A stretch of 64,000 nt of DNA from Agathobacter rectalis ATCC 33656 (GTDB taxonomy: Bacteria > Bacillota > Clostridia > Lachnospirales > Lachnospiraceae). The DNA lies in assembly GCF_000020605.1 (NCBI RefSeq), contig NC_012781.1, positions 2,977,501 to 3,041,500 on the forward strand, given 5' to 3'. A program made the position numbers and the translations under genes. Of the stretch, positions 1-64,000 are shown one piece after another; position 1 is the first letter of the stretch; the number at the start of each line of letters is the position of its first letter. Under the pieces are notes generated by a model, which ran no database searches, was not told where the DNA came from, and saw only the letters and a program-made list of their open reading frames with translations.

Positions 1-186
1 CGTGATGATTGATGAACCTGCATCTGACAGGTTGTTGAATGCATCCGCAGTGATCGAGATTGCACCGCTAAACATTCCTGCAAATAGCTTGCCGGCAAAG
101 AGTATGAGGTTTAAAAATATACCGACTATACCGCACAGCATGCCATATTTATTTCGTTTTTCAATGTCTGTTTCTGTCTTTGGCAT
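1..186 (-). CDS. Cation diffusion facilitator transporter (N-terminal part)
   Basis: The first 62 codons of a gene that runs off the left edge. The start is ATG at 186, preceded by GAGGTAAAGTAA. The protein begins with a short charged N-terminus, then a hydrophobic helix (about residues 15-37) and the segment ISITADAFNNLSDAGSS. That segment matches the CDF signature in transmembrane helix 2, where the aspartates of ADAxxNLSD bind the transported metal. CDF proteins export Zn, Mn or Fe in exchange for protons; the substrate cannot be told from this fragment. It follows lepB by 41 bp on the same strand and probably shares its transcript. Confidence 0.85.
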   Translation of the reverse strand, partial: MPKTETDIEKRNKYGMLCGIVGIFLNLILFAGKLFAGMFSGAISITADAFNNLSDAGSSIIT

Positions 187-227
187 TTACTTTACCTCTA
201 TTTTTATTTTATATCCTGATTTACAGC

Positions 228-848
228 TTATTTCACCGCTCCGAATCTGTCGAACGGGTAATATCTGAATATCGCTTTTGCAAGTATATCGTCCTTGGAC
301 ACATATGTGTGCTCCCAGACTCTTGCGTCTGATGAGCCATTTCTGTTGTCACCGAGCAGCAGATATGAGTCCTGTGGCACCTTAAACTCGTAAGGTCCGG
401 CATTTACTGTCCACGCATCCTCACCGCTCTGGTTTGACTTGAGATAATCCTCCTCAAGCGCCTCACCATCTATATACACCTTGCCGTCCTCTATGGTGAC
501 TGTCTCTCCCGGCAGACCTATTACACGCTTGATGTATTTCTCAGAAGGCGAATCCGGCGCATTGAATATGACTATGTCCCCTCTCTTTGGGTCAGAAAAT
601 GTATATGCGAGCCTGAAGCCAAATATGTCATCTCCAATCTGTATGGTGTTCTCCATCGAGCCTGACGGAATATTTGCATTTATAATGACATAGTTCTTTA
701 TGAGTATTGCCGCTACAATGGCGAATGCGATTGTTAACACCCAGCTTAAGATTTCCTTGACAGGTGATGTTTTTTCCTCCGGCTTTTTTGGCTCCATCTC
801 ATCGGTTGTTTTTGTGTCTTCTTCGTTGTTTAAGTCTAATATCTCCAT
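228..848 (-). CDS. lepB: Signal peptidase I
   Basis: Type I leader peptidase, which cleaves signal peptides of exported proteins on the outer face of the membrane. An acidic cytoplasmic N-terminus is followed by one membrane helix. Next come box B (PSGSMENT, catalytic Ser), box C (KRGDIVIF), box D (YIKRVIGLPGE, catalytic Lys) and box E (GDNRNGSSDAR). The Ser and Lys are residues 71 and 114 when counted from the upstream ATG at 869. The start chosen here is the ATG at 848, which sits 9 nt after AAGGAG. The ATG at 869 has no Shine-Dalgarno sequence, and the one at 854 lies only 3 nt after it. Length is normal for a Gram-positive SipS-type enzyme. It lies 63 nt downstream of the HSP90-like gene. 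Confidence 0.95.
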   Translation of the reverse strand: MEILDLNNEEDTKTTDEMEPKKPEEKTSPVKEILSWVLTIAFAIVAAILIKNYVIINANIPSGSMENTIQIGDDIFGFRLAYTFSDPKRGDIVIFNAPDSPSEKYIKRVIGLPGETVTIEDGKVYIDGEALEEDYLKSNQSGEDAWTVNAGPYEFKVPQDSYLLLGDNRNGSSDARVWEHTYVSKDDILAKAIFRYYPFDRFGAVK

Positions 849-911
849 TTTCATGTTCTCCTTATTCATGCTTCAATAAGTGTTTGATAATATATGTCAT
901 GGCGGTACAAC

Positions 912-2810
912 CTATGGTGCCATCCACCACTTTATAAAGTCCTTCCTTGTAAAATAAAGACTTGTAAGCCCGTAATCCGCGATTTCCTTGTCTGTAAAGG
1001 TCTTTGCTATATACGCATTGATTTCATCCGGGAAGTCTCTCTCGAGGCACCACTGTGCCTGCAGGCTCATTGGCTTTTCCAGCTCATATTGGTGCACGAG
1101 CTCGCCTCCAAAATCTATGATACTGTTCCATCTGGATGCATTGCCCAGTATCCTCTGCTTGATATTTTCTATGATCACAGCTCTTGCAATCCTTACCTTT
1201 TTGTACTTTTCGGCGCGCTGCAAAAGCATTGCATTGCGGTTGTGGGTATTTATCACCAGCTCCATCGGGTCTGTCAGCTCATTTGACACCAGACAAAATA
1301 CAGGGTCCAGATCATAATACTCCGGTCTTAGCACGTAATCGTTTCGAAACGATGCTGCTGTCTTTGCCACGGTTATGTCTGCCGATACATCCGTGTATAT
1401 GATGCCCGGCATGTCACCCATAACATACTCCATCGATGTGATATACGGTGTCATAAACTGCCAGAAGGCTCTGATATTCTGCTCAAATACTATGATATCG
1501 TACTTGTCAATAAACTGACCATAATCATAAGGGTAGTTCTCCCTATAGTGGGCAAAAAGCGCTCTCTGCATGAAAGCTATCTTTATTTTCCGCCCGATAA
1601 AGCCGTTTATTACTGTCCTCACCGGGACCTCTACCTCGCGCTCCTTTATATATACAAGCACCTGTACAGCTCTGCTTACCAGCTCGTTTTCCGCCTCGTA
1701 TTCACATACCAGCCGTTTTCTGCCATCTGACAGATACTGGCCAAGTGTAAGCGGGCTCTGTCCAAAGGCATCTATGATAATCTGTCCTATATACTGGCGG
1801 AGCTCTATGAGTTTTTCATCGAAGGCTGCTCCGTCTCTTGATATGCTTATATTTAAAAACCTCTTTTTGATATTGAGCTGATACGAGAAATTGTCTATCC
1901 ATGAGGGTGCAAGCCCCAGTATGTCTGTAGCATCTGACACAAGGACTCCCTGCTGATACAGCGTGGACTTATGAAAATACCCCTTGTGCTTTGGATGATA
2001 TATGGCAACATAGCCCTCAAGCAGGCTGTTATCCACTCGTATGATATTCATGCCAACAAGCTCATTCATCGGATAGTTCCACTTTGCCTTTGGCTGTGAC
2101 AGGCATACCTCCCTCGTATCACACCTGATATTTACAGGTATAGGCAGTGTAAGCATATAGTGCTTTATGGTTTCTACTATAAAGTCCAGATCTATATACG
2201 GCGCATATGATGGTTTTACGGGGATAGAGATGCGTGTGCCCGGTGTCTTTTTCTGCGATATGACATACTCTATCTGGCCGCTCTCTCCAAACCACTTTGC
2301 CATGACCGGTGCGGTATCCTGCGGATTGCTTATGTTCCAGGCAGTGTTTATGACCTTATCCTTTTTCGACTCGATGAGCACAGCCTTTGAGACTGTAAAG
2401 CACGAGCATAGCCCGATGCCATAGTGGGAATACGGCTCATATTTCAGCTGCTGATTGAAGAAATCTGTGCTTGTATAATAGCTTGCCCCTATCTGTGCGA
2501 TAAAGTGCTCCAGGTCATATTCATTTATGCCTATTCCATTATCCTCTATCGTAAACAGTCTTGTATCACTGCTGTACGTGATGTCTATGCGTGGCTCATA
2601 TATGGCCCTGACATCGCGCATCTGGCTTGCCTGCTCCATCTCAAGGAACTCCGTGCCCCAGCTCCACTCAAGTGCCTGCCGCACATTGCAGGCATCCATG
2701 GCATTGAGCAAAAGCTCCCTGATAAAGACCTTCCACGAAGCATAAAACTGCTGGCTTGCAATAAGCGGAAGCATATTTGATTTTCCTAACTCTACATCGA
2801 TGCTTTTCAT
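912..2810 (-). CDS. HSP90/HtpG-like GHKL ATPase
   Basis: A 632-residue protein with an N-terminal GHKL ATP-binding fold. It has the N-box FIRELLLNAMDAC (near residue 30), a G1 box TIEDNGIGI and a G2 region SHYGIGLCSCF, followed by a middle domain as in HSP90. The rest is poorly conserved relative to classical HtpG, and no C-terminal dimerisation motif is obvious, so this is an HSP90-family protein and not HtpG proper. Its ATG overlaps the cpsD stop codon (ATGA), which predicts translational coupling to the BY-kinase. A role in folding or assembling the polysaccharide machinery is an inference from position only. Confidence 0.8.
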   Translation of the reverse strand: MKSIDVELGKSNMLPLIASQQFYASWKVFIRELLLNAMDACNVRQALEWSWGTEFLEMEQASQMRDVRAIYEPRIDITYSSDTRLFTIEDNGIGINEYDLEHFIAQIGASYYTSTDFFNQQLKYEPYSHYGIGLCSCFTVSKAVLIESKKDKVINTAWNISNPQDTAPVMAKWFGESGQIEYVISQKKTPGTRISIPVKPSYAPYIDLDFIVETIKHYMLTLPIPVNIRCDTREVCLSQPKAKWNYPMNELVGMNIIRVDNSLLEGYVAIYHPKHKGYFHKSTLYQQGVLVSDATDILGLAPSWIDNFSYQLNIKKRFLNISISRDGAAFDEKLIELRQYIGQIIIDAFGQSPLTLGQYLSDGRKRLVCEYEAENELVSRAVQVLVYIKEREVEVPVRTVINGFIGRKIKIAFMQRALFAHYRENYPYDYGQFIDKYDIIVFEQNIRAFWQFMTPYITSMEYVMGDMPGIIYTDVSADITVAKTAASFRNDYVLRPEYYDLDPVFCLVSNELTDPMELVINTHNRNAMLLQRAEKYKKVRIARAVIIENIKQRILGNASRWNSIIDFGGELVHQYELEKPMSLQAQWCLERDFPDEINAYIAKTFTDKEIADYGLTSLYFTRKDFIKWWMAP

Positions 2811-3520
2811 GCTTTATCCGACCGCCCGTAATAGCTGCCGTAGTAATTGCCATAGTACCCACTGACATGGCTGTTTTTCTTGTTGTTTACCTTGTTGAGC
2901 ACAGCGCCCAGTATCCTCACTCCCGATGCCTCGAGCTGTTTTTTCACACTCTGTATCATCCTGGCGCTCGCCATGCCCTGTCCTATCACTATTATAGCTC
3001 CGTCACAATACTTTGCTACAACTGCCGCATCTATGGCAGCTCCTATCGGTGCACAGTCTATAATTATGTAGTTAAAGTGCTCCTTGCCGAAATTAAGAAG
3101 CTCCTGAAAGTATTTTTTCTCGAGAATCTCTGTCGGATTCGGCACAGACGGCCCTGCAAATATCATAAAAAGGCCCGGTATTTCCGTGCCATACATCACT
3201 TCCTCAAGACGTCTCTGACCGGAAAGATAGTGCGACAATCCGCATATCTCCCCTCCACTTGCCGCTGTGGCACGCAGACGCCCTGCAAGTACTGATTTAC
3301 GCATATCAGTATCTATGAAAAGCACTCTATTTCCTGACTCTGTAAGTGACCGCGCCAGATCAAGTGCCACGGTGCTTTTGCCTTCATTTGGTACAGAGCT
3401 TGTCACAAGAAGCGTGCGTATATCATCCCCGCAAAACTGTATATTTGTCTTCAAAGCTCGAAGTGATTCCTTCATCGTATAGCTTTGTTCTTTTAGCTTG
3501 CCAAATTTTACTAATTCCAT
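2807..3520 (-). CDS. cpsD: CpsD/CapB-family tyrosine kinase (BY-kinase)
   Basis: Cytoplasmic autophosphorylating tyrosine kinase that works with the membrane activator CpsC to control capsule or exopolysaccharide chain length. It has a P-loop SSVPNEGKST (Lys48), Walker A' VLFIDTDMR (Asp70, Asp72) and Walker B YIIIDCAPIG. The C-terminal tail SGYYGNYYGSYYGRSDKA carries six tyrosines in three YY pairs, the usual autophosphorylation cluster. The ATG at 3520 follows AGGAG. CpsC is immediately upstream and the HSP90-like gene overlaps its 3' end. Confidence 0.93.
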   Translation of the reverse strand: MELVKFGKLKEQSYTMKESLRALKTNIQFCGDDIRTLLVTSSVPNEGKSTVALDLARSLTESGNRVLFIDTDMRKSVLAGRLRATAASGGEICGLSHYLSGQRRLEEVMYGTEIPGLFMIFAGPSVPNPTEILEKKYFQELLNFGKEHFNYIIIDCAPIGAAIDAAVVAKYCDGAIIVIGQGMASARMIQSVKKQLEASGVRILGAVLNKVNNKKNSHVSGYYGNYYGSYYGRSDKA

Positions 3521-3546
3521 CTGCCCATCTCCTGATACAGGCTTCC

Positions 3547-4320
3547 TTATGCTGAAGCCGATTTCTTTTTTCTTTTCTTTCTGTGGCTGCCTCTGCTATG
3601 TTTTCTACCCTTTCCATGCTCGCCATCATCCTCCGCCTCATCAAGCGGAAGTGTACCAAGCACGTTCATGCCAAGCTTCTTCTCCACATCCTCTGTATCT
3701 ATGATTGTATCATTGAACAGATAAGAAACCACTATAACCGCTATCGACAGAAATGCTCCCGCAAAGGCTCCTATCACTGTGTTTTTGCCGATATTAGGGC
3801 TTACCGCGCCTCCATCATCATATCCGCTCTGGATGATGGTCGGCGGATCCTGCTTCATCTTCTCCGCTATATATGCCGATGCGACCTTTGCTATCTCATC
3901 TGCTATGGTCTTTGCCATCTGCGGATCGGGATCCGTTACTGTGATATTGAGTACTCGCGAGTTGGACGGATTATCAAGCGTCACCCTGCCGCCAAGTGTC
4001 TTGTAGCTCTCATTCAGATTCAGATTTTCTATGACCTGATCCAGCACCGGACGTCCCTTTACTACAACTATGTAATCATTTGTCAGGCTGGTGCCTGTCT
4101 GGATATCCGCAAGGCTTGTGATGGATGTGCTCTTTGAAAGTACATAGAGCTCAGATGTAGATTCATACATAGGTGTAATCATAAATCTGCTTATCGCAAA
4201 TGCCACTGCACCTGTTGCTATCGTAACAAGAATTATCCACTGCCAATATGAAATTATCTCAAGAAACAGATCCTTTAAGTCTATCTCTATCTCGTTGTCA
4301 AAATCCTGTTCTCTCTCCAT
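3547..4320 (-). CDS. cpsC: Wzz/CpsC-family polysaccharide co-polymerase, BY-kinase activator
   Basis: Membrane adaptor of the polysaccharide tyrosine-kinase system. A short acidic cytoplasmic N-terminus (EIEIDLKDLFLEIISYW) is typical of the Wzz domain. It is followed by TM1 near residues 30-50, an extracytoplasmic loop containing NPSNSRVLNITVTDPDP, TM2 near 185-205 and a strongly basic tail (KGRKHSRGSHRKKRKKK). The start is the ATG at 4320, 6 nt after GGGGA; an in-frame ATG 15 nt upstream lacks a ribosome binding site. It lies between cpsB and cpsD, the usual order. Confidence 0.92.
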   Translation of the reverse strand: MEREQDFDNEIEIDLKDLFLEIISYWQWIILVTIATGAVAFAISRFMITPMYESTSELYVLSKSTSITSLADIQTGTSLTNDYIVVVKGRPVLDQVIENLNLNESYKTLGGRVTLDNPSNSRVLNITVTDPDPQMAKTIADEIAKVASAYIAEKMKQDPPTIIQSGYDDGGAVSPNIGKNTVIGAFAGAFLSIAVIVVSYLFNDTIIDTEDVEKKLGMNVLGTLPLDEAEDDGEHGKGRKHSRGSHRKKRKKKSASA

Positions 4321-4344
4321 TACGTATCCCCGCATTTACACTTA

Positions 4345-5046
4345 TTATCTTCCGTTTATTATATTTTCCGGTGTGGTCTGCATGATTTCCTGCGCGTAGT
4401 CATCACCGAACTTCTTTGCCACGTACTCATAGCATTTTTTCATGTTGCAGACGCGCTCCTTTGTGCCGTGGCTGTCGCTTGCTATTACATCAACAAGTCC
4501 TGCCTTCAAAAGCTTCTTTGTATATCTCTTGAAGTGTCTGCCGTCTATGCCAAGCACTGAGTCTGCATTGACCTGTATGAGCGCTCCCAGCTCCTGCAAA
4601 TCCTCTATACGGCTTATATCACTGAGACACTCATATCTCTCTACATGTGCTATCACCGGTATATATCCTGCAAATATAGCTTCGCGCGTCATCTTGTATA
4701 CAAACGAGTATTCGCTGGAATGTGAATACTCTGTAAGTATATACTGTGTATCTGCCAGTGTATGACACAGCCCACCATGAAAGGCATCTATCATATCGGT
4801 TGCCACATGATACTCTGTGCCGAGCTTTAATTCTATTCCAAGCTTCTTTGCATATGGCATCAGCTTTTTATAGTGTCGCTCTATCTTTTCAAGCGGATGC
4901 TTAAACATTCCATGGCGCAGGTGCGGTGTGAGGATTATGCCTGTAATGCCCTGCTTTTTGGCTATCTTGAGCATCTCTACCGATTCCTCGAGCGACTTTG
5001 AGCCGTCGTCCACTCCGTATAATAAATGGCAATGTATATCTATCAA
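4345..5046 (-). CDS. cpsB: CpsB/YwqE-type PHP-fold tyrosine phosphatase
   Basis: Mn-dependent protein-tyrosine phosphatase of the PHP family that dephosphorylates CpsD. Visible metal-ligand motifs are DIHCH at residues 3-7, TPHLRHG in the middle, IAHVERY and a late ASDSHG. The reading frame starts with TTG at 5046, 10 nt after GGAGG. The codon two before it in frame is a stop, and the nearby ATG at 5053 is in another frame, so a non-ATG start is forced. First gene behind the promoter at 5083-5111. Confidence 0.92.
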   Translation of the reverse strand: MIDIHCHLLYGVDDGSKSLEESVEMLKIAKKQGITGIILTPHLRHGMFKHPLEKIERHYKKLMPYAKKLGIELKLGTEYHVATDMIDAFHGGLCHTLADTQYILTEYSHSSEYSFVYKMTREAIFAGYIPVIAHVERYECLSDISRIEDLQELGALIQVNADSVLGIDGRHFKRYTKKLLKAGLVDVIASDSHGTKERVCNMKKCYEYVAKKFGDDYAQEIMQTTPENIINGR

Positions 5047-5082
5047 AATTCATGGTCCTCCGTTTTGTTTTCCTGAACTATC

Positions 5083-5111
5083 ATTATACTATATACAGAT
5101 TTTTCGTGCAA
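5083..5111 (-). promoter_or_regulatory. Sigma-A-type promoter of the cpsBCD operon
   Basis: On the minus strand TTGCAC (5106-5111) and a perfect TATAAT (5083-5088) are separated by 17 nt, about 35 nt upstream of the cpsB start codon. Predicted from sequence only. Confidence 0.7.
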
Positions 5112-5153
5112 TTCTTTAGATATTAAATTTTTCTTCTTTTTTGTTGGGAGGGC

Positions 5154-5429
5154 GTGGCGTAAGCGCCGGGCATCCGTGCAGCGCACACGCACTCCCGCGC
5201 CTGCTACGCTACGCTGCTAAGAGAACTGTACGAATTATGCCTTGGGGTGGTTCTATGCTTGACGAAACCGGCTTTTATGCGCCGTCCATGGCGCATAACG
5301 CCTTGCCCGGCCGTCCATGGCCGGGCATTTCTGTTTTTCTTGGGCATAATTCTACAGTCTCTATGCAGCTTCGCTATTCGCCTGCGCGGGAGTGCGTGTG
5401 CGCTGCCGGATGCCCGGCGCTTACGCCAC
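5154..5429. repeat. Large hairpin element A (dispersed family)
   Basis: About 276 bp of intergenic DNA that folds almost end to end. The outer arms 5154-5200 and 5384-5429 are complementary over about 46 bp with one bulge. An inner stem joins about 5221-5241 to 5342-5361. Inside it sit two perfect hairpins, 5276-5297 (8-bp stem) and 5304-5327 (9-bp stem), both with the loop GTCCAT. The core is shared with element B at 21.8 kb although the outer arms differ in sequence. GC-rich compared with its surroundings. No protein is supported here. It fills most of the gap between ribH and cpsB; the function is unknown (structured RNA, or a mobile palindrome). Confidence 0.8.
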
Positions 5430-5528
5430 TTACGTTGTGACAATAATTTACAATTTGAGATATAATAAATATTCGAGGGTCAAATATCGATGATATTTGA
5501 CCCTCTGGGATTATGCTATATAATTATA

Positions 5529-5993
5529 TTATCCGATTTGTCTAACGAGATTTATCATTTCGATTGCACCGAGTGCACAGTCATATCCTTTGTTTCCGGC
5601 TTTTGTTCCGGCTCTTTCTATTGCCTGCTCGATGTTTTCAGTGGTGACTACTCCAAACATTACCGGGATTTCTGATTCGAGTGATACTGATGCGATTCCC
5701 TTTGATACCTCGTTGCACACATAGTCATAGTGGCTTGTTGCGCCTCTGATTACTGCTCCGAGGCAGATGATTGCATCGTATTTTCTACTTTTTGCCATCT
5801 TCTTTGCGATGAGTGGTATCTCGAATGCTCCCGGCACCCATGCTACGTCTATGTTTTCCTCCGGCACGTCGTGTCTTACGAGTCCGTCCTTTGCTCCTCC
5901 TAAGAGCTTTGATGTGATAAATTCATTGAATCTTGCTACTACGATTCCTACCTTGATTCCATCCTGTGTCATTTTTCCTTCGATTACGTTCAT
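5529..5993 (-). CDS. ribH: 6,7-dimethyl-8-ribityllumazine synthase
   Basis: Penultimate enzyme of riboflavin synthesis. It condenses 5-amino-6-ribitylamino-uracil with 3,4-dihydroxy-2-butanone 4-phosphate. The 154-residue length is standard. Family segments seen are VARFNEFIT near the N-terminus, VPGAFEIP, and the substrate loop [21 protein letters not shown] with the catalytic His. The ATG at 5993 follows AAGGAG. Last gene of the rib operon, 30 nt after ribBA. Confidence 0.97.
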
Positions 5994-6023
5994 TTTTGTT
6001 CTCCTTTTGTTTTTTTATTTTTG

Positions 6024-7220
6024 CTAGTATGAGAGTATATGTCCCATGCGGTTCTGCTTTGTTTTCAGATAAAACAGGTCATGCGCTGTGGCGCTCATCT
6101 GGATTGGCACTCGCTCGCTGATTTCCATACCAAATTCTGAGAGCTGGTATACCTTGTCAGGGTTATTTGTGAGAAGGCGCAGGCTGTGTACGCCAAGCTC
6201 TCTTAATATCTGGGCTCCGATATAGTACTCGCGCTCATCTCCGGCAAAGCCGAGTGCGAGGTTTGCTTCGAGTGTATCCATACCCTGTTCCTGAAGCTCA
6301 TAGGCCTTCAGCTTATTTATCAGGCCGATGCCTCTGCCCTCCTGACGCAGGTAGAGCAGTATTCCTCTGCCCTCCTCGTCTATCTGTCTCATGGCCGCCT
6401 CAAGCTGCTGGCCACAGTCACAGCGCTGTGAGCCGAATACATCTCCTGTGAGACACTCAGAGTGTACTCGGCAGAGCACATCTCTTCCATCTGCGATTTC
6501 GCCCTTTACAAGTGCCACATGATGCTCTCCGTTTAATCTGTTGACGAAGCCATATGCCTTGAATTCGCCGTATTTGGTTGGCAGCTTTACCTCTGTGACA
6601 CGGTCAACGAGCTTTTCATGTATCTTTCTGTATTCCTGAAGTGCCGCTATTGTGATGAACTTGATGTCCCATTTTTTTGCAAGCTCCATGAGCTCTGTTG
6701 TGCGCATCATGGTACCGTCCTCACGCATTATCTCACAGCACAGTCCACATTCCTTTAGTCCTGCAAGCCTGCACAGATCGACTGTTGCCTCTGTGTGTCC
6801 GTTTCTCTCCAGTACGCCGTTTTTCTTTGCAAGAAGCGGAAACATGTGGCCCGGACGTCTGAAATCCTCAGGCTTTGCGTCATCAGAGACACATTTCATT
6901 GCTGTGATTGAGCGCTCTGCTGCGGAAATACCTGTGGTTGTTGAGACATGGTCTATTGAGACTGTAAATGCTGTCTCATGATTGTCTGTATTTTCCTGCA
7001 CCATCTGCGGAAAACGAAGCTTCTTTACATATTCCTGCGACATCGGCATGCATATCAGACCCTTGCCGTGCATCGCCATAAAGTTGATGTTTTCTGTTGT
7101 GGCAAATTCTGCCGCACAGATGAAATCGCCCTCATTCTCTCTGTCCTCATCATCTGTGACAAGTATTATTTTTCCTGCACGAAGCTCATCAAGTGCTTCT
7201 TCTACTGTGTTGAATTTCAT
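6024..7220 (-). CDS. ribBA: Bifunctional DHBP synthase / GTP cyclohydrolase II
   Basis: Supplies both precursors of riboflavin. The N-terminal half (about residues 1-200) is 3,4-dihydroxy-2-butanone-4-phosphate synthase, with the acidic metal site [11 protein letters not shown] and the segment RPGHMFPL. The C-terminal half is GTP cyclohydrolase II, with the zinc site [20 protein letters not shown] and the motif RQEGRGIGL. Length (398) fits the family. The ATG at 7220 follows AAAGGATATAAAAT. Confidence 0.97.
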
Positions 7221-7326
7221 ATTTTATATCCTTTCTCTTATGATTTTGAAGCTGTTCAATTACATAATTTTTTAACCATTCAGCCCACGCACATTTGCAA
7301 ACCCGCACAATACCCGTGCTTTTATG

Positions 7327-8046
7327 TTAAAAGCCGTATTTTGCCAGGAAATCTCTTGTTATTACATCCGGTTGTTTTTTATTTTCGCCGGATTTATGTG
7401 GTACATTTTCCTTAATTGTCTGTGCTCCTGTCATTTCTTCTGTTATTCCTTCCGACTGCCCTTTAAACAACAGCTTCTCAACATATTTTCCTATGATATC
7501 TGTTTCCAGATTTACGACAGCTCCCACTTTTCTGTCCTTTAGCACAGTCTGGCTTACCGTGTGCGGTATCGCTGATATCGAGAAATTATCCTCTGCAACC
7601 TTTGCGACTGTGAGGCTTATTCCATCGATTGTGACGGAGCCCTTCTCGACTATATAGCGAATGAGCTGTGGTGCGGCATGTATCGTATACCAGATGGCAT
7701 TGTCATCCTTTTTGACCTCCACAATCCTGCCTGTTCCGTCAACATGTCCCGACACTATGTGCCCGCCGAATCTGCCATCTGCTGCCATCGCACGCTCCAA
7801 ATTGACATGTGCTCCTCTCATCGCATTTGCAAGCGATGAACGGTTTAGCGTCTCGTGCATGACATCCGCTGTAAAAGCATGTGGCATGAGCCTTGTGACC
7901 GTGAGGCAGATACCGTTTACCGCTATGCTGTCTCCGACCTTTGTTCCAGCTAGCACTTTTTCAGCTCTGATTGTAAGTACTGCTGAGTTTGCTCCACGTG
8001 AAATTGTATCTATTGTTCCAACTTCTTCAACTATTCCTGTGAACAT
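7327..8046 (-). CDS. ribE: Riboflavin synthase, alpha subunit
   Basis: Dismutates two molecules of 6,7-dimethyl-8-ribityllumazine into riboflavin. Two lumazine-binding barrels are visible. The first opens with MFTGIVEEVG and has SIAVNGICLTV; the second contains GHVDGTG and SVTIDGISLTV. About 40 residues after the second barrel (from about GQSEGITEEM to the end) exceed the usual length and look like an unstructured tail. The ATG at 8046 is preceded by AAAGG. Lies between ribD and ribBA. Confidence 0.95.
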   Translation of the reverse strand: MFTGIVEEVGTIDTISRGANSAVLTIRAEKVLAGTKVGDSIAVNGICLTVTRLMPHAFTADVMHETLNRSSLANAMRGAHVNLERAMAADGRFGGHIVSGHVDGTGRIVEVKKDDNAIWYTIHAAPQLIRYIVEKGSVTIDGISLTVAKVAEDNFSISAIPHTVSQTVLKDRKVGAVVNLETDIIGKYVEKLLFKGQSEGITEEMTGAQTIKENVPHKSGENKKQPDVITRDFLAKYGF

Positions 8047-8064
8047 TGTGTATCGCCTTTCTTT

Positions 8065-9231
8065 TTAAATATTCACAACATCACTCTCGATGAGGAAATC
8101 ATCACCAAGCTTTGTTACCTTACTGTTTCCAAGCATCACGGCATGTGCCGGCGAGTCGGTTCCCATTCCCTCTATCGGAGTTTTTGCATCCGCCCCTCCG
8201 AAAAGCTTTGGTGCAATGTAAGCGTATACCTTATTCACAATCCCGCTCTTAAGGGCTGACCAGTTGAGTATTCCGCCTCCCTCAAGCAAAATGCTGTCTA
8301 TGCTTCTTTCGCCGAGCTTTTGCATGAGGTCATTTAAATCAATATGACCGTTTTTTTCAGCTACATACAGAATTTCTATTCCGTTTTCTTCAAGCCGTGT
8401 TATTTTTCTGTTTTTTTGATAATTATTGTTTTCTTCTATACTATCTTTTTCAGTATCAGGTAAGGCTTCTGACTGTGCGGTTTCATGATATCGCTCACTG
8501 ACTGCAACAATCGTCGGCACTTCCTTTGCAGTATTTACTATCTGCGATTCCAGTGGAAGCTTAAGGTGCGTATCGCATATTATGCGGATTGGATTTACTC
8601 CGCCCTCGATTCTGCATGTAAGCAGTGGATCGTCTGCAAGCACTGTTCCTATTCCTGCCATTATGGCTTTATATCTGTGGCGCAGGTTTTGCACATGTTC
8701 TCTCGCTTTTTCTCCTGTTATCCACTTTGATAGTCCTGAATATGTGGCTATCTTTCCATCCATCGTCATGGCATATTTCATAGCGACATATGGACGTCTG
8801 GTCTGTATAAAGTAAAAGAATACATCGTTCAGCCTGTCGCACTCGTCTTTAAGCACCTGCGTAACAACCTCTATCCCATGCTCTTTAAGGATTTTGATAC
8901 CTCCCCCGGCGACAAGCGGATTCGGGTCATCCGAGCCCACATATACTCTTTTTATACCGGCTTCTATCACTGCCTCCACACATGGCGGCTGCTTGCCATG
9001 ATGACAGCATGGCTCGAGAGTCACATACATATCCGCTCCCTGTGGCGATTCCTTGCAATGCTTTAACGCATTTCTTTCCGCGTGCAGCTCTCCGTATCTC
9101 TCATGCCAGCCCTCTCCGATTATCCTGCCGTCCTTTACAATCACAGCTCCGACCATCGGGTTTGGCGAGGTATATCCCATGCCGCGTTTTGCAAGCTCAA
9201 TCGCCCTTCTCATATATTGTTCATCAGTCAT
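8065..9231 (-). CDS. ribD: Bifunctional pyrimidine deaminase/reductase RibD
   Basis: Deaminates and then reduces the GTP cyclohydrolase II product. The N-terminal deaminase domain has the zinc motifs HAERNAL and TLEPCCHHGKQPPC. The reductase domain begins near RPYVAMKYAMTMDGKIAT and contains LLEGGG. A hydrophilic insert (about residues 235-275, ETAQSEALPDTEKDSIEENN) separates two reductase strands and is probably a loop expansion. The start is the ATG at 9231, 6 nt after AAAGGA; an in-frame ATG at 9249 lacks a site and overlaps the leader terminator. First gene behind the FMN riboswitch. Confidence 0.96.
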   Translation of the reverse strand: MTDEQYMRRAIELAKRGMGYTSPNPMVGAVIVKDGRIIGEGWHERYGELHAERNALKHCKESPQGADMYVTLEPCCHHGKQPPCVEAVIEAGIKRVYVGSDDPNPLVAGGGIKILKEHGIEVVTQVLKDECDRLNDVFFYFIQTRRPYVAMKYAMTMDGKIATYSGLSKWITGEKAREHVQNLRHRYKAIMAGIGTVLADDPLLTCRIEGGVNPIRIICDTHLKLPLESQIVNTAKEVPTIVAVSERYHETAQSEALPDTEKDSIEENNNYQKNRKITRLEENGIEILYVAEKNGHIDLNDLMQKLGERSIDSILLEGGGILNWSALKSGIVNKVYAYIAPKLFGGADAKTPIEGMGTDSPAHAVMLGNSKVTKLGDDFLIESDVVNI

Positions 9232-9249
9232 TTGGGTTCCTTTCTGCAT

Positions 9250-9280
9250 AAAAAAGCCCTGAACTATTATCGTTCAGGGC
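9250..9280 (-). terminator. Second leader hairpin with T-run just before ribD
   Basis: Perfect 9-bp inverted repeat (9256-9264 with 9272-9280, GCCCTGAAC) followed on the minus strand by a run of Ts that ends at the upstream ATG of ribD. It has the form of an intrinsic terminator and ends less than 20 nt from the ribD start. It lies downstream of the riboswitch terminator at 9353-9387. Confidence 0.7.
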
Positions 9281-9352
9281 CTAATGATTTCAAATATCAT
9301 AATCTCAGATAAACATGCACAAGCTGCATTTCATCATAAATGAATTTTGAGA

Positions 9353-9387
9353 CAAAAAAAATCTGGAATGTATCAAAACACTCCAGA
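9353..9387 (-). terminator. Riboswitch expression-platform terminator
   Basis: Minus-strand hairpin CTGGAGTG / CATTCCAG (within 9363-9386; one G-T pair) followed by a long T-run (9353-9362). It lies about 95 nt downstream of the FMN aptamer, where the terminator of such a switch is expected. Confidence 0.75.
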
Positions 9388-9481
9388 GTAGATATCTGTT
9401 ATAACTATGATATGTGCTGTATCTATATCTGAAACTGAATCTGAAACCCAGCTATCTATACTCTGCATATATCATATTCAC

Positions 9482-9590
9482 ATCTTCTTTCATCCAGACT
9501 TTACTGTCGGCTTCGGAATCTCACCGAAATCATGCCTTGCGGCTCGTGGGCTATACCACCGGTAGGGAATTGCACCCTGCCCTGAAGAAT
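9482..9590 (-). ncRNA. FMN riboswitch (RFN element)
   Basis: On the minus strand this shows the conserved RFN blocks: CTTCAGGGCAGGGTG, CCCTACCGGTGGT, AGCCCACGAGC, the GATTTCGGTGAGATTCCGA region, GCCGACAGT and GTCTGGATGAAAGAAGATG. FMN binding is known to favour termination before rib genes in Firmicutes. The promoter (9617-9645), aptamer, terminator and ribD follow in order. Confidence 0.96.
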
Positions 9591-9616
9591 AATTATTTAA
9601 TTAGCTTACGCTAACC

Positions 9617-9645
9617 ATAGTAAACCTTTGTGGCTTGTATGTCAA
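9617..9645 (-). promoter_or_regulatory. Promoter of the rib operon leader
   Basis: Minus-strand TTGACA (9640-9645), 17-nt spacer, TACTAT (9617-9622). Transcription would start just before the FMN aptamer. Predicted from sequence. Confidence 0.75.
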
Positions 9646-9716
9646 GATTATTTTTATAATGTGGAGCATATTTTTTTATAAGTTGTCGTGCAATTTATTA
9701 GAATGTAATTTTTAAA

Positions 9717-9743
9717 GAGCCAGCACCTTGAATGGGCTGACTC
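9717..9743 (-). terminator. Terminator-like hairpin after the small membrane ORF
   Basis: GAGTCAGC (minus, 9736-9743) pairs with GCTGGCTC (9717-9724) around an 11-nt loop and is followed by TTTAAAAAT. It lies 38 nt past the stop of the ORF at 9781-9945. Confidence 0.6.
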
Positions 9744-9780
9744 TTTCAATGTCACCTGTAATTGATAAATTGGAATTTTC

Positions 9781-9945
9781 TTAATTCTTCATCGCTGGTT
9801 TTTTTCTTTTCCAATTAATCAGTAGACCAATCGTGGAAATAACAAAAATTAATGCCGATGTTAAAGAAATAATTCCATCAGTAACCACAAATATGATAAA
9901 CGTGGCTAATGGAATATAATTAAGAATACTTTTCAAAATTTTCAT
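9781..9945 (-). CDS. Small two-helix membrane protein, unknown
   Basis: A 54-residue ORF with the ATG at 9945 preceded by AAGGGAGGATTGGAC, a strong ribosome binding site that decides the start. Two hydrophobic segments (about residues 8-23 and 28-44) are followed by the basic tail NWKRKKPAMKN. No family is recognised. It has its own downstream hairpin, which supports a real short gene. Confidence 0.55.
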   Translation of the reverse strand: MKILKSILNYIPLATFIIFVVTDGIISLTSALIFVISTIGLLINWKRKKPAMKN

Positions 9946-10016
9946 GTCCAATCCTCCCTTAGATTTCATAATAGGTTTTTCTTTATTTTACCACATGACA
10001 AAGGGTATTGGTATTG

Positions 10017-10178
10017 TTATTTTCGTTCTTTGATGACTGATTCTATGATATTTATTTCTTCATCAGTAAGGTTGTATTCTTCGTAAAGCTCTTGGTCTGT
10101 AAATATATGCTTATTTCCACCTGCCTTATAACTACCTTTTATGATATAATCTAAAAATCTTAAAATTTTTTGTAACAA
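10017..10178 (-). CDS. Short ORF resembling the tail of a larger protein
   Basis: A 53-residue frame starting with TTG at 10178, 5 nt after AAAGGA, ending in TAA at 10017. The end (KHIFTDQELYEEYNLTDEEI) resembles C-terminal tails I associate with adenine-specific DNA methylases, so it may be a remnant rather than a functional gene. This resemblance is from memory and weak. It is divergent from the ECF sigma gene. Confidence 0.35.
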   Translation of the reverse strand: MLQKILRFLDYIIKGSYKAGGNKHIFTDQELYEEYNLTDEEINIIESVIKERK

Positions 10179-10215
10179 AACAATCCTTTCTACGTCTAAC
10201 CTATGAACAAAGGAG

Positions 10216-10704
10216 GTGACAGTTCTGGATTATGAGAAATTGTACAATTCCTATTACTTGCAAGTATACTCATATGTAATGACAATTGTAAAAAATCAAC
10301 ATCAGGCTGAGGAAATTACCCAGAATACTTTTTATAAGGCCATGACCGCAAAGAAGGCATATGCCGGCAAATCAAGCGAACAGACCTGGCTTTGCAGCAT
10401 AGCAAGAAATCTGGCAATGGACGAATGCCGAAAAAGCACAAAATTTACAGAGCTTGACGAAGAGCAGCTCGAACAACCCGATAATATGGTAAAAAGCCTG
10501 GAAAATAAAGATACCGCTCTTCAGATTCATCTTATACTGCACGAGCTTGATGAGCCCTACAAGGAGGTCTTTCAGCTTAGAATATTTGGTGAATTGCCAT
10601 TCTCCCAAATAGGCATGATATTTGGAAAAACAGAGAACTGGGCACGGGTAACTTACCATAGAGCCAGACTGAAAATCAAAGAAAGGATGGATAGAAATGA
10701 ATAA
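10216..10704 (+). CDS. ECF-type RNA polymerase sigma factor
   Basis: About 160 residues with sigma region 2 (VKNQHQAEEITQNTFYKAM, then TWLCSIARNLAMDECRK) and region 4 (ELDEPYKEVFQLRIFGELPF, then a helix-turn-helix ending in RARLKIKERM). No region 1 or 3, as expected for ECF factors. The start is unusual. The frame opens with a GTG at 10216 that overlaps the perfect Shine-Dalgarno AAAGGAGGTG; spacing would suit the CTG at 10225 better, so the true N-terminus is uncertain by a few residues. Its stop overlaps the next gene by 8 nt. Confidence 0.9.
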   Translation: MTVLDYEKLYNSYYLQVYSYVMTIVKNQHQAEEITQNTFYKAMTAKKAYAGKSSEQTWLCSIARNLAMDECRKSTKFTELDEEQLEQPDNMVKSLENKDTALQIHLILHELDEPYKEVFQLRIFGELPFSQIGMIFGKTENWARVTYHRARLKIKERMDRNE

Positions 10705-11710
10705 TCCAATTACACAATCAACCGATGAAACCTGCAATATAGTTCAGGATTTACTCCCACTATACTATGACGATGTATGCAGTCCCTCAAGCAAAAGGCT
10801 TGTTGAAAAACACCTTAAGACTTGTGAAAAATGTCAAAATACATACAATGAGCTAAAAAACGATTCTATTGATTCAATGATAAAAAAAGAGGCCGACAGT
10901 GTATTAAAGCAGCATGAAAAAAAGGAAAAAACTGCTGCCTACAAGACCGGAGTCATAATAGCCGGACTACTGCTTATCCCAATACTCATCACTTTCATAG
11001 TGTGCCTGTCAAATGGCGATGGTTTAAATACCTTTGCGGTGGTAACAGCATCTATGCTTCTTGTGGCTGCAATGACAGTTGTTCCACTTATGGCACAGCA
11101 GAAAAAACTTACCAAATGCATAATCTGCGGTGTTTTTGCTCTGCTTTTGATATTCTTTTTTGTTGACAGAATGTATAGTTCAAATGAATTTATGCTTTGG
11201 TCTGTTCCAACTATATTTGGATTATCAATTGTTCTTTTTCCGTTTGTCATCCGAGGAATTGAGCTTCCACCTGCTTTATCAGACAAAAAAGCTCTTATCA
11301 CTATGCTGTGGGATACCTTATGGCTTTTCCTCACAATCATTGAGGTATGTGGTCATACAAACGATGTTGCCGGAATGAAGGCCGGCTGTATTATAGCATT
11401 TGTCTTTGTACTTGCAGCCTGGCTCATATTTTTCGATGCACGATATTTAAACGCAAACGGATTTATAAAATCCGCAATTATAGTTTTGATAGCTTCGGTT
11501 TGGACAGCTTTTGCCGATGACATATGCGAGTTTTTAATTTTGGGCACCAGACAAATTACTATAAAGTCCGTGAATTTTTCTGACTGGACTTCCAATATCT
11601 GCGTGAATGCCAATGTTTACGCTATTGTGCTTGTGTCCGGTGTTATTATCGCCTCTATACTTTTTGTAGCAGGCGGTATTAAAGCATTTGCTAATAAAAA
11701 AATAAATTAG
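10697..11710 (+). CDS. Zinc-finger anti-sigma factor, multi-pass membrane protein
   Basis: A 337-residue partner of the upstream sigma factor. The cytoplasmic N-terminus has a ZAS/zf-HC2 domain: CNIVQDLLPLYYDDV, then HLKTCEKC with the His-x3-Cys-x2-Cys zinc motif. The rest holds roughly eight hydrophobic helices (about residues 85 to 330) and no clear external sensor domain. The ATG at 10697 lies inside the last codons of the sigma gene, so the pair is translationally coupled and probably forms a sigma/anti-sigma switch. The signal is unknown. Confidence 0.85.
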   Translation: MNNPITQSTDETCNIVQDLLPLYYDDVCSPSSKRLVEKHLKTCEKCQNTYNELKNDSIDSMIKKEADSVLKQHEKKEKTAAYKTGVIIAGLLLIPILITFIVCLSNGDGLNTFAVVTASMLLVAAMTVVPLMAQQKKLTKCIICGVFALLLIFFFVDRMYSSNEFMLWSVPTIFGLSIVLFPFVIRGIELPPALSDKKALITMLWDTLWLFLTIIEVCGHTNDVAGMKAGCIIAFVFVLAAWLIFFDARYLNANGFIKSAIIVLIASVWTAFADDICEFLILGTRQITIKSVNFSDWTSNICVNANVYAIVLVSGVIIASILFVAGGIKAFANKKIN

Positions 11711-11733
11711 TTTTCTCTTTGAAATATTATTAC

Positions 11734-11774
11734 AAAACCCCTCCCACAGACTTCTATCTGTGGGAGGGGTTTTT
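11734..11774. terminator. Bidirectional terminator between convergent genes
   Basis: Perfect 13-bp stem (CCCCTCCCACAGA with TCTGTGGGAGGGG) around a 6-nt loop, flanked by an A-run on the left and a T-run on the right. It serves the anti-sigma gene (plus) and gdhA (minus). Confidence 0.9.
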
Positions 11775-11804
11775 ATAGTCATTATTCAATAAGTGCCTAC
11801 AAGA

Positions 11805-13184
<1,380 letters not shown>

Positions 13185-13272
13185 TTATTTTTCACATCAA
13201 CAAGTTTATTTTATATAAATCTATTGCTATAATCAAGTAATTTTTGAAAGTTTTATATAAAAAAAATTCATT

Positions 13273-13767
13273 TTATTTATTATCTTCATTTATATTATCC
13301 CAGTTTTGGTACTGATTCTCCTCATCATCGGAATATACCACCTTGAAATAATCCGAGAGTTTTGCAAGTGAAGTTATAAGAACTTTCATTTCGTCATCCG
13401 AAAGACCGTCCTTTATATGCTCTATCATATGACGGTGAAACTGCTCATGATGATAGTATGCACTCTTTCCCTTGCCAGTGAGTGAGAGCTTTACCACACG
13501 CTTATCCTCCTCACTGCGGATACGGTTCACGTATCCCTTGCGGGTGAGACCATCTATTGCCTTTGTCAGTGTGCCCAGAGTGATAGACATAAGCTTGGCT
13601 ACGGTGCCGGAGCGCTTTGGCTCATCGACTCCTATTGCCTCTATTATATGCATATCGTTGATAGAAATATCAGAAAATTCGTCTGTTATCAGACATCTGC
13701 CCTCTATCTCTGTCAAATCCTTGAACAGACACACCAATAATTCATTTAAAGTTTCATCTGCCGTCAT
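13273..13767 (-). CDS. fabT: MarR-family regulator of fatty-acid synthesis (FabT-like)
   Basis: A 164-residue winged-helix protein. The recognition-helix region is SGTVAKLMSITLGTLTKAID, followed by wing residues GYVNRIRSEEDKRVVKLSLT, both typical of MarR proteins. In streptococci FabT represses the fab operon with acyl-ACP as corepressor. The call rests on fold plus location as the last gene of a fab operon whose promoter carries an inverted repeat of FabT type. The acidic C-terminal tail is longer than usual. The ATG at 13767 follows GAGG. Here fabT is distal, not proximal as in streptococci. Confidence 0.85.
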   Translation of the reverse strand: MTADETLNELLVCLFKDLTEIEGRCLITDEFSDISINDMHIIEAIGVDEPKRSGTVAKLMSITLGTLTKAIDGLTRKGYVNRIRSEEDKRVVKLSLTGKGKSAYYHHEQFHRHMIEHIKDGLSDDEMKVLITSLAKLSDYFKVVYSDDEENQYQNWDNINEDNK

Positions 13768-13779
13768 AAATACCTCTTT

Positions 13780-14748
13780 CTATTGCCACTCTATGGCGCA
13801 GGCTCCCCATGTAAGTCCTGCTCCAAAGCCTGATAAAATTATTTTTTCCTCATGCTTTATCATACCATCTTTGCGGACTTTATCAAGCAAAATCGGCACA
13901 CTTGCCGCAGAAATATTTCCACAATGCTGTAAATTGGTCGGGAATTTGTCCATAGGCTGCTTAAGCCTCTTGGCAACCGACTCAATAATACGTATATTGG
14001 CCTGATGCAACACATAGACATCCACATCATCTACGCTCCAGCCGATTTCATCAAGCAGCTCATTTATAGCCTTTGGCACTGTCTTTACCGCAAACTTGTA
14101 TACAGCAGGACCGTCCATAGTGACATAGCCACCGAGTGCAGACTGCTTTCCATTGTCGGTAAACGGATTGACTACAGGACGGTTGTCTCCGTCAAGCGCC
14201 TCACCGCCTTTTCCGTCCGAGCCCTGTACAAAGCCCTTAAAAGCATCGCCCTCGTCTGTCACAACGGCTGCTCCTGCTCCGTCTCCGAAAAGTACACAGG
14301 TGCTTCTGTCATTCCAGTCCATTATTTTTGAAAGAACCTCTGCTCCCACTACGACTGCCTTGTGAAACCTGCCGGTCTTAAAATATGCATCCGCTGTGGC
14401 AAGCCCGAATAAAAAGCCTGAGCATGCGGCATTTATGTCAAATGCCACTGCACTGCCTGCACCTATCTCAGCCTGAATCTGACATGCGAGCGATGGAACG
14501 ATTTTGTCTGTGGATACGCTTGCCGCTATTATCAAGTCTATCTCACTTCCGTCAATCCCCGCATCCTGCAGCGCACTTTTTACTGCATCACAGGCAAGTG
14601 AGGTGGTTGTCTCAGTCGTTGCAATGTGTCTGTTTCTTATTCCTGTACGCGAGCTGATCCACTCGTCAGATGTGTCCATTATGGCTGCCAGGTCATCGTT
14701 TGAGACCACTCTCTGTGGCAGGCAGCTTCCTGTTCCAACTATCTTCAT
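13780..14748 (-). CDS. fabH: Beta-ketoacyl-ACP synthase III
   Basis: Starts fatty-acid chains by condensing acetyl-CoA (or a branched acyl-CoA) with malonyl-ACP. The catalytic triad is visible: Cys109 in NAACSGF, His248 in LHQAN and Asn278 in CGNISAAS. The 322-residue length is standard. The ATG at 14748 follows AAAGGAAATTCT. Lies between accDA and fabT. Confidence 0.97.
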   Translation of the reverse strand: MKIVGTGSCLPQRVVSNDDLAAIMDTSDEWISSRTGIRNRHIATTETTTSLACDAVKSALQDAGIDGSEIDLIIAASVSTDKIVPSLACQIQAEIGAGSAVAFDINAACSGFLFGLATADAYFKTGRFHKAVVVGAEVLSKIMDWNDRSTCVLFGDGAGAAVVTDEGDAFKGFVQGSDGKGGEALDGDNRPVVNPFTDNGKQSALGGYVTMDGPAVYKFAVKTVPKAINELLDEIGWSVDDVDVYVLHQANIRIIESVAKRLKQPMDKFPTNLQHCGNISAASVPILLDKVRKDGMIKHEEKIILSGFGAGLTWGACAIEWQ

Positions 14749-14766
14749 AGAATTTCCTTTCCGGGA

Positions 14767-16533
14767 CTAGAACTTGCGGAAACGCTTGTATCTTTCCTCC
14801 AAGAGCTGGTCCTTTGTCAATTTGCTTTCTTTTTCCAAGAATTTCTTCATGTTGCCCTTCATGTAGTTTCCGATTGATGAAAGGGCATCCTCGTCGGCTC
14901 CGCCAAACTCAGGTATTATATCATCCACGACATCAAGCTCCTTTAAGTCGTGTGCTGTAATCTTCATTACCTCTGCGGCTTCCTTTGCACGCTTTCCGTC
15001 CTTCCAGAGGATAGATGCAAAGCCTTCTGGCGAAAGGATTGAGTATGTGGCATTTTCCATCATCCACACTTCATTTCCTACAGAAAGAGCTAAAGCTCCG
15101 CCGCTTCCGCCTTCTCCTATCATGAGACAAAGGATTGGCACCTTGATGCCGCTCATCTCATAAAGGTTTCTTGCGATTGCCTCACCCTGTCCGTTTTCCT
15201 CTGCTTCCATTCCCGGATAAGCTCCTGATGTATTGACAAAGGTTATGATCGGACGGTTGAATTTCTCTGCCTGCTTCATGAGGCGCAGTGCCTTGCGGTA
15301 GCCCTCCGGTGATGGCATACCATAGTTTCTCTTTGCGCAGTCCTCAAGGTCTTTTCCCTTGTGGACACCGATAACTGTAACCGGCTGGCCGTCTAAATAT
15401 GCGATTCCGCCTACGATAGCCGGGTCATCGCGGAAATATCTGTCTCCGTGCAGCTCCATAAACTCATCAAAGATATAGTCCATATAGTCAACCGATGCAA
15501 GTCTCTTAATCTGTCTTGCGGCGCTGACCTTGTCCCATACCTTAAATGGCTTAGCCTTTGCCTCGCGCTCCTTCATAAGCTCTGTCGGCTCGTAATTGTC
15601 GTCTGAGTGAAGCGGGTCAAAATTGGCATAGCCTGTGGTAGGTCTGTGAGCACGTAAAATCTTGTAAAGAGTCTTCTTTAAATCCTCACGCTCAACTATC
15701 ATATCTACAAAGCCGTGCTCAAGCTGGAACTCTGCCCTCTGGAAGCCCTCAGGCAGCTTCTGTCCGATGGTCTGCTCGATAACACGAGGACCCGCAAAGC
15801 CGATAAGTGCCTTTGGCTCTGCAAGAATGATGTCTCCAAGCATTGCAAAGCTGGCTGTCACACCACCTGTTGTAGGATCTGTGAGTACAGGCACATATAA
15901 AAGTCCTGCCTCTGAATGACGTTTTGCTGCGGCTGAGGTCTTTGCCATCTGCATCAGCGAAATGATACCCTCCTGCATTCTGGCACCGCCTGAACAGCAG
16001 AATAATATAACAGGAAGTCTTTCCTCTGTGGCACGCTCAAATGCGCTTGTGATTTTCTCACCAACCACATGGCCCATGCTTCCCATCATAAATCTTGAAT
16101 CAATTACACCAAGCACTGTCTCCTCGCCGTAAATCTTTGTCTTACCGATGACAATACCCTCAGAAAGTCCTGTTTTCTCCTGAGTCTTTGCAATTTTCTC
16201 CTCATACTCAGGGAAATTGAGAGGATTTCCTGTTGTAAGCTCTGTAAACCATGGCTCAAATGCTTCCTTGTCGGAAACCATTCTGATTCTGTTTTTAGCA
16301 CGCACACGGAAATAATAATTACACTCATAGCAGACGTATTTGTGCTGTTTTACAACTGATTTGAGCACAGTCTTGCCACACTTGGGACAAACGATTGTCT
16401 CAGGGGCATCCTCTTTTGTTTCCTGTGCTACACCGGCATTTTTGCCATCTGCGGCTGTTTTTTCGCTCTCAGCGTTCTTTGCTAAAGTCTCTTCAGCCTC
16501 TATATTTTTATCTTTCTTCTTGAATAACTTCAT
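14767..16533 (-). CDS. accDA: Fused acetyl-CoA carboxylase carboxyltransferase (AccD-AccA)
   Basis: A 588-residue fusion of the two carboxyltransferase subunits, normally separate in most bacteria. A charged N-terminal extension (1-45) precedes the AccD zinc ribbon (Cys49, 52, 68, 71) and the AccD crotonase fold with [12 protein letters not shown] (about residues 179-190). AccA begins near residue 315 and includes [18 protein letters not shown] and [15 protein letters not shown]. It transfers carboxyl from biotin to acetyl-CoA. The start is the second of two adjacent ATGs, better spaced from AAGGAG. accB and accC are not in this operon. Confidence 0.95.
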
Positions 16534-16550
16534 CATGTCTCCTTATGCAA

Positions 16551-16979
16551 TTAACCTATTGCAAATGTAAGCTCCGCCATACAGGCAACCTTGCCATTTA
16601 CCCTGGCAACAGCCTTGCCCACACCGATAGGACCCTTAACCTTTATAATCTCAGTGGTCAACTCCAGAGTATCTCCCGGAACCACCTTCTGCTTGAACTT
16701 GGCATTATTGATGCCTGCAAAATATGCAGTCTTGCCCTTCCACTCATCCTGACAAAGAATGGCAACTGCACCTGTCTGCGCCAAAGCCTCAATAATAAGC
16801 ACTCCCGGCATCACCGGATTTCCCGGAAAATGTCCCATAAAATGTGGCTCATTCATAGTCACATTCTTCTTAGCCACACACTTCACGCCCGGCTGCAGCT
16901 CCTCAACCGTATCAATGAGAAGAAACGGACTGCGGTGCGGCAGAATATCCATAATCTGCTGCGTATTCATAATTGACAT
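16551..16979 (-). CDS. fabZ: (3R)-hydroxyacyl-ACP dehydratase
   Basis: Hot-dog-fold dehydratase of elongation. The catalytic His50 in [16 protein letters not shown] and Glu64 in LIIEALAQ are present, and the N-terminus has the usual [12 protein letters not shown]. The start at 16979 is 9 nt from AAAGGA; an ATG at 16985 is only 3 nt away and another internal ATG exists, so the N-terminus may vary by a few residues. Separated from fabF upstream by about 500 bp of tandem hairpin repeat. Confidence 0.95.
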
Positions 16980-17012
16980 ATACATCTATCCTTTCTCAAT
17001 TCGCTCTAAACT

Positions 17013-17487
17013 ATCTACACGCTTCGCGCTCAACAAAGTGGACCGGAAAGCGCACAGTGTGTTCTGAATGAAAAATATGAACTGTCACGGCGTTCCATCC
17101 GCTCCAATAGCATGAAGCACTAGCACCATACCACAGCCTGCCCGTGCAAAATTCCGTGACTGACTTCATATTTTTCACGAGGAATATACTGTGTGCTCCA
17201 CCGGACCTCACAACCTGAATGCGCGAAGCCCCTAAAAAGCAGTAGCAATTTATCTACATGCTTCGCGCTCCGCAAAGTGGAGCCGGGAAGCACACAGTGT
17301 GTTCTGAATAAAAAATATGAACTGTCACGGCGTTCCATCCACTCCAATAGCATGAGGCACTAACACCATATCACAGCCTGTCCGTGCAAAATGCCGTGAC
17401 TGACTTCATATTTTTTATGAGGAATATACTGTGTGCTCCACCGGACCTCACAGCCTGAATGCGCGAAGCCCCTTAAAAAGCAGAAGC
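17013..17487. repeat. Tandem pair of large hairpin elements (C1, C2)
   Basis: Two copies with an exact 240-bp period (17013-17252 and 17253-17487). Each folds on itself: GCTTCGCGC pairs with GCGCGAAGC at the ends, a stem of about 30 bp joins about 17287-17319 to 17406-17437 in copy 2, and GTCACGGC pairs with GCCGTGAC inside. Copy differences often preserve pairing (see findings). They interrupt the fab operon between fabF and fabZ. No coding sequence is supported. The architecture resembles elements A and B, but the sequence is different. Confidence 0.8.
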
Positions 17488-17490
17488 TAT

Positions 17491-18723
17491 TTATTTATAC
17501 GCCTTGAGCAGAATACTTGCATTATGTCCACCGAATCCCAGTGAATTGCTAAGTGCATACTCAACAGGCTCCTCATAGCTGTTCTTGCAGTAATTGAGGT
17601 CAATCTCCTCATCAGGAGTCTCATAGCCAACAGTCTTATGTATAAATCCATCCTGAATTTCCTTCACACATGTTATAAACTCAACAGCTCCCGCTGCTCC
17701 GAGCAGATGTCCTATCATAGACTTTGTTGAATTGATTTTAAGATTTGCAGCCTCATCACCGAACGCAAGCTTGATCGCTCTTGTCTCAAAGAGATCATTG
17801 TGATGTGTGCCTGTTCCGTGAGCATTGATGTATTTTACATCTGCCGGTGTGACACCTGCATCGCTCATGGCATTGGTCATGGCTCTTGCTGCGCCTGCGC
17901 CATCCTCCTGCGGAGATGTGATGTGGTATGCATCAGATGAGCAGCCGTATCCGACTACCTCTGCATAAATCTTTGCACCTCTTGCCTTTGCATGCTCAAG
18001 CTCTTCAAGGATAACAACTCCTGCGCCCTCACCCATTACAAAGCCGCTTCTGTTTTTGTCAAACGGAAGTGAACACTTTGTCGGATCATCTACTGTAGAA
18101 AGCGCTGTAAGTGCTGTAAATCCTGCGATTCCGATAGGACATACACTGCCCTCTGTACCACCGGCTACCATCACGTCAGCCTCACCGTACTGGATGCTTC
18201 TGTATGCCTCACCGATTGTGTTTGTTCCTGTAGCGCAGGCTGTTACATCATTGATACTCTTTCCCTTGAGACCGAACTGGATAGAAACATTTCCTGCTGC
18301 CATGTTACAGATCATAAGCGGAACAAGCAGAGGATTGACTCTGTTTGGTCCCTTTTCATAAAGCTTTTGTGTCTCGCGCTCCATAGCCTGAAGACTTCCG
18401 ATACCTGAACCGATGGCACATCCAACCATGTATGGATCTTCCTTTTCGATATCAAGTCCGCTGTCATCAATTGCCTGCTTTGCAGCAGCTACAGCGTACT
18501 GTGAGAATGGTTCCATTCTCTTTGCAGCCTTTCTGTCCATAAAATCCTGTGGGTTAAAGTCCTTAAGCTCTGCTGCAATGTGACATTTATAATCTGTTGT
18601 GTCAAATTTTGTGATGTGGTCAAATCCGATTTTTCCGGCCTTTACCGATGTCCAGAAATCGTCCACATTATTTCCGATTGGTGTTACTGCTCCAAGTCCT
18701 GTTACAACTACTCTTCTACTCAT
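17491..18723 (-). CDS. fabF: Beta-ketoacyl-ACP synthase II
   Basis: Elongating condensing enzyme. Catalytic Cys163 in TACATGTN, His302 in [10 protein letters not shown] and His339 in [14 protein letters not shown] form the KAS II triad. The 410-residue length is standard. The ATG overlaps the fabG stop (ATGA) and GGAGG lies 9 nt upstream within fabG, so translation is coupled. Confidence 0.97.
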
Positions 18724-19460
18724 ATTGCCATTCCTCCGTCAACAGACAGCACCTGGCCTGTGATGTAGCCTGCTGCATCTGATGCTAAAAATAATACTGC
18801 GTTTGCGATATCCTTTGTGTTTCCCGGTCTGCCAAGCGGAATCTGTGATAAAAGATTCTCCTTTGCCGCATCGGCAAGCACATCTGTCATCTCGGTCTCT
18901 ACAAAGCCCGGTGCCACTGCGTTTGCTGTGATTCCACGGCTGGCAAGCTCTCTGGCTACAGCCTTTGTGAGTCCTATAACTCCTGCCTTGCTGGCGCTGT
19001 AGTTGGCCTGTCCTGCATTTCCGAGTATTCCGGAAACTGATGAAATATTGATAATTCTTCCTGATTTCTGCTTCAAGAAATAGCGTGACATATGACGGAT
19101 TGTGTTGAACGCACCCTTAAGGTTTGTGTCGAGCACTGCGTCATAGTCTGCCTCGCTCATCTTCATGATGAGACCGTCTCTTGTGATTCCTGCGTTGTTT
19201 ACGAGGATATCTATGTGCTTGTACTCCTTGATGAGCGCTGTTATCATATTCTGGCACTCGTCAAAATCAGATACATTGCACTGATAAGAAACTGCATCAC
19301 CGCCTGCTGCCTTTATCTCTGCAACAACGGCATCCGCCTTTTCCTTTGAACCATTATAATTTACTATTACAAAGGCGTGTGCTGCGGCAAGTGTAAGAGC
19401 TATCTGTCTTCCAATTCCGCGGCTTGCGCCTGTAACCAGGGCATTTTTACCTGTTAACAT
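18720..19460 (-). CDS. fabG: 3-oxoacyl-ACP reductase
   Basis: NADPH-dependent SDR that reduces ketoacyl-ACP. Gly-rich motif GASRGIG (residues 11-17), NNAG, catalytic Ser near 140, Tyr154 and Lys158 (YSASK), and the C-terminal SVDGGMAI are seen. The start is the ATG at 19460 giving [11 protein letters not shown], the usual FabG N-terminus. A TTG at 19469 lies only 3 nt from GGAGG and is less likely. Overlaps the fabD 3' end by 14 nt. Confidence 0.97.
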
Positions 19461-20373
19461 ACTTTTCAAAATCCTCCAGTTTGTCTATGTTTACGACTTT
19501 TACGTCTCTATTTATCTTTCTCATAAATCCGCTGAGTGAGCGTCCCGGTCCGATTTCCACGAACTCATCTGCACCGTCTGCGATAAGACGCTCGATGGTC
19601 TGCTGCCAGCGCACTGACGATGAAACCTGCTGTGTCAGATAATCCTTGACGTCTGCCGGTGACTTCACATAGTCTGCTGTGACGTTTGTGATATATGGCA
19701 CCTTGATATCGTGGATTTCTACACTCTCAAGTGCATCTGCGAGCTTTTCTCCTGCACCCTTAAGCATTGCTGAGTGGAAAGGTCCGCTGACCTTGAGCGG
19801 TACGCATCTCTTGGCGCCTGCCTCGCTGCATGCTGCTGCGGCGGCATCTACTGCTACCTTTTCTCCCGTGATAACAATCTGCCCAGGGCAGTTATAGTTG
19901 GCTACCGATACAACTGAATTTGTCTCATCTGCTGTCTTTTTGCATATATCCTCAATGACCTGCGGATCAAGTCCTAAAACCGCTGTCATGGCTCCACCTG
20001 TAGGAACTGCCTCCTGCATGTAGATTCCTCTTTTTCTGACAACTGCAAATGCATCTGCCATAGTCATGGCTCCTGATGCGATGAGAGCACCATATTCCCC
20101 AAGGCTTAATCCAGCTGTGACATCAGGTGTGATACCTTTGTCAATGATTGCCTGATATATAGCTGCCTCAACTGCAAGCATACATATCTGTGTGTACTCT
20201 GTAATATTCAGCTTGTCATTTTCCTCAAAGCATAATGCCGGAATATCCAAGCCTGTCTGTTCACTGGCAAGGTCGATTACTGCCTTTGCATTTGGCATTG
20301 TATCGTAAAACTCCTTACCCATTCCTATATACTGTGAGCCCTGTCCGGGAAACATAAATACTCTCTTACCCAT
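19447..20373 (-). CDS. fabD: Malonyl-CoA:ACP transacylase
   Basis: Loads malonyl groups onto ACP. The N-terminal FPGQGSQ, the active-site GLSLGEY (Ser90) and GPFHSAML (His200) are visible. The 308-residue length is standard. The ATG at 20373 follows AAGGAG by 9 nt. A 93-nt gap with a hairpin separates it from fabK. Confidence 0.97.
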
Positions 20374-20397
20374 TTTCGGTTTCTCCTTATTTCTGAC

Positions 20398-20438
20398 AGG
20401 ATACCGTAAGCCACTCTTTCCAGGCGGCCCGGTATCCT
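20398..20438 (-). promoter_or_regulatory. Intercistronic hairpin between fabK and fabD
   Basis: Perfect 9-bp inverted repeat AGGATACCG / CGGTATCCT around a 23-nt GC-rich loop, with no T-run after it. It could be an RNA processing or stability element or a weak attenuator; the role is unknown. Confidence 0.5.
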
Positions 20439-20466
20439 TAAATTTGCATGTAAAAGTGAATACTGT

Positions 20467-21375
20467 CTATTTGTTCAGTCCCACTACATCCTCAATGATT
20501 TCTTTGCAGGTTTCCTCTTTCTTTACGAGGCCTGCGCTCTGACCTGCCATGACGCTGCCATATACGGTATCTCCGTCCACAACGGCTTTTCTGAGTGCGC
20601 CAAGTGTCATTTTTTCGAGCTCTTCAAATGGAGCTCCTTCCTTTTCCAGCTTGAGATATTGTCTGGTCATCTTGTTTCTGAGCACTCTGATCGGATGGCC
20701 TGTGCTCATTCCTGTAACCTCGGAATCTATATCCTTGGCCTTAATGACCTTCTGCTTATAGTTTTCATGTACTATCGATTCTTTTGCGGTGACAAAGCGT
20801 GTACCCATCTGGACTGCCTCTGCCCCGAGTGCAAATGCTGCATTGAAGCCTCTGTTGTCTGCAATTCCGCCTGCTGCGATAACAGGGATGCTCACTGCAT
20901 CAACAACCTGTGGCACAAGTGTCATGGTAGTCTGTGCTCCGATATGTCCGCCTGACTCCATTCCCTCGGCGATTACCGCACTTGCCCCGCCTCTCTCCAT
21001 GAGCTTTGCGAGTGCTACGCTTGCAACTACAGGGATTACGATGACGCCTGCTTCTTTCCACATATCCATGTACTTTGCAGGGTTTCCTGCGCCGGTGGTG
21101 ACTACCTTTACCTTTTCCTCGGCGATGATTTTTGCTATCTCATCGGCCTCCGGATTCATAAGCATGAGGTTGACTCCGAACGGCTTATCTGTCTCCTTCT
21201 TTGCAGCGACTATCTGCTCCTTTACCCATGAAGCCGGGGCTCCGCCTGCTCCGATGATGCCAAGTCCGCCTGCATTGGACACAGCGCTGGCAAGCTCATG
21301 GGTTGCTACCCATGCCATGCCACCCTGAATGACCGGATATTTGATTCCAAGAAGCTTTGTTATTCTTGTTTCCAT
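20467..21375 (-). CDS. fabK: Enoyl-ACP reductase II (FMN)
   Basis: FMN-dependent, NAD(P)H-using enoyl reductase that replaces FabI in many Firmicutes. TIM-barrel features of the 2-nitropropane dioxygenase superfamily are seen: PVIQGGMAWVA at the start, AEGMESGGHIGAQTT with the conserved His, PVIAAGGIAD and GAEAVQMGTRFV. 302 residues. The ATG at 21375 is 5 nt after the acpP stop. Confidence 0.96.
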   Translation of the reverse strand: METRITKLLGIKYPVIQGGMAWVATHELASAVSNAGGLGIIGAGGAPASWVKEQIVAAKKETDKPFGVNLMLMNPEADEIAKIIAEEKVKVVTTGAGNPAKYMDMWKEAGVIVIPVVASVALAKLMERGGASAVIAEGMESGGHIGAQTTMTLVPQVVDAVSIPVIAAGGIADNRGFNAAFALGAEAVQMGTRFVTAKESIVHENYKQKVIKAKDIDSEVTGMSTGHPIRVLRNKMTRQYLKLEKEGAPFEELEKMTLGALRKAVVDGDTVYGSVMAGQSAGLVKKEETCKEIIEDVVGLNK

Positions 21376-21380
21376 GTCTT

Positions 21381-21614
21381 TTAAGCCTCTACACCTTTGT
21401 TCTTAAGATACTCAATGATGTCGTTAACTGTTGCGATTTTCTCTAAATCCTCTGAAGGGATTTCTACTCCGTACTCCTCCTCGAGTGCCATTACAAGCTC
21501 GAAAAGATCTAATGAATCTGCCTCAAGATCCTCCTTGAAGTTTGACTCTAATTTGATATCATCCTCGTCGATTCCTAACTGATCTGCTACGATTTCCTTG
21601 ATTTTCTCCAACAT
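21381..21614 (-). CDS. acpP: Acyl carrier protein
   Basis: A 77-residue acidic four-helix protein with the phosphopantetheine site DSL (Ser34 in [12 protein letters not shown]). It carries growing acyl chains. The ATG at 21614 follows AAGGAG. First gene of the fab operon. Confidence 0.97.
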
Positions 21615-21699
21615 ATTTCTGTTCTCCTTTTTCTGTGTTTATTTTCGGTTTTGTGCGCTGGTATATTTGCACTAGTTTGCACGTCAAATATTTTCATCA

Positions 21700-21747
21700 T
21701 CAAATCATTTGACAGTGAAAGTATATCACATTTAAAATAGTTGTCAA
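21700..21747 (-). promoter_or_regulatory. Promoter of the fab operon with FabT-type operator
   Basis: Minus-strand TTGACA (21742-21747), 16-nt spacer, TATACT (21720-21725). Directly downstream, at the expected start of transcription, lies the inverted repeat TCAAATCATTTGA (21700-21712; 6-bp arms, 1-nt centre). That is the size and AT-rich TTTGA-type composition expected for a FabT/FapR-style operator. Together with the fabT gene at the operon end, this suggests autoregulated repression. Confidence 0.75.
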
Positions 21748-21784
21748 GTCAAAGTATTTTTATTTTTCATTTTTTATATGGTAC

Positions 21785-22030
21785 GGGAGCAGGCGGGCAG
21801 AAAATTACCCATCCAAAACGTCTCCTACCAGCAGCCAAGAGGCTGTAAGAATTGTAAGTCAGGTTTTCTATGCCTGACGCAGCCGGCTTTTACGCGCCGT
21901 CCTTGGCGCGGTAACGCCTCGCCCGTGCTTCCATGCACGTGCGCTACTGTGTACCTATTACAATTCCAACAGCCTCTAAGCAGCTTCGTACAAACTCATT
22001 GGATGGGCAATTTTCTGCCCGCCTGCTCCC
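21785..22030. repeat. Large hairpin element B (dispersed family)
   Basis: Outer arms 21785-21816 and 21999-22030 are complementary over 32 bp with one mismatch. An inner stem joins about 21838-21857 to 21957-21976. Two hairpins sit in the middle: GCGCC-GTCCTT-GGCGC (21894-21909) and CGTGC-TTCCAT-GCACG (21924-21939). The core and the right flank (TTAC..TGTGACAATAAT) match element A at 5.2 kb, while the outer arms are unrelated in sequence. No protein supported. Lies between the fab promoter and the DUF4143 ATPase stop. Confidence 0.8.
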
Positions 22031-22109
22031 TTACACTGTGACAATAATATACACTAAAAAACAGACTGTAATTATGAGTGGTCAGCTCAATTTTACAGTC
22101 TGCTCTATA

Positions 22110-23417
22110 TTAATCTCTCAAACACCCAACCGGCACAACCCGAACTCCTGACTCCGTGGTATATGCCATGGTTGCATTTGCGCAAATCACAATCAGTGCC
22201 GATGGTTCTTTATATACATCACGTGGATGTTTTTCTTTTTCCAATGCTTTCTCATTATATTTTAAGATAATATCCTTGAATCGCAGCAAGGATTTTTCCG
22301 CTTCCGGAATCTTGTTCACTCCGGTTTTTATTTCAATAAGCGCATAACGGCCGTCCTCCAACTGATAGACTGCATCTGCTTCTACGCCCATATCATCTGT
22401 ATAATGCATCACTCTGGCATTGTGCTTTTCAGCAAATACAAGTAAATCTCTAAGCACCATATTTTCAAATACATGCCCAAATAGATCCAAATCGTTGATA
22501 AAATAGTCCGGATTAACACCAAGCGCAGCCAATCCTATAGAGGGATCAACAAATATATGCTTTTTGGCAGCTCTGATAGCTGTTTTCGAACGCAAATGCG
22601 GTGTCCAGGCATCTATATCCTTTACAACATACAATAGCTCCAGAGCATCTATATATGAAGAAAGCGTTACATCTGTAACATTCTGTGTGGCTTTTACATC
22701 TGAAAATATATTCTTGCGTTTTGCTGTAGTAGCCATATTTCTGGCATACGACCAAAGCAGTGTCCTTGCCCATTCCGGATTTCTGTTTACTCCATCAATG
22801 GCTGATATGTCCTTCTGATAAATCTGCCTATAATAATCCTTAGCTATTTCAAGCTTTGCACTGTCCTTTGAAAGTGCCATGCATCTCGGCCATCCACCTC
22901 TACAGACCGCAAAAAACAAATCCTCAAGCTTTATATCTGTGGTAAGTCCATCAATATCATATGCTTCATCTTCTAATAATTTAAACAACGATATGCTTCC
23001 GTTTGATTCTCCTGTCTCAAACAAAGTCATAGGGTACATCGTAACCTCTGTTATTCGTCCTGTACCTGTATGGGGTGTATTAATCTTCTTACTTGATGAG
23101 CCTGTCAGATAAAACTCTCCTACACTCTCCGGATTGTCATCGCACGCTTTTCTTATTGTTCCCCATATCTTTGGGGCATCCTGCCACTCGTCAAACAGTA
23201 TTGGCTTAGGATTCTTTAAAAAGAGCTTAGGTGCAGTTTCTGCTACTGCAAGATACCCCTCTCTCTTGTCTTCATCCTGAAATTCAATAACAGTTTTACA
23301 TCGTTCTCTTGCTGTTCTTGTCTTTCCACATCCTTTTGGTCCTGTGATGCTCACTGCATTAAATGCCTCTGTTTTTCTATCTATCACATCATCAACAATT
23401 CTGCTTATATATTCCAT
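22110..23417 (-). CDS. AAA_14/DUF4143 family ATPase
   Basis: A 435-residue protein with P-loop SITGPKGCGKTRTA (about residues 23-36) and Walker B PILFDEWQDAP. Sensor-like FYLTGSSS follows, then a C-terminal DUF4143 domain with IEIKTGVNKIPEAEKS, a PD-(D/E)xK-like IEIK strand. This family is common and scattered in gut anaerobes; the biochemical role is not established. The upstream region carries 23-bp repeats that could bind a regulator. Confidence 0.9.
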   Translation of the reverse strand: MEYISRIVDDVIDRKTEAFNAVSITGPKGCGKTRTARERCKTVIEFQDEDKREGYLAVAETAPKLFLKNPKPILFDEWQDAPKIWGTIRKACDDNPESVGEFYLTGSSSKKINTPHTGTGRITEVTMYPMTLFETGESNGSISLFKLLEDEAYDIDGLTTDIKLEDLFFAVCRGGWPRCMALSKDSAKLEIAKDYYRQIYQKDISAIDGVNRNPEWARTLLWSYARNMATTAKRKNIFSDVKATQNVTDVTLSSYIDALELLYVVKDIDAWTPHLRSKTAIRAAKKHIFVDPSIGLAALGVNPDYFINDLDLFGHVFENMVLRDLLVFAEKHNARVMHYTDDMGVEADAVYQLEDGRYALIEIKTGVNKIPEAEKSLLRFKDIILKYNEKALEKEKHPRDVYKEPSALIVICANATMAYTTESGVRVVPVGCLRD

Positions 23418-23475
23418 AAATATCTGCTCCCTTCATGGTTATTATACCATTTAATTCACAGATTATACAAGGTTA

Positions 23476-23563
23476 TTTTATGTTTTTCGAGTGTTTTGTT
23501 TTATATTTTTCTAATGTTTTATTTTATATTTTTCGAGTGTTTTATTTTACTTTTTTCGAATAC
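23476..23563. repeat. 23-bp tandem repeats upstream of the DUF4143 ATPase
   Basis: Three full units at 23476-23498, 23499-23521 and 23522-23544, plus a partial fourth. The consensus is roughly TTTTATATTTTTCGAGTGTTTTA. The spacing is about two helical turns. They lie 60-145 bp upstream of the start codon at 23417, an operator-like position. Confidence 0.75.
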
Positions 23564-23564
23564 T

Positions 23565-23607
23565 AAAAAGAGCAGGACAAGTATTTCTACCTATTCTGCT
23601 CTTTTTT
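23565..23607. terminator. Probable bidirectional terminator
   Basis: AAAAAGAGCAG (23565-23575) pairs with CTGCTCTTTTT (23597-23607) around a 21-nt loop, with A/T runs on both sides. It would end transcription from the penicillin-binding protein region before the ATPase leader. Confidence 0.7.
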
Positions 23608-23637
23608 ACATATTTTAATTATTTAAATATAGATTAT

Positions 23638-26272
<2,635 letters not shown>

Positions 26273-26430
26273 TTCTAAACGTTACCTCCAAACTATCGGT
26301 ATACCATTGTATATCGGCATACTTTATAGATAATTGACAACTATATCCAATATGTACTGTCTATTATACTACAATGCCTCTACATCAGATAATTAATAAT
26401 TGCTTAATTTTCTATTATACCTTTATAGCA

Positions 26431-26452
26431 CAAAAGGAAGCTAATTGCTCCC
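26431..26452 (-). terminator. Weak terminator after spoVT
   Basis: Minus-strand GGGAGC / GCTTCC stem (26435-26452) followed by TTTT, about 75 nt past the spoVT stop. Confidence 0.5.
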
Positions 26453-26525
26453 TTTATCAAGCTATTTTACATCTTTATTACTGTTGTAGTCAAGTAAATA
26501 GTTTTTACATTGCTTTTTGCTATCT

Positions 26526-27071
26526 CTAGCCAAGCTGGTCAGCCAGAAATTCTGCTGCTGCACCCGCCAGCTTTTCGGCAATCTCAGACTTATCGGCTTT
26601 TTCATCGTAAACACACAGTATAACGGCTCCCGCGCTATCACCATCATGCACTATTACTGCTATTGCCTGCGCTTCACAGTCAGCTTTATCGTCCTTTACC
26701 ACAGGTATCAGGGTATCGTCTTTTTTACTGTACAATGCACTTTTTCTCTTATCCATAATATTCTCGAGTTCTTTTGACAAAGCCTTGCCTATATAATTTT
26801 TGTGGTTTTTGCCGGCTGCTGCTATTATCTCATCCCTATCCGCCACACATACCATGGCTCCTGTTACCTTTGACAGGCTCTGTGCATATGCCTGTGATAT
26901 ATTCTTCAGGCTTCCAACCTGCGAATACTTCTTTAGCACTATCGTCTCGTCCGCATCCATATATATTTCCAGTGGGCTTCCCTCTTTTATATGCAGCATC
27001 CTGCGAAGCTCCTTTGGTATAACTATTCTGCCGAGGGAATCTACTCTTCTGGTCAATCCTGTGATTTTCAC
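26526..27071 (-). CDS. spoVT: Stage V sporulation protein T
   Basis: AbrB-type transcription regulator of late forespore genes. The N-terminal swapped-hairpin DNA-binding domain is MKITGLTRRVDSLGRIVIPK followed by LRRMLHIKEG (residues 1-50). The C-terminal part (about 55-181) fits the GAF-like ligand domain. The length (181) matches SpoVT and is well beyond plain AbrB (about 95). It indicates a sporulating lineage. Confidence 0.95.
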   Translation of the reverse strand: MKITGLTRRVDSLGRIVIPKELRRMLHIKEGSPLEIYMDADETIVLKKYSQVGSLKNISQAYAQSLSKVTGAMVCVADRDEIIAAAGKNHKNYIGKALSKELENIMDKRKSALYSKKDDTLIPVVKDDKADCEAQAIAVIVHDGDSAGAVILCVYDEKADKSEIAEKLAGAAAEFLADQLG

Positions 27072-27189
27072 TTTATTGTCCTCCGGTTACTTTTTTGCAT
27101 TTGCATTCATGCTTTGGAGGTAGTATATGGGAATTTGAATAAAATATACATTCGATATGCACTGATACAGTGCTCTTTCATAATAGCTT

Positions 27190-27828
27190 TTATAATGTCA
27201 CGGTATGTTTTGAATTTGATAAGGTATCTATATCCGTCAGCTCACGCTCATCTGCGATATCCACATATACACAGTCATACTTCTTTGCCACACTTCTGCC
27301 ACCCTTATCACCCTCCAGTGATAAAAGCTGCGGGATAAGCGATGAATGAAATACACACGGATTACCTACGGTATCTCCACAGCGAAGTGAAAAAACTGAT
27401 TTCATATTTCCTTTATTTTCAAGCACTTTATCTATTAATTTAATCACGCTTTGACTTTTTAAATATGGCTGGTCAGCTACTGCAAACATGTAGTAGTCCT
27501 GCATACCAGTCTTTTTCTGCTCCTGCACCGCCATAATTCCTGCTTTTATGGTGTAGGATATGCCTTTTTCGCTGTCCGGACTTAAGACTGCATGGCAATC
27601 CGGGATACATGCGCAGTAGTCCAGTATTTCCCGATAACGTGTAACAACGGTTATATCTATGACCGGGTTATTCGATTCTGCATTTTTTAATTTATTATAT
27701 CTATCTTTAATTTCTATCAAACGTTCAAGCAGATGCCTGTACATAGGTTTTCCATTCAGCTCATAAAACAGCTTGTTACTTCCAAAACGGCGGCTGTTTC
27801 CAGCCGCCATGTATATGATATGAATCAT
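27190..27828 (-). CDS. mocA: MocA-type molybdenum cofactor cytidylyltransferase
   Basis: A 212-residue nucleotidyltransferase that would transfer CMP to molybdopterin to form the dinucleotide cofactor of hydroxylases. The nucleotide-binding motif MAAGNSRRFGSNKL is at residues 7-20, followed by a GKPMYRHLL region and AVADQPYL with the metal-binding Asp. The ATG at 27828 overlaps the hydroxylase stop (ATGA); upstream in-frame ATGs lie inside that gene. Last gene of the SDMH locus, co-translated with its client enzyme. Confidence 0.85.
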   Translation of the reverse strand: MIHIIYMAAGNSRRFGSNKLFYELNGKPMYRHLLERLIEIKDRYNKLKNAESNNPVIDITVVTRYREILDYCACIPDCHAVLSPDSEKGISYTIKAGIMAVQEQKKTGMQDYYMFAVADQPYLKSQSVIKLIDKVLENKGNMKSVFSLRCGDTVGNPCVFHSSLIPQLLSLEGDKGGRSVAKKYDCVYVDIADERELTDIDTLSNSKHTVTL

Positions 27829-30200
27829 TTCACTCTTAGGTCCTTTTCGTGCCAGTTTGGGTCTGCCATTCCCATAAGTATTTTCTCCGGGGTAAACGGA
27901 ACTGTCCTGTGCCATACGCCTGTTGCGCGATAAATGGCATGTGCCAGCGCAGGAGCCGGTGTATTGATAACTATCTCGCCGATTGACTTGACTCCAAATG
28001 GGCCTGAAGGCTCATAGCTTGTCTCAAATTCGACGTTGATATGTCCCACATCCTGTCGTGTCGGTATCTTGTACTGCATGAAATCATTTTCTGCGATTTT
28101 ACCACCGGCATTGTAGGTGACATTCTCATAAAGTGCCATGCCGATTCCCTGACCTATGCCACCCTCTGTCTGCACACGTGCAAGGTTTGGATTGACCGGA
28201 ATTCCGCAGTCCACGACAGCCTGATAATCAAGTATTTTAACTGCTCCGGTCTCCTTATCAAGCTCTATCTCGACCATGCCTACCATGTATGGTGGCGGTG
28301 AAACAGGTGATGAATATGTGGCGGTGACATCTACAGGTATCGTGTTGTTGACCTGTGCTTTTGTTGCTATATCGGAAAGACTTACGGAAACTGCCACATT
28401 GTCTGCACCGTCCGGATTTATGATATACACCTCTTTACCGTCGAAATCCACCTCTGATGCAGCACAGCCCAGCAGCTGTGCACCGATTTTCTTTATATTT
28501 TCACGAAGCTCAAGTGCTGCATTCTGTGTGGCCATTCCTGTGATGTAGGTGGTTGATGAGGCATATGAACCCGAGTCATAAGGAGAAGCATCTGTATCCG
28601 CTCCAAACACTGTTATATCATCCGGCTCGCAGTCAAGTACCTCAGCCGCCATCTGCGCAAGTATTGTATCACAGCCTGTTCCCATGTCTGCCGCACCTAT
28701 CATCATATTGTAGGTGCCACAGTCTGAAAGCTTTAAGGTACACGAGCCGACATCTACATTGGATATGCAGGAGCCCTGCATTGCAAGCGCCATGCCTGCC
28801 GCACGAACCTTGCCATTTCCCATATCGCGGACAGGATACTTTTCTGCCCAGTGGAAATTGTCCGCGCAGTGCATTATACATCTGTCAAGTGCACATGCAT
28901 TGGCTGTCTCGCCAAAATATGCCGGCATAAACATGCCCTCACGTACAATATTTTTCAAACGAAGCTCAACCGGGTCTATATGCAGCTTTTCTGCAAGCTC
29001 ATTGACGGTTGATTCAAGTGCAAATATACCCTGTGTGGCTCCATAGCCTCTGTATGCTCCTGCCGCCTGCACGTTTGTATACACAACATCGCACGAAAAT
29101 CTGGTTGCCTCGCAGCCTCCTGTATAAAGAGGAAGCGATTTATGACCGGAGAGTCCTACTGTTGTAGTGCTATGCTCTCCGTATGCTCCACCATTTGACA
29201 GCGTATAAAGATCTATCGCCCTTATATGACCATCTTTCATCGCTCCAAGACGCACGGTAACTTCCATCTCATGACGCGGTGACGCGATAGTCTGACACTC
29301 TTTTCTGCTGTAGATTATCTTGCTTGGACGCTTTGTCTTCCAGGTAACAAATGCCGGATACACCTCACAGACCGCTGTCTGCTTGGCACCGAAACCGCCT
29401 CCGATACGCGGCTTTTCAGCGCGCACCATAGACTTTGGAATATCAAGTGCATTTGCCAGTATTCGGCGCAGGTGGAAAACTATCTGTGTCGAGCTGATAC
29501 AGTGAAGTCTGCCGTATCTGTCTATCTCACAGTATGCCCTGCAGGTCTCCATATATGCCTGCTGCGCTGCCTTTATGCGATATGTGTGCTCAATAATCTC
29601 ATCGCACTCTGACAGAATTTTCTCCACATTTCCATGCTCATCCTCTTCGTGGTGAATGAGATTGCGCTTTACATCGCCTGTATCTATGCTGGATGACCAG
29701 TCATCCTCAGGATGCACGAGCACCTTGTTATCCAGCGACTTTCTGAAGTCAAGCACCGGCTCAAGCACCGTGTACTTTACTTTTATCATGTTAAGAGCCT
29801 TGTCCACCGCCTTTTCAGATTCTCCGACTACTATAGCGACGGCGTCACCTACGCTTCTCACATGGCGGTCAAGGATTAATCTGTCATATGGTGACGGCTC
29901 CGGAAATGTCTGGCCTGCGATAGAAAAACGCTTTTTCGGAACATCCTCCCAGGTGTATACTGCGACCATGCCCGGCACCTTAAGAGCGATATCTGTCTTT
30001 ACATCCTCGACAATTGCATTTGCATATGGGCTTCTAAGAAGCTTTATGACAAGCGCATCACGCGGTGTGATGTCATCGGTAAATACCGGCTTTCCGAGTA
30101 AAAGCTGGCTCGAGTCCTTTTTAGGTATACATTTTCCAACCGCGTGGTAATCCCTTCTGGCGCGGTTGAAGCTGTTTTCATTAGTTTGATTTGTGCTCAT
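27825..30200 (-). CDS. Molybdopterin-binding subunit of Se-dependent molybdenum hydroxylase
   Basis: Catalytic subunit (791 residues) of a xanthine-dehydrogenase-family enzyme. The N-terminal a/b hammerhead domain has GKPVFTDDI and LRSPYANA. Mo-domain motifs include RIGGGFGAKQ, GAYRGYGATQG, a GSYASSTTYITG segment and GPFGVKSIGE with the late catalytic-glutamate region. The substrate is unknown (xanthine, hypoxanthine, urate or another heterocycle). Location with selD, yqeB and yqeC marks it as the selenium-dependent type. The start is the ATG at 30200, 7 nt after AAGGAG, overlapping the Fe-S gene by 20 nt. Confidence 0.92.
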   Translation of the reverse strand: MSTNQTNENSFNRARRDYHAVGKCIPKKDSSQLLLGKPVFTDDITPRDALVIKLLRSPYANAIVEDVKTDIALKVPGMVAVYTWEDVPKKRFSIAGQTFPEPSPYDRLILDRHVRSVGDAVAIVVGESEKAVDKALNMIKVKYTVLEPVLDFRKSLDNKVLVHPEDDWSSSIDTGDVKRNLIHHEEDEHGNVEKILSECDEIIEHTYRIKAAQQAYMETCRAYCEIDRYGRLHCISSTQIVFHLRRILANALDIPKSMVRAEKPRIGGGFGAKQTAVCEVYPAFVTWKTKRPSKIIYSRKECQTIASPRHEMEVTVRLGAMKDGHIRAIDLYTLSNGGAYGEHSTTTVGLSGHKSLPLYTGGCEATRFSCDVVYTNVQAAGAYRGYGATQGIFALESTVNELAEKLHIDPVELRLKNIVREGMFMPAYFGETANACALDRCIMHCADNFHWAEKYPVRDMGNGKVRAAGMALAMQGSCISNVDVGSCTLKLSDCGTYNMMIGAADMGTGCDTILAQMAAEVLDCEPDDITVFGADTDASPYDSGSYASSTTYITGMATQNAALELRENIKKIGAQLLGCAASEVDFDGKEVYIINPDGADNVAVSVSLSDIATKAQVNNTIPVDVTATYSSPVSPPPYMVGMVEIELDKETGAVKILDYQAVVDCGIPVNPNLARVQTEGGIGQGIGMALYENVTYNAGGKIAENDFMQYKIPTRQDVGHINVEFETSYEPSGPFGVKSIGEIVINTPAPALAHAIYRATGVWHRTVPFTPEKILMGMADPNWHEKDLRVK

Positions 30201-30714
30201 CCTGCCACTCCTTTCCGATATCCTCTCCATAGACGCCTGCCTCAAGATTAAGAGGTGCGCCCTCTTTCTTACTGTTTAAGAAATTTCTGATTGAGCGGAG
30301 CTGACTCTGATATCCTGTACAACGGCACAGATTTCCTGAAAGATATTCAAGAATTTCCTCATCAGTCGGGTCAGGATTTTCTCTCAGAAGCGCCACAATA
30401 TTTACAATATAACCCGGATTACAAAAGCCGCACTGATCCGCTCCCTGTGCAGCAAAAAATCCTGTAAACTGCTTAGCTTCCTCCTCAAGTCCCTCGAGGG
30501 TGTCCACCGCTCTGCCGTCTGCCCTGCCTATCGGCGTGCTGCATGACAGCACAGGCTTTCCATCCAGAAGCACTGTACAAAGACCACAGTTGCCTGACTC
30601 ACAGCCTCTCTTCACCGAAAAGCAATTGTGCTTACGGCAAAAGTCTAAAAGGACCATATCCTGGTCTACCGAGTCGGTTATTAACTTTCCATTTAATTTT
30701 ATTTTAACATCCAT
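30181..30714 (-). CDS. 2x[2Fe-2S] subunit of the molybdenum hydroxylase
   Basis: A 177-residue electron-transfer subunit. The plant-ferredoxin-type cluster is bound by Cys38, 43, 46 and 58 (GCESGNCGLC...SCS). The helical-domain cluster is bound by Cys95, 98, 130 and 132 (QCGFCNPG and CRCTGY). About 20 extra residues follow the last helix. Sits between the FAD and Mo subunit genes. Confidence 0.95.
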   Translation of the reverse strand: MDVKIKLNGKLITDSVDQDMVLLDFCRKHNCFSVKRGCESGNCGLCTVLLDGKPVLSCSTPIGRADGRAVDTLEGLEEEAKQFTGFFAAQGADQCGFCNPGYIVNIVALLRENPDPTDEEILEYLSGNLCRCTGYQSQLRSIRNFLNSKKEGAPLNLEAGVYGEDIGKEWQDEHKSN

Positions 30715-30734
30715 ATATATGAATTCCTTCCTAC

Positions 30735-31595
30735 TTAATGCTCGTGCTTAATATCATCGCAGATGTCAAGCGACTGTGTAACAGCGCGGCGTGTAAGCAC
30801 CCTGCAGATTATCTCTCTGTACTCAGCCCCTGCCCTTATATTGCTTCCAAAACGGATATGCTCTGCAACATATTCGGCAAATTTATCTATTTTGGCATTG
30901 GTTTCGGAGTTATCTGTCAAGGCTGCATTACCATCTGTCTTTGCATCTGCTATGCCATCGAGTATGCCATCCTCATCCCACACAGGCTCTGCCATATATG
31001 GTGATGCTCCGATAACCGCCACATACCTGCCGCTTCTGTTTGCCACTGCACATGTGAGCACCGGAAAGTCTGTTGACTGGTTTCTCTGGCTTAAGTATAC
31101 TACGCCCTTTGCATTTTTCGGTACTATTACTGACACAAGCACATCGCGCGTGGTTCTTGGAAGTGCCGCAAACTCATCCAAATCCATAATTCCCGCCTTG
31201 TGAAGCTGCACCTTTGCTCCCAGTGCCCTGAAAATCGTCATGACATCTGAAAATCCGAATCTGCCCCAGATGCTTCCTCCGACAGTTGCCACATTTCTAA
31301 ATTGCACTCCGACAATGTGTCTGACCGACTCTGCGATTGCGCCGTGTGTATATGCATTCAGTGCTTCATGTGTCTCTATCTGCCTGAGTGTTGCATATGC
31401 ACCGATTCTAAACTCGTTCTCATCCTCATCAATTTGGTCAAGTCCGAGATCGCACAGGTCAATTGCCGTGCCAAGCGTCTTATTTTTCATTTTGAGCCAG
31501 AGCATGCCGCCCAGCACAAAATTCGGTTTTTTCTGATAAAGCTCATAAGCTTCATCAAGGCTTTGCGCCCTCACATACTGATTGTAATAAAACAT
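30735..31595 (-). CDS. FAD-binding subunit of the molybdenum hydroxylase
   Basis: A 286-residue CoxM/XdhB-type flavoprotein. FAD-binding features are PNFVLGGMLWLKMK near the N-terminus, the second motif VGVQFRNVATVGGSIWGR and a CO_deh_flav C-terminal region. It passes electrons from the Fe-S clusters to NAD or another acceptor. First of the three structural genes in transcription order. Confidence 0.92.
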   Translation of the reverse strand: MFYYNQYVRAQSLDEAYELYQKKPNFVLGGMLWLKMKNKTLGTAIDLCDLGLDQIDEDENEFRIGAYATLRQIETHEALNAYTHGAIAESVRHIVGVQFRNVATVGGSIWGRFGFSDVMTIFRALGAKVQLHKAGIMDLDEFAALPRTTRDVLVSVIVPKNAKGVVYLSQRNQSTDFPVLTCAVANRSGRYVAVIGASPYMAEPVWDEDGILDGIADAKTDGNAALTDNSETNAKIDKFAEYVAEHIRFGSNIRAGAEYREIICRVLTRRAVTQSLDICDDIKHEH

Positions 31596-31634
31596 ATTTT
31601 TCTCCTGTTATCCTGCTATATAGGTAACTATCAG

Positions 31635-31889
31635 TTACCTCATTTCGATTTCATACATCGCTTCCCACCTGATGTCATGCTCCTTCATAAAGGCTATGAG
31701 GCACTCCCTGTCAGAAAGCTCTGCTCTCCATGCCAGCCCGCAGCCCGCCGATATGACAGACGGAAGAGGAATCGTGCGTCCCGGAATACCACATGCCTTG
31801 CCCTTGATATCAAGCTTCAACGGTGCTGTGTTAGTCTCGAAGGTGATGATTAGCCGTTTTTTCTTTTCTCTTGCCAAATTTTTATCCAT
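31635..31889 (-). CDS. DUF3343 protein (putative Se/S carrier-like)
   Basis: An 84-residue protein with the family core LPSVISAGCGLAWRAELSD, where the Cys in CGLAW would be the carrier residue. The family regularly accompanies SelD and YedF and is suspected to carry reduced sulfur or selenium; that is inference in the literature and here. Lies between yedF and the FAD subunit. Confidence 0.85.
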   Translation of the reverse strand: MDKNLAREKKKRLIITFETNTAPLKLDIKGKACGIPGRTIPLPSVISAGCGLAWRAELSDRECLIAFMKEHDIRWEAMYEIEMR

Positions 31890-31910
31890 TACCTCACACC
31901 TTGTATAACT

Positions 31911-32528
31911 CTACGGACTTACAATAAGAGATGCCCCAGCCATCTTTTCTGCGATATCATACATGTTGGTCACCTCTCCGACTGCAAGCTTATCTGACAG
32001 CTCATAGTAGTTCAGGCATGTTCCGCAGGTAAAAATTTTCACCCCACGGCTCTTAAGCTCCTTTAAATCCTCAAGTGACTCTGAGCCCTCACAGGTCAGC
32101 TTCGCTCCTCCATTATAGAAAAGCATGGTTTCAGGCGGGTTGTCCTGCTGCGAAAGCGCATAGATGAAGCCCTTTATAAGTACCTTGCCAAGCTCCTCGC
32201 TGCCCTCTCCCATATATGAAGAGCGGATTACAACAACCCTGTTATCTGCGGCCGGCCTGCATGCATACTGTGAAGCCTCGTCTGTATCCGAAAGCTCATC
32301 GGCATTTACAGCTTCAATTGTCAGCTTTACGCTGTAGCTTCCGTCGTCGAGCTTACTGCTATCACAGCTATAGCCCTTCTGTGCAGCCATCTTTTTTAAA
32401 TTTTCCACTGCAACTTCATTGTCCACAAGTGTCTCAACCGTATCCGGCTGTGTGAGAGCCTCTATCGCTTTCTTTGTCTTTACTACCGGGATTGGACATG
32501 TATCCCCTATTGCATTTACTGTTATCAT
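31911..32528 (-). CDS. yedF: YedF, sulfurtransferase-like selenium metabolism protein
   Basis: 205 residues. The N-terminal TusA-like domain (1-75) has DTCPIPVVKTKKAI with the conserved Cys-Pro-x-Pro. The C-terminal half is DsrE-like, with a GTCLNYYEL segment and a late VGEVTNMYD. Probably handles selenium on its way to SelD. About 95 nt downstream of selD. Confidence 0.92.
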   Translation of the reverse strand: MITVNAIGDTCPIPVVKTKKAIEALTQPDTVETLVDNEVAVENLKKMAAQKGYSCDSSKLDDGSYSVKLTIEAVNADELSDTDEASQYACRPAADNRVVVIRSSYMGEGSEELGKVLIKGFIYALSQQDNPPETMLFYNGGAKLTCEGSESLEDLKELKSRGVKIFTCGTCLNYYELSDKLAVGEVTNMYDIAEKMAGASLIVSP

Positions 32529-32624
32529 ATTTATAATCCTCCCTATGTTATTTCAACTCGTCAGCCCTCAAAAGCCGGGCATGCAGCCTGTCAGCAAATT
32601 TGCATAAGCTATGGCAGCTTAAAA

Positions 32625-33653
32625 TCAGTTCACATATATCGGCACATCGCGACGCTTAACAAATCGTCCCACCTTTGCAGCCGGGAGCCCTGCGGCTTTA
32701 AGCTCATGCAAAAATGCATCTGCCTCAGAGGCTTTTACTGCAAACAGCAATCCTCCGGAGGTCTGCGGATCGAAAAGTACCTCCTCCATTGAAAAAGGTA
32801 TATTTTTTGCAAAGCACACCTTATCACCTACATGGTTTCTGTTGCGCTGGGCCGCTGCCGTGAGGAAAAACTCATCTGCGCATCGCAGTGCTCCGGTAAT
32901 GACCGGGATGGAAATCGAGTCGATAAGTGCTGTTATATCATCATTTAACATCTCACTCAGATGCCCTAAAAAGCTAAATCCCGTGACATCCGTGCATGCA
33001 TGTATATCGAAAGCATGACTGATTTCGGATGCTGCCTTATTCAGTGTGGTCATAGAGCTTACCGCATCCTCAATTGCACCTAACGGAGCTTCCCCGACGC
33101 GGTTTGCGTTGCATACAAGCCCCACTCCGAGTTTCTTTGTAAGTATAAGCACATCTGACGGCTGCCCTGTATTGTTGCTGTAAATATGCTCCGGGTGGAC
33201 CGTACCCATGACTGAAAGTCCGTATTTTACATCACTGTCTGCTATAGAATGGCCGCCCGCAAGTGTGCCGCCGGCCTCTATCACCTTATCGGCACCGCCC
33301 TGCATTATTTTGCCAAGTATATTCAGATCCATTTTCTCAGGGAAACAGACGATGTTCAATGCGGTCTTTACTGTGCCGCCCATCGCATAGATATCACTGA
33401 GCGCATTTGCAGCCGCTATCTGTCCAAACGTATACGGATCATCAACCATCGGCGGAAAAAAATCAAGCGTCTGGACTACCGCCGTGTCATCTGAAATTTT
33501 GTACACTGCCGCATCATCACAGCTATCATATCCGATGAGCAGATTGCTGTCTTTTTCACCCCTTGGCAGCTTTGCTAAAACATGACTTAACAAATCCGGA
33601 CCAAGCTTTGCGGTACAGCCACCGCCCTTGCAAAACACTATTTCCTGTGGCAT
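32625..33653 (-). CDS. selD: Selenide, water dikinase
   Basis: Makes selenophosphate from selenide and ATP. 342 residues. The catalytic segment [13 protein letters not shown] holds Cys13 and Lys16, aligned with Cys17 and Lys20 of the E. coli enzyme; it is a Cys, not Sec, form. Also seen are [23 protein letters not shown] and [11 protein letters not shown]. The ATG at 33653 follows AAAGGAG. No selA or selB is visible in this window, consistent with a role in the Mo cofactor. Confidence 0.96.
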
Positions 33654-33682
33654 TTTTGCTCCTTTCAATTGTTTAATACTAT

Positions 33683-34846
33683 TTATCGCAATGCCGCAAT
33701 CTGCATAAGCGCTTCAGCGGCCTCATTTATCTCATCAACTGTATTATAATATGAAAATGAGAATCTCACCATACCCTGTTTTTGTGTTCCAAAGAATTTA
33801 TGCATCAGTGGTGCGCAGTGTATACCGCTCCTTGTTGCTATGCCATACTCATTCATAAGTATGTCTGACACCTCCGCCGAGTCCATATCAGCTATATTTA
33901 CAGAAACAATCGCACAGTGCAGACCATTGTCGGACAGCACATCGAAATCTCCATATATCCTGATTCCCGGGATTGTCTTTATTTTTCCCATAAATGCCTG
34001 CATCAGCTCATGCTCTTTAGCGTATATATTGTCGAGGCCGATTTTCTCAAGCTCCATGACACCAGTTAAAAGCCCTGCGATTCCCGGACCGTTTAAGGTA
34101 CCGGCCTCAAGTCTTGTCGGAAGCTCCATAGGCTGGTTCTCAAGAAAGCTTAGCACGCCGGTGCCACCGCTCTTAAACGGCTTTATATCTGCTCTCTCTC
34201 CCACATAAAGGCCTCCGGTGCCCTGCGGTCCCATCAAACCCTTATGGCCTGTGAAGCAGAGCACATCAATATTCATTTCCCTTATATTTATAGGAAGTAC
34301 ACCGGCTGTCTGCGATGCATCGACTATAAATAAAAGGTTATACTTTCGTGCGATTTGACCTATCGACTTAATATCCACCACGTTGCCTGTGAGATTTGAA
34401 GCATGTGTGCATACGATGGCTTTTGTATCCGGACGGATTAAAGCCTCTATGTCCGATGGGGAAATTATCCCCCTTTTTATGCCTGCATCACTGCATGGTA
34501 CAATATCCACACCCACGCCCCGCTCCCTTTGCATATAAAGAGGTCTGAGCACGGAATTATGCTCGAGCTGTGTTGTAATCACATGCTCCCCCGGCTCAAA
34601 CAGTCCGTGGATTGCAATGTTTAGTGCCTCAGTGGCATTTGCCGTAAAAACGAGTCTGGCCGCATCATCTCCGCCGAAAAATTCTGCAAGGCACATTCTG
34701 GCCTCATATATTTTCCTCGACGCATCAAGCGATGCATCCGATGCCCCGCGCCCGGAATTGCCGCAGTGCTTCATTGCATCAAGCACTGCATCATATACCG
34801 CATCCGGCTTTTTAATTGTTGTGGCAGCATTGTCCAGGTAAATCAT
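33683..34846 (-). CDS. Cysteine desulfurase-like class V aminotransferase (SDMH-associated)
   Basis: A 387-residue PLP enzyme with Lys202 in [15 protein letters not shown] and the mobile-loop Cys344 in RSGIHCAP. It fits the subfamily found next to selenium-dependent hydroxylases (the EF2568 type). It may liberate Se from selenocysteine, or provide sulfur/selenium for the terminal Mo ligand; which one is not known. Lies between modC and selD. Confidence 0.9.
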
Positions 34847-34866
34847 AGTATGTCCTCATTTACTTC

Positions 34867-35937
34867 TCATCCAAGCAGATAAAAATTCTTTATATAAAGC
34901 TCATCATTTATATTTTTGTTAAGCATATTTGCTTCTGTATGCCTCGGAAGGCTTGCGTAAATTATTGAATCGTTATTTAATTTACACAATACTTCCCAGC
35001 TTTTCAGTTCTTCAATCATTTTATAATCTTTAATCCTGATTATATTTTTATCAGCATATGCAAGTGCCGTTTTTGTTTTGCCTGCAGATATTATAATATC
35101 CTGTGGGAAAACACCTATGTGCGATATGCCGTCCATACTCATTGCAGTCTGTTCAAGCTGCTCATCAGTGACCTCAAATACGCTATCCCATTCCACCGCA
35201 AGCAAATGATGCTTATCCTGCCATTTTACCTCTGATATATTGTTGCAGCCCACAAGCAGTGCCTGCTCCACAGACATAGGCCGCATGAAGAAATCTTTTT
35301 TGTCGCGGACTGTACTCAGTACACCGCTCTCCATGCTTCCGATACGCTCGGCCAGGCGATACACCTCATCGCGATTGTGTGACACAAAAACAACAGGATT
35401 GTGAAAATCTGTCAGCATCTCCATAAGCTCTGATTCCATGCTTCTTTTTACATGCTCATCCAGTGCCGAAAAAGGCTCATCGAGCAGTATGCACTCCGGC
35501 TTAGCCGCAAGCATGCGAAGCATTGCCACGCGCTGCCTCTGACCACCTGAGAGATGGTTGGGATATGTGTATGCCATGCCCTCAAGCCCATACCTCTTCA
35601 GCCAGCCCTTCACTTTTTCCTCGTTACGCTGACCCATTGCTATGCATATATTTTCCATCACAGTCATTGTCGGAAATAATGCATAGTCCTGAAACAGATA
35701 GCCTACCCTGCGCTTACCCGGTTGCAGATTTATACGCTTTTTCGAATCATACAGCACACGGCCGTTTAATGATATAAAGCCTGAGTCCGGTGTCTCTATC
35801 CCTGCTATGCACTTTAATGTCATACTCTTTCCTGAGCCCGACATACCGATTACGGACACAACCTCGTCCGTAAGCTCCATGTCAACCGAGAGCATGAAAT
35901 TATCCAACTGTTTTTTTATTTTTACTATGAGCGACAT
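34867..35937 (-). CDS. modC: Molybdate ABC transporter ATPase
   Basis: 356 residues: Walker A GMSGSGKS (31-38), signature LSGGQRQR, Walker B CILLDEPFSALDE and H-loop FVSHNRDE. The last about 120 residues hold a TOBE/MOP-like region. Start at 35937 overlaps the modB 3' end by 38 nt, with only a weak AAAGAG site, so translation is probably coupled. Confidence 0.93.
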   Translation of the reverse strand: MSLIVKIKKQLDNFMLSVDMELTDEVVSVIGMSGSGKSMTLKCIAGIETPDSGFISLNGRVLYDSKKRINLQPGKRRVGYLFQDYALFPTMTVMENICIAMGQRNEEKVKGWLKRYGLEGMAYTYPNHLSGGQRQRVAMLRMLAAKPECILLDEPFSALDEHVKRSMESELMEMLTDFHNPVVFVSHNRDEVYRLAERIGSMESGVLSTVRDKKDFFMRPMSVEQALLVGCNNISEVKWQDKHHLLAVEWDSVFEVTDEQLEQTAMSMDGISHIGVFPQDIIISAGKTKTALAYADKNIIRIKDYKMIEELKSWEVLCKLNNDSIIYASLPRHTEANMLNKNINDELYIKNFYLLG

Positions 35938-36625
35938 TATTTTTTCTCTTTCTCTTTATGCCCTTGCTTTTGCCGCATATCATATTTATCGATACAAGGC
36001 ATGCAAACGAAATCGCTATGATTACTATGCACCAGAAGCCCGCTGTGGCATAGTCTCCACTTTGGACGACCATTGCTATCTGCTGTGATATGGTCGATGT
36101 TTTTCCTGCTATATTTCCGGCAAGCATCGATGTGGCACCGTACTCACCGATAGCTCTGGCAAAAGCCAGTGTGACACCCGATATGATACCGGGCTTTGCC
36201 ATCGGCAGACGTATCTTCCAGAAAATCTTCCACTCACTTATGCCGAGAGTGCGCGCCGCATATATGACATTTTCATCTATCTGCTCAAATGCCGCTCTCG
36301 CATTTCTGTACATGAGAGGGAGTGCAATGATGGTTGCTGCCACCACACAGCCAAGCCACGTGTGTACTACCTGTATCCCCATGCTATGGCTTAAAAAGCT
36401 TCCAAAAGGACGCCTTGTGCTGAAAATCCTTAAAAGAATGTATCCAGCCACGGTAGGCGGCAGCACCATCGGAAGTGTCAGCAGTCCATCCCAGAACGCC
36501 CTCACTCTGCCCTTTGTGTTTATGACAAGCTCAGCAAAAGCTATTCCTATAAAAAAAGAAAAAACTGACGCTACTATTCCTGTTTTTAATGTCACCCAAA
36601 GCGGTGAAAAATCAATCTGTCCCAT
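35900..36625 (-). CDS. modB: Molybdate ABC transporter permease
   Basis: A 241-residue inner-membrane permease with about five helices and the EAA loop YAARTLGISEWKIFWKIRLPMAKPG (about residues 141-165). Overlaps modA by one base and ends in a basic tail. Third component with ModA and ModC. Confidence 0.93.
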   Translation of the reverse strand: MGQIDFSPLWVTLKTGIVASVFSFFIGIAFAELVINTKGRVRAFWDGLLTLPMVLPPTVAGYILLRIFSTRRPFGSFLSHSMGIQVVHTWLGCVVAATIIALPLMYRNARAAFEQIDENVIYAARTLGISEWKIFWKIRLPMAKPGIISGVTLAFARAIGEYGATSMLAGNIAGKTSTISQQIAMVVQSGDYATAGFWCIVIIAISFACLVSINMICGKSKGIKRKRKNNVAHSKNKKTVG

Positions 36626-37539
36626 TATGCATTTACCGAAAAATGATATTTCTCAAATACTGACATTGCCTCATCTGTCTGAAGGTATGCGATAAATTCC
36701 TTTGCTGCTTCAAGCTCATCTGATGTAGTGCTGTCTCCCTTTAAGGCTGCTATCGGATAGATGACATCGCCTGTTAAGCTGTTTGGAAGCTTTTCTATAA
36801 TATCAAGCTGGTTCTCGTATCCGAATGTATCTGAATAATAAACTGTTCCTATCTCATTTGCGCCCTCAGCTACGGCAGATGCAACCGCACCTACATTGGC
36901 ACAGCTGTTTATTTCCAGACCGTCAAGTGCCTTAGAGATATCAGAATCTGAAATAGCCTGTGGATTTGAAGCATCACCTTCAACCATTTTTGAATTTACC
37001 AGTGCTGCCCTGGTGTACTGTCCTACAGGAACTGTTCCGTCAGCAAGCGCCATATTTTTAGCCTTTGAGATGTCTGCAAACCCGGTAACTGCCGTGCCAC
37101 TATTCTTATATGTAACAAGGCACACCTGATTATTTAATAGGTCAACACGAGTACCGTCCACCACGCTTCCTCCGTCGTAGCCATTCTGAAGCTCATCCAT
37201 CTGTGCCACTCCTGCTGAGAAAAAGATGTTGCACTTCGCACCCTCTTTAATCTGTGCCATCAGAGTTCCGGAGCTGTCATAGTTGTTCCGGAAGTTTACA
37301 TTTGGATGCGCCCTGGTGTAGGCTGCACAAATTTCATCCATAACACCGTTTAAGCTCTTTGCCGCAAAAATTGATAAATCGACATCTGCATCTGCTGTAT
37401 CCTTTTTTCCACAGCCCGCAAAAAGTCCTGCTATAAGGATAAGTCCAAACGCAAGTCCTGCATATGCTGCAAATTTTCTCTTTAAGCCCTTGCGCTCCTT
37501 TCTTGATCCGTCAGTACCTGTCGCTATTCTTAAGCTCAT
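36625..37539 (-). CDS. modA: Molybdate-binding lipoprotein
   Basis: A 304-residue solute-binding protein. A long basic n-region precedes a hydrophobic helix and the lipobox LFAGCGKK (Cys43). The mature part begins LSIFAAKSLNGVMDEI, the usual oxyanion-binding start of ModA, and continues with NYDSSGTLMAQI. The ATG at 37539 follows AAAGG. Confidence 0.93.
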   Translation of the reverse strand: MSLRIATGTDGSRKERKGLKRKFAAYAGLAFGLILIAGLFAGCGKKDTADADVDLSIFAAKSLNGVMDEICAAYTRAHPNVNFRNNYDSSGTLMAQIKEGAKCNIFFSAGVAQMDELQNGYDGGSVVDGTRVDLLNNQVCLVTYKNSGTAVTGFADISKAKNMALADGTVPVGQYTRAALVNSKMVEGDASNPQAISDSDISKALDGLEINSCANVGAVASAVAEGANEIGTVYYSDTFGYENQLDIIEKLPNSLTGDVIYPIAALKGDSTTSDELEAAKEFIAYLQTDEAMSVFEKYHFSVNA

Positions 37540-37635
37540 ACTTTTAACCTTTCTTTTCCTTTATTTAAATTAAATATGCATGTGATTAATATTCATATTC
37601 GGCTTGTCTTGATTTAATAATATATGATAATTTCA

Positions 37636-39051
37636 TCATCCAAGCTGCTCCAGCAGCACCGAAATACTGCCTCCGCACACCATGCCCTCTTTCTCGGCAT
37701 CGTCAGTGTTCATGCTCACATCCATCAAACCGCATTTGAACTCCTGCTTGCGAAACAGTCTCCTGCATTGGCTTATAACCTCTGCCTCCGCACAACCGCC
37801 GCCTATAGTTCCGATGATCCGATTGTCTGAGCTCACGAGCATCTGTGTTCCGACTCCGCGCGGTGCACTGCCATTCTTTTTTATGATGGTACACAGTATA
37901 TACTTCTCATCTGATGCCTCAATAAGTGCATCAAGCACTTCGTTATCCACCTGTGTGCAGCCGGTACGCTCATTTTTGCACTTTACTATCTCACTTATCA
38001 CCGAAAGCGCAATTTCCTCCGGTGTCTGTCCGCCTATTGCAAGGCCTATCGGAGAATGTAATCCGGATATGTTTTCCCGTGAAAATCCCGATTCTTCAAG
38101 GTCTTTTTTTACTATGGCAGCTCTTTTCTTTGAGCCCATCATCCCCACATAGGCGTATGGCTTTCTGAATATCTCTGTAAGACACTCCATATCAAAGCGA
38201 TGACCTCTTGTCATGCATACATAGTAATCATCCGCCTGTGGCTCCAGCCTGGCGAGAGTTTTTTTATAATCGCCGCAAATTACATGGTCTGCTCCTTGGC
38301 GCTTTGCATTATCGGCAAACAGAGGTCTGTCCTCTATCACCCATATGTCAAAGGCCAAAAGTGATGCCATGCGTACAAGTGCCGCCGATACATGACCTCC
38401 TCCGCAGATTATGAGGCGTGGTCTGCTGCCTATCTGCTGTTTAAACATCACAATGGAATTATCATTGTCATTTATTTCATCTGCCCATGCACTGCCTGAT
38501 GCCACTCTTATTCTGCCATCTATATAAAGCGCCTTTTCACCGGCATGTGCTCCTTCTGTGACTGTCAAAAGCTCACAGCGACTGTCCGCCGGTCTGTCCT
38601 TTATCGAAGCATATATGTTTGCCGGAATCAGCTTCACCTCGTCACCGGTATGAATCTGGCCGCCTCTTATGACTACTGCAAACACGCCCTCCTTTGGCAT
38701 AATGCACTCGCCCATCCTCTTGTAGATAGCACAATGCGAATGACACTGCTTGCCTATCTGCGTCATCTCCAGAATAGCATCTCCTATGCAAAAGCGTGTT
38801 CCAAGCGGTAAATTCTTGAAATCAAATCCTGATATAATTAAATTTTCGCCAAATGCGCCGTTGTCTATCTGCGCTCCTCTTGCCCTGAAGGCATCTATTT
38901 TCTCTGCGGAAAGCAGGCTGACCTGCCTGTGCCACTTTCCGGCATGTGCATCTCCCATGATGCCATAGTCTGCAACAAGCTCCGCCTGTGGCACCTCTCT
39001 CTTTTCAGTTCCTCTCTCTTTGCTTATATTGATTGCAAGAAGCTTTCCCAT
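37636..39051 (-). CDS. MOSC domain fused to permuted XdhC
   Basis: 471 residues in three parts. Residues 1-142 form a MOSC domain with GKQCHSHCAIYKRMGECIMP, a fold that handles sulfurated Mo cofactor. Residues 210-355 are the Rossmann half of XdhC (LIICGGGHVSAALV, MTRGHRFD, VGMMGSKKR). Residues 373-471 are the XdhC/CoxI half (KKNGSAPRGVGTQM, TIGGGCAEAEV, CGGSISVLLEQ). In ordinary XdhC the CoxI half comes first. It likely inserts or sulfurates/selenates the cofactor of the hydroxylase. The ribosome binding site GGAGG is formed by the last codons of moaA. Confidence 0.88.
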   Translation of the reverse strand: MGKLLAINISKERGTEKREVPQAELVADYGIMGDAHAGKWHRQVSLLSAEKIDAFRARGAQIDNGAFGENLIISGFDFKNLPLGTRFCIGDAILEMTQIGKQCHSHCAIYKRMGECIMPKEGVFAVVIRGGQIHTGDEVKLIPANIYASIKDRPADSRCELLTVTEGAHAGEKALYIDGRIRVASGSAWADEINDNDNSIVMFKQQIGSRPRLIICGGGHVSAALVRMASLLAFDIWVIEDRPLFADNAKRQGADHVICGDYKKTLARLEPQADDYYVCMTRGHRFDMECLTEIFRKPYAYVGMMGSKKRAAIVKKDLEESGFSRENISGLHSPIGLAIGGQTPEEIALSVISEIVKCKNERTGCTQVDNEVLDALIEASDEKYILCTIIKKNGSAPRGVGTQMLVSSDNRIIGTIGGGCAEAEVISQCRRLFRKQEFKCGLMDVSMNTDDAEKEGMVCGGSISVLLEQLG

Positions 39052-39060
39052 GATTTGCTA

Positions 39061-40134
39061 TCAGCCTCCTATCCGGCTCATATTTCTTGCTGCATTTACT
39101 TCCGCAGCTTTCAGCTCTGTAGCCTTTGTCTCTACAGTCTTTGTCTCTGTAGTTTTTGTATATGTCACTGCATTATCATTAAAATTGTGACACCCCGGCT
39201 TTGCCTTTATGGCAGCCTTTAGTGCCTGAACTATTACAAAATCTTTTTCCAAATCATCTGTAAATTCGCATGAATCAGGTACTAAATCCATCGTCACGCT
39301 GCTTCCCAGGCATGGCATAAGCCTGCCGTCAGCCGTAACACGTATGCGGTTACAGGTATCGCAGAACTTCCCATGGATTGCCTGAATCAGCCCTACTCTG
39401 ATATTAAGTCCATGAAAACTGTAATACTCTGCCGGACCGTTATCTGAATTATTATATCCCGAATTAATTTCTTCTCTATTTTCAGTATCTATATGGCAAA
39501 AAGTTCCATATACTTCTAAAAGTGCGCCAATAACCTTCTCATACGGCTCGACTCCGTTGGTATGCCCTTCACCTACCGGCATCATCTCTATAAAACGGAT
39601 ATCTGTGCCTTTTTTGGAAGCATACCGTGTGAGAGCCACCACATCTGTCTGCGGTGTGAGCACCACATTGATTTTCACTCTTATTCCACACTCTATGGCA
39701 GCATCGATTCCATGCTCTACTTTATGAAGCAGCGGTTTTTTTGTGATATGTTCATATTCTGACGCATCTATCGTGTCCAGGCTCACATTTATACTGTCTA
39801 TGCCGGCTTCCTTAAGCTGCTTTGCATGCTGCGCAAGCAATACTGCGTTTGTGGTGAGTGATACACTCCTGACACCGGGTATCTTTTTGATTTGTGAAAC
39901 CATCTCATCAATCTGCGGATGCAGAAGCGGCTCACCGCCTGTCAGACGAAAATGCGTGATTCCAATCCTTGTGGCTGCGCGGACTATACAAAGCACCTTT
40001 TTTACGCTAAGTATATTTATTGCCTGACAATTTTTATTATTGTCCTGTGGGTTGCAATAATAACAGTTCAGATTACAGCTATCTATCACCGATATGCGCA
40101 TGTAGTCAATCTCTCTGCCAAATCTATCGCGCAT
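39061..40134 (-). CDS. moaA: GTP 3',8-cyclase
   Basis: Radical-SAM first step of molybdopterin synthesis. The N-terminal cluster is bound by Cys20, 24 and 27 (CNLNCYYC). The C-terminal cluster is in FCDTCNRIRVTADGRLMPC. The protein ends in RIGG, the double glycine needed for activity. A Thr/Glu/Lys-rich stretch of about 25 residues (TKTTETKTVETKATELKAAE) is inserted just before that end. The start is ATG 40134, 8 nt after GAAGGG; upstream ATGs lie inside the previous gene. Confidence 0.95.
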   Translation of the reverse strand: MRDRFGREIDYMRISVIDSCNLNCYYCNPQDNNKNCQAINILSVKKVLCIVRAATRIGITHFRLTGGEPLLHPQIDEMVSQIKKIPGVRSVSLTTNAVLLAQHAKQLKEAGIDSINVSLDTIDASEYEHITKKPLLHKVEHGIDAAIECGIRVKINVVLTPQTDVVALTRYASKKGTDIRFIEMMPVGEGHTNGVEPYEKVIGALLEVYGTFCHIDTENREEINSGYNNSDNGPAEYYSFHGLNIRVGLIQAIHGKFCDTCNRIRVTADGRLMPCLGSSVTMDLVPDSCEFTDDLEKDFVIVQALKAAIKAKPGCHNFNDNAVTYTKTTETKTVETKATELKAAEVNAARNMSRIGG

Positions 40135-40135
40135 A

Positions 40136-41245
40136 TTAAAAGCCCTTCCCGAAACCGCAGTTAGGAAACGTACAGACATCACAATTCAGGCAGAGTCCGC
40201 CTTCTCCAAGTCCGGCAAGCTCATCTGCCAAAATCATATCACACGCCATAAGCCTCGGCAATACAATATCAAATATCGTACGCTTGTTGTACATGGCGCA
40301 GCCGGGCAGTCCACATATCGGCACCAGCCTGTCACCTGCATCATAGTACGACAGCAAAAACATGGCTCCCGGCAGCACCGGTGAACCGTACGACACGATC
40401 CTCGCGCCTGTATTTTTTATGGCAAGCGGTGTTTTATCATCAGGATCCACACTCATTCCGCCTGTGCAGAATACAATCTCCGCTCCTGCCTCTATTGCAC
40501 GTAAGCAGCCGTCTGTTATTTTTTGGTCATCATCATCAAACACCTCATGAAACATCATCTGTGCACCAAACTCTGCTATTTTTTTCTCGATGACAGGGGT
40601 AAACGCATCCTGTATCCTGCCGTGGAACACTTCATTTCCGGTTGTGATTATTGCTGCTTTTCTGACCACAAACGGCTTTATATCAAGAATCGGTCCGTCA
40701 TCGCATATGTGCGAAGCCGCCTCCAGCTTATCCTTTTTTATGACAAGCGGTATGATTCTTGTTCCGGCAAGCTTATCCCCCTTTTTCACAGTGGTATTGC
40801 CGTGCCTTGTTGCTATCATCATTTCACCAAAGGAGTTGACCTTTTTCAGCTTTTCGCTGTCCACCTTAAGCAGTCCGTCACAGTCAGCAATCACCTCTAT
40901 CTTGCCTTCCTTTACAGGGGATGGATGCATTTTACTTGCGGTGCCACCAAAAGCGCCGGATTCTGCGGCTTCACAATGACGTTCGCCGTCGGTCTCATTG
41001 CTATTTGTGCCACATGCGCTCATACGATAAAGCACCTCTGCTGCCTCATTTTCGTGCATCATGGTCTCATCATTTTCCCATATATATATGGTGTCTTTTC
41101 CAACGCTAAGCAGCACCGGTATATCCTCTTTTGTTATAATATGTCCCTTGCGAAAAACCGCATCCTTTTTCACACCGGGGATAATCTGTGTGATATCGTG
41201 GCAGAGCACCTGTCCGACTGCCTCCGTTGTCTTCATAAGCTTCAT
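40136..41245 (-). CDS. MoeA/MoaB-like molybdopterin-binding protein with Cys-rich tail
   Basis: About 369 residues. The C-terminal two thirds contain a MoCF_biosynth domain (ITTGNEVFHG, EVFDDDDQKI, FCTGGMSVDPDD, LPGAMF). The N-terminus has no complete MoeA domain I/II arrangement. The protein ends CLNCDVCTFPNCGFGKGF, four cysteines that could bind a cluster or metal. Probably adenylates or metallates molybdopterin for the selenium-dependent enzyme. The start is uncertain: ATG 41245, or GTG 41257. Confidence 0.85.
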   Translation of the reverse strand: MKLMKTTEAVGQVLCHDITQIIPGVKKDAVFRKGHIITKEDIPVLLSVGKDTIYIWENDETMMHENEAAEVLYRMSACGTNSNETDGERHCEAAESGAFGGTASKMHPSPVKEGKIEVIADCDGLLKVDSEKLKKVNSFGEMMIATRHGNTTVKKGDKLAGTRIIPLVIKKDKLEAASHICDDGPILDIKPFVVRKAAIITTGNEVFHGRIQDAFTPVIEKKIAEFGAQMMFHEVFDDDDQKITDGCLRAIEAGAEIVFCTGGMSVDPDDKTPLAIKNTGARIVSYGSPVLPGAMFLLSYYDAGDRLVPICGLPGCAMYNKRTIFDIVLPRLMACDMILADELAGLGEGGLCLNCDVCTFPNCGFGKGF

Positions 41246-41314
41246 ATAATCCCACACTCCAAATATTATTTTTGTAAATAGTTACTGTCCTAAACCATAC
41301 CCCGTGCATTTCCG

Positions 41315-41803
41315 TCACCGGCCGCACTCACTGTCATACTGCAATAAAATATCAAGTCCATGCTCTATATTTCCCATCAGAAAATCCATGCTCTCCGACA
41401 CTGCCTTCACACTGCCGGGCAGATTGACTATAAGTGTGTTTTTCCTGATAACTGAAGCTCCTCTGCCAAGCATGGCTTTAGGTGTAAGACTCATGCTGTA
41501 CGCTCTCAGTGCCTCAGCGATACCCGGTGCATTACGCTCTGCAACATCCATTGTAGCTTCCGGTGTGATATCTCTCGGTGAAAAACCGGTACCTCCGGTT
41601 GTAAGCACCAGATTGCATTTCACATCATCACACAGCCTGACAAGCTCGTCTGCAATCTGCTCCCTCTCATCCGGTATGATTTTATATGAAACCACATCAT
41701 ACTTATCTTTGGGAAGCAGTTCCTTTATTTTCGGACCGCTTTTATCCTCTCTTTGGCCCGTTGCGCCTTTATCGCTTATCGTTATAATCCCTACAGTATA
41801 CAT
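41315..41803 (-). CDS. mogA: Molybdopterin adenylyltransferase-type protein
   Basis: A 162-residue MogA/MoaB fold: VGIITISDKG, LVLTTGGTGFSPRDITPEAT, and a late LIVNLPGSVKAVSESMDFL. Activates molybdopterin by adenylation before Mo insertion. Lies between moaC and the MoeA-like gene. Confidence 0.93.
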   Translation of the reverse strand: MYTVGIITISDKGATGQREDKSGPKIKELLPKDKYDVVSYKIIPDEREQIADELVRLCDDVKCNLVLTTGGTGFSPRDITPEATMDVAERNAPGIAEALRAYSMSLTPKAMLGRGASVIRKNTLIVNLPGSVKAVSESMDFLMGNIEHGLDILLQYDSECGR

Positions 41804-41888
41804 TACATCACCCTGTTATCCTTGATTAATTGTGTATTTTTAACTTCTCAGCATTTTAAATGAGCTGTAATCGTTGCCGGTCAAATTG

Positions 41889-42416
41889 TTAATTGTGAAC
41901 AGCAACGTAATGCCCGCTCTTGCCACCGGATTTTTCCAGCAGATGTATCTGCCCGATTTCCATGCCACGGTCCAGTGCCTTACACATATCATATATGGTA
42001 AGAAGCGCCACACTGACCCCTGTCATGGCCTCCATCTCTACACCGGTTTTGCCAACACAGGCTGTCGTGCAGATTGCCGTGATACTGCTGTTTTTTTCAT
42101 CCAGCTCAAACTCAACATCACACTTTGTCATGGCAATAGCATGACAGAGCGGAATGAGCATGGAATTGTTCTTTGCGCCCATGATTCCCGCAATCCTCGC
42201 TACTGCCAGCACATCTCCCTTTTTAGCTGTGCCCGTAGATACCGCCTTGTATACGGCGTCATTTACCTTTATCGTGCCACAGGCTTTCGCCACGCGGTAT
42301 GTGTCATCCTTTGCATGCACATCCACCATGTGAGCTTCCCCTGCCTCATTAAAATGTGTGAGCTTTCCTTTATTTTGTTCCTGATTATTGATATCTAATT
42401 CGTTTTCCTGCGTCAA
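41889..42416 (-). CDS. moaC: Cyclic pyranopterin monophosphate synthase
   Basis: Second step of molybdopterin synthesis after MoaA. Contains THFNEAGEAHMVDV, GIMGAKNNSMLIPLCHA, and the active-site GVEMEAMTGVSVALLTIYDM. The N-terminal extension is hydrophilic. The probable start is TTG at 42416, 9 nt after GAGG; a GTG at 42431 is in frame but lies on that site. Confidence 0.93.
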   Translation of the reverse strand: MTQENELDINNQEQNKGKLTHFNEAGEAHMVDVHAKDDTYRVAKACGTIKVNDAVYKAVSTGTAKKGDVLAVARIAGIMGAKNNSMLIPLCHAIAMTKCDVEFELDEKNSSITAICTTACVGKTGVEMEAMTGVSVALLTIYDMCKALDRGMEIGQIHLLEKSGGKSGHYVAVHN

Positions 42417-42484
42417 TCTATTTATCCTCACTGTAACTATTCAGAACCACTGAAAACACCTTAATAGTTACCCTCATTTATTAT

Positions 42485-43435
42485 TTAATAAATCTTTACG
42501 CCGTGCTCAAATGCCGATGCCGCCTCAAGCACACTGCCTGCTATACTCCTTGCCTTGTCAGAGATTGTAAAGCAATTTGTTATCTCACTCTCGCGCGGGT
42601 CGATATCCGCTATCTTGAAGCCTTTCCTGAAATAATAACCCTCACGGATAAGGCCTCGTATGATGCCTGTAATTGTAGCATTCACAGGGACATATTCAGA
42701 CAATGCATTGTCATAGCTTTCTTTATCCGGATATATCCGCGCTATCTCATCGCCCTTTTGCACGATGTCTCCGATTTTTCTGACGTCATGAATATATCCT
42801 GCCGCCGGAGCGTGAATCACACGCTCACTTGTGAAGCCGGCGATATTTCCCGGAACACCTGTGTTGGGCTGTGCCATGCCATCGGTAATGATGCGCGCCA
42901 GATTGTGCCCACGCATGGACTCAATCACCAGATGCACGTCTTGCCCTGCCGTAAAGCCCGGGCCTACTCCTATCACAAGCGGGGCCATATTGATTGTGGT
43001 ACCCAGATTTTTCTTTGCTATTATGGCATCTACCACAGCATCCGGCTTCAAAAGTTCAATTGACTCACCCTTTGGATCTATAAGAAGCGGGACCTCTCCG
43101 GCTTCAAGCACAGCTTCGATGGCTGAACTATCCCACTTTTCTGATGCAATATGAGCTGCCGGTGTGTCACTTATCCCTGAATATGTCTCTGCATCAGCCA
43201 AGGCAGGAACAAGTCTGGCTGTCACACCCTCTACAGCTGCGCTCCCATCATACACTGCTTCACAAAAGGACACCTGGCGCCGTATGGCAGCCGGATAGTC
43301 TGTCTCAAGCGCTATCACCCTATGCCCTGCCCGGTGCAGTCTGTGGATGATGCCGGTCGCAAGGTCTCCTGCACCGCGGCATATGATTAACAAATTTTTC
43401 TTTATTATCTGATTATTGCTCTGATTCATGCTCAT
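42485..43435 (-). CDS. yqeB: YqeB, EF2563-family SDMH protein
   Basis: 316 residues with an N-terminal Rossmann-like LLIICRGAGDLATGIIHRLHRAGH and a C-terminal swivelling or biotin-lipoyl-like part (VPVNATITGIIRGLIREGYYF). The family is a phylogenetic marker of selenium-dependent molybdenum hydroxylases; its reaction is unknown. No strong ribosome binding site precedes the chosen ATG. Confidence 0.92.
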   Translation of the reverse strand: MSMNQSNNQIIKKNLLIICRGAGDLATGIIHRLHRAGHRVIALETDYPAAIRRQVSFCEAVYDGSAAVEGVTARLVPALADAETYSGISDTPAAHIASEKWDSSAIEAVLEAGEVPLLIDPKGESIELLKPDAVVDAIIAKKNLGTTINMAPLVIGVGPGFTAGQDVHLVIESMRGHNLARIITDGMAQPNTGVPGNIAGFTSERVIHAPAAGYIHDVRKIGDIVQKGDEIARIYPDKESYDNALSEYVPVNATITGIIRGLIREGYYFRKGFKIADIDPRESEITNCFTISDKARSIAGSVLEAASAFEHGVKIY

Positions 43436-43481
43436 CTGATTAATTACCCTGTTACCTTATTATTTCCATATTTGCAACTAT

Positions 43482-44099
43482 TCAGAACCACCAACGCTCA
43501 TTCGCAAAAACGCACGATATTCGTCCTTCAAACCCGCTATCGCGCAGCTTTCTGACATAGACCTGCCGCAGCGTATCTATAACCGAATCATCAACCACTG
43601 CATCCTCTGCCGTTCCAAGCTCCTTTTGCATAAGCTCATATCGAAATACAACGTCCTTACATGACCTGCCCTTTTCCCATGTGCCAAGCACTATGATAAC
43701 ATCTGTGGTACCCGGATATATGACCGGCTCATCCGCTGCCGGATATTTGAGGGAATGGTGCTTTGCCCCATCTGCTTCGATTATAACATAATCTAACGCC
43801 TGTGGCATGTCTTTAATCAGTTTATCGAGCAAATCATACGGCAGTCCGCACATTTTTGGCTTTGACTGCTCTGATATTTTCTGTTCAGATATTTTCTGCC
43901 CCGCCATACAATATCCATCTTTTATTATTTTATCCCTTAACGCAAAAAAATCGCAGGATAGGTCAGTGTCAGCTTCGACATACATGTGCGTTGTCGTTGT
44001 GACAAGCACACCTTTTCCACTCCTGTGATATTCCCTTGCAAGCTTATGAACGAGTGTGGTCTTGCCACCTGCGCCCACTATTGAAATCACTTTTTCCAT
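43482..44099 (-). CDS. yqeC: YqeC, selenium cofactor biosynthesis protein
   Basis: 205 residues, P-loop VGAGGKTTLVHKL at the N-terminus, VLVTTTTHMYVE, and DYVIIEADGAKHHSLKYPA as Walker B-like strand. A second marker of the SDMH system, presumed to act in Se insertion; mechanism unknown. A small in-frame duplication (KISEQKISEQ) is present in the middle. Confidence 0.92.
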   Translation of the reverse strand: MEKVISIVGAGGKTTLVHKLAREYHRSGKGVLVTTTTHMYVEADTDLSCDFFALRDKIIKDGYCMAGQKISEQKISEQSKPKMCGLPYDLLDKLIKDMPQALDYVIIEADGAKHHSLKYPAADEPVIYPGTTDVIIVLGTWEKGRSCKDVVFRYELMQKELGTAEDAVVDDSVIDTLRQVYVRKLRDSGFEGRISCVFANERWWF

Positions 44100-44126
44100 A
44101 TATTTCCATACTTTCCCACAAACAAT

Positions 44127-44161
44127 AAAGCCGCCGGTGTACTTAATGCACCGGACGGCTT
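44127..44161 (-). terminator. Hairpin between permease and yqeC
   Basis: AAGCCGTCCGGTG / ACACCGGCGGCTTT stem on the minus strand with a short T-rich tail, directly after the permease stop. Could be a partial terminator that lowers expression of the downstream SDMH genes. Confidence 0.6.
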
Positions 44162-44175
44162 CAAAATCCTAAGCG

Positions 44176-45648
44176 TTAGTCATCCACACGCTTCACATCG
44201 TCTTTCTCGTCCATATCCCACATATATGGCGCGTTCTTTGACTTCTTCGGCAAAATAATATTGAGAAGAATAGCGCAAAGTGAGCAAGGCACGATACCTG
44301 AACCGCCAAATATAAGCTGTACATAGTATGGCAGATGTGATGTAGCACCGGTTGTAGCGCCAAGTCCGTAGCCTAAACCGATTGCTACTGAGATAATTGT
44401 AATCTCACGGCTGCCGATTGGCTCCTTTGTGATGAGCTCAATTCCCGAAATCAGGATAGAGGCAAACATCATAACAGCAGCTCCGCCGAGCACTGACTGA
44501 GGCATGATTGACATGAGAGCTCCAATCTTTGGGCAGAAGCCGCAAATAACGAGGAATATAGCTCCCATTGAAATAGCAAATCTATTGACAACCTTTGTCA
44601 TTGAAACAAGACCTACATTCTGTGAGAATGAGGTATTTGGCAGTACTCCGAAAAGCGCTGCAAATGATGAACCAAGACCATCACAGATAACACCGCCTGA
44701 AAGCTCTGAATCTGTAGCCTCTCTGTCCATTCCACCCTCCACACAGGCTGAAATATCGCCAACTGTCTCGATTGCAGTAACGATAAACATGATACCGATT
44801 GGGATGATTGCATTGGCATGGAAGGAAATTCCCACATCTGACAACTTTCCAAAACCTATAAAGCTTGGAACTGCTATCCATGCCGCATTTTTAACCTCAT
44901 CAAAGTTTACAACCCATGAGTATGTGTATTTAACACCGTCAGCGGTCACACCTGTGTGTGACATGGTAAGTGTCATAATGATTGCTACAACATATCCTGC
45001 CAGGATACCAAAAAGGATGGCAGATGATGAAAAAATACTGCGCGATGGTGCAAAATGCTTAAGAAGCACGATTACTATAAGTACAACCATTCCAATAAAA
45101 AGGTTTGGCAGTGAGCCGTAATCATTTTTGCCTGTTCCACCACAGAAGTAGTTGATTCCCACTCCAAGGAGTGAAAGTCCGATTGCTATAACAACTGAGC
45201 CTGTAACGATTGCCGGGAAAAACTTGCGCAAAGGCTTTAAGAAGGCTCCGAGTATGCCCTCGAAGATACCTCCTACAAGGCAGGCTCCCATAATAGCTCC
45301 ATATGCTATAACTCCGCCGCCACACGCTGCAACTGTATTATTTAATACTCCAAGAAAGCCCGAAGAGGTTCCCATAACGATAGGTACCTTTCCTCCGACA
45401 GGTCCGATGGAAAACATCTGTACTAATGTTACAATACCTGCGATAATCATTGCATTCTGTAAGAGAGCTGTTCTAAGCTCCGCAAAGCCAGCGTCCGCTG
45501 TGAGCCCGCATGCTCCCATAACAATGATAAGAGGTGTAAGGTTTCCGATGAACATAGCCATAACATGCTGCAGTCCAAGCGGAATAGCCTGAGACAGAGG
45601 TATTCTGCCCTCAAACTGGTAAGGTGAAGAGTTCGTTGTCTTTTTCAT
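44176..45648 (-). CDS. Nucleobase:cation symporter-2 (xanthine/uracil permease family)
   Basis: A 490-residue membrane protein with about 12-14 helices. NCS2 signature regions include PLGLQHVMAMFIGN near the N-terminus, the AIETVGDISACVEGG segment with the conserved transport Glu, and LFGVLPNTSFSQNVGLV. The start is the ATG at 45648 after GGAGG. As the first gene upstream of the SDMH set it probably imports the enzyme's purine substrate; xanthine or urate specificity cannot be read from sequence. Confidence 0.92.
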   Translation of the reverse strand: MKKTTNSSPYQFEGRIPLSQAIPLGLQHVMAMFIGNLTPLIIVMGACGLTADAGFAELRTALLQNAMIIAGIVTLVQMFSIGPVGGKVPIVMGTSSGFLGVLNNTVAACGGGVIAYGAIMGACLVGGIFEGILGAFLKPLRKFFPAIVTGSVVIAIGLSLLGVGINYFCGGTGKNDYGSLPNLFIGMVVLIVIVLLKHFAPSRSIFSSSAILFGILAGYVVAIIMTLTMSHTGVTADGVKYTYSWVVNFDEVKNAAWIAVPSFIGFGKLSDVGISFHANAIIPIGIMFIVTAIETVGDISACVEGGMDREATDSELSGGVICDGLGSSFAALFGVLPNTSFSQNVGLVSMTKVVNRFAISMGAIFLVICGFCPKIGALMSIMPQSVLGGAAVMMFASILISGIELITKEPIGSREITIISVAIGLGYGLGATTGATSHLPYYVQLIFGGSGIVPCSLCAILLNIILPKKSKNAPYMWDMDEKDDVKRVDD

Positions 45649-45699
45649 TGGTTCCTCCAAATAATTATACTCTTAATTTAATAAAAAATTTACAAAATT

Positions 45700-45728
45700 A
45701 TTTTACGAGCATAAGGCTATGTGGTCAA
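45700..45728 (-). promoter_or_regulatory. Probable promoter of the permease/SDMH transcript
   Basis: Minus-strand TTGACC (45723-45728), 17-nt spacer, TAAAAT (45700-45705). About 50 nt upstream of the permease start. No purine riboswitch pattern was recognised in the leader. Confidence 0.5.
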
Positions 45729-45867
45729 TTTAGTATTACTTATAATATAATATCCATTTACTTATAAATAAATGCTATTGAAATTAGTTTCTGACAGCAA
45801 TAGGGCACCCCATAACCGGTATGCCCTATCTATTACAAACGATATAACTATTCAGAATAATCTAAAT

Positions 45868-46422
45868 TTATTCAACCCTAAGCAGCTCGCAGTTTCCCTG
45901 CATATCCTTCCAGAAATCCTTTATAGGTGTGCCGCGAAACTGATTGACTATGCTACAGTTCATTGCACCGTGTCCCACGACAAGCACATTTTTGCCTGCC
46001 TCAAGCTGCGGTCTCAGCACCTGCTCTATAAACTCGCCTGTTCTGTGATATAGCTCCTCAAAGCTCTCTGCGCCGTCCTTTGCCACATATTTTTCCGGCT
46101 CCTCAAAGAGCAGGTATACAGGGCATTCGGGCTTTTGTCTGATGTTCTTCACTCCCTCATAATCACCGAAGCACATCTCGTGAAGCCTGTTGTCAGTGAT
46201 AATCTCTACTGCAGGGTTTCTGTCTGCAAGAAAAATCCTTGCCGTCTCCTGTGCTCTCTTAAGCGGGGAGCAGTAGCATATGTCAAAATCTATATCCTTA
46301 TATTTTTCTGCGGCATCGTAAGCCATCTGCCTGCCGGTTTCGTTGAGTGGGATATCCACCTCACCCTGCAGTCTGTGCTCCTCATTCCAATCTGTTCTTC
46401 CATGTCGCAAAATATAAAACAT
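45868..46422 (-). CDS. Histidine phosphatase family protein
   Basis: A 184-residue phosphoglycerate-mutase-like protein with LRHGRTDWNE (catalytic His), CYCSPLKRAQETA, and VVGHGAMN with the second His. Substrate unknown. Its ATG is 2 nt after the symporter stop, so it is the second gene of the glycine-riboswitch transcript. Confidence 0.9.
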   Translation of the reverse strand: MFYILRHGRTDWNEEHRLQGEVDIPLNETGRQMAYDAAEKYKDIDFDICYCSPLKRAQETARIFLADRNPAVEIITDNRLHEMCFGDYEGVKNIRQKPECPVYLLFEEPEKYVAKDGAESFEELYHRTGEFIEQVLRPQLEAGKNVLVVGHGAMNCSIVNQFRGTPIKDFWKDMQGNCELLRVE

Positions 46423-46424
46423 AA

Positions 46425-47852
46425 TTAATCCTCGATTTCTCCATTTCTATGTCTCTCGAAGAAATGCCTTGTCTCCTTAACAACAACACCACTAAGAGCA
46501 AACAGCGCTATCATATTTGGCAGAGCCATGAGACCGTTGAAGATATCAGCGATAGTCCACACCGCACTTACAGTCATATAAGGTCCGATGAAAACTGCAA
46601 GTATATATATCCAGCGATAAACCTTTACATATTTCATCCTTCCGCCACTCAAATACTCTAAGCACCGCTCACTATAATAATCCCAACCGAGTATAGTTGT
46701 AAAGGCAAAAAATACAAGACACAGCATAAGTACAAATGCTGATAACTCTTTCGGTAAAGGAAGACCATTCTGGAATGCGTATGTAGTAACCTGCACGCCC
46801 TCGAGTCCGTCAACCTGCCATGCGCCTGTGAGCACGATGGAAAGTCCTGTAAGTGTACATATAACTATTGTATCAATGAAGGTTCCTGTCATGCTGACAA
46901 GACCCTGACGTACAGGCTCCTTTGTCTGGGCTGCTGCCGCTGCAATCGGGGCACTACCAAGTCCTGCCTCGTTTGAAAAGATTCCTCTGGCAACACCCTT
47001 TTGCATTGCAACAAGAAAGCTTCCCACGGCACCGCCTGTTATGGCCTTCGGTGAAAACGCTGCCTTTACTATTGTAGCAAACGCTGCCGGAACCGCTGTG
47101 ATATTGCATACCACAAGCACGAGCACAAATACAATATATATAACAGCCATAAAAGGAACTATTATCTGGCTGACACTTGCAATACGCTTTACTCCGCCGA
47201 TAAGCACTGCTGCCACGCAGAATGCCAGTACAAGCGAAGCAATGACAACCGACCATGAATACTCACCAAGGAACGGTAAAACCTTTACTGTATGCTGGTT
47301 TTTAGGGTCAAAAAAGTTGTTTACAGCACTTGATATTCCGTTTACCTGGCTGAATGTTCCTATTCCGAAAAGACCAACGCATACGCCGAAAAATGCAAAT
47401 ATCTTTGCAAGCCATTTCCATTTTGCACCCATTCCCTGCTCTATGTAGTAGAATGGTCCGCCGAGACTATGTCCGTCCTTGCCGATGACACGATATTTTA
47501 CAGCCAAAAGTCCCTCTGAATACTTTGTTGCCATGCCAAAGAAGGCTGCAAGCACCATCCAAAAAAGCGCTCCCGGTCCTCCTGCACCGACTGCAGTTGC
47601 TACACCGACTATGTTGCCGGTTCCGATTGTTGCGCTAAGCGCGGTACAGAGTGCGCCAAAGCTCGTAATCTCGCCATCGCCGCCCTCTTCATTTTTGACC
47701 ATCCACTTTAGTGCCAGAGGAAGCTTTCTCATCTGAAGAAGTCCCAGACGAACTGTGAGCATTATACCTCCTGCCATGATGAGCACCATGAGCGGCACTC
47801 CCCAGACGAAATTGTCCACTGCACTAAGAAAATTGTTGATTGTGTTCCACAT
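46425..47852 (-). CDS. Alanine/glycine:cation symporter (AGCS)
   Basis: A 475-residue sodium:amino-acid symporter with about 10-11 helices. Family motifs include GALCTALSATIGTGNIVGVATA near the N-terminus and FSNEAGLGSAPIAAAAA. The glycine riboswitch upstream points to glycine (or alanine) as substrate. The ATG at 47852 follows AGGAG. Confidence 0.95.
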   Translation of the reverse strand: MWNTINNFLSAVDNFVWGVPLMVLIMAGGIMLTVRLGLLQMRKLPLALKWMVKNEEGGDGEITSFGALCTALSATIGTGNIVGVATAVGAGGPGALFWMVLAAFFGMATKYSEGLLAVKYRVIGKDGHSLGGPFYYIEQGMGAKWKWLAKIFAFFGVCVGLFGIGTFSQVNGISSAVNNFFDPKNQHTVKVLPFLGEYSWSVVIASLVLAFCVAAVLIGGVKRIASVSQIIVPFMAVIYIVFVLVLVVCNITAVPAAFATIVKAAFSPKAITGGAVGSFLVAMQKGVARGIFSNEAGLGSAPIAAAAAQTKEPVRQGLVSMTGTFIDTIVICTLTGLSIVLTGAWQVDGLEGVQVTTYAFQNGLPLPKELSAFVLMLCLVFFAFTTILGWDYYSERCLEYLSGGRMKYVKVYRWIYILAVFIGPYMTVSAVWTIADIFNGLMALPNMIALFALSGVVVKETRHFFERHRNGEIED

Positions 47853-47984
47853 TGAAATACTCCTGCCTCTCTTTTTTATCTAAACACAAGATCTTTGTGT
47901 TTTGAGCAAATACTATTGATATAAATAATTTCATCTGGAAACAATTGAAAAAGCAGGCTTAGCAGCACTTACGTGAATTGAAAT

Positions 47985-48026
47985 AAAAAACCCCATATAC
48001 ACTGCATATACAGTCTGATACATGGG
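47985..48026 (-). terminator. Glycine riboswitch terminator
   Basis: Minus-strand hairpin beginning CCCATGTATC (48026) and ending GTATATGGGG (47991), followed by a T-run 47985-47990. It lies between the aptamers and the symporter gene, as expected for a transcriptional expression platform. Confidence 0.8.
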
Positions 48027-48059
48027 ATTAAGAAGATTATCTTAAGAATATCTGTCCAA

Positions 48060-48306
48060 TATCTTCTCCGTCCTGTTGCCTGAGAGATTCGTACGAGAAG
48101 CAGCCTGTGCCATGATATATTCATAGTCACTGCACTCCTACTGCTTCCTATTCGTACGTTGCACCTTCGGCCCCCGCCAAGCGGGTGTCTCCAGAGAGTC
48201 GATCCATTTACAGTTGCACCGCCTGCTGCGGCACCTGAGAGTTTTACTCCTTCGGTAGGCTTTGATAATGTAAAATCGCTGCCGTTTTCCTGCAAACTTC
48301 ATCTCG
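48060..48306 (-). ncRNA. Tandem glycine riboswitch (two aptamers)
   Basis: On the minus strand aptamer 1 has CCGAAGGAGTAAAACTCTCAGG and aptamer 2 has CCGAAGGTGCAA ... AATCTCTCAGGCAACAGGAC, with CTCTGGAGA between them. The variable stem of aptamer 2 is about 70 nt and paired at its base by CGTACG/CGTACG. Controls the AGCS symporter. A promoter lies just upstream. Confidence 0.95.
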
Positions 48307-48349
48307 AAATTGTTTATTTTAAATTTATTGTTTTTATTAATCGTTAAGA

Positions 48350-48378
48350 ATTATATGACATATATACGATTTAATCAA
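48350..48378 (-). promoter_or_regulatory. Promoter of the glycine riboswitch transcript
   Basis: Minus-strand TTGATT (48373-48378), 17-nt spacer, perfect TATAAT (48350-48355), about 45 nt before the first aptamer. Confidence 0.7.
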
Positions 48379-48391
48379 TAGTATAAATGTA

Positions 48392-49804
48392 CTAAACTGT
48401 CTCAACCTTAATTACATTGGTGTTGCCTGTCTTACCATTGATAAGACCTCCTGTGAGCACTATATGATCACCCTTTTTGAGCTTCATGACACTCTTTGCC
48501 TCGTTCATCGCATTGTAGAACATAACCTCCATTGAGTTGTATTCCTCGCACAGAACCGGCTTTACACCCCAGCTCAGGTTCAGCTTGCGCCATGCCTTTT
48601 CAGAGGTTGTCATGCCTATTATATCAACAGGACAGCGGAAACGGCTGACCATGCGCACTGTACGGCCTGTCAGCGAGCTGACTACGATACATTTCGCATC
48701 CACATCTATTGCCATGGCACATGTAGCATGTGAAATGGCATCGACTATGCTTTTTGTCTGGAACTCAGCATTGGCAAATCTCTTGCCGTAGTTTATCTGC
48801 TTTTCTGTATACTCTGCTGTCTCTGCCATATTTTTTACAGCCTCTACAGGATATTTACCTGCTGCAGACTCTCCCGAAAGCATAATAGCTGATGAGCCGT
48901 CGTATACAGCATTGGCTACATCCGAAAGCTCAGCTCTTGTAGGACGTGGATTGTGAATCATGGACTCAAGCATCTCTGTTGCTGTGATTACGCGTGTACC
49001 AAGCATACGGCACTTGTTGATAAGATACTTCTGTATTGCCGGTACCTCAACTCCCGGAATCTCAACACCGAGATCTCCTCTTGCTATCATGATTCCATTT
49101 GCTATCTCACAGATTTCCTCCACATGATCTACACCTGAACGGTTCTCAATCTTTGCGATGATATCAATGTCCTCTCCACCGTTTTCATCCAAAAAGCTTC
49201 TCAGATCAGCTACATCCTGCTTTGTAGAAACGAATGATGCGGCAACATAATCCACCTCGTTTTTTATACCAAAAAGCAGATCATCCTTGTCCTGCTTGCT
49301 TAAATATGCATGCTTCATGACCTTATTCGGGAAGTTCATGCTCTTTCTGTCTGAAAGTGTACCGCCTGCGATAACATCACAGATTGCATCGTTTCCTTTA
49401 AGCTCTCGGACCTGCAGAATGATGATTCCGTTCGCAACAAGCACACGGTCACCAACCTTTAAATCCCTGATCAAATTCTCATAGTTTACTGATACTCTCT
49501 CCTGATTTCCTACAATATCGTCAGTGGTAAGTGTGAAGGTATCTCCATCCTTGAGCTCTATTTTGCCATTCTCAAAGGTCTTGATACGATACTCAGGTCC
49601 CTTTGTGTCAAGCATGATTGCGATTGGCATATGAAGCTTCTGTCTTACCTTCTTGATTAAATCTATTTTGCCCTGATGCTCCTCATGTGAGCCATGAGAA
49701 AAATTCAATCTGGCAACATCCATACCTGCCTTTATCATCCTGGTGAGGACATCCTCATGTTCACTGGCCGGTCCAATAGTACAGATAATTTTTGTTTTAC
49801 GCAT
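48392..49804 (-). CDS. pyk: Pyruvate kinase
   Basis: 470 residues, without the extra C-terminal PEP-utiliser domain of Bacillus-type enzymes. Motifs: KIICTIGPAS, LNFSHGSHEEH, LDTKGPEYR, AKIENRSGVDH, MIARGDLGVEIP and ATEMLESMIHNPRPTRAE. Glu in TKGPE (rather than Lys) suggests K+-dependent activity by comparison with characterised enzymes. Transcribed alone or ahead of the symporter. Confidence 0.97.
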   Translation of the reverse strand: MRKTKIICTIGPASEHEDVLTRMIKAGMDVARLNFSHGSHEEHQGKIDLIKKVRQKLHMPIAIMLDTKGPEYRIKTFENGKIELKDGDTFTLTTDDIVGNQERVSVNYENLIRDLKVGDRVLVANGIIILQVRELKGNDAICDVIAGGTLSDRKSMNFPNKVMKHAYLSKQDKDDLLFGIKNEVDYVAASFVSTKQDVADLRSFLDENGGEDIDIIAKIENRSGVDHVEEICEIANGIMIARGDLGVEIPGVEVPAIQKYLINKCRMLGTRVITATEMLESMIHNPRPTRAELSDVANAVYDGSSAIMLSGESAAGKYPVEAVKNMAETAEYTEKQINYGKRFANAEFQTKSIVDAISHATCAMAIDVDAKCIVVSSLTGRTVRMVSRFRCPVDIIGMTTSEKAWRKLNLSWGVKPVLCEEYNSMEVMFYNAMNEAKSVMKLKKGDHIVLTGGLINGKTGNTNVIKVETV

Positions 49805-49925
49805 TAATATTCCTCCTGATGCTGATCACCCTATCAGCTTTTCTTTTAAAAATATAATCTCACCCGAAGTCATTATATGACAATTTTGTTCAACAATAAA
49901 GTAAAAATATATATTTTTCAATTAT

Positions 49926-51506
49926 TTAAAAATTCATATGCTCCACATACATTTCATTGAAATGCGGATACGATGCCAGCTCGATGTAACGCATGTTCCC
50001 GCTTATCTCCAGTGCTCTTTCCCAGGCTTCCTGCGATAAAGCTGCCGAAACAGCTCCGTTTCCTGCCGCATTTCCCACTTCTTTTGCCTTGTCCAAAAGC
50101 TCCTGTGGAAACAATCCTATTGCAGCCGCACTTGCTTTGTCAATGTAGTTTCCAAAGCCTCCTGCAAATGTGAGAACATCAATATTACAAGGCGTACAGC
50201 CATATTCCTTAAACAATACTTCTATTCCGGCGGCTATCGCGCCCTTCGCAAGCTGCAGCTTCCTGATATCCTCCTGCGTAATGTAGACTCCAGGTGCAAT
50301 ATGAACGGCGAGAGAGGACTCTGTGCTCTGTGCAGTCTCCTCCGCTTCCACCTCAAACACATACGACCTAAACAGTATAGGAAGCTCCTGTCCGCTTAAA
50401 ATCGTGCCGTTTTCATCTATGATTCCGGCTTTCAGAAGAACGGCAAGCGCATCGATAAGCCCCGAACCACACAGTCCAACAGGTCTGTCATTTCCGATAA
50501 CCGAATACTTAATTCTGCGCCCTTCCAGCCATACCTTATCCACGGCTCCCTTAGCCGCCGGCATGCCCAGCTCAATCTGCGCACCCTCAAAAGCCGGTCC
50601 TGCCGCGGTGGCACAGCACACATATCTGTCGCCTTTTCCAAGCGCCATCTCACCGTTTGTTCCGATATCCAGATATAGCGTCAGCTCGTTGCAGTTCACT
50701 GTCTCCATCATACCCGCTGTAATATCTCCGCCTACAAAGCCTGATACAGCCGGAAATATAATCATGGTTTGACAATTCTCAAGTCCTATATCCAAAGGAT
50801 TAAATTCCCTGCCAAAATATTCATCCGGCATAAACGGTGCCTTGCCAAGCTTTTCCGGTGAAATTCCCATAAGCAGATGACACATAACTGTGTTTCCGGC
50901 AACTGAAAACCGGCTTACTTTAGTTCTGCCACATTCCGTGAGCATTTCTGATATCCAGCCGTTAAGCAGGGACACTATCTGTGTCTGCATCATCTGCAGG
51001 CCGCCATTCGCTTTATCGTTATCATCCGCCCTCGCTGCCGCATCAATTCTGGAAAGTACATCTGCTCCAAAGCTGCGCTGTGGATTGGCACCGCTTCTGG
51101 TTGAGATAATCTGCCCGGTCTCTTTATCAATCAGATAACAGACTACTGTTGTGGTTCCGATATCACAGGCCGCCAGAGTGTCTTCAACATTCCTATTCAC
51201 ATGCTCATTAAATTTTTCCGATACATTTTCTCCATTTGTCAGAACAACCATGCTGTCTTCTTTGGTTCCGGTGCTTTCTTTTCTTCCAACAATAATTTCC
51301 ATACCGTCACAAATCTTCGTCTGACAGGCCAGCACGTCCTTATAGTATGGTTTTGCCACCGTCACCTTGCACTTGCCGCAGGTTCCTTTTCCACCGCACG
51401 GTGTTTCTATCCCTGCAATGCCGTGACTGCGGCAGTATTCAAGAATAGTGGTTTTGTCGGTTGTTTTGCTATCTGTGTTAAGATTTATGGTAATTCGCTG
51501 CTGCAT
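49926..51506 (-). CDS. RACE-type corrinoid activation protein (2Fe-2S / ASKHA)
   Basis: 526 residues. The N-terminal ferredoxin domain has PCGGKGTCGKCKV and LACQ. An ASKHA-type ATPase (DUF4445) follows: AACDIGTTTVVCYLID, LYLDIGTNGEMALG and FAGGFGNYID. Such proteins reactivate oxidised cob(II)alamin of corrinoid methyltransferases by ATP-driven reduction. No corrinoid protein or methyltransferase is adjacent, so the client is unknown. The start is ATG 51506 after GAGGT; a weaker upstream ATG (51527) exists. Confidence 0.88.
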   Translation of the reverse strand: MQQRITINLNTDSKTTDKTTILEYCRSHGIAGIETPCGGKGTCGKCKVTVAKPYYKDVLACQTKICDGMEIIVGRKESTGTKEDSMVVLTNGENVSEKFNEHVNRNVEDTLAACDIGTTTVVCYLIDKETGQIISTRSGANPQRSFGADVLSRIDAAARADDNDKANGGLQMMQTQIVSLLNGWISEMLTECGRTKVSRFSVAGNTVMCHLLMGISPEKLGKAPFMPDEYFGREFNPLDIGLENCQTMIIFPAVSGFVGGDITAGMMETVNCNELTLYLDIGTNGEMALGKGDRYVCCATAAGPAFEGAQIELGMPAAKGAVDKVWLEGRRIKYSVIGNDRPVGLCGSGLIDALAVLLKAGIIDENGTILSGQELPILFRSYVFEVEAEETAQSTESSLAVHIAPGVYITQEDIRKLQLAKGAIAAGIEVLFKEYGCTPCNIDVLTFAGGFGNYIDKASAAAIGLFPQELLDKAKEVGNAAGNGAVSAALSQEAWERALEISGNMRYIELASYPHFNEMYVEHMNF

Positions 51507-51586
51507 ATAGTTTACCTCATTTGACATTGTACTATTATGGCTTTTTTCTTTGTTTGTATGATAGCATATTTATATATACTTTAATA

Positions 51587-51613
51587 CAAAAACCCGGACA
51601 AACGTCCGGGTCT
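51587..51613 (-). terminator. Terminator after the flavodiiron gene
   Basis: Perfect 8-bp stem ACCCGGAC / GTCCGGGT with a 4-nt loop followed by TTTTTGT on the minus strand, 17 nt past the stop codon. Confidence 0.9.
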
Positions 51614-51629
51614 TCGTTAATCCATAATT

Positions 51630-52787
51630 CTATCTGGTAAGTGCTGCAACAAGCTCATCCATCTGCTTTTCAGATGCCTTATTGAGAGTAGATTTAATTG
51701 TAACAACCGGCTCAACACACTCAATATTCTTGAAGCCCTCAACAATAGCCTTCATCTGGCGTGCTGCTGTAGGAGCCCATGAACCGTTTTCCACGAAGGC
51801 AATCTTACGATTCTGATAAGCCTTTGCCTTGAGATGATGTAAGAAATCCTCCATTGGTGGGAAAATGCCTCCATCATATGTGCATGCGCAGAGCACAAGC
51901 CTGTCGTATCTGAACGCATCCTCAACAGCCTCTGCCATATCATCCCTGCAAAGGTCTGTAAATGCAACCTTTACACCTGTAGCCTTGAGCTTTTCTGCTA
52001 AAAGCTCCGCTGCCTTCTTTGTATTACCGTGAATAGAAGCACATGCCACAAGGATTCCCTCATCCTCAGGCTGATAGCTGCTCCATGTATTATATTTATC
52101 TATGTAGAAGCCAAGGTTCTCTGTGAGAATCGGTCCGTGAAGAGGACAAATCTTTTCAATGTCAAGCCCTGCTGCCTTTTTGAGAACTGCCTGCACCTGA
52201 GCACCATACTTTCCAACAATATTGAAGTAATAGCGTCTTGCCTCACATGTCCAGTCCTCATCAGTATCAAGCGCACCAAACTTACCAAAGCCGTCTGCTG
52301 AGAAAAGCACCTTGTCTGTTGACTCGTACTCCATCATAACCTCCGGCCAGTGAACCATAGGAGCCATGACGAATGTAAGCTCATGCTTTCCAAGAGAAAG
52401 CTTGTCTCCCTCTGCCACTACAACCTTTCTGTCCGTTAAGTCTATATCGAAAAACTGTCCCATCATGTTAAATGTCTTTGCATTACCTACAATCTGCATA
52501 TCAGGATATGCCTCTGCAACCTTCTGGATATTGGAAGCATGATCCGGCTCCAAATGGGAAACAACGAGATAATCCGGCTTTCTATCACCGAGCGCCTCTC
52601 TCAAATTGGCAAACCACTTATCCGTAACTCTTGCATCTGCTGTATCCATGATTGCAATTTTGTCATCCATAATCACATATGAGTTGTATGAAACACCGTT
52701 TGGAACAACATACTGGCTCTCAAATAAATCAATGTCCTTGTCATCCACACCGATGTAAATAATGCTGTCTGTAATCTTCTTGTCCAT
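51630..52787 (-). CDS. FprA-type flavodiiron protein
   Basis: 385 residues: N-terminal metallo-beta-lactamase fold with the diiron ligands SHLEPDHAS, APMVHWPEVM, FSADGFGKFG and CPLHGPIL. The C-terminal flavodoxin domain (VACASIHGNTKKAAELL, CTYDGGIFPPMEDFLHHL) binds FMN. Reduces O2 to water, or NO, to protect anaerobes. Single gene with its own promoter and terminator. Confidence 0.95.
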   Translation of the reverse strand: MDKKITDSIIYIGVDDKDIDLFESQYVVPNGVSYNSYVIMDDKIAIMDTADARVTDKWFANLREALGDRKPDYLVVSHLEPDHASNIQKVAEAYPDMQIVGNAKTFNMMGQFFDIDLTDRKVVVAEGDKLSLGKHELTFVMAPMVHWPEVMMEYESTDKVLFSADGFGKFGALDTDEDWTCEARRYYFNIVGKYGAQVQAVLKKAAGLDIEKICPLHGPILTENLGFYIDKYNTWSSYQPEDEGILVACASIHGNTKKAAELLAEKLKATGVKVAFTDLCRDDMAEAVEDAFRYDRLVLCACTYDGGIFPPMEDFLHHLKAKAYQNRKIAFVENGSWAPTAARQMKAIVEGFKNIECVEPVVTIKSTLNKASEKQMDELVAALTR

Positions 52788-52848
52788 GATAGGTACCTCC
52801 TGCTAATAATCTCCAGTTAAATTAGTAATTATTACTATTTTTGATTAG

Positions 52849-52877
52849 ATTATATGACAAAAGTATCATTTGGTCAA
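52849..52877 (-). promoter_or_regulatory. Promoter of the flavodiiron gene
   Basis: Minus-strand TTGACC (52872-52877), 17-nt spacer, perfect TATAAT (52849-52854), about 60 nt before the start codon. Confidence 0.75.
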
Positions 52878-52949
52878 CCGAATAAATTGTATTTTTTTGT
52901 ATTTTTTGATATTCTCGCCTAAAGGTTACACTGAAACGCTCATCCACTT

Positions 52950-53441
52950 TTAGTTGCAAAAGTATATTTTCAACAAATCTGTTGTTGCTTTGTCATTTAT
53001 GACAGCCCGTCCTATTGTTATGCCATTGTTGATGATAATATATTCTCCGTTTTCATATCTGACATTTACAAAATCATCTTCCCTTTTTAAGTCTATACAT
53101 ATACTTGATATAATTCCGCAAATCTCCTCTTGTGAGCTTCCGCTTTTTATCTCATAAGCATAATCCGCATCTCCTATCTCATTCAGATCAGTTACCAAAC
53201 AATACTCCGCTCCATTCATCAGCATTTCTTCATTCAAAGTGGGTAATTGAGCCGTCTTATACTCATTAAATAAAAAGATAACTACAAGCGCAATGAATGT
53301 CGGAAAAAAGATACCGCCAAACCGCTGTGCATAATTTTGTTCTTCCCACCGCTTGCTATGACGACCAAACAGCGGTATTTTCATCTGCACCAAACCTGCT
53401 CCTATACTTACAAGCAAAAAATAAAATATAACTTTTATCAA
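52950..53441 (-). CDS. Unknown membrane-anchored protein
   Basis: 163 residues starting with TTG at 53441 behind GGGGATGAG that overlaps the previous stop. Two hydrophobic segments (about 2-20 and 45-62) flank a basic loop. The remaining about 100 residues are soluble and mixed alpha/beta in appearance, without recognised motifs. Last gene of the sigma-led cluster. Confidence 0.65.
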   Translation of the reverse strand: MIKVIFYFLLVSIGAGLVQMKIPLFGRHSKRWEEQNYAQRFGGIFFPTFIALVVIFLFNEYKTAQLPTLNEEMLMNGAEYCLVTDLNEIGDADYAYEIKSGSSQEEICGIISSICIDLKREDDFVNVRYENGEYIIINNGITIGRAVINDKATTDLLKIYFCN

Positions 53442-53445
53442 AGAC

Positions 53446-53961
53446 TCATCCCCATTTAATCATTAATAAAAATATCGTTCCTAAAACGACGCCTACTAAC
53501 CATATAAAGCGAAACACCTTGTTATATCTCGAACTATTAGAACACGGAACAAGCCAATATTCCTGTGGAAACCCCAAAAGGTATTCTTTTAATTCCTGCT
53601 TCAATTCCATGACTATACTCCACATTAATCCAGACAGCACAATGCACACCGTTCCATAATATGTAATTGGTGCATTTGTAACCACAGCAAAGAAATAATG
53701 TGCCATCTTAAGAAGGAAGATACACCACGCAATACAGCATGGAATTGTAAACGCCCTTTTCATTTTCCACTTCAAACCCAATATAACCTCTGGAACGAAT
53801 ACAGTCAATGCCCCCATCGGCAATCCTCCTGTTCGTCCATGTGTGAAATCGCTCTCCGACTCCAAAGACCAAATTCCTGTCAATACTATTACTGCTGGTA
53901 TTAGTATGGTGCAGAACAAGTTATATGCAATAATCAACACATTTTCATTGTCGTCGTTCAT
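53446..53961 (-). CDS. Unknown multi-pass membrane protein
   Basis: 171 residues with about four to five hydrophobic helices (near 8-28, 45-60, 70-95, 98-118, 148-168) and no recognised domain. ATG at 53961 is 3 nt after the preceding stop, with GGGGG as ribosome binding site. Part of the 52.9-57.8 kb cluster. Confidence 0.65.
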   Translation of the reverse strand: MNDDNENVLIIAYNLFCTILIPAVIVLTGIWSLESESDFTHGRTGGLPMGALTVFVPEVILGLKWKMKRAFTIPCCIAWCIFLLKMAHYFFAVVTNAPITYYGTVCIVLSGLMWSIVMELKQELKEYLLGFPQEYWLVPCSNSSRYNKVFRFIWLVGVVLGTIFLLMIKWG

Positions 53962-53964
53962 AAC

Positions 53965-55029
53965 TTAGCCCCCAATCAGTTCATCAAGCCTGATAGCCAC
54001 TCTTCCTGACAATGAATAATGCAATGCTGTTAGCTTTGCCTTATCGTACAAATTTGCATACACGTTATAATAACATAGCGATATTGACATACCAAAGCCA
54101 AATAATGTTGTTCCTGCCAATACTCCTAAAAATCCCGTAACACATGCATCAATATACTGTTGGCTGACATCCTCCGGCTCCAAATCTACATACATTGCAT
54201 TTAATAATTCATTTACAGAAGCCGTACTCTCATAGTGGTCCTTAAATGAAGTGACAATTAACTTTGCTCTTGATGCGGTTTTTTCCGGATCAAACGTAGA
54301 TAAACCATATATCGCATTTGCGGTATTTATGGATATAACTTTTCCCTCATCCACCGCGGTTAGAATGTCTGACGAATTATTTACCGCAGACTTGAACTCA
54401 TCCATAAAATTAACCAGATTTGTAGAGAACATAGAAAACTTACTTTGTGCTATAAAATTCTCATATGCTGTAATATCATCTGAAGTAATAACATAAGCAT
54501 ATATATTATCAAATCCTGGACTTTCTTTAGTATAATTAGGATTGTCTATATAATGGGACATATAAAGATAAAGTACATATTTGTTAAAATCTGCTGTGTT
54601 ATATGTATTACCATATCTCTCTAATGCTACTTGTGTAACATATTGCATCCTTTCATTCTGTTCTTGTGGGGTTGCTGGCGGATTACCGTTCTGTGCATAA
54701 GATTGAATATACCCTTGCCCTGCTATTGCGTTTTCTAATGCCTTTGTTTCTACTGTTTCTACTGATAATCTAGCTATGTCCGTGTTCAACGACGCATAAT
54801 ATGAGTCATCTTTCCTTTGCATCTGCATTATATTGGCAATATCCTCCGAATCAAAACCAATATTCTCCCATGACTGTCCCGCTACTGTTATATCGTTCAG
54901 CACTGTCAACATATCATCCGGATTAATCCGAGCCGATGATGCTGCATATATCGGCTGAATAGAACTTCCAATGGTTGAAATAAACATCAAACATATTGCA
55001 ATTACCACGCTAATGACTTTCTTAATCAT
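53965..55029 (-). CDS. Secreted or membrane-tethered protein of unknown function
   Basis: 354 residues. A signal peptide (MIKKVISVVIAICLMFISTI ... QPIYA, cleavage near residue 29) is followed by a long helical, Asn/Asp-rich exterior. A hydrophobic segment lies near the C-terminus (GFLGVLAGTTLFGFGMSISL). The start is ATG 55029 behind GGAGGGG; the longer frame upstream is rejected. Family not recognised. The late hydrophobic helix could anchor or insert into a membrane. Confidence 0.75.
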   Translation of the reverse strand: MIKKVISVVIAICLMFISTIGSSIQPIYAASSARINPDDMLTVLNDITVAGQSWENIGFDSEDIANIMQMQRKDDSYYASLNTDIARLSVETVETKALENAIAGQGYIQSYAQNGNPPATPQEQNERMQYVTQVALERYGNTYNTADFNKYVLYLYMSHYIDNPNYTKESPGFDNIYAYVITSDDITAYENFIAQSKFSMFSTNLVNFMDEFKSAVNNSSDILTAVDEGKVISINTANAIYGLSTFDPEKTASRAKLIVTSFKDHYESTASVNELLNAMYVDLEPEDVSQQYIDACVTGFLGVLAGTTLFGFGMSISLCYYNVYANLYDKAKLTALHYSLSGRVAIRLDELIGG

Positions 55030-55349
55030 ATTGACCCCTCCTGTTTTTTTTCCTATCACTCTAATTACCATATACCAAACATGTATGCTCCAAAAAATAA
55101 GTATTATATAGTTACTGGAAAATATTCTTACTTGACAGAGAAACTTAAAGTGCTGGAATAGTTGGCATCTTTCTCCAAAGCTCATTTCAATATAAACCCT
55201 ATTTTTTCCGCGACCGAGTTAAATTCGCCCATACTGCAATCTTTTTACACTGATTACTAAAGTGAATCCAAAAAGCATATCAAAATATGCCTTTTAAGAT
55301 ACTATCGGGCAATATAAACATGTTCAAGTCATTTCTTCAACGCCTAAAA

Positions 55350-55385
55350 ATAACTTCGGATCGCATTGATCCGAAGTTATAAGTA
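55350..55385 (-). terminator. Terminator upstream of the secreted-protein gene
   Basis: Perfect 13-bp stem ATAACTTCGGATC / GATCCGAAGTTAT with a 5-nt loop (55350-55380), followed on the minus strand by TTTTTAGG. It closes the transcript of the gene at 55432-56070. The rest of 55030-55431 holds no ORF I can support; a 30-bp imperfect direct repeat is noted in the findings. Confidence 0.75.
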
Positions 55386-55431
55386 TCATATAGCTATCGG
55401 AAAGCATTCTTACATTTCCTGCAATTTTAAT

Positions 55432-56070
55432 TTATTTTGCCTCATAAGAAGAAGTAAACCTAGTCCGTCCAGAATCGACTTGATTATTATACGCATCTAC
55501 AATGTCGCTATATTCCGTTGAATCGCTAAAAGGAGCAATATCGCTTGTATTGTCAGATACACTCATGTTAGAAACAGGACCGGAAATTAACAATGACCCG
55601 TCCGGCTGGGCATAAGCAAAAAAGATATATTCATTTCCTACAACCGGAAGCTCATCACCCTCATAAACAAAATATTGTGAGCCATCTTCCGAAAGTCCGC
55701 CAGATTTTTGAATCGGGATAGCCGTGTCAGTAACTAAATTGCCTTTGATATTTTTTGTGACGTTCACAGTATAATTTGTGTATGGGCCGGAAACTTCACG
55801 AGTCTTTCCATCGTCTGTTTCAACCGTAACAGCATCTTTATAAACAGTACCTTCTTCACTTGCGACCGTACCAACGAATACATAATCAGCATCGCCTACA
55901 ACTGCATTCAGATCGCTATAATCAATCGAAAAAGTACCTCTCAAATATGATGTCTTAATTTCGTCAGAAGTTGAAGGTTTCGCAATGCAAAAAAACAGCA
56001 CACCAATAACCAGCAAAATCACAACAGCTCCGATAAAAATACCAATTTTGGTTTTAGACTGAAATTTCAT
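55432..56070 (-). CDS. Membrane-anchored extracellular protein, unknown
   Basis: 212 residues. A basic N-terminus and one TM helix (about 8-29) precede a beta-rich exterior domain with DLNAVVGDADYVFVGTVAS and NYTVNVTKNIKGN. That pattern is seen in small secreted Firmicute proteins downstream of metalloprotease genes, but no named domain can be assigned safely. The ATG at 56070 follows GGGAGG. 17 nt after the protease gene. Confidence 0.7.
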   Translation of the reverse strand: MKFQSKTKIGIFIGAVVILLVIGVLFFCIAKPSTSDEIKTSYLRGTFSIDYSDLNAVVGDADYVFVGTVASEEGTVYKDAVTVETDDGKTREVSGPYTNYTVNVTKNIKGNLVTDTAIPIQKSGGLSEDGSQYFVYEGDELPVVGNEYIFFAYAQPDGSLLISGPVSNMSVSDNTSDIAPFSDSTEYSDIVDAYNNQVDSGRTRFTSSYEAK

Positions 56071-56087
56071 AGATCTTCCTCCCTTCT

Positions 56088-56459
56088 TTAATATCTTTTA
56101 TAACTTGCGTCATAGGAAGCCTTGTCGTTGGCAGAAAGACTTGTTACTGAGCTTACATACGCATACATAACATCGCCTTTCGCATTATGAGCTAATCCTA
56201 AGGCATGACCCAACTCATGTGTGCATACATTCCGTTTCTGAGCAGATGTAAAATTATCCATCTGATATGTATTGAACTTAATTGTACCAGCCGAAGAAGT
56301 AACTCCAGCAGTTGAGCTTACCTCATTGTAATCAGAAATGGTAACATCGTTAATCGTATTCCAAGCGTCTTTGCGAATAACACCAGATTTATAATTATTC
56401 CATGTGCTTACGGCAGAATTAAATTGAGTTTGGTAAGATGTACTCCCTTTCCAATCCAT
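56088..56459 (-). CDS. Matrixin-like (metzincin) zinc metalloprotease, leaderless
   Basis: 123 residues that are essentially just a catalytic domain. The zinc motif HELGHALGLAHN matches HExxHxxGxxH, and the downstream DVMYAYVSS supplies the metzincin Met-turn. No signal peptide precedes it: the ATG at 56459 lies 9 nt after AGAGG and 14 nt after the previous stop. How or whether it leaves the cell is unknown. Lies in an ECF sigma operon between an anti-sigma-like protein and a membrane-anchored protein. Confidence 0.88.
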   Translation of the reverse strand: MDWKGSTSYQTQFNSAVSTWNNYKSGVIRKDAWNTINDVTISDYNEVSSTAGVTSSAGTIKFNTYQMDNFTSAQKRNVCTHELGHALGLAHNAKGDVMYAYVSSVTSLSANDKASYDASYKRY

Positions 56460-56473
56460 TTGACTTTTCCTCT

Positions 56474-57268
56474 CTATTTACTAAGATTGATAGTGCCTTG
56501 TTTCAATGTTAAATAATCGGAAGTTGCGCTAATAATATATAAATTGTATTCTCCCCCCTCTCTAACTTTTAATTCGTAACTTCCGCTTAGACTTCCAAAA
56601 CTTTCTCCGTCATACATAACCCCATCTTTAATATATCCTATAACCAGCGCCTGATTAGAAACCGCATCTGACTCATATTTTTCAAACGAAAAGGTTAATA
56701 TATCCCCTGCTTTACAATTCCAACCTGCATAATCCTCCAGATAAAATACTGCCATACTTCCGTTAGTCATAATAATTTCAGGTGTCGTATCATTCTCCAC
56801 CTTAAACTCAGAAACAGATAATGGCAGCACAATATTATCATCTGCGACACTCTTTATAATATGGCTTTCAGTTATAGCTCTTCCCTCAGCATTCCCTATA
56901 TCGCTTTCTTCACCATGCGTAACCTCCGGTTCCGAATTATCTATGACTTCTTTTCCGATCAATCCTTCGTTTTCATCTGTAACTAATTCCGCACCAAACA
57001 GCCCATTAATCCATTGAACCAGTTTCTCTCCTGTCGCTGCATTGGCAATTCCTCCTGTTGTAAAAAGAATGATACTTACCGCCATTGCAGTTGCAACGCG
57101 AGCCAACCGTTTACGGCTATGTGCGTTACTTTCATTAAATAGTTTGATCTTCTTTTGTGAGGAAATATCGCTTTTCTTTTTTTGCTCTAAACATTGTGCA
57201 GCCTCTAGGATATATTTATCGTTAATTTCATTCATTGCATAAAAAATATCTGATTTCAAAGTTTTCAT
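56474..57268 (-). CDS. Anti-sigma-factor-like membrane protein
   Basis: 264 residues. A helical cytoplasmic part (1-52) precedes one TM helix (about 56-76, ATAMAVSIILFTTGGIANAA) and a large exterior domain of mainly beta character. The ATG overlaps the sigma stop (ATGA), the usual arrangement for anti-sigma factors. There is no zinc-finger motif, so it is of the non-ZAS type; the role is inferred from coupling and topology. Confidence 0.75.
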   Translation of the reverse strand: MKTLKSDIFYAMNEINDKYILEAAQCLEQKKKSDISSQKKIKLFNESNAHSRKRLARVATAMAVSIILFTTGGIANAATGEKLVQWINGLFGAELVTDENEGLIGKEVIDNSEPEVTHGEESDIGNAEGRAITESHIIKSVADDNIVLPLSVSEFKVENDTTPEIIMTNGSMAVFYLEDYAGWNCKAGDILTFSFEKYESDAVSNQALVIGYIKDGVMYDGESFGSLSGSYELKVREGGEYNLYIISATSDYLTLKQGTINLSK

Positions 57269-57813
57269 AAATACTTCCTTTCCGCTAATTGTTCTCTCAG
57301 CTTTTTTCTTGTTCTAAATAAGATTGTTTCGACTTTGCTTTTGCTCATATTACAACATTTCATAATCTCTTTTACCGACATAAAGTACCAATATCTTAAT
57401 ACAAAAACTTGTCGATGAGGTTTTTGCAACGATTCCAAAAAATCCTCAACAATATCTTTCAATTCATTATTTTCCCAATTTTCTCCTCCCACTTTCGCCA
57501 GATAATTACTCAATTCCTCATATGGCAAACACATATCTATATCTCTTTTTGCCGCATGAATATGTTCATACTTTTTTAGCGCCTGATTCCTTGCAATTTT
57601 TAAAATATAAGCTTTCAAGTTATCTGGTGTTTTTGGGGGAATCGTAAACCAGACACCTAAATATGTATCATTTGTACATTCTTCAACATCTAACTGATTC
57701 TTTATCAGCTTGCCAATTATAAATGATACAAGTTTCCCATATTTCTTCTCTGTTTCTAGCAATGCATCCTCAGATCGGCAATTATATAGTTTAATTATTT
57801 CTCTATCGTCCAT
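57265..57813 (-). CDS. ECF-type sigma factor
   Basis: 182 residues from the ATG at 57813 (AAAGGAAGAG upstream). Region 2: LDVEECTNDTYLGVWFTIPP with ILKIARNQALKKYEH. Region 4: LQKPHRQVFVLRYWYFMSVK then EIMKCCNMSKSKVETILF. Heads the operon with the anti-sigma-like protein and the metalloprotease. Upstream in-frame ATG at 57903 has no site and is not used here. Confidence 0.9.
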   Translation of the reverse strand: MDDREIIKLYNCRSEDALLETEKKYGKLVSFIIGKLIKNQLDVEECTNDTYLGVWFTIPPKTPDNLKAYILKIARNQALKKYEHIHAAKRDIDMCLPYEELSNYLAKVGGENWENNELKDIVEDFLESLQKPHRQVFVLRYWYFMSVKEIMKCCNMSKSKVETILFRTRKKLREQLAERKYL

Positions 57814-57977
57814 TACAACTCTTCCTTTATTTATTAAGTACGGATTCGATCCCTTTTGCTTGCAAGTTATAAAACTTTTTGCTTTATTTTTTTTATTTGT
57901 CATTTCAGCTACACAGAATATAGCTTTTGATGTTAACAGTGCCTAACCCTTTCCATGCTGGTGTTTTAATAAAAAAG

Positions 57978-57999
57978 CCAGAGGTCAGTGTCTCTGGCA
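57978..57999 (-). terminator. Terminator after the Abi_2 remnant
   Basis: GCCAGAG / CTCTGGC 7-bp stem with an 8-nt loop followed on the minus strand by TTTTTTATT, 10 nt past the pseudogene stop. Confidence 0.75.
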
Positions 58000-58008
58000 A
58001 AATGTATA

Positions 58009-58285
58009 TTATATTAAGTTTGCTAAGTTCGTCCAATTTGCATCATAACCCATTATGGACATGATATCTGTGGCTGAAATGGTATGTAACTGTTTTTGAA
58101 GTTTGCCAAAAGCAGTTCTCATAGATGAAATAAAGTCCTTTAAGTCGGATTTGCTTAGTAATAGCGCAAACATTATAGCTATGGCGTATGCATCATTAGT
58201 TCCATAAGTATAGGCGCCATCTTTGGCACGTACAATCCCTAAAACGGAGAAATTTTTAATACTTTTTGTATGATTTATCTGCCAT
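58009..58285 (-). pseudogene. Internally deleted Abi_2-family gene
   Basis: Begins with a good ribosome binding site (AGGAGG) and ATG at 58285 encoding MADKSYKKY, then stops. In another frame it continues as VLGIVRAKDGAYTYGTNDAY and ends IMSIMGYDANWTNLANLI. The end resembles the C-terminus of Abi_2 (AbiD/F) abortive-infection proteins, and the start resembles their N-terminus. Most of the middle is missing. The promoter and a leader hairpin are intact. Confidence 0.65.
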
Positions 58286-58306
58286 GGTACCTCCTATATA
58301 TAAAAA

Positions 58307-58335
58307 GCCCCCGGGTCCGAAGGACACCGGAGGAC
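58307..58335 (-). terminator. Leader terminator (attenuator) before the Abi_2 remnant
   Basis: Minus-strand GTCCTCCGGTGTCC ... GGACCCGGGGGC forms a strong stem with a short loop followed by TTTTTAT, between the promoter and the start codon. A natural brake on expression of the former Abi gene. Confidence 0.65.
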
Positions 58336-58359
58336 AAACTGGCAATCTCTTGTATAAGT

Positions 58360-58387
58360 ATTATACTACACATTGGCAAAATGTCAA
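58360..58387 (-). promoter_or_regulatory. Promoter of the Abi_2 remnant
   Basis: Consensus TTGACA (58382-58387) and TATAAT (58360-58365) with a 16-nt spacer on the minus strand. Near-perfect although the gene behind it is broken. Confidence 0.8.
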
Positions 58388-58452
58388 TGACACTATGCTG
58401 ATTTGGTGTGGATCGCATCGTGCAGTCCAAATTTTTCAATTTCACTTTATTA

Positions 58453-58490
58453 ACCTGCTATTCCAAAAACAATTCAAACCCATAACAGCT
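58453..58490 (-). repeat. 38-bp copy of the 3' end of a GNAT gene
   Basis: 36 of 38 bases match 60812-60849, the stop-codon region of the GNAT remnant, and would encode YGFELFLE-stop. Only this tip is present. It marks a rearrangement junction next to the decayed Rpn copy. Confidence 0.7.
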
Positions 58491-58543
58491 CTACAAAGAA
58501 ACAAGGACATTGATATTTACTATCAACATCCTTGTTCTAATTA

Positions 58544-58785
58544 TTACACCATCTCAGGAAGTTTGTAGCCTAATTTTTACATTGCGTCTGCGAAGTCATC
58601 TAATGACATACTTACTCTACTTGCGCCTACCTCAGGTTCTAATATACCATCCTGAACAAGTGAATATATTTCAAGGCATCTGCCTTGTTGTATTCCTTCC
58701 TGTATGCCAAGCTTTTTATGATCATCCTATGCCTTACACATATTTACCACATCTTCCTTTTCATCATACTTAATATCAGTTCTTG
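58544..58785 (-). pseudogene. Decayed 3' fragment of a Rpn-family nuclease gene
   Basis: Matches the last about 80 codons of the intact copies at 59506 and 62458 (GRCLE.YSLVQDGIL.PEVGASR, then KLPEMV before the stop). It has at least two in-frame stops (a Trp codon to TAG, a Gln codon to TAA). The homology ends at the stop of the GNAT acetyltransferase gene. A hairpin at about 58499-58536 lies just downstream. Confidence 0.8.
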
Positions 58786-58787
58786 TC

Positions 58788-59342
58788 TCAATATAACCTA
58801 TCACCTGCAATAATTGCCCATAAAGCAGTATCGATATACTCACCATTTTTATAGTATTTTTGTCTGGCAATGCCTTCTAACACCATGCCGCATTTCTTTA
58901 ATACCGCAGAGGAAGCATCATTTCCATAGAATACTTCTGCCTGAACTCTGTTAAATCCAACTCTATCAAAGGCATAATCTAAGACAGCCTCCAATACTTC
59001 TGTCATAATGCCTTTATTCCAAAATCCGGGAGACAACATATAGCATGTATCACACATATGACATGCTTCTTCCACATTTCCCAAATTAATTGTTCCTATC
59101 AATTCTCCCGTTTCTTTCCACTCAATTACCCAATGAAAATATGAATCCGACTCATAATTAGATATCCAATGCTTTACCTTGTCCCTATATATTTCTATGT
59201 CATCAACAGGATTAAATGGATAGTATCTGCAAACTTCATCATACTTAGCCCAATTTTCATACATCATAGTATAATCGGATAGTTTGATTCTTCGTAAAAA
59301 GCATCGTTTTGTTTCAAAATTCTGTGTGCCTATATAATTCAT
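58788..59342 (-). CDS. GNAT acetyltransferase (RimJ/RimL type)
   Basis: 184 residues. N-terminal ETKRCFLRRIKLSD and the later acetyl-CoA-binding region GFWNKGIMTEVLEAVLDYAF, followed by FNRVQAEVFYGNDASSAVLK and KCGMVLEG. Acetylates an unknown amine, such as a protein N-terminus or a small molecule. The ATG at 59342 follows AAAAGGAATAATTT. It lies between intact and decayed Rpn copies in an accessory zone. Confidence 0.88.
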   Translation of the reverse strand: MNYIGTQNFETKRCFLRRIKLSDYTMMYENWAKYDEVCRYYPFNPVDDIEIYRDKVKHWISNYESDSYFHWVIEWKETGELIGTINLGNVEEACHMCDTCYMLSPGFWNKGIMTEVLEAVLDYAFDRVGFNRVQAEVFYGNDASSAVLKKCGMVLEGIARQKYYKNGEYIDTALWAIIAGDRLY

Positions 59343-59505
59343 AAATTATTCCTTTTCATATTCAAAATAAATTCCTGCAAATATCTATTAATCACCTGCA
59401 TGGCAAAATATACAGATACAAGATACATCTACTGCCCCTGTCATATAAAAATCATGCCCCAACACAAATCAGTTGGGGCAATTTCTATACTTTTAAGCTA
59501 TTATA

Positions 59506-60486
59506 CTACACCATCTCAGGAAGTTTGTAGCCTGCTTTTTGCATTGCGTCTGCGAAGTCATCTAATGACATACTTACTCTACTTGCCCCTACCTCAGGGT
59601 CTAATATACCATCCTGAACAAGCGAATATACTTCAAGACATCTTCCTTGTTGCATTCCTTGTTGTATTCCTTGCTTCATCCCCTCCTGAATGCCAAGTTT
59701 TTTATGATCATCCCATGCCTTACACATATTTACCACCTCTTCCTTTTCATCATACTTAATGTCAGTTCCTGCAAATAGATTGATAGCCGCAATCGTCTCA
59801 ACGTCAACCCTTGTAAAGGTTTCGTCTTTTGTAATTAAATCATTCAGCTTTCCCTCATCTGAAGCATTTTTTAGCACTTCAAACAGTGGTCTCAGTCCTG
59901 TTTTGAACTTGGAAAAATCCGTAATCTCCAGTGGATTCAACAGATTAATCCTGTAATCGTTGATAAATGGCCGAAATCTCTCGTCCATATGAGGCATCAT
60001 CTCAACAAGACTTCTTGGACCATCCCAGTTTTTTGTTCCAAGATATAATGTAATTGTAATCACCGGTGTCAGCCTATCCTCAAGTGTAAACCCTGATAAA
60101 AACTCATCTGATGATTTATAATCTTTGTTTTTCTGATGTTGCTTCTTCGCCTCGTTGACCTGTTCTCCATAATTCATGGCATCATAAATCATGGTCTTAA
60201 CCGGCATCGAATAATGAACATCTGTCTGTGCCTCTATCCCCATCAGTACGATGTATACTGATTCTGTATATTTTACAGACACCCCCTTTAGCAAATCTCT
60301 CCATTTCTGCTTAACAATCTGCTTCCTATCAATACCGAAAACTGATAACACCTCTGTGGTGTCACATTCCTTTAAATTCTCCGGTTTGATAACCTTCTCA
60401 CCGTCAAACAATACATAATTGCAGATTTCACTGAACCTCGTATTGTCTGACAAATACTCCTTCGCCTTCGAGTCCTTTGTACCCAA
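59506..60486 (-). CDS. Rpn-family recombination-promoting nuclease / putative transposase, copy 1
   Basis: 326 residues starting with TTG at 60486 behind GAGGAGG. An N-terminal PD-(D/E)xK-type domain contains NYVLFDGEKVIKPE and YIVLMGIEAQTDVHYSMPVK (the xExQ strand). A C-terminal region has the usual collagen-like GMKQGIQQGMQQG followed by a helical end. The family degrades DNA and is linked to RecA-independent exchange in E. coli Rpn proteins. About 85-90% similar to copy 2, and the two share flanks. Confidence 0.85.
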   Translation of the reverse strand: MGTKDSKAKEYLSDNTRFSEICNYVLFDGEKVIKPENLKECDTTEVLSVFGIDRKQIVKQKWRDLLKGVSVKYTESVYIVLMGIEAQTDVHYSMPVKTMIYDAMNYGEQVNEAKKQHQKNKDYKSSDEFLSGFTLEDRLTPVITITLYLGTKNWDGPRSLVEMMPHMDERFRPFINDYRINLLNPLEITDFSKFKTGLRPLFEVLKNASDEGKLNDLITKDETFTRVDVETIAAINLFAGTDIKYDEKEEVVNMCKAWDDHKKLGIQEGMKQGIQQGMQQGRCLEVYSLVQDGILDPEVGASRVSMSLDDFADAMQKAGYKLPEMV

Positions 60487-60795
60487 ATTAACCTCCTCTT
60501 CTTGTGTGAGCAGGAAAATTCGAAATCGAATTAAAATACTGTATGCTAATATAAAAGCCGGCAAAATCCCCACACCCCGCTTTTCTCGCAATGTTTTCAC
60601 ATCTGACATTTCAATTTTCCTGCTATTAACTGGTAACATAAAGCATTGAAAATTTCCATGTCTTTGTCGAAAAATGCGAAGTGGTCTGCCCTCTTCAAAG
60701 TGATACACACCGGAAAAATATGCTGTGGTGTCGTATTTACAGAAATATAATGCTTTGAGTTGATTGTAGCACACAGAAGTAAGCTTGTCATTATA
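60487..60795 (-). repeat. Conserved leader of Rpn copy 1
   Basis: About 300 bp upstream of the TTG start, nearly identical to 63427-63775 upstream of copy 2 apart from an insertion of about 40 bp in copy 2. Open frames run through it, but they differ between the copies and none has a supported start. It may carry the promoter or a structural element of a mobile unit. Confidence 0.6.
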
Positions 60796-60816
60796 TTTTT
60801 ATATTTCAGCTACCTG

Positions 60817-61011
60817 CTATTCCAAAAACGACTCAAACCCATAACAGCTTTTCTCAAATCCATACTTCTCATAAAATGTATGTGCAGCTTTTCGAGGCAT
60901 ACCTGAATCCAATATGATTGCCTTGCAGCCACGCGCTTTGGCAAGCTTCTTAACATGATCAACCATCAGCCTGCCATATCCCTTTCCCCTATATTTTTCA
61001 TCTGCCCTGCA
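60817..61011 (-). pseudogene. C-terminal fragment of a GNAT acetyltransferase
   Basis: 65 codons reading EKYRGKGYGRLMVDHVKKLA, then KAIILDSGMPRKAAHTFYEK and ending YGFESFLE. RGKGYG is the acetyl-CoA pyrophosphate-binding motif. The N-terminal half is absent: an in-frame stop lies just upstream, close to the stop of the HD gene. A smaller copy of its 3' tip lies at 58453. Confidence 0.8.
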
Positions 61012-61018
61012 TTAGTCA

Positions 61019-61804
61019 CTATAATGGTTTGACTGACGCCACATATTCGTTTAGCTTCGCTCTTATCTCTTCAAACTGCTTTCCTGTAACCTCATTATCC
61101 GACTCAAATGCCATCATTTTGTCAAGATATCCACGCTCATTTGCTATCTGAAGACTGATAGGATAAACCAGCTCAAATGTCAGTGCAATATGCCCTGCCA
61201 CATGGTCTACCACGGTCTTTTTGCAGGAACGAAGTACTGCGTGCCTCTCATCAAAGGCTGCCATAACCTCAGGACTCACCTGCGAATTTTTCAGTTCCTC
61301 CGTTGTCACATTATATATATCCTCTGCCGGAGTATCTACATTTACCCTGAAAATATCCACCTTATCAGCATCCCTTAGTATATTGCAAAACATAACCGTA
61401 TACTCGTCAAGCCTCTCATCTATCCTGAAAGCGCTGTGATTTCTTATCGCATTTTCAACAATTGTGCCGTATTTATCATCATGAAATCCATCCACATATG
61501 TGTCGATAAGTCCTTCCTTAAACAGCAGGTCGGCTCCAAAATTGGCATGATCAACAGACAGTGCATCGTTAAATGTGTTATAGCACTTAATCTGTTCAAA
61601 TCTTCCGACATCATGCAGCATCCCTGTGAGCCATGCCACATCTGTCTCATATTCATCAAGCTTTAAATTCCTTGCTATCAGCTCGCAAAGCTCCGCTACC
61701 CTATAGGTATGGTCTATTTTAAGCTTAATCTTTGGGTCTGTGGCATTATATCCTGATGTGTACTCTGCGAATGTGTTTTTTACTCGTTCTCTATCTATTA
61801 TCAT
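61019..61804 (-). CDS. HD-domain phosphohydrolase
   Basis: 261 residues with HTYRVAELCELIARNL, the HD motif LTGMLHDVGRFEQ, and later metal-site residues in DHANFGADLL and AIRNHSAF, ILRDADKVDIFR. The substrate is unknown (nucleotide or cyclic nucleotide). The start is the ATG at 61804 after GAAAGGATAATAAAC; the longer frame overlaps the upstream gene. 38 nt downstream of the 2'-5' ligase-like gene. Confidence 0.85.
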   Translation of the reverse strand: MIIDRERVKNTFAEYTSGYNATDPKIKLKIDHTYRVAELCELIARNLKLDEYETDVAWLTGMLHDVGRFEQIKCYNTFNDALSVDHANFGADLLFKEGLIDTYVDGFHDDKYGTIVENAIRNHSAFRIDERLDEYTVMFCNILRDADKVDIFRVNVDTPAEDIYNVTTEELKNSQVSPEVMAAFDERHAVLRSCKKTVVDHVAGHIALTFELVYPISLQIANERGYLDKMMAFESDNEVTGKQFEEIRAKLNEYVASVKPL

Positions 61805-61842
61805 GTTTATTATCCTTTCAAAAAACCGGTTTATCTGTGGCT

Positions 61843-62376
61843 TTATTGCTGCTGTTTTAACTCCCATCGCACCACATCTCTATGTGGATTAACTCTGGCA
61901 AGTCCAATCTCCGTAATTGCCGCTTCAAAAGGCACAAAGCTTTCCTGCATTACTGAAAATGCCATCTGCATCTGTTCCTTTGTCAGTGTCTTTCCAAGTG
62001 TAATATGTGGCAGCCAGCTCATTGGCTTGTAATATCTGCTCACTGTAGATTCCGGAATGCTTTTCACCTCATCAAATACTTTTTCCGATAAATCCTGTAA
62101 ATATCCGTTAAGCACCGGCGTGGCATAAAATACATATGGCAGCAATTGTCCAACTGACACAATGCTAATCGTCCCATTAAACAGTGAATTTCGCAGATTA
62201 TCCATTGCTCCCAATAAAGCATTTTCACTTCGGGCTTCTATTGCCGATATCGTCATGTGTGGCGGTACATTGTTATCCACCATGAATGAATTACCTGTTT
62301 TCTCAGCTATTTTATTTATATATCGTTGTAAAATATGAACTGCCGTCTTGTCAAAATATACAGATACAAGATACAT
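61843..62376 (-). CDS. 2'-5' RNA ligase / phosphodiesterase-fold protein
   Basis: 177 residues with the two HxT motifs of the 2H phosphoesterase superfamily: PPHMTISAI and LPHITLGKTL. The family acts on 2'-5' or 2',3'-cyclic phosphodiesters in RNA; the exact reaction is unknown. The first eight codons (MYLVSVYF) are duplicated at 59406-59430 beside Rpn copy 1, showing that the gene start belongs to a duplicated segment. Confidence 0.85.
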   Translation of the reverse strand: MYLVSVYFDKTAVHILQRYINKIAEKTGNSFMVDNNVPPHMTISAIEARSENALLGAMDNLRNSLFNGTISIVSVGQLLPYVFYATPVLNGYLQDLSEKVFDEVKSIPESTVSRYYKPMSWLPHITLGKTLTKEQMQMAFSVMQESFVPFEAAITEIGLARVNPHRDVVRWELKQQQ

Positions 62377-62457
62377 CTACTTTCCCCTGTCATATAAAAA
62401 TCATGCCCCAACACACATAGGTCGGGGCAATTACTGTTATACTTTTAAGCTATCAAA

Positions 62458-63426
62458 CTACACCAATTCAGGAATTTTGTAGCCCGCTTTTTGCATTGCG
62501 TCTACGAAGTCATCTAATGACATACTTACTCTCTTTGCGCCCACCTCGGGCTCTAATATACCATCCTGAACAAGTGAATATACTTCAAGGCATCTTCCTT
62601 GTTGCAGTCCTTGTTGTATCCCCTCCTGAATGCCAAGCTTTTTATGATCATCCCATGCCTTACACATATTTACCACCTCTTCCTTTTCATCATACTTAAT
62701 GTCAGTTCCTACAAACAGATTGATAGCTGCTACTGTCTCAACGTCAACCCTTGTGAAGGTTTCGTCGTTTGTAATTAAATCATTCAGCTTTTCCTCATCT
62801 GACGCATTTTTCAATAACTCAAACAATGGCCTGAGCCCTGTCTCGAACTTGGAAAAGTCTGTAATCTCCAGTGGATTCAGTAAATTAATCCTGTAATCAT
62901 TGATGAATGGGAGTATTCTTTCATCCATCTGTGGCATCATCTCTGCAAGGCTTCTTGGCCCATCCCACTGTGTAGTTCCAAGATACAGTGTGATTGTAAT
63001 CACCGGTGTCAGCTTATCATCAAGTGTAAAGCCTGACAAAAACTCGTCCGAAGACCTGTAATCCTTATTTTTCCGGTGGCGTTTCTTTGCCTCGTTGACC
63101 TGCTCTCCGTAATTCAATGCATCATAAATCATAGTTTTAACAGGCATCGCATAATGAATGTCTGTCTGCGCTTCTGCTCCAATTAAGATAACATACATTT
63201 GCCCTGTATGCTTCACGGAAACACTTTTTAGCAAATCTCTCCATTTCTGCTTAACAATCTGCTTCTTATCAATACCGAAAACTGATAACACCTCTGTGGT
63301 GTCACATTCCTTTAAATCCTCCGGTTTGATAACCTTCTCTCCGTCAAACAATACATAATTACAGATTTCACTAAACCTCGTATTGTCCGACAAATACTCC
63401 TTTGCCTTCGAGTCCTTTGTACCCAA
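62458..63426 (-). CDS. Rpn-family recombination-promoting nuclease / putative transposase, copy 2
   Basis: 322 residues, TTG start at 63426 behind GAGGAGG, same domain order as copy 1: NYVLFDGEKVIKPED, MYVILIGAEAQTDIHYAMPV and a GIQQGLQQG hinge (four residues shorter than copy 1). A terminator-like hairpin with GCCCC/GGGGC arms lies after both copies (59454-59480 and 62405-62428). Confidence 0.85.
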   Translation of the reverse strand: MGTKDSKAKEYLSDNTRFSEICNYVLFDGEKVIKPEDLKECDTTEVLSVFGIDKKQIVKQKWRDLLKSVSVKHTGQMYVILIGAEAQTDIHYAMPVKTMIYDALNYGEQVNEAKKRHRKNKDYRSSDEFLSGFTLDDKLTPVITITLYLGTTQWDGPRSLAEMMPQMDERILPFINDYRINLLNPLEITDFSKFETGLRPLFELLKNASDEEKLNDLITNDETFTRVDVETVAAINLFVGTDIKYDEKEEVVNMCKAWDDHKKLGIQEGIQQGLQQGRCLEVYSLVQDGILEPEVGAKRVSMSLDDFVDAMQKAGYKIPELV

Positions 63427-63775
63427 ATTAACCTCCTCTTCTTGCGTGAGCAGGAAAATCTGAAGTCGAATAAAAATACTGTATACTTATGCTTTCCACG
63501 TATATAATGTGTACAATAATCCCTTATATAAAAGCCGGCAAAATCCCCACAACCCGCTTTTCTCGCAATGTTTTCACATCTGACATTTCAATTTTCCTGC
63601 TATTAACTGGTAACATAAAGCATTGAAAATTTCCATGTCTTTGTCGAAAAATGCGAAGTGGTCTGCCCTCTTCAAAGTGATACGCACCGATAAAAATTTG
63701 CTGTGGTGTCGTATTTACAGAAATATAATGCTTTGAGTTGATTGTAGCACAGGGAGGACAGTTTGTCATTAAATT
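63427..63775 (-). repeat. Conserved leader of Rpn copy 2
   Basis: Counterpart of 60487-60795. It contains an extra AT-rich stretch of about 40 bp (about 63484-63522) absent from copy 1, which breaks the frame that is open in copy 1. This supports a non-coding role. Confidence 0.6.
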
Positions 63776-63818
63776 TCTCAGAGTTTCTTATCTTTGGGAA
63801 TATTCATAGTTCCTGTTC

Positions 63819-64000
63819 CTATTTATCCTTTCCTCTCCTCATCGCTACAGCTCCCGGCGATGATATCGCACTTCCCAATACAAGCTTCACCAGCCAGATA
63901 AAAAATACTATCACAAGTACAGGAATAAGACACGTTGTAACTATAAGCACTGCCAGTCCATCAATGAACTTGTTGACCATGTTCTTTACACTATCTGCCG
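63819..64000 (-). CDS. C-terminal part of an unidentified membrane protein
   Basis: 60 codons entering from the right edge. They read NMVNKFIDGLAVLIVTTCLI, then a hydrophobic stretch to VKLVLG and the basic end AMRRGKDK. One long membrane helix of about 28 residues is followed by a short cytoplasmic tail. No family recognised. Confidence 0.6.
   Translation of the reverse strand, partial: ADSVKNMVNKFIDGLAVLIVTTCLIPVLVIVFFIWLVKLVLGSAISSPGAVAMRRGKDK

Follow-up and report, generated by a model that had tools for sequence, protein, structure and literature searches.

The minus strand of the window (the whole 64,000-nucleotide stretch of Agathobacter rectalis ATCC 33656 DNA that was analyzed) carries a unit of 19 co-directed genes between positions 27190 and 45660. 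Its product is very probably a single selenium-dependent molybdenum hydroxylase from the xanthine-oxidase family that acts on a purine imported by the NCS2 permease, xanthine or urate being the likeliest, with the other proteins supplying cofactor and selenium. The locus belongs to an already known type of system (Haft & Self 2008), most of its genes being found in Enterococcus faecalis, and its more surprising point is the missing MoaE.

Gene content and layout of the unit

Genes were identified in the complete 3.45-Mb genome using curated NCBIfam cut-offs, plus Pfam domain matches. Every gene named in the original prediction was found on the minus strand, with the mostly tight spacing it had described (intergenic gaps of -91 to +96 bases). 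The features, starting from the unit's first gene, are as follows.

44176..45660, minus: NCS2 nucleobase permease, xanthine/urate type (PF00860; PbuX 349 bits, below the cut-off of 414)
43482..44099, minus: yqeC, selenium cofactor biosynthesis protein (TIGR03172, 141 bits, above cut-off)
42485..43435, minus: yqeB, selenium-cofactor trait marker (TIGR03309, 328 bits, above cut-off)
41889..42431, minus: moaC, cPMP synthase (TIGR00581, 190 bits, above cut-off)
41315..41803, minus: mogA, molybdopterin adenylyltransferase (PRK09417 151 bits against a cut-off of 158; only the molyb_syn domain, 106 bits, above cut-off)
40136..41257, minus: MoeA-like molybdopterin-binding protein (PF00994, MoCF, its sole Pfam domain)
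39061..40182, minus: moaA, GTP 3',8-cyclase (TIGR02666, 286 bits, barely over the cut-off of 284)
38626..39051, minus: MOSC domain, residues 1-142, candidate sulfur-insertion protein replacing MoaD/MoaE (PF03473)
37636..38625, minus: XdhC Rossmann and XdhC_CoxI domains fused to MOSC, Moco chaperone (PF13478, PF02625)
36625..37539, minus: modA, molybdate-binding protein (TIGR01256, above cut-off)
35900..36625, minus: modB, molybdate permease (TIGR02141, above cut-off)
34867..35937, minus: modC, molybdate/tungstate ABC ATPase (TIGR02142, 188 bits, below cut-off)
33683..34846, minus: EF2568-type cysteine desulfurase, selenocysteine lyase-like (TIGR01977, 449 bits, above cut-off; SclA model 370 against 525)
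32625..33653, minus: selD, selenophosphate synthetase, presumably of the Cys type given its CTAK motif (TIGR00476, 381 bits, above cut-off)
31911..32528, minus: yedF, TusA-like selenium protein (TIGR03527, 213 bits, above cut-off)
31635..31889, minus: DUF3343 (Pfam Se_S_carrier), putative Se/S carrier (PF11823, 67.5 bits)
30735..31595, minus: hydroxylase FAD subunit (PF00941)
30181..30714, minus: hydroxylase 2x[2Fe-2S] subunit (PF00111, PF01799)
27825..30245, minus: hydA, hydroxylase molybdopterin subunit (PF01315, PF02738, PF20256)
27190..27915, minus: mocA, molybdenum cofactor cytidylyltransferase (TIGR03310, 94 bits, below the cut-off of 186)

Despite sub-cut-off scores, all three hydroxylase subunits, mocA, modC, MOSC-XdhC and the NCS2 protein were clear by their domains. 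The start of selD is probably the ATG at 33653, which has AAAGGAG just upstream, rather than the TTG at 33668. The fused protein reads MOSC, XdhC Rossmann, XdhC_CoxI; this permuted XdhC order was ruled out as a novelty, both orders occurring among 15 XdhC-bearing loci (10 and 5). The unit's gene order is also found in Hominisplanchenecus faecis (L118) and genome G026 (L057), and a chance arrangement is therefore of no concern. H. faecis CLA-AA-H246 keeps 18 genes from ncs2 to hydA in identical order, including the MOSC-XdhC fusion, and differs only by sequence divergence (hydA 84% and yqeB 66% identical), its available stretch ending inside hydA, before mocA. Among the relatives, a mocA homologue lies immediately 3' of hydA in 6 of 12 hydroxylase loci. 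Between 27 and 46 kb no riboswitch reached the Rfam gathering score, nor did any appear at E values up to 1 between 43.9 and 46.5 kb, and the promoter (42 versus 36.8 shuffled) and terminator (19 versus 14.4 shuffled) scans stayed near the shuffled rate.

Among the closest known counterparts, the selenium-dependent molybdenum hydroxylase (SDMH) locus of E. faecalis (NZ_CP142821.1, L212) likewise places an NCS2 permease, XdhC, xdh, mocA, sclA, selD, yedF, DUF3343, yqeC and yqeB on one strand. The permease that had been predicted as the locus's own is present, but loci of this kind with an NCS2 gene were already known, as in E. faecalis. However, the E. faecalis enzyme is only 29% identical to that of A. 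rectalis, and its Se_dep_XDH-type chain also contains the Fe-S part (TIGR03311 spans both) instead of being split into three subunits. Purine-catabolic genes adjoin the E. faecalis locus, with no moa or mod gene annotated within 20 kb, whereas the A. rectalis unit contains moaA, moaC, mogA and modABC and has MOSC fused to XdhC. The known purine-catabolic genes ssnA, ygfK, hyuA, ygeX, ygeY and ygeW, which form the reductive urate/purine degradation cluster, were not seen among 30 selected proteins scanned between 19.4 and 51.5 kb, a result that counts against our main reading.

Selenium genes and their association with the hydroxylase

A single SelD exceeded the cut-off in the complete genome, in which neither SelB nor the selenouridine synthase SelU was found. 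The search for tRNA-Sec, which like that for selB had been proposed as a check, gave nothing above threshold genome-wide (best 44.0 bits versus 47); the two best sub-threshold matches, inspected individually, are tRNA-Ser, and are followed by ten weaker ones. These results support the view that the genome has no other known user of SelD, as covered by SelB, SelU and tRNA-Sec, with SelA outside the search. The genomic features of the selenium-cofactor trait and SDMH loci (Haft & Self 2008) were observed, namely, SelD, YqeB with YqeC and a hydroxylase in the same locus, and no other SelD use as far as SelB, tRNA-Sec and selenouridine synthase are concerned.

The distribution of these genes was followed in 116 genomes, with the hydroxylase clade defined by at least 55% identity. 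The clade occurs in 17 genomes and YqeB in 16, both being present in 13 (Fisher p = 2e-11, uncorrected for kinship). SelD without SelB or SelU was found in 14 of the 116 genomes, all 14 with YqeB. Some genomes count against our main reading: G006, which is 84% complete, has SelD and YqeB with no hydroxylase match; in G093 and G106, YqeB occurs with SelB and the hydroxylases are only 33 to 34% identical, G093 having no SelD match. Taken together, the data support SelD and YqeB tracking the hydroxylase clade, in line with the proposal that an orphan SelD with YqeB and YqeC marks such hydroxylases.

Four further genomes (G049, G055, G069 and G072) count against our main reading, as they carry a same-clade hydroxylase with intact motifs and no YqeB; the first three also lack a SelD over the cut-off, and G072 has SelD together with SelU. 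Those three would fit an ordinary sulfido-molybdenum hydroxylase, in which case SelD, YedF, DUF3343 and YqeB would serve another selenium use or sulfur trafficking and their co-location would be historical; DUF3343 is also described in SelD-lacking organisms (PMC5322559). However, all four genomes lack MoaC and therefore do not demonstrate a selenium-free active enzyme, nor are the members without SelD and YqeB evidence of an active sulfur form. Moreover, no other SelD user was found in A. rectalis among those tested, and in each of the 12 genomes that combine MoaC with the clade, SelD and YqeB accompany the hydroxylase, which makes a sulfido enzyme quite improbable.

In Clostridioides difficile, SelD also serves selenoproteins. 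Its yqeB, yqeC and selD are dispersed and there are five hydroxylase loci, unlike the single unit described here, but its yqeB mutants, like its selD mutants, grow poorly on xanthine and urate, according to PMC11448449. The same source reports no obvious phenotype for a yqeC deletion, which counts against our main reading. In a selenium-dependent enzyme, the EF2568-type desulfurase, YedF and DUF3343 would supply selenide, SelD would form selenophosphate, and YqeB, aided by YqeC, may exchange one molybdenum ligand for selenium.

The hydroxylase and its candidate substrate

HydA provides the only PF20256 match, and thus the only molybdenum hydroxylase, in the genome. As expected for the xanthine-oxidase family, the enzyme has molybdenum, FAD and two [2Fe-2S] domains and a Glu motif, whose residue we take to be catalytic; the motifs GGGFGAKQ and KSIGE are retained in the alignment. 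Nevertheless, it falls below every NCBIfam equivalog cut-off (best, XdhA, 582 versus 780), which we count against the main reading.

The permease and the enzyme type suggest xanthine or urate as the substrate. The nearest solved structure to the NCS2 permease is the uric acid-xanthine permease UapA, and permeases 62 to 64% identical adjoin the hydroxylase in G087, G050 and G064 and lie at most 5 kb away in G055 and G069. E. coli XdhD, the nearest of three annotated enzymes compared (37% identity), is reported as a urate-to-yanthine reductase (PMC12507026). In E. coli, too, a purine permease gene has those for YqeB, YqeC, MocA and hydroxylases as neighbors (xdhABC, xdhD/ygfM, yqeB, yqeC, mocA; L215); unlike A. 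rectalis, E. coli has MoaD and MoaE, and its selD is elsewhere (b1764; PMC2276186). A non-purine substrate, such as nicotinate or another N-heterocycle, appears unlikely against this permease and enzyme evidence. It would nonetheless agree with nicotinic acid hydroxylase being among the known SDMHs (PMC2276186), with the glutamine after GGGFG, shared with E. coli XdhA and XdhD, where the E. faecalis enzyme has glutamate, and with the loci of relatives, where 7 of 12 hydroxylase loci show no NCS2 gene in the available stretch and only 5 have one. Reading the substrate from hydroxylase neighbors in relatives was dropped, as the 10 proteins scanned were uninformative; those named were a pyrimidine phosphorylase, sporulation and PhoH genes, a sugar-acid kinase and an ABC binding protein.

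Cofactor synthesis and the three-cysteine MOSC domain

The locus had been called apparently complete, with import, cofactor synthesis, selenium supply and enzyme all together. However, a profile search found no MoaE, the large subunit of molybdopterin synthase, in either the locus or the complete genome, and consequently the cofactor pathway is not complete. No MoaD sulfur carrier was seen among the 30 proteins scanned between 19.4 and 51.5 kb. The MoaE profile recovered its target in 11 of 14 control genomes, including all 11 MoaC-bearing controls, and found nothing in 23 of 25 MoaC-bearing genomes of the set. All 23 of these have a small three-cysteine MOSC domain, in A. rectalis the one fused to XdhC, and this domain is absent from both genomes with MoaC and MoaE; the two proteins are thus mutually exclusive across the 25. 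Conversely, of 50 MOSC-bearing genomes just one gave a MoaE match, which lacks the C-terminal segment. Residues C103, C107 and C116 of the MOSC domain are invariant.

Near MOSC in 80 loci, we found moaA in 72, mogA in 69, moaC in 61 and a hydroxylase molybdenum subunit in only 7. By ORF clustering, moaA occurs in 72 of these loci, moaC in 58, the MoeA-like family in 48, modABC in 40 to 42 and the next family in 16, with mogA dropping into the MOSC cluster through fusions. Since MOSC and MogA are often one ORF and moaA, mogA and moaC lie nearby, MOSC goes with core synthesis. The idea that MOSC-XdhC serves selenium insertion specifically was ruled out, as most of the 80 loci place MOSC with moaA, moaC and mogA, and only 3 have selD nearby and 5 yqeB.

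These patterns raise the possibility, which we rate at somewhat less than even, that the MOSC domain performs the dithiolene step in place of MoaD/MoaE; the MoeA-like protein is a weaker candidate. MOSC replacing MoaD/MoaE was suggested in 2016 for Dehalobacter (PMC4751268), the only source in which we met the idea among the papers examined. In Dehalobacter, too, MoaD and MoaE were not found and MOSC proteins lie in the Moco cluster; that cluster is discussed with formate dehydrogenases rather than a selenium-dependent hydroxylase, and the relevant passage makes the point in passing, with no broader count.

The MoaE gap could also reflect a broken pathway, a scavenged cofactor or an unseen enzyme, with MOSC only sulfurating or carrying finished Moco or being a small molybdoenzyme, and we regard this as a serious but not prevailing prospect. 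Moco sulfurases are known to use MOSC domains for sulfur transfer and Moco binding (PMC2997495), and YiiM, mARC and similar MOSC proteins, found in 78.5% of Mo-using bacteria, are counted as molybdoenzymes by PMC6147048, which also describes orphan molybdoprotein genomes. The nearest PDB match to the MOSC profile, a weak one, is a YiiM (the 25 matches, all weak, comprise 3 chains of YiiM and 22 of nucleoproteins, the latter taken as chance), and G014 lacks the genes from moaC to MOSC-XdhC and still keeps the enzyme. The gene neighborhoods and the near-exclusion of MoaE described above argue against this alternative account.

In our main reading, the NCS2 permease would take up the purine and ModABC import molybdate, MoaA and MoaC would form cPMP, and the dithiolene step would fall to an agent other than MoaD/MoaE, most likely MOSC, to which a cysteine desulfurase would deliver sulfur. 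Molybdenum would then be loaded by MogA together with the MoeA-like protein, MocA would add CMP to the cofactor, and XdhC would protect it and hand it over. More tentatively, anaerobes of Clostridia and Treponema may make molybdopterin without MoaD/MoaE via a three-Cys MOSC enzyme, whose cysteines might carry either a persulfide or an iron-sulfur cluster in which one site is left open and passes sulfide to cPMP; the XdhC fusion would here unite dithiolene formation with cofactor hand-over to the selenium enzyme.

Overall, one SelD, no SelB, SelU or tRNA-Sec found, one hydroxylase and one operon, also present in H. faecis CLA-AA-H246, make a clean test bed, and selenium in the hydroxylase, if present, would most simply be delivered by these few operon genes. 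Should MOSC indeed replace molybdopterin synthase, many Clostridia would have a second solution to the textbook cofactor pathway, and annotation rules requiring MoaD/MoaE would overlook such pathways.

The hydroxylase locus and its proposed selenium supply

The genome holding the window is complete (3.45 Mb, single contig). The 19 co-directed genes of the locus, whose families were assigned with NCBIfam and Pfam, are separated by intergenic gaps of -91 to +96 bases, and the run is bordered upstream by a phosphatase-like gene, 207 bases off, and downstream by a spoVT-like gene.

45660 down to 27190, minus strand: 19-gene run in the order ncs2, yqeC, yqeB, moaC, mogA, MoeA-like, moaA, MOSC-XdhC, modA, modB, modC, EF2568-type desulfurase, selD, yedF, DUF3343, three hydroxylase subunits, mocA
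37636-39051, minus strand: MOSC-XdhC protein (MOSC domain, residues 1-142)
27825-30245, minus strand: hydroxylase molybdenum (Mo) subunit

The locus of the original prediction is real, and it is a new member of the already known selenium-cofactor kind (selenium-dependent molybdenum hydroxylase, SDMH). The nearest known systems are the SDMH locus of E. faecalis and that of H. faecis, whose genes correspond one to one from ncs2 to hydA. In the available text of PMC5029168 the selenium-cofactor trait is counted in 312 organisms among more than 5200, and that of PMC11448449 treats the selenium-inserting step as still open.

The Mo subunit contains the three expected domains and keeps the motifs GGGFGAKQ and KSIGE. 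It shares 37% identity with E. coli XdhD, 33% with XdhA and 29% with the Se-dependent enzyme of E. faecalis, and its score lies under every equivalog cut-off. XdhD has been reported, in the accessible part of a 2025 paper, to convert urate to yanthine by reduction (PMC12507026). The closest solved structure to the NCS2 permease is the uric acid-xanthine permease UapA. Permeases 62 to 64% identical to the NCS2 permease of the window adjoin the hydroxylase in three genomes (G087, G050 and G064) and lie at most 5 kb away in two others (G055 and G069); an NCS2 gene was found in the available stretch of 5 of 12 hydroxylase loci and was absent from that of the other 7. Our best guess, from sequence, is that the substrate would be a purine, xanthine or urate.

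The whole genome was searched for other selenium users, as the original prediction had proposed for selB and tRNA-Sec. No SelB exceeded the cut-off (best 189 versus 242 bits); because the best match aligns over just positions 2 to 261 of 581, it is probably EF-Tu. No selenouridine synthase was detected in the genome (best 22 bits), nor any tRNA-Sec at the gathering score of 47, the top score being 44.0 and the two best-scoring places being tRNA-Ser. The three profiles exceeded their cut-offs in 2, 1 and 5 of 14 control genomes, respectively. With nothing over cut-off for SelB, selenouridine synthase or tRNA-Sec, and with a single MoCoBD_2 protein in the genome, SelD fits what Haft and Self call an orphan in the available text of PMC2276186, YqeB, YqeC and a hydroxylase being its neighbours; this part of the prediction is supported. 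The term is defined more narrowly in the portion of PMC5029168 at hand, and the A. rectalis genome would fall outside that definition.

Co-occurrence among relatives

The sample comprised 116 genomes: the organism's own plus those of 115 relatives, of which 61 belong to the genus. All counts are uncorrected for kinship. YqeB exceeded the cut-off in 16, SelD in 26, SelB in 11 and selenouridine synthase (SelU) in 8. SelD occurred without SelB or SelU in 14 genomes, all 14 of which have YqeB. Mo subunits at least 55% identical to the window protein (the hydroxylase clade) were found in 17 genomes; YqeB is present in 13 of these 17 versus 3 of the 99 others, kinship again uncorrected. A clade member and MoaC occur together in 12 genomes, and every one of these carries SelD and YqeB. 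Single exceptions were G006 (SelD and YqeB, no hydroxylase match), G093 (YqeB and SelB, no SelD match) and G106 (YqeB together with SelB).

Counter-evidence came from five MoaC-less genomes with clade members whose active-site motifs are intact (G014, G049, G055, G069 and G072), four of which also lack YqeB. In G014, the locus proteins present are 95 to 99% identical to those of the window, except mocA (73%). Homology ends at window position 42471 and restarts at 37518, so that moaC to MOSC-XdhC is gone, replaced by an insert of about 12.6 kb (4428-17074 of its stretch L055) that encodes three proteins with resolvase/recombinase domains and carries a KwaB-like gene. Neither MoaC nor MOSC gave a match elsewhere in G014, which is 86% complete. 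This is probably a natural deletion, with misassembly as a possible alternative. MoaC and MOSC had no match in the other four genomes either, three of which (G049, G069 and G072) are listed as 99% complete; their same-clade, motif-intact hydroxylases lie on stretches L200 (G049), L199 (G055), L201 (G069) and L210 (G072).

Two records filed as plasmids, L212 (NZ_CP142821.1) and L214 (NZ_OY725717.1), carry selenium-cofactor genes. They may be chromosome pieces, since housekeeping genes (release factor 1, glyA; ribosomal proteins) adjoin.

Other elements of the window

21824-21991 and 5206-5376, minus strand: TwoAYGGAY RNA motifs (130 and 146 bits; gathering score 43)
48058-48204, minus strand: glycine riboswitch (47.5 bits), upstream of the AgcS amino-acid carrier at 46425-47852
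9478-9593, minus strand: FMN riboswitch, preceding riboflavin genes
49926-51527: AcsV-like corrinoid activation protein (317 bits, under the cut-off of 800), which hints at corrinoid metabolism

One TwoAYGGAY motif lies about 210 bases upstream of acyl carrier protein/FabK/FabD genes and the other upstream of capsule-type genes (Cps4B-like, chain-length, tyrosine kinase), raising possible common control of lipid and surface-sugar genes.

MoaE and the MOSC domain

The locus had been called apparently complete; this failed for MoaE, the molybdopterin synthase large subunit, whose profile found no match in the whole A. rectalis genome. The same profile matched 11 of 14 controls, exactly the 11 with MoaC. 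MoaC is present in 25 of the 116 genomes and MoaE in 2, and thus 23 of the 25 MoaC-bearing genomes, A. rectalis among them, lack MoaE. The match in G087 (37.8 bits, over cut-off) is a MogA fusion whose MoaE-like domain stops short of the WK(K/R)E segment present at the C-terminus of MoaE from E. coli and G086. This MoaE-like family without the C-terminal segment was seen on stretches L062 and L198.

Relatives of the window MOSC domain (E up to 1e-6) occurred in 23 of 23 MoaC-positive, MoaE-negative genomes, in neither MoaE-positive genome, and in 1 of 91 MoaC-less genomes (G106, 83% complete). Because just two genomes have MoaE and the rest are kin, this mutual exclusion of MOSC and MoaE is suggestive and no more.

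A 16-sequence MOSC alignment retrieved at least 586 relatives from the species genome collection; the analysis continued with the best 80. Near these 80 lay moaA (72), mogA (69), moaC (61), MoeA-like genes (40), the hydroxylase Mo subunit (7) and selD (3); MoaE was beside none, many of the loci being shorter than 20 kb. In a whole-genome search of the first 50 of the 80 genomes, whose completeness is unstated, the sole MoaE match was in G120 (26.3 bits versus a cut-off of 23.4), a MoaE-like protein that also lacks the C-terminal segment. Among the same 80, the MOSC domain shares an open reading frame with MogA in 39, MoaC in 1 and XdhC in 1. By title, these best 80 records are mostly Clostridia, with 5 spirochaetes, 1 Selenomonadaceae and 1 Paenibacillaceae, and we infer anaerobic hosts.

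All 81 sequences have cysteines C103, C107 and C116, the search patterns including C116 and leaving out C103 and C107. The domain's structure is predicted with high confidence (mean pLDDT 91). Against the PDB, the top profile match, to a YiiM protein, was weak (E 0.007); nucleoprotein chains, taken as chance, made up 22 of the 25 matches. A MOSC protein as replacement was proposed for Dehalobacter in 2016, according to the available text of PMC4751268, and that of PMC1779556 assigns MOSC proteins to late steps; the literature searched, with subscription papers mostly outside it, yielded no experiment or systematic count on such replacement. Overall, the point deserving more attention is the absence of MoaE, whose place a three-cysteine MOSC domain, judging from these sequence comparisons, appears to have taken.
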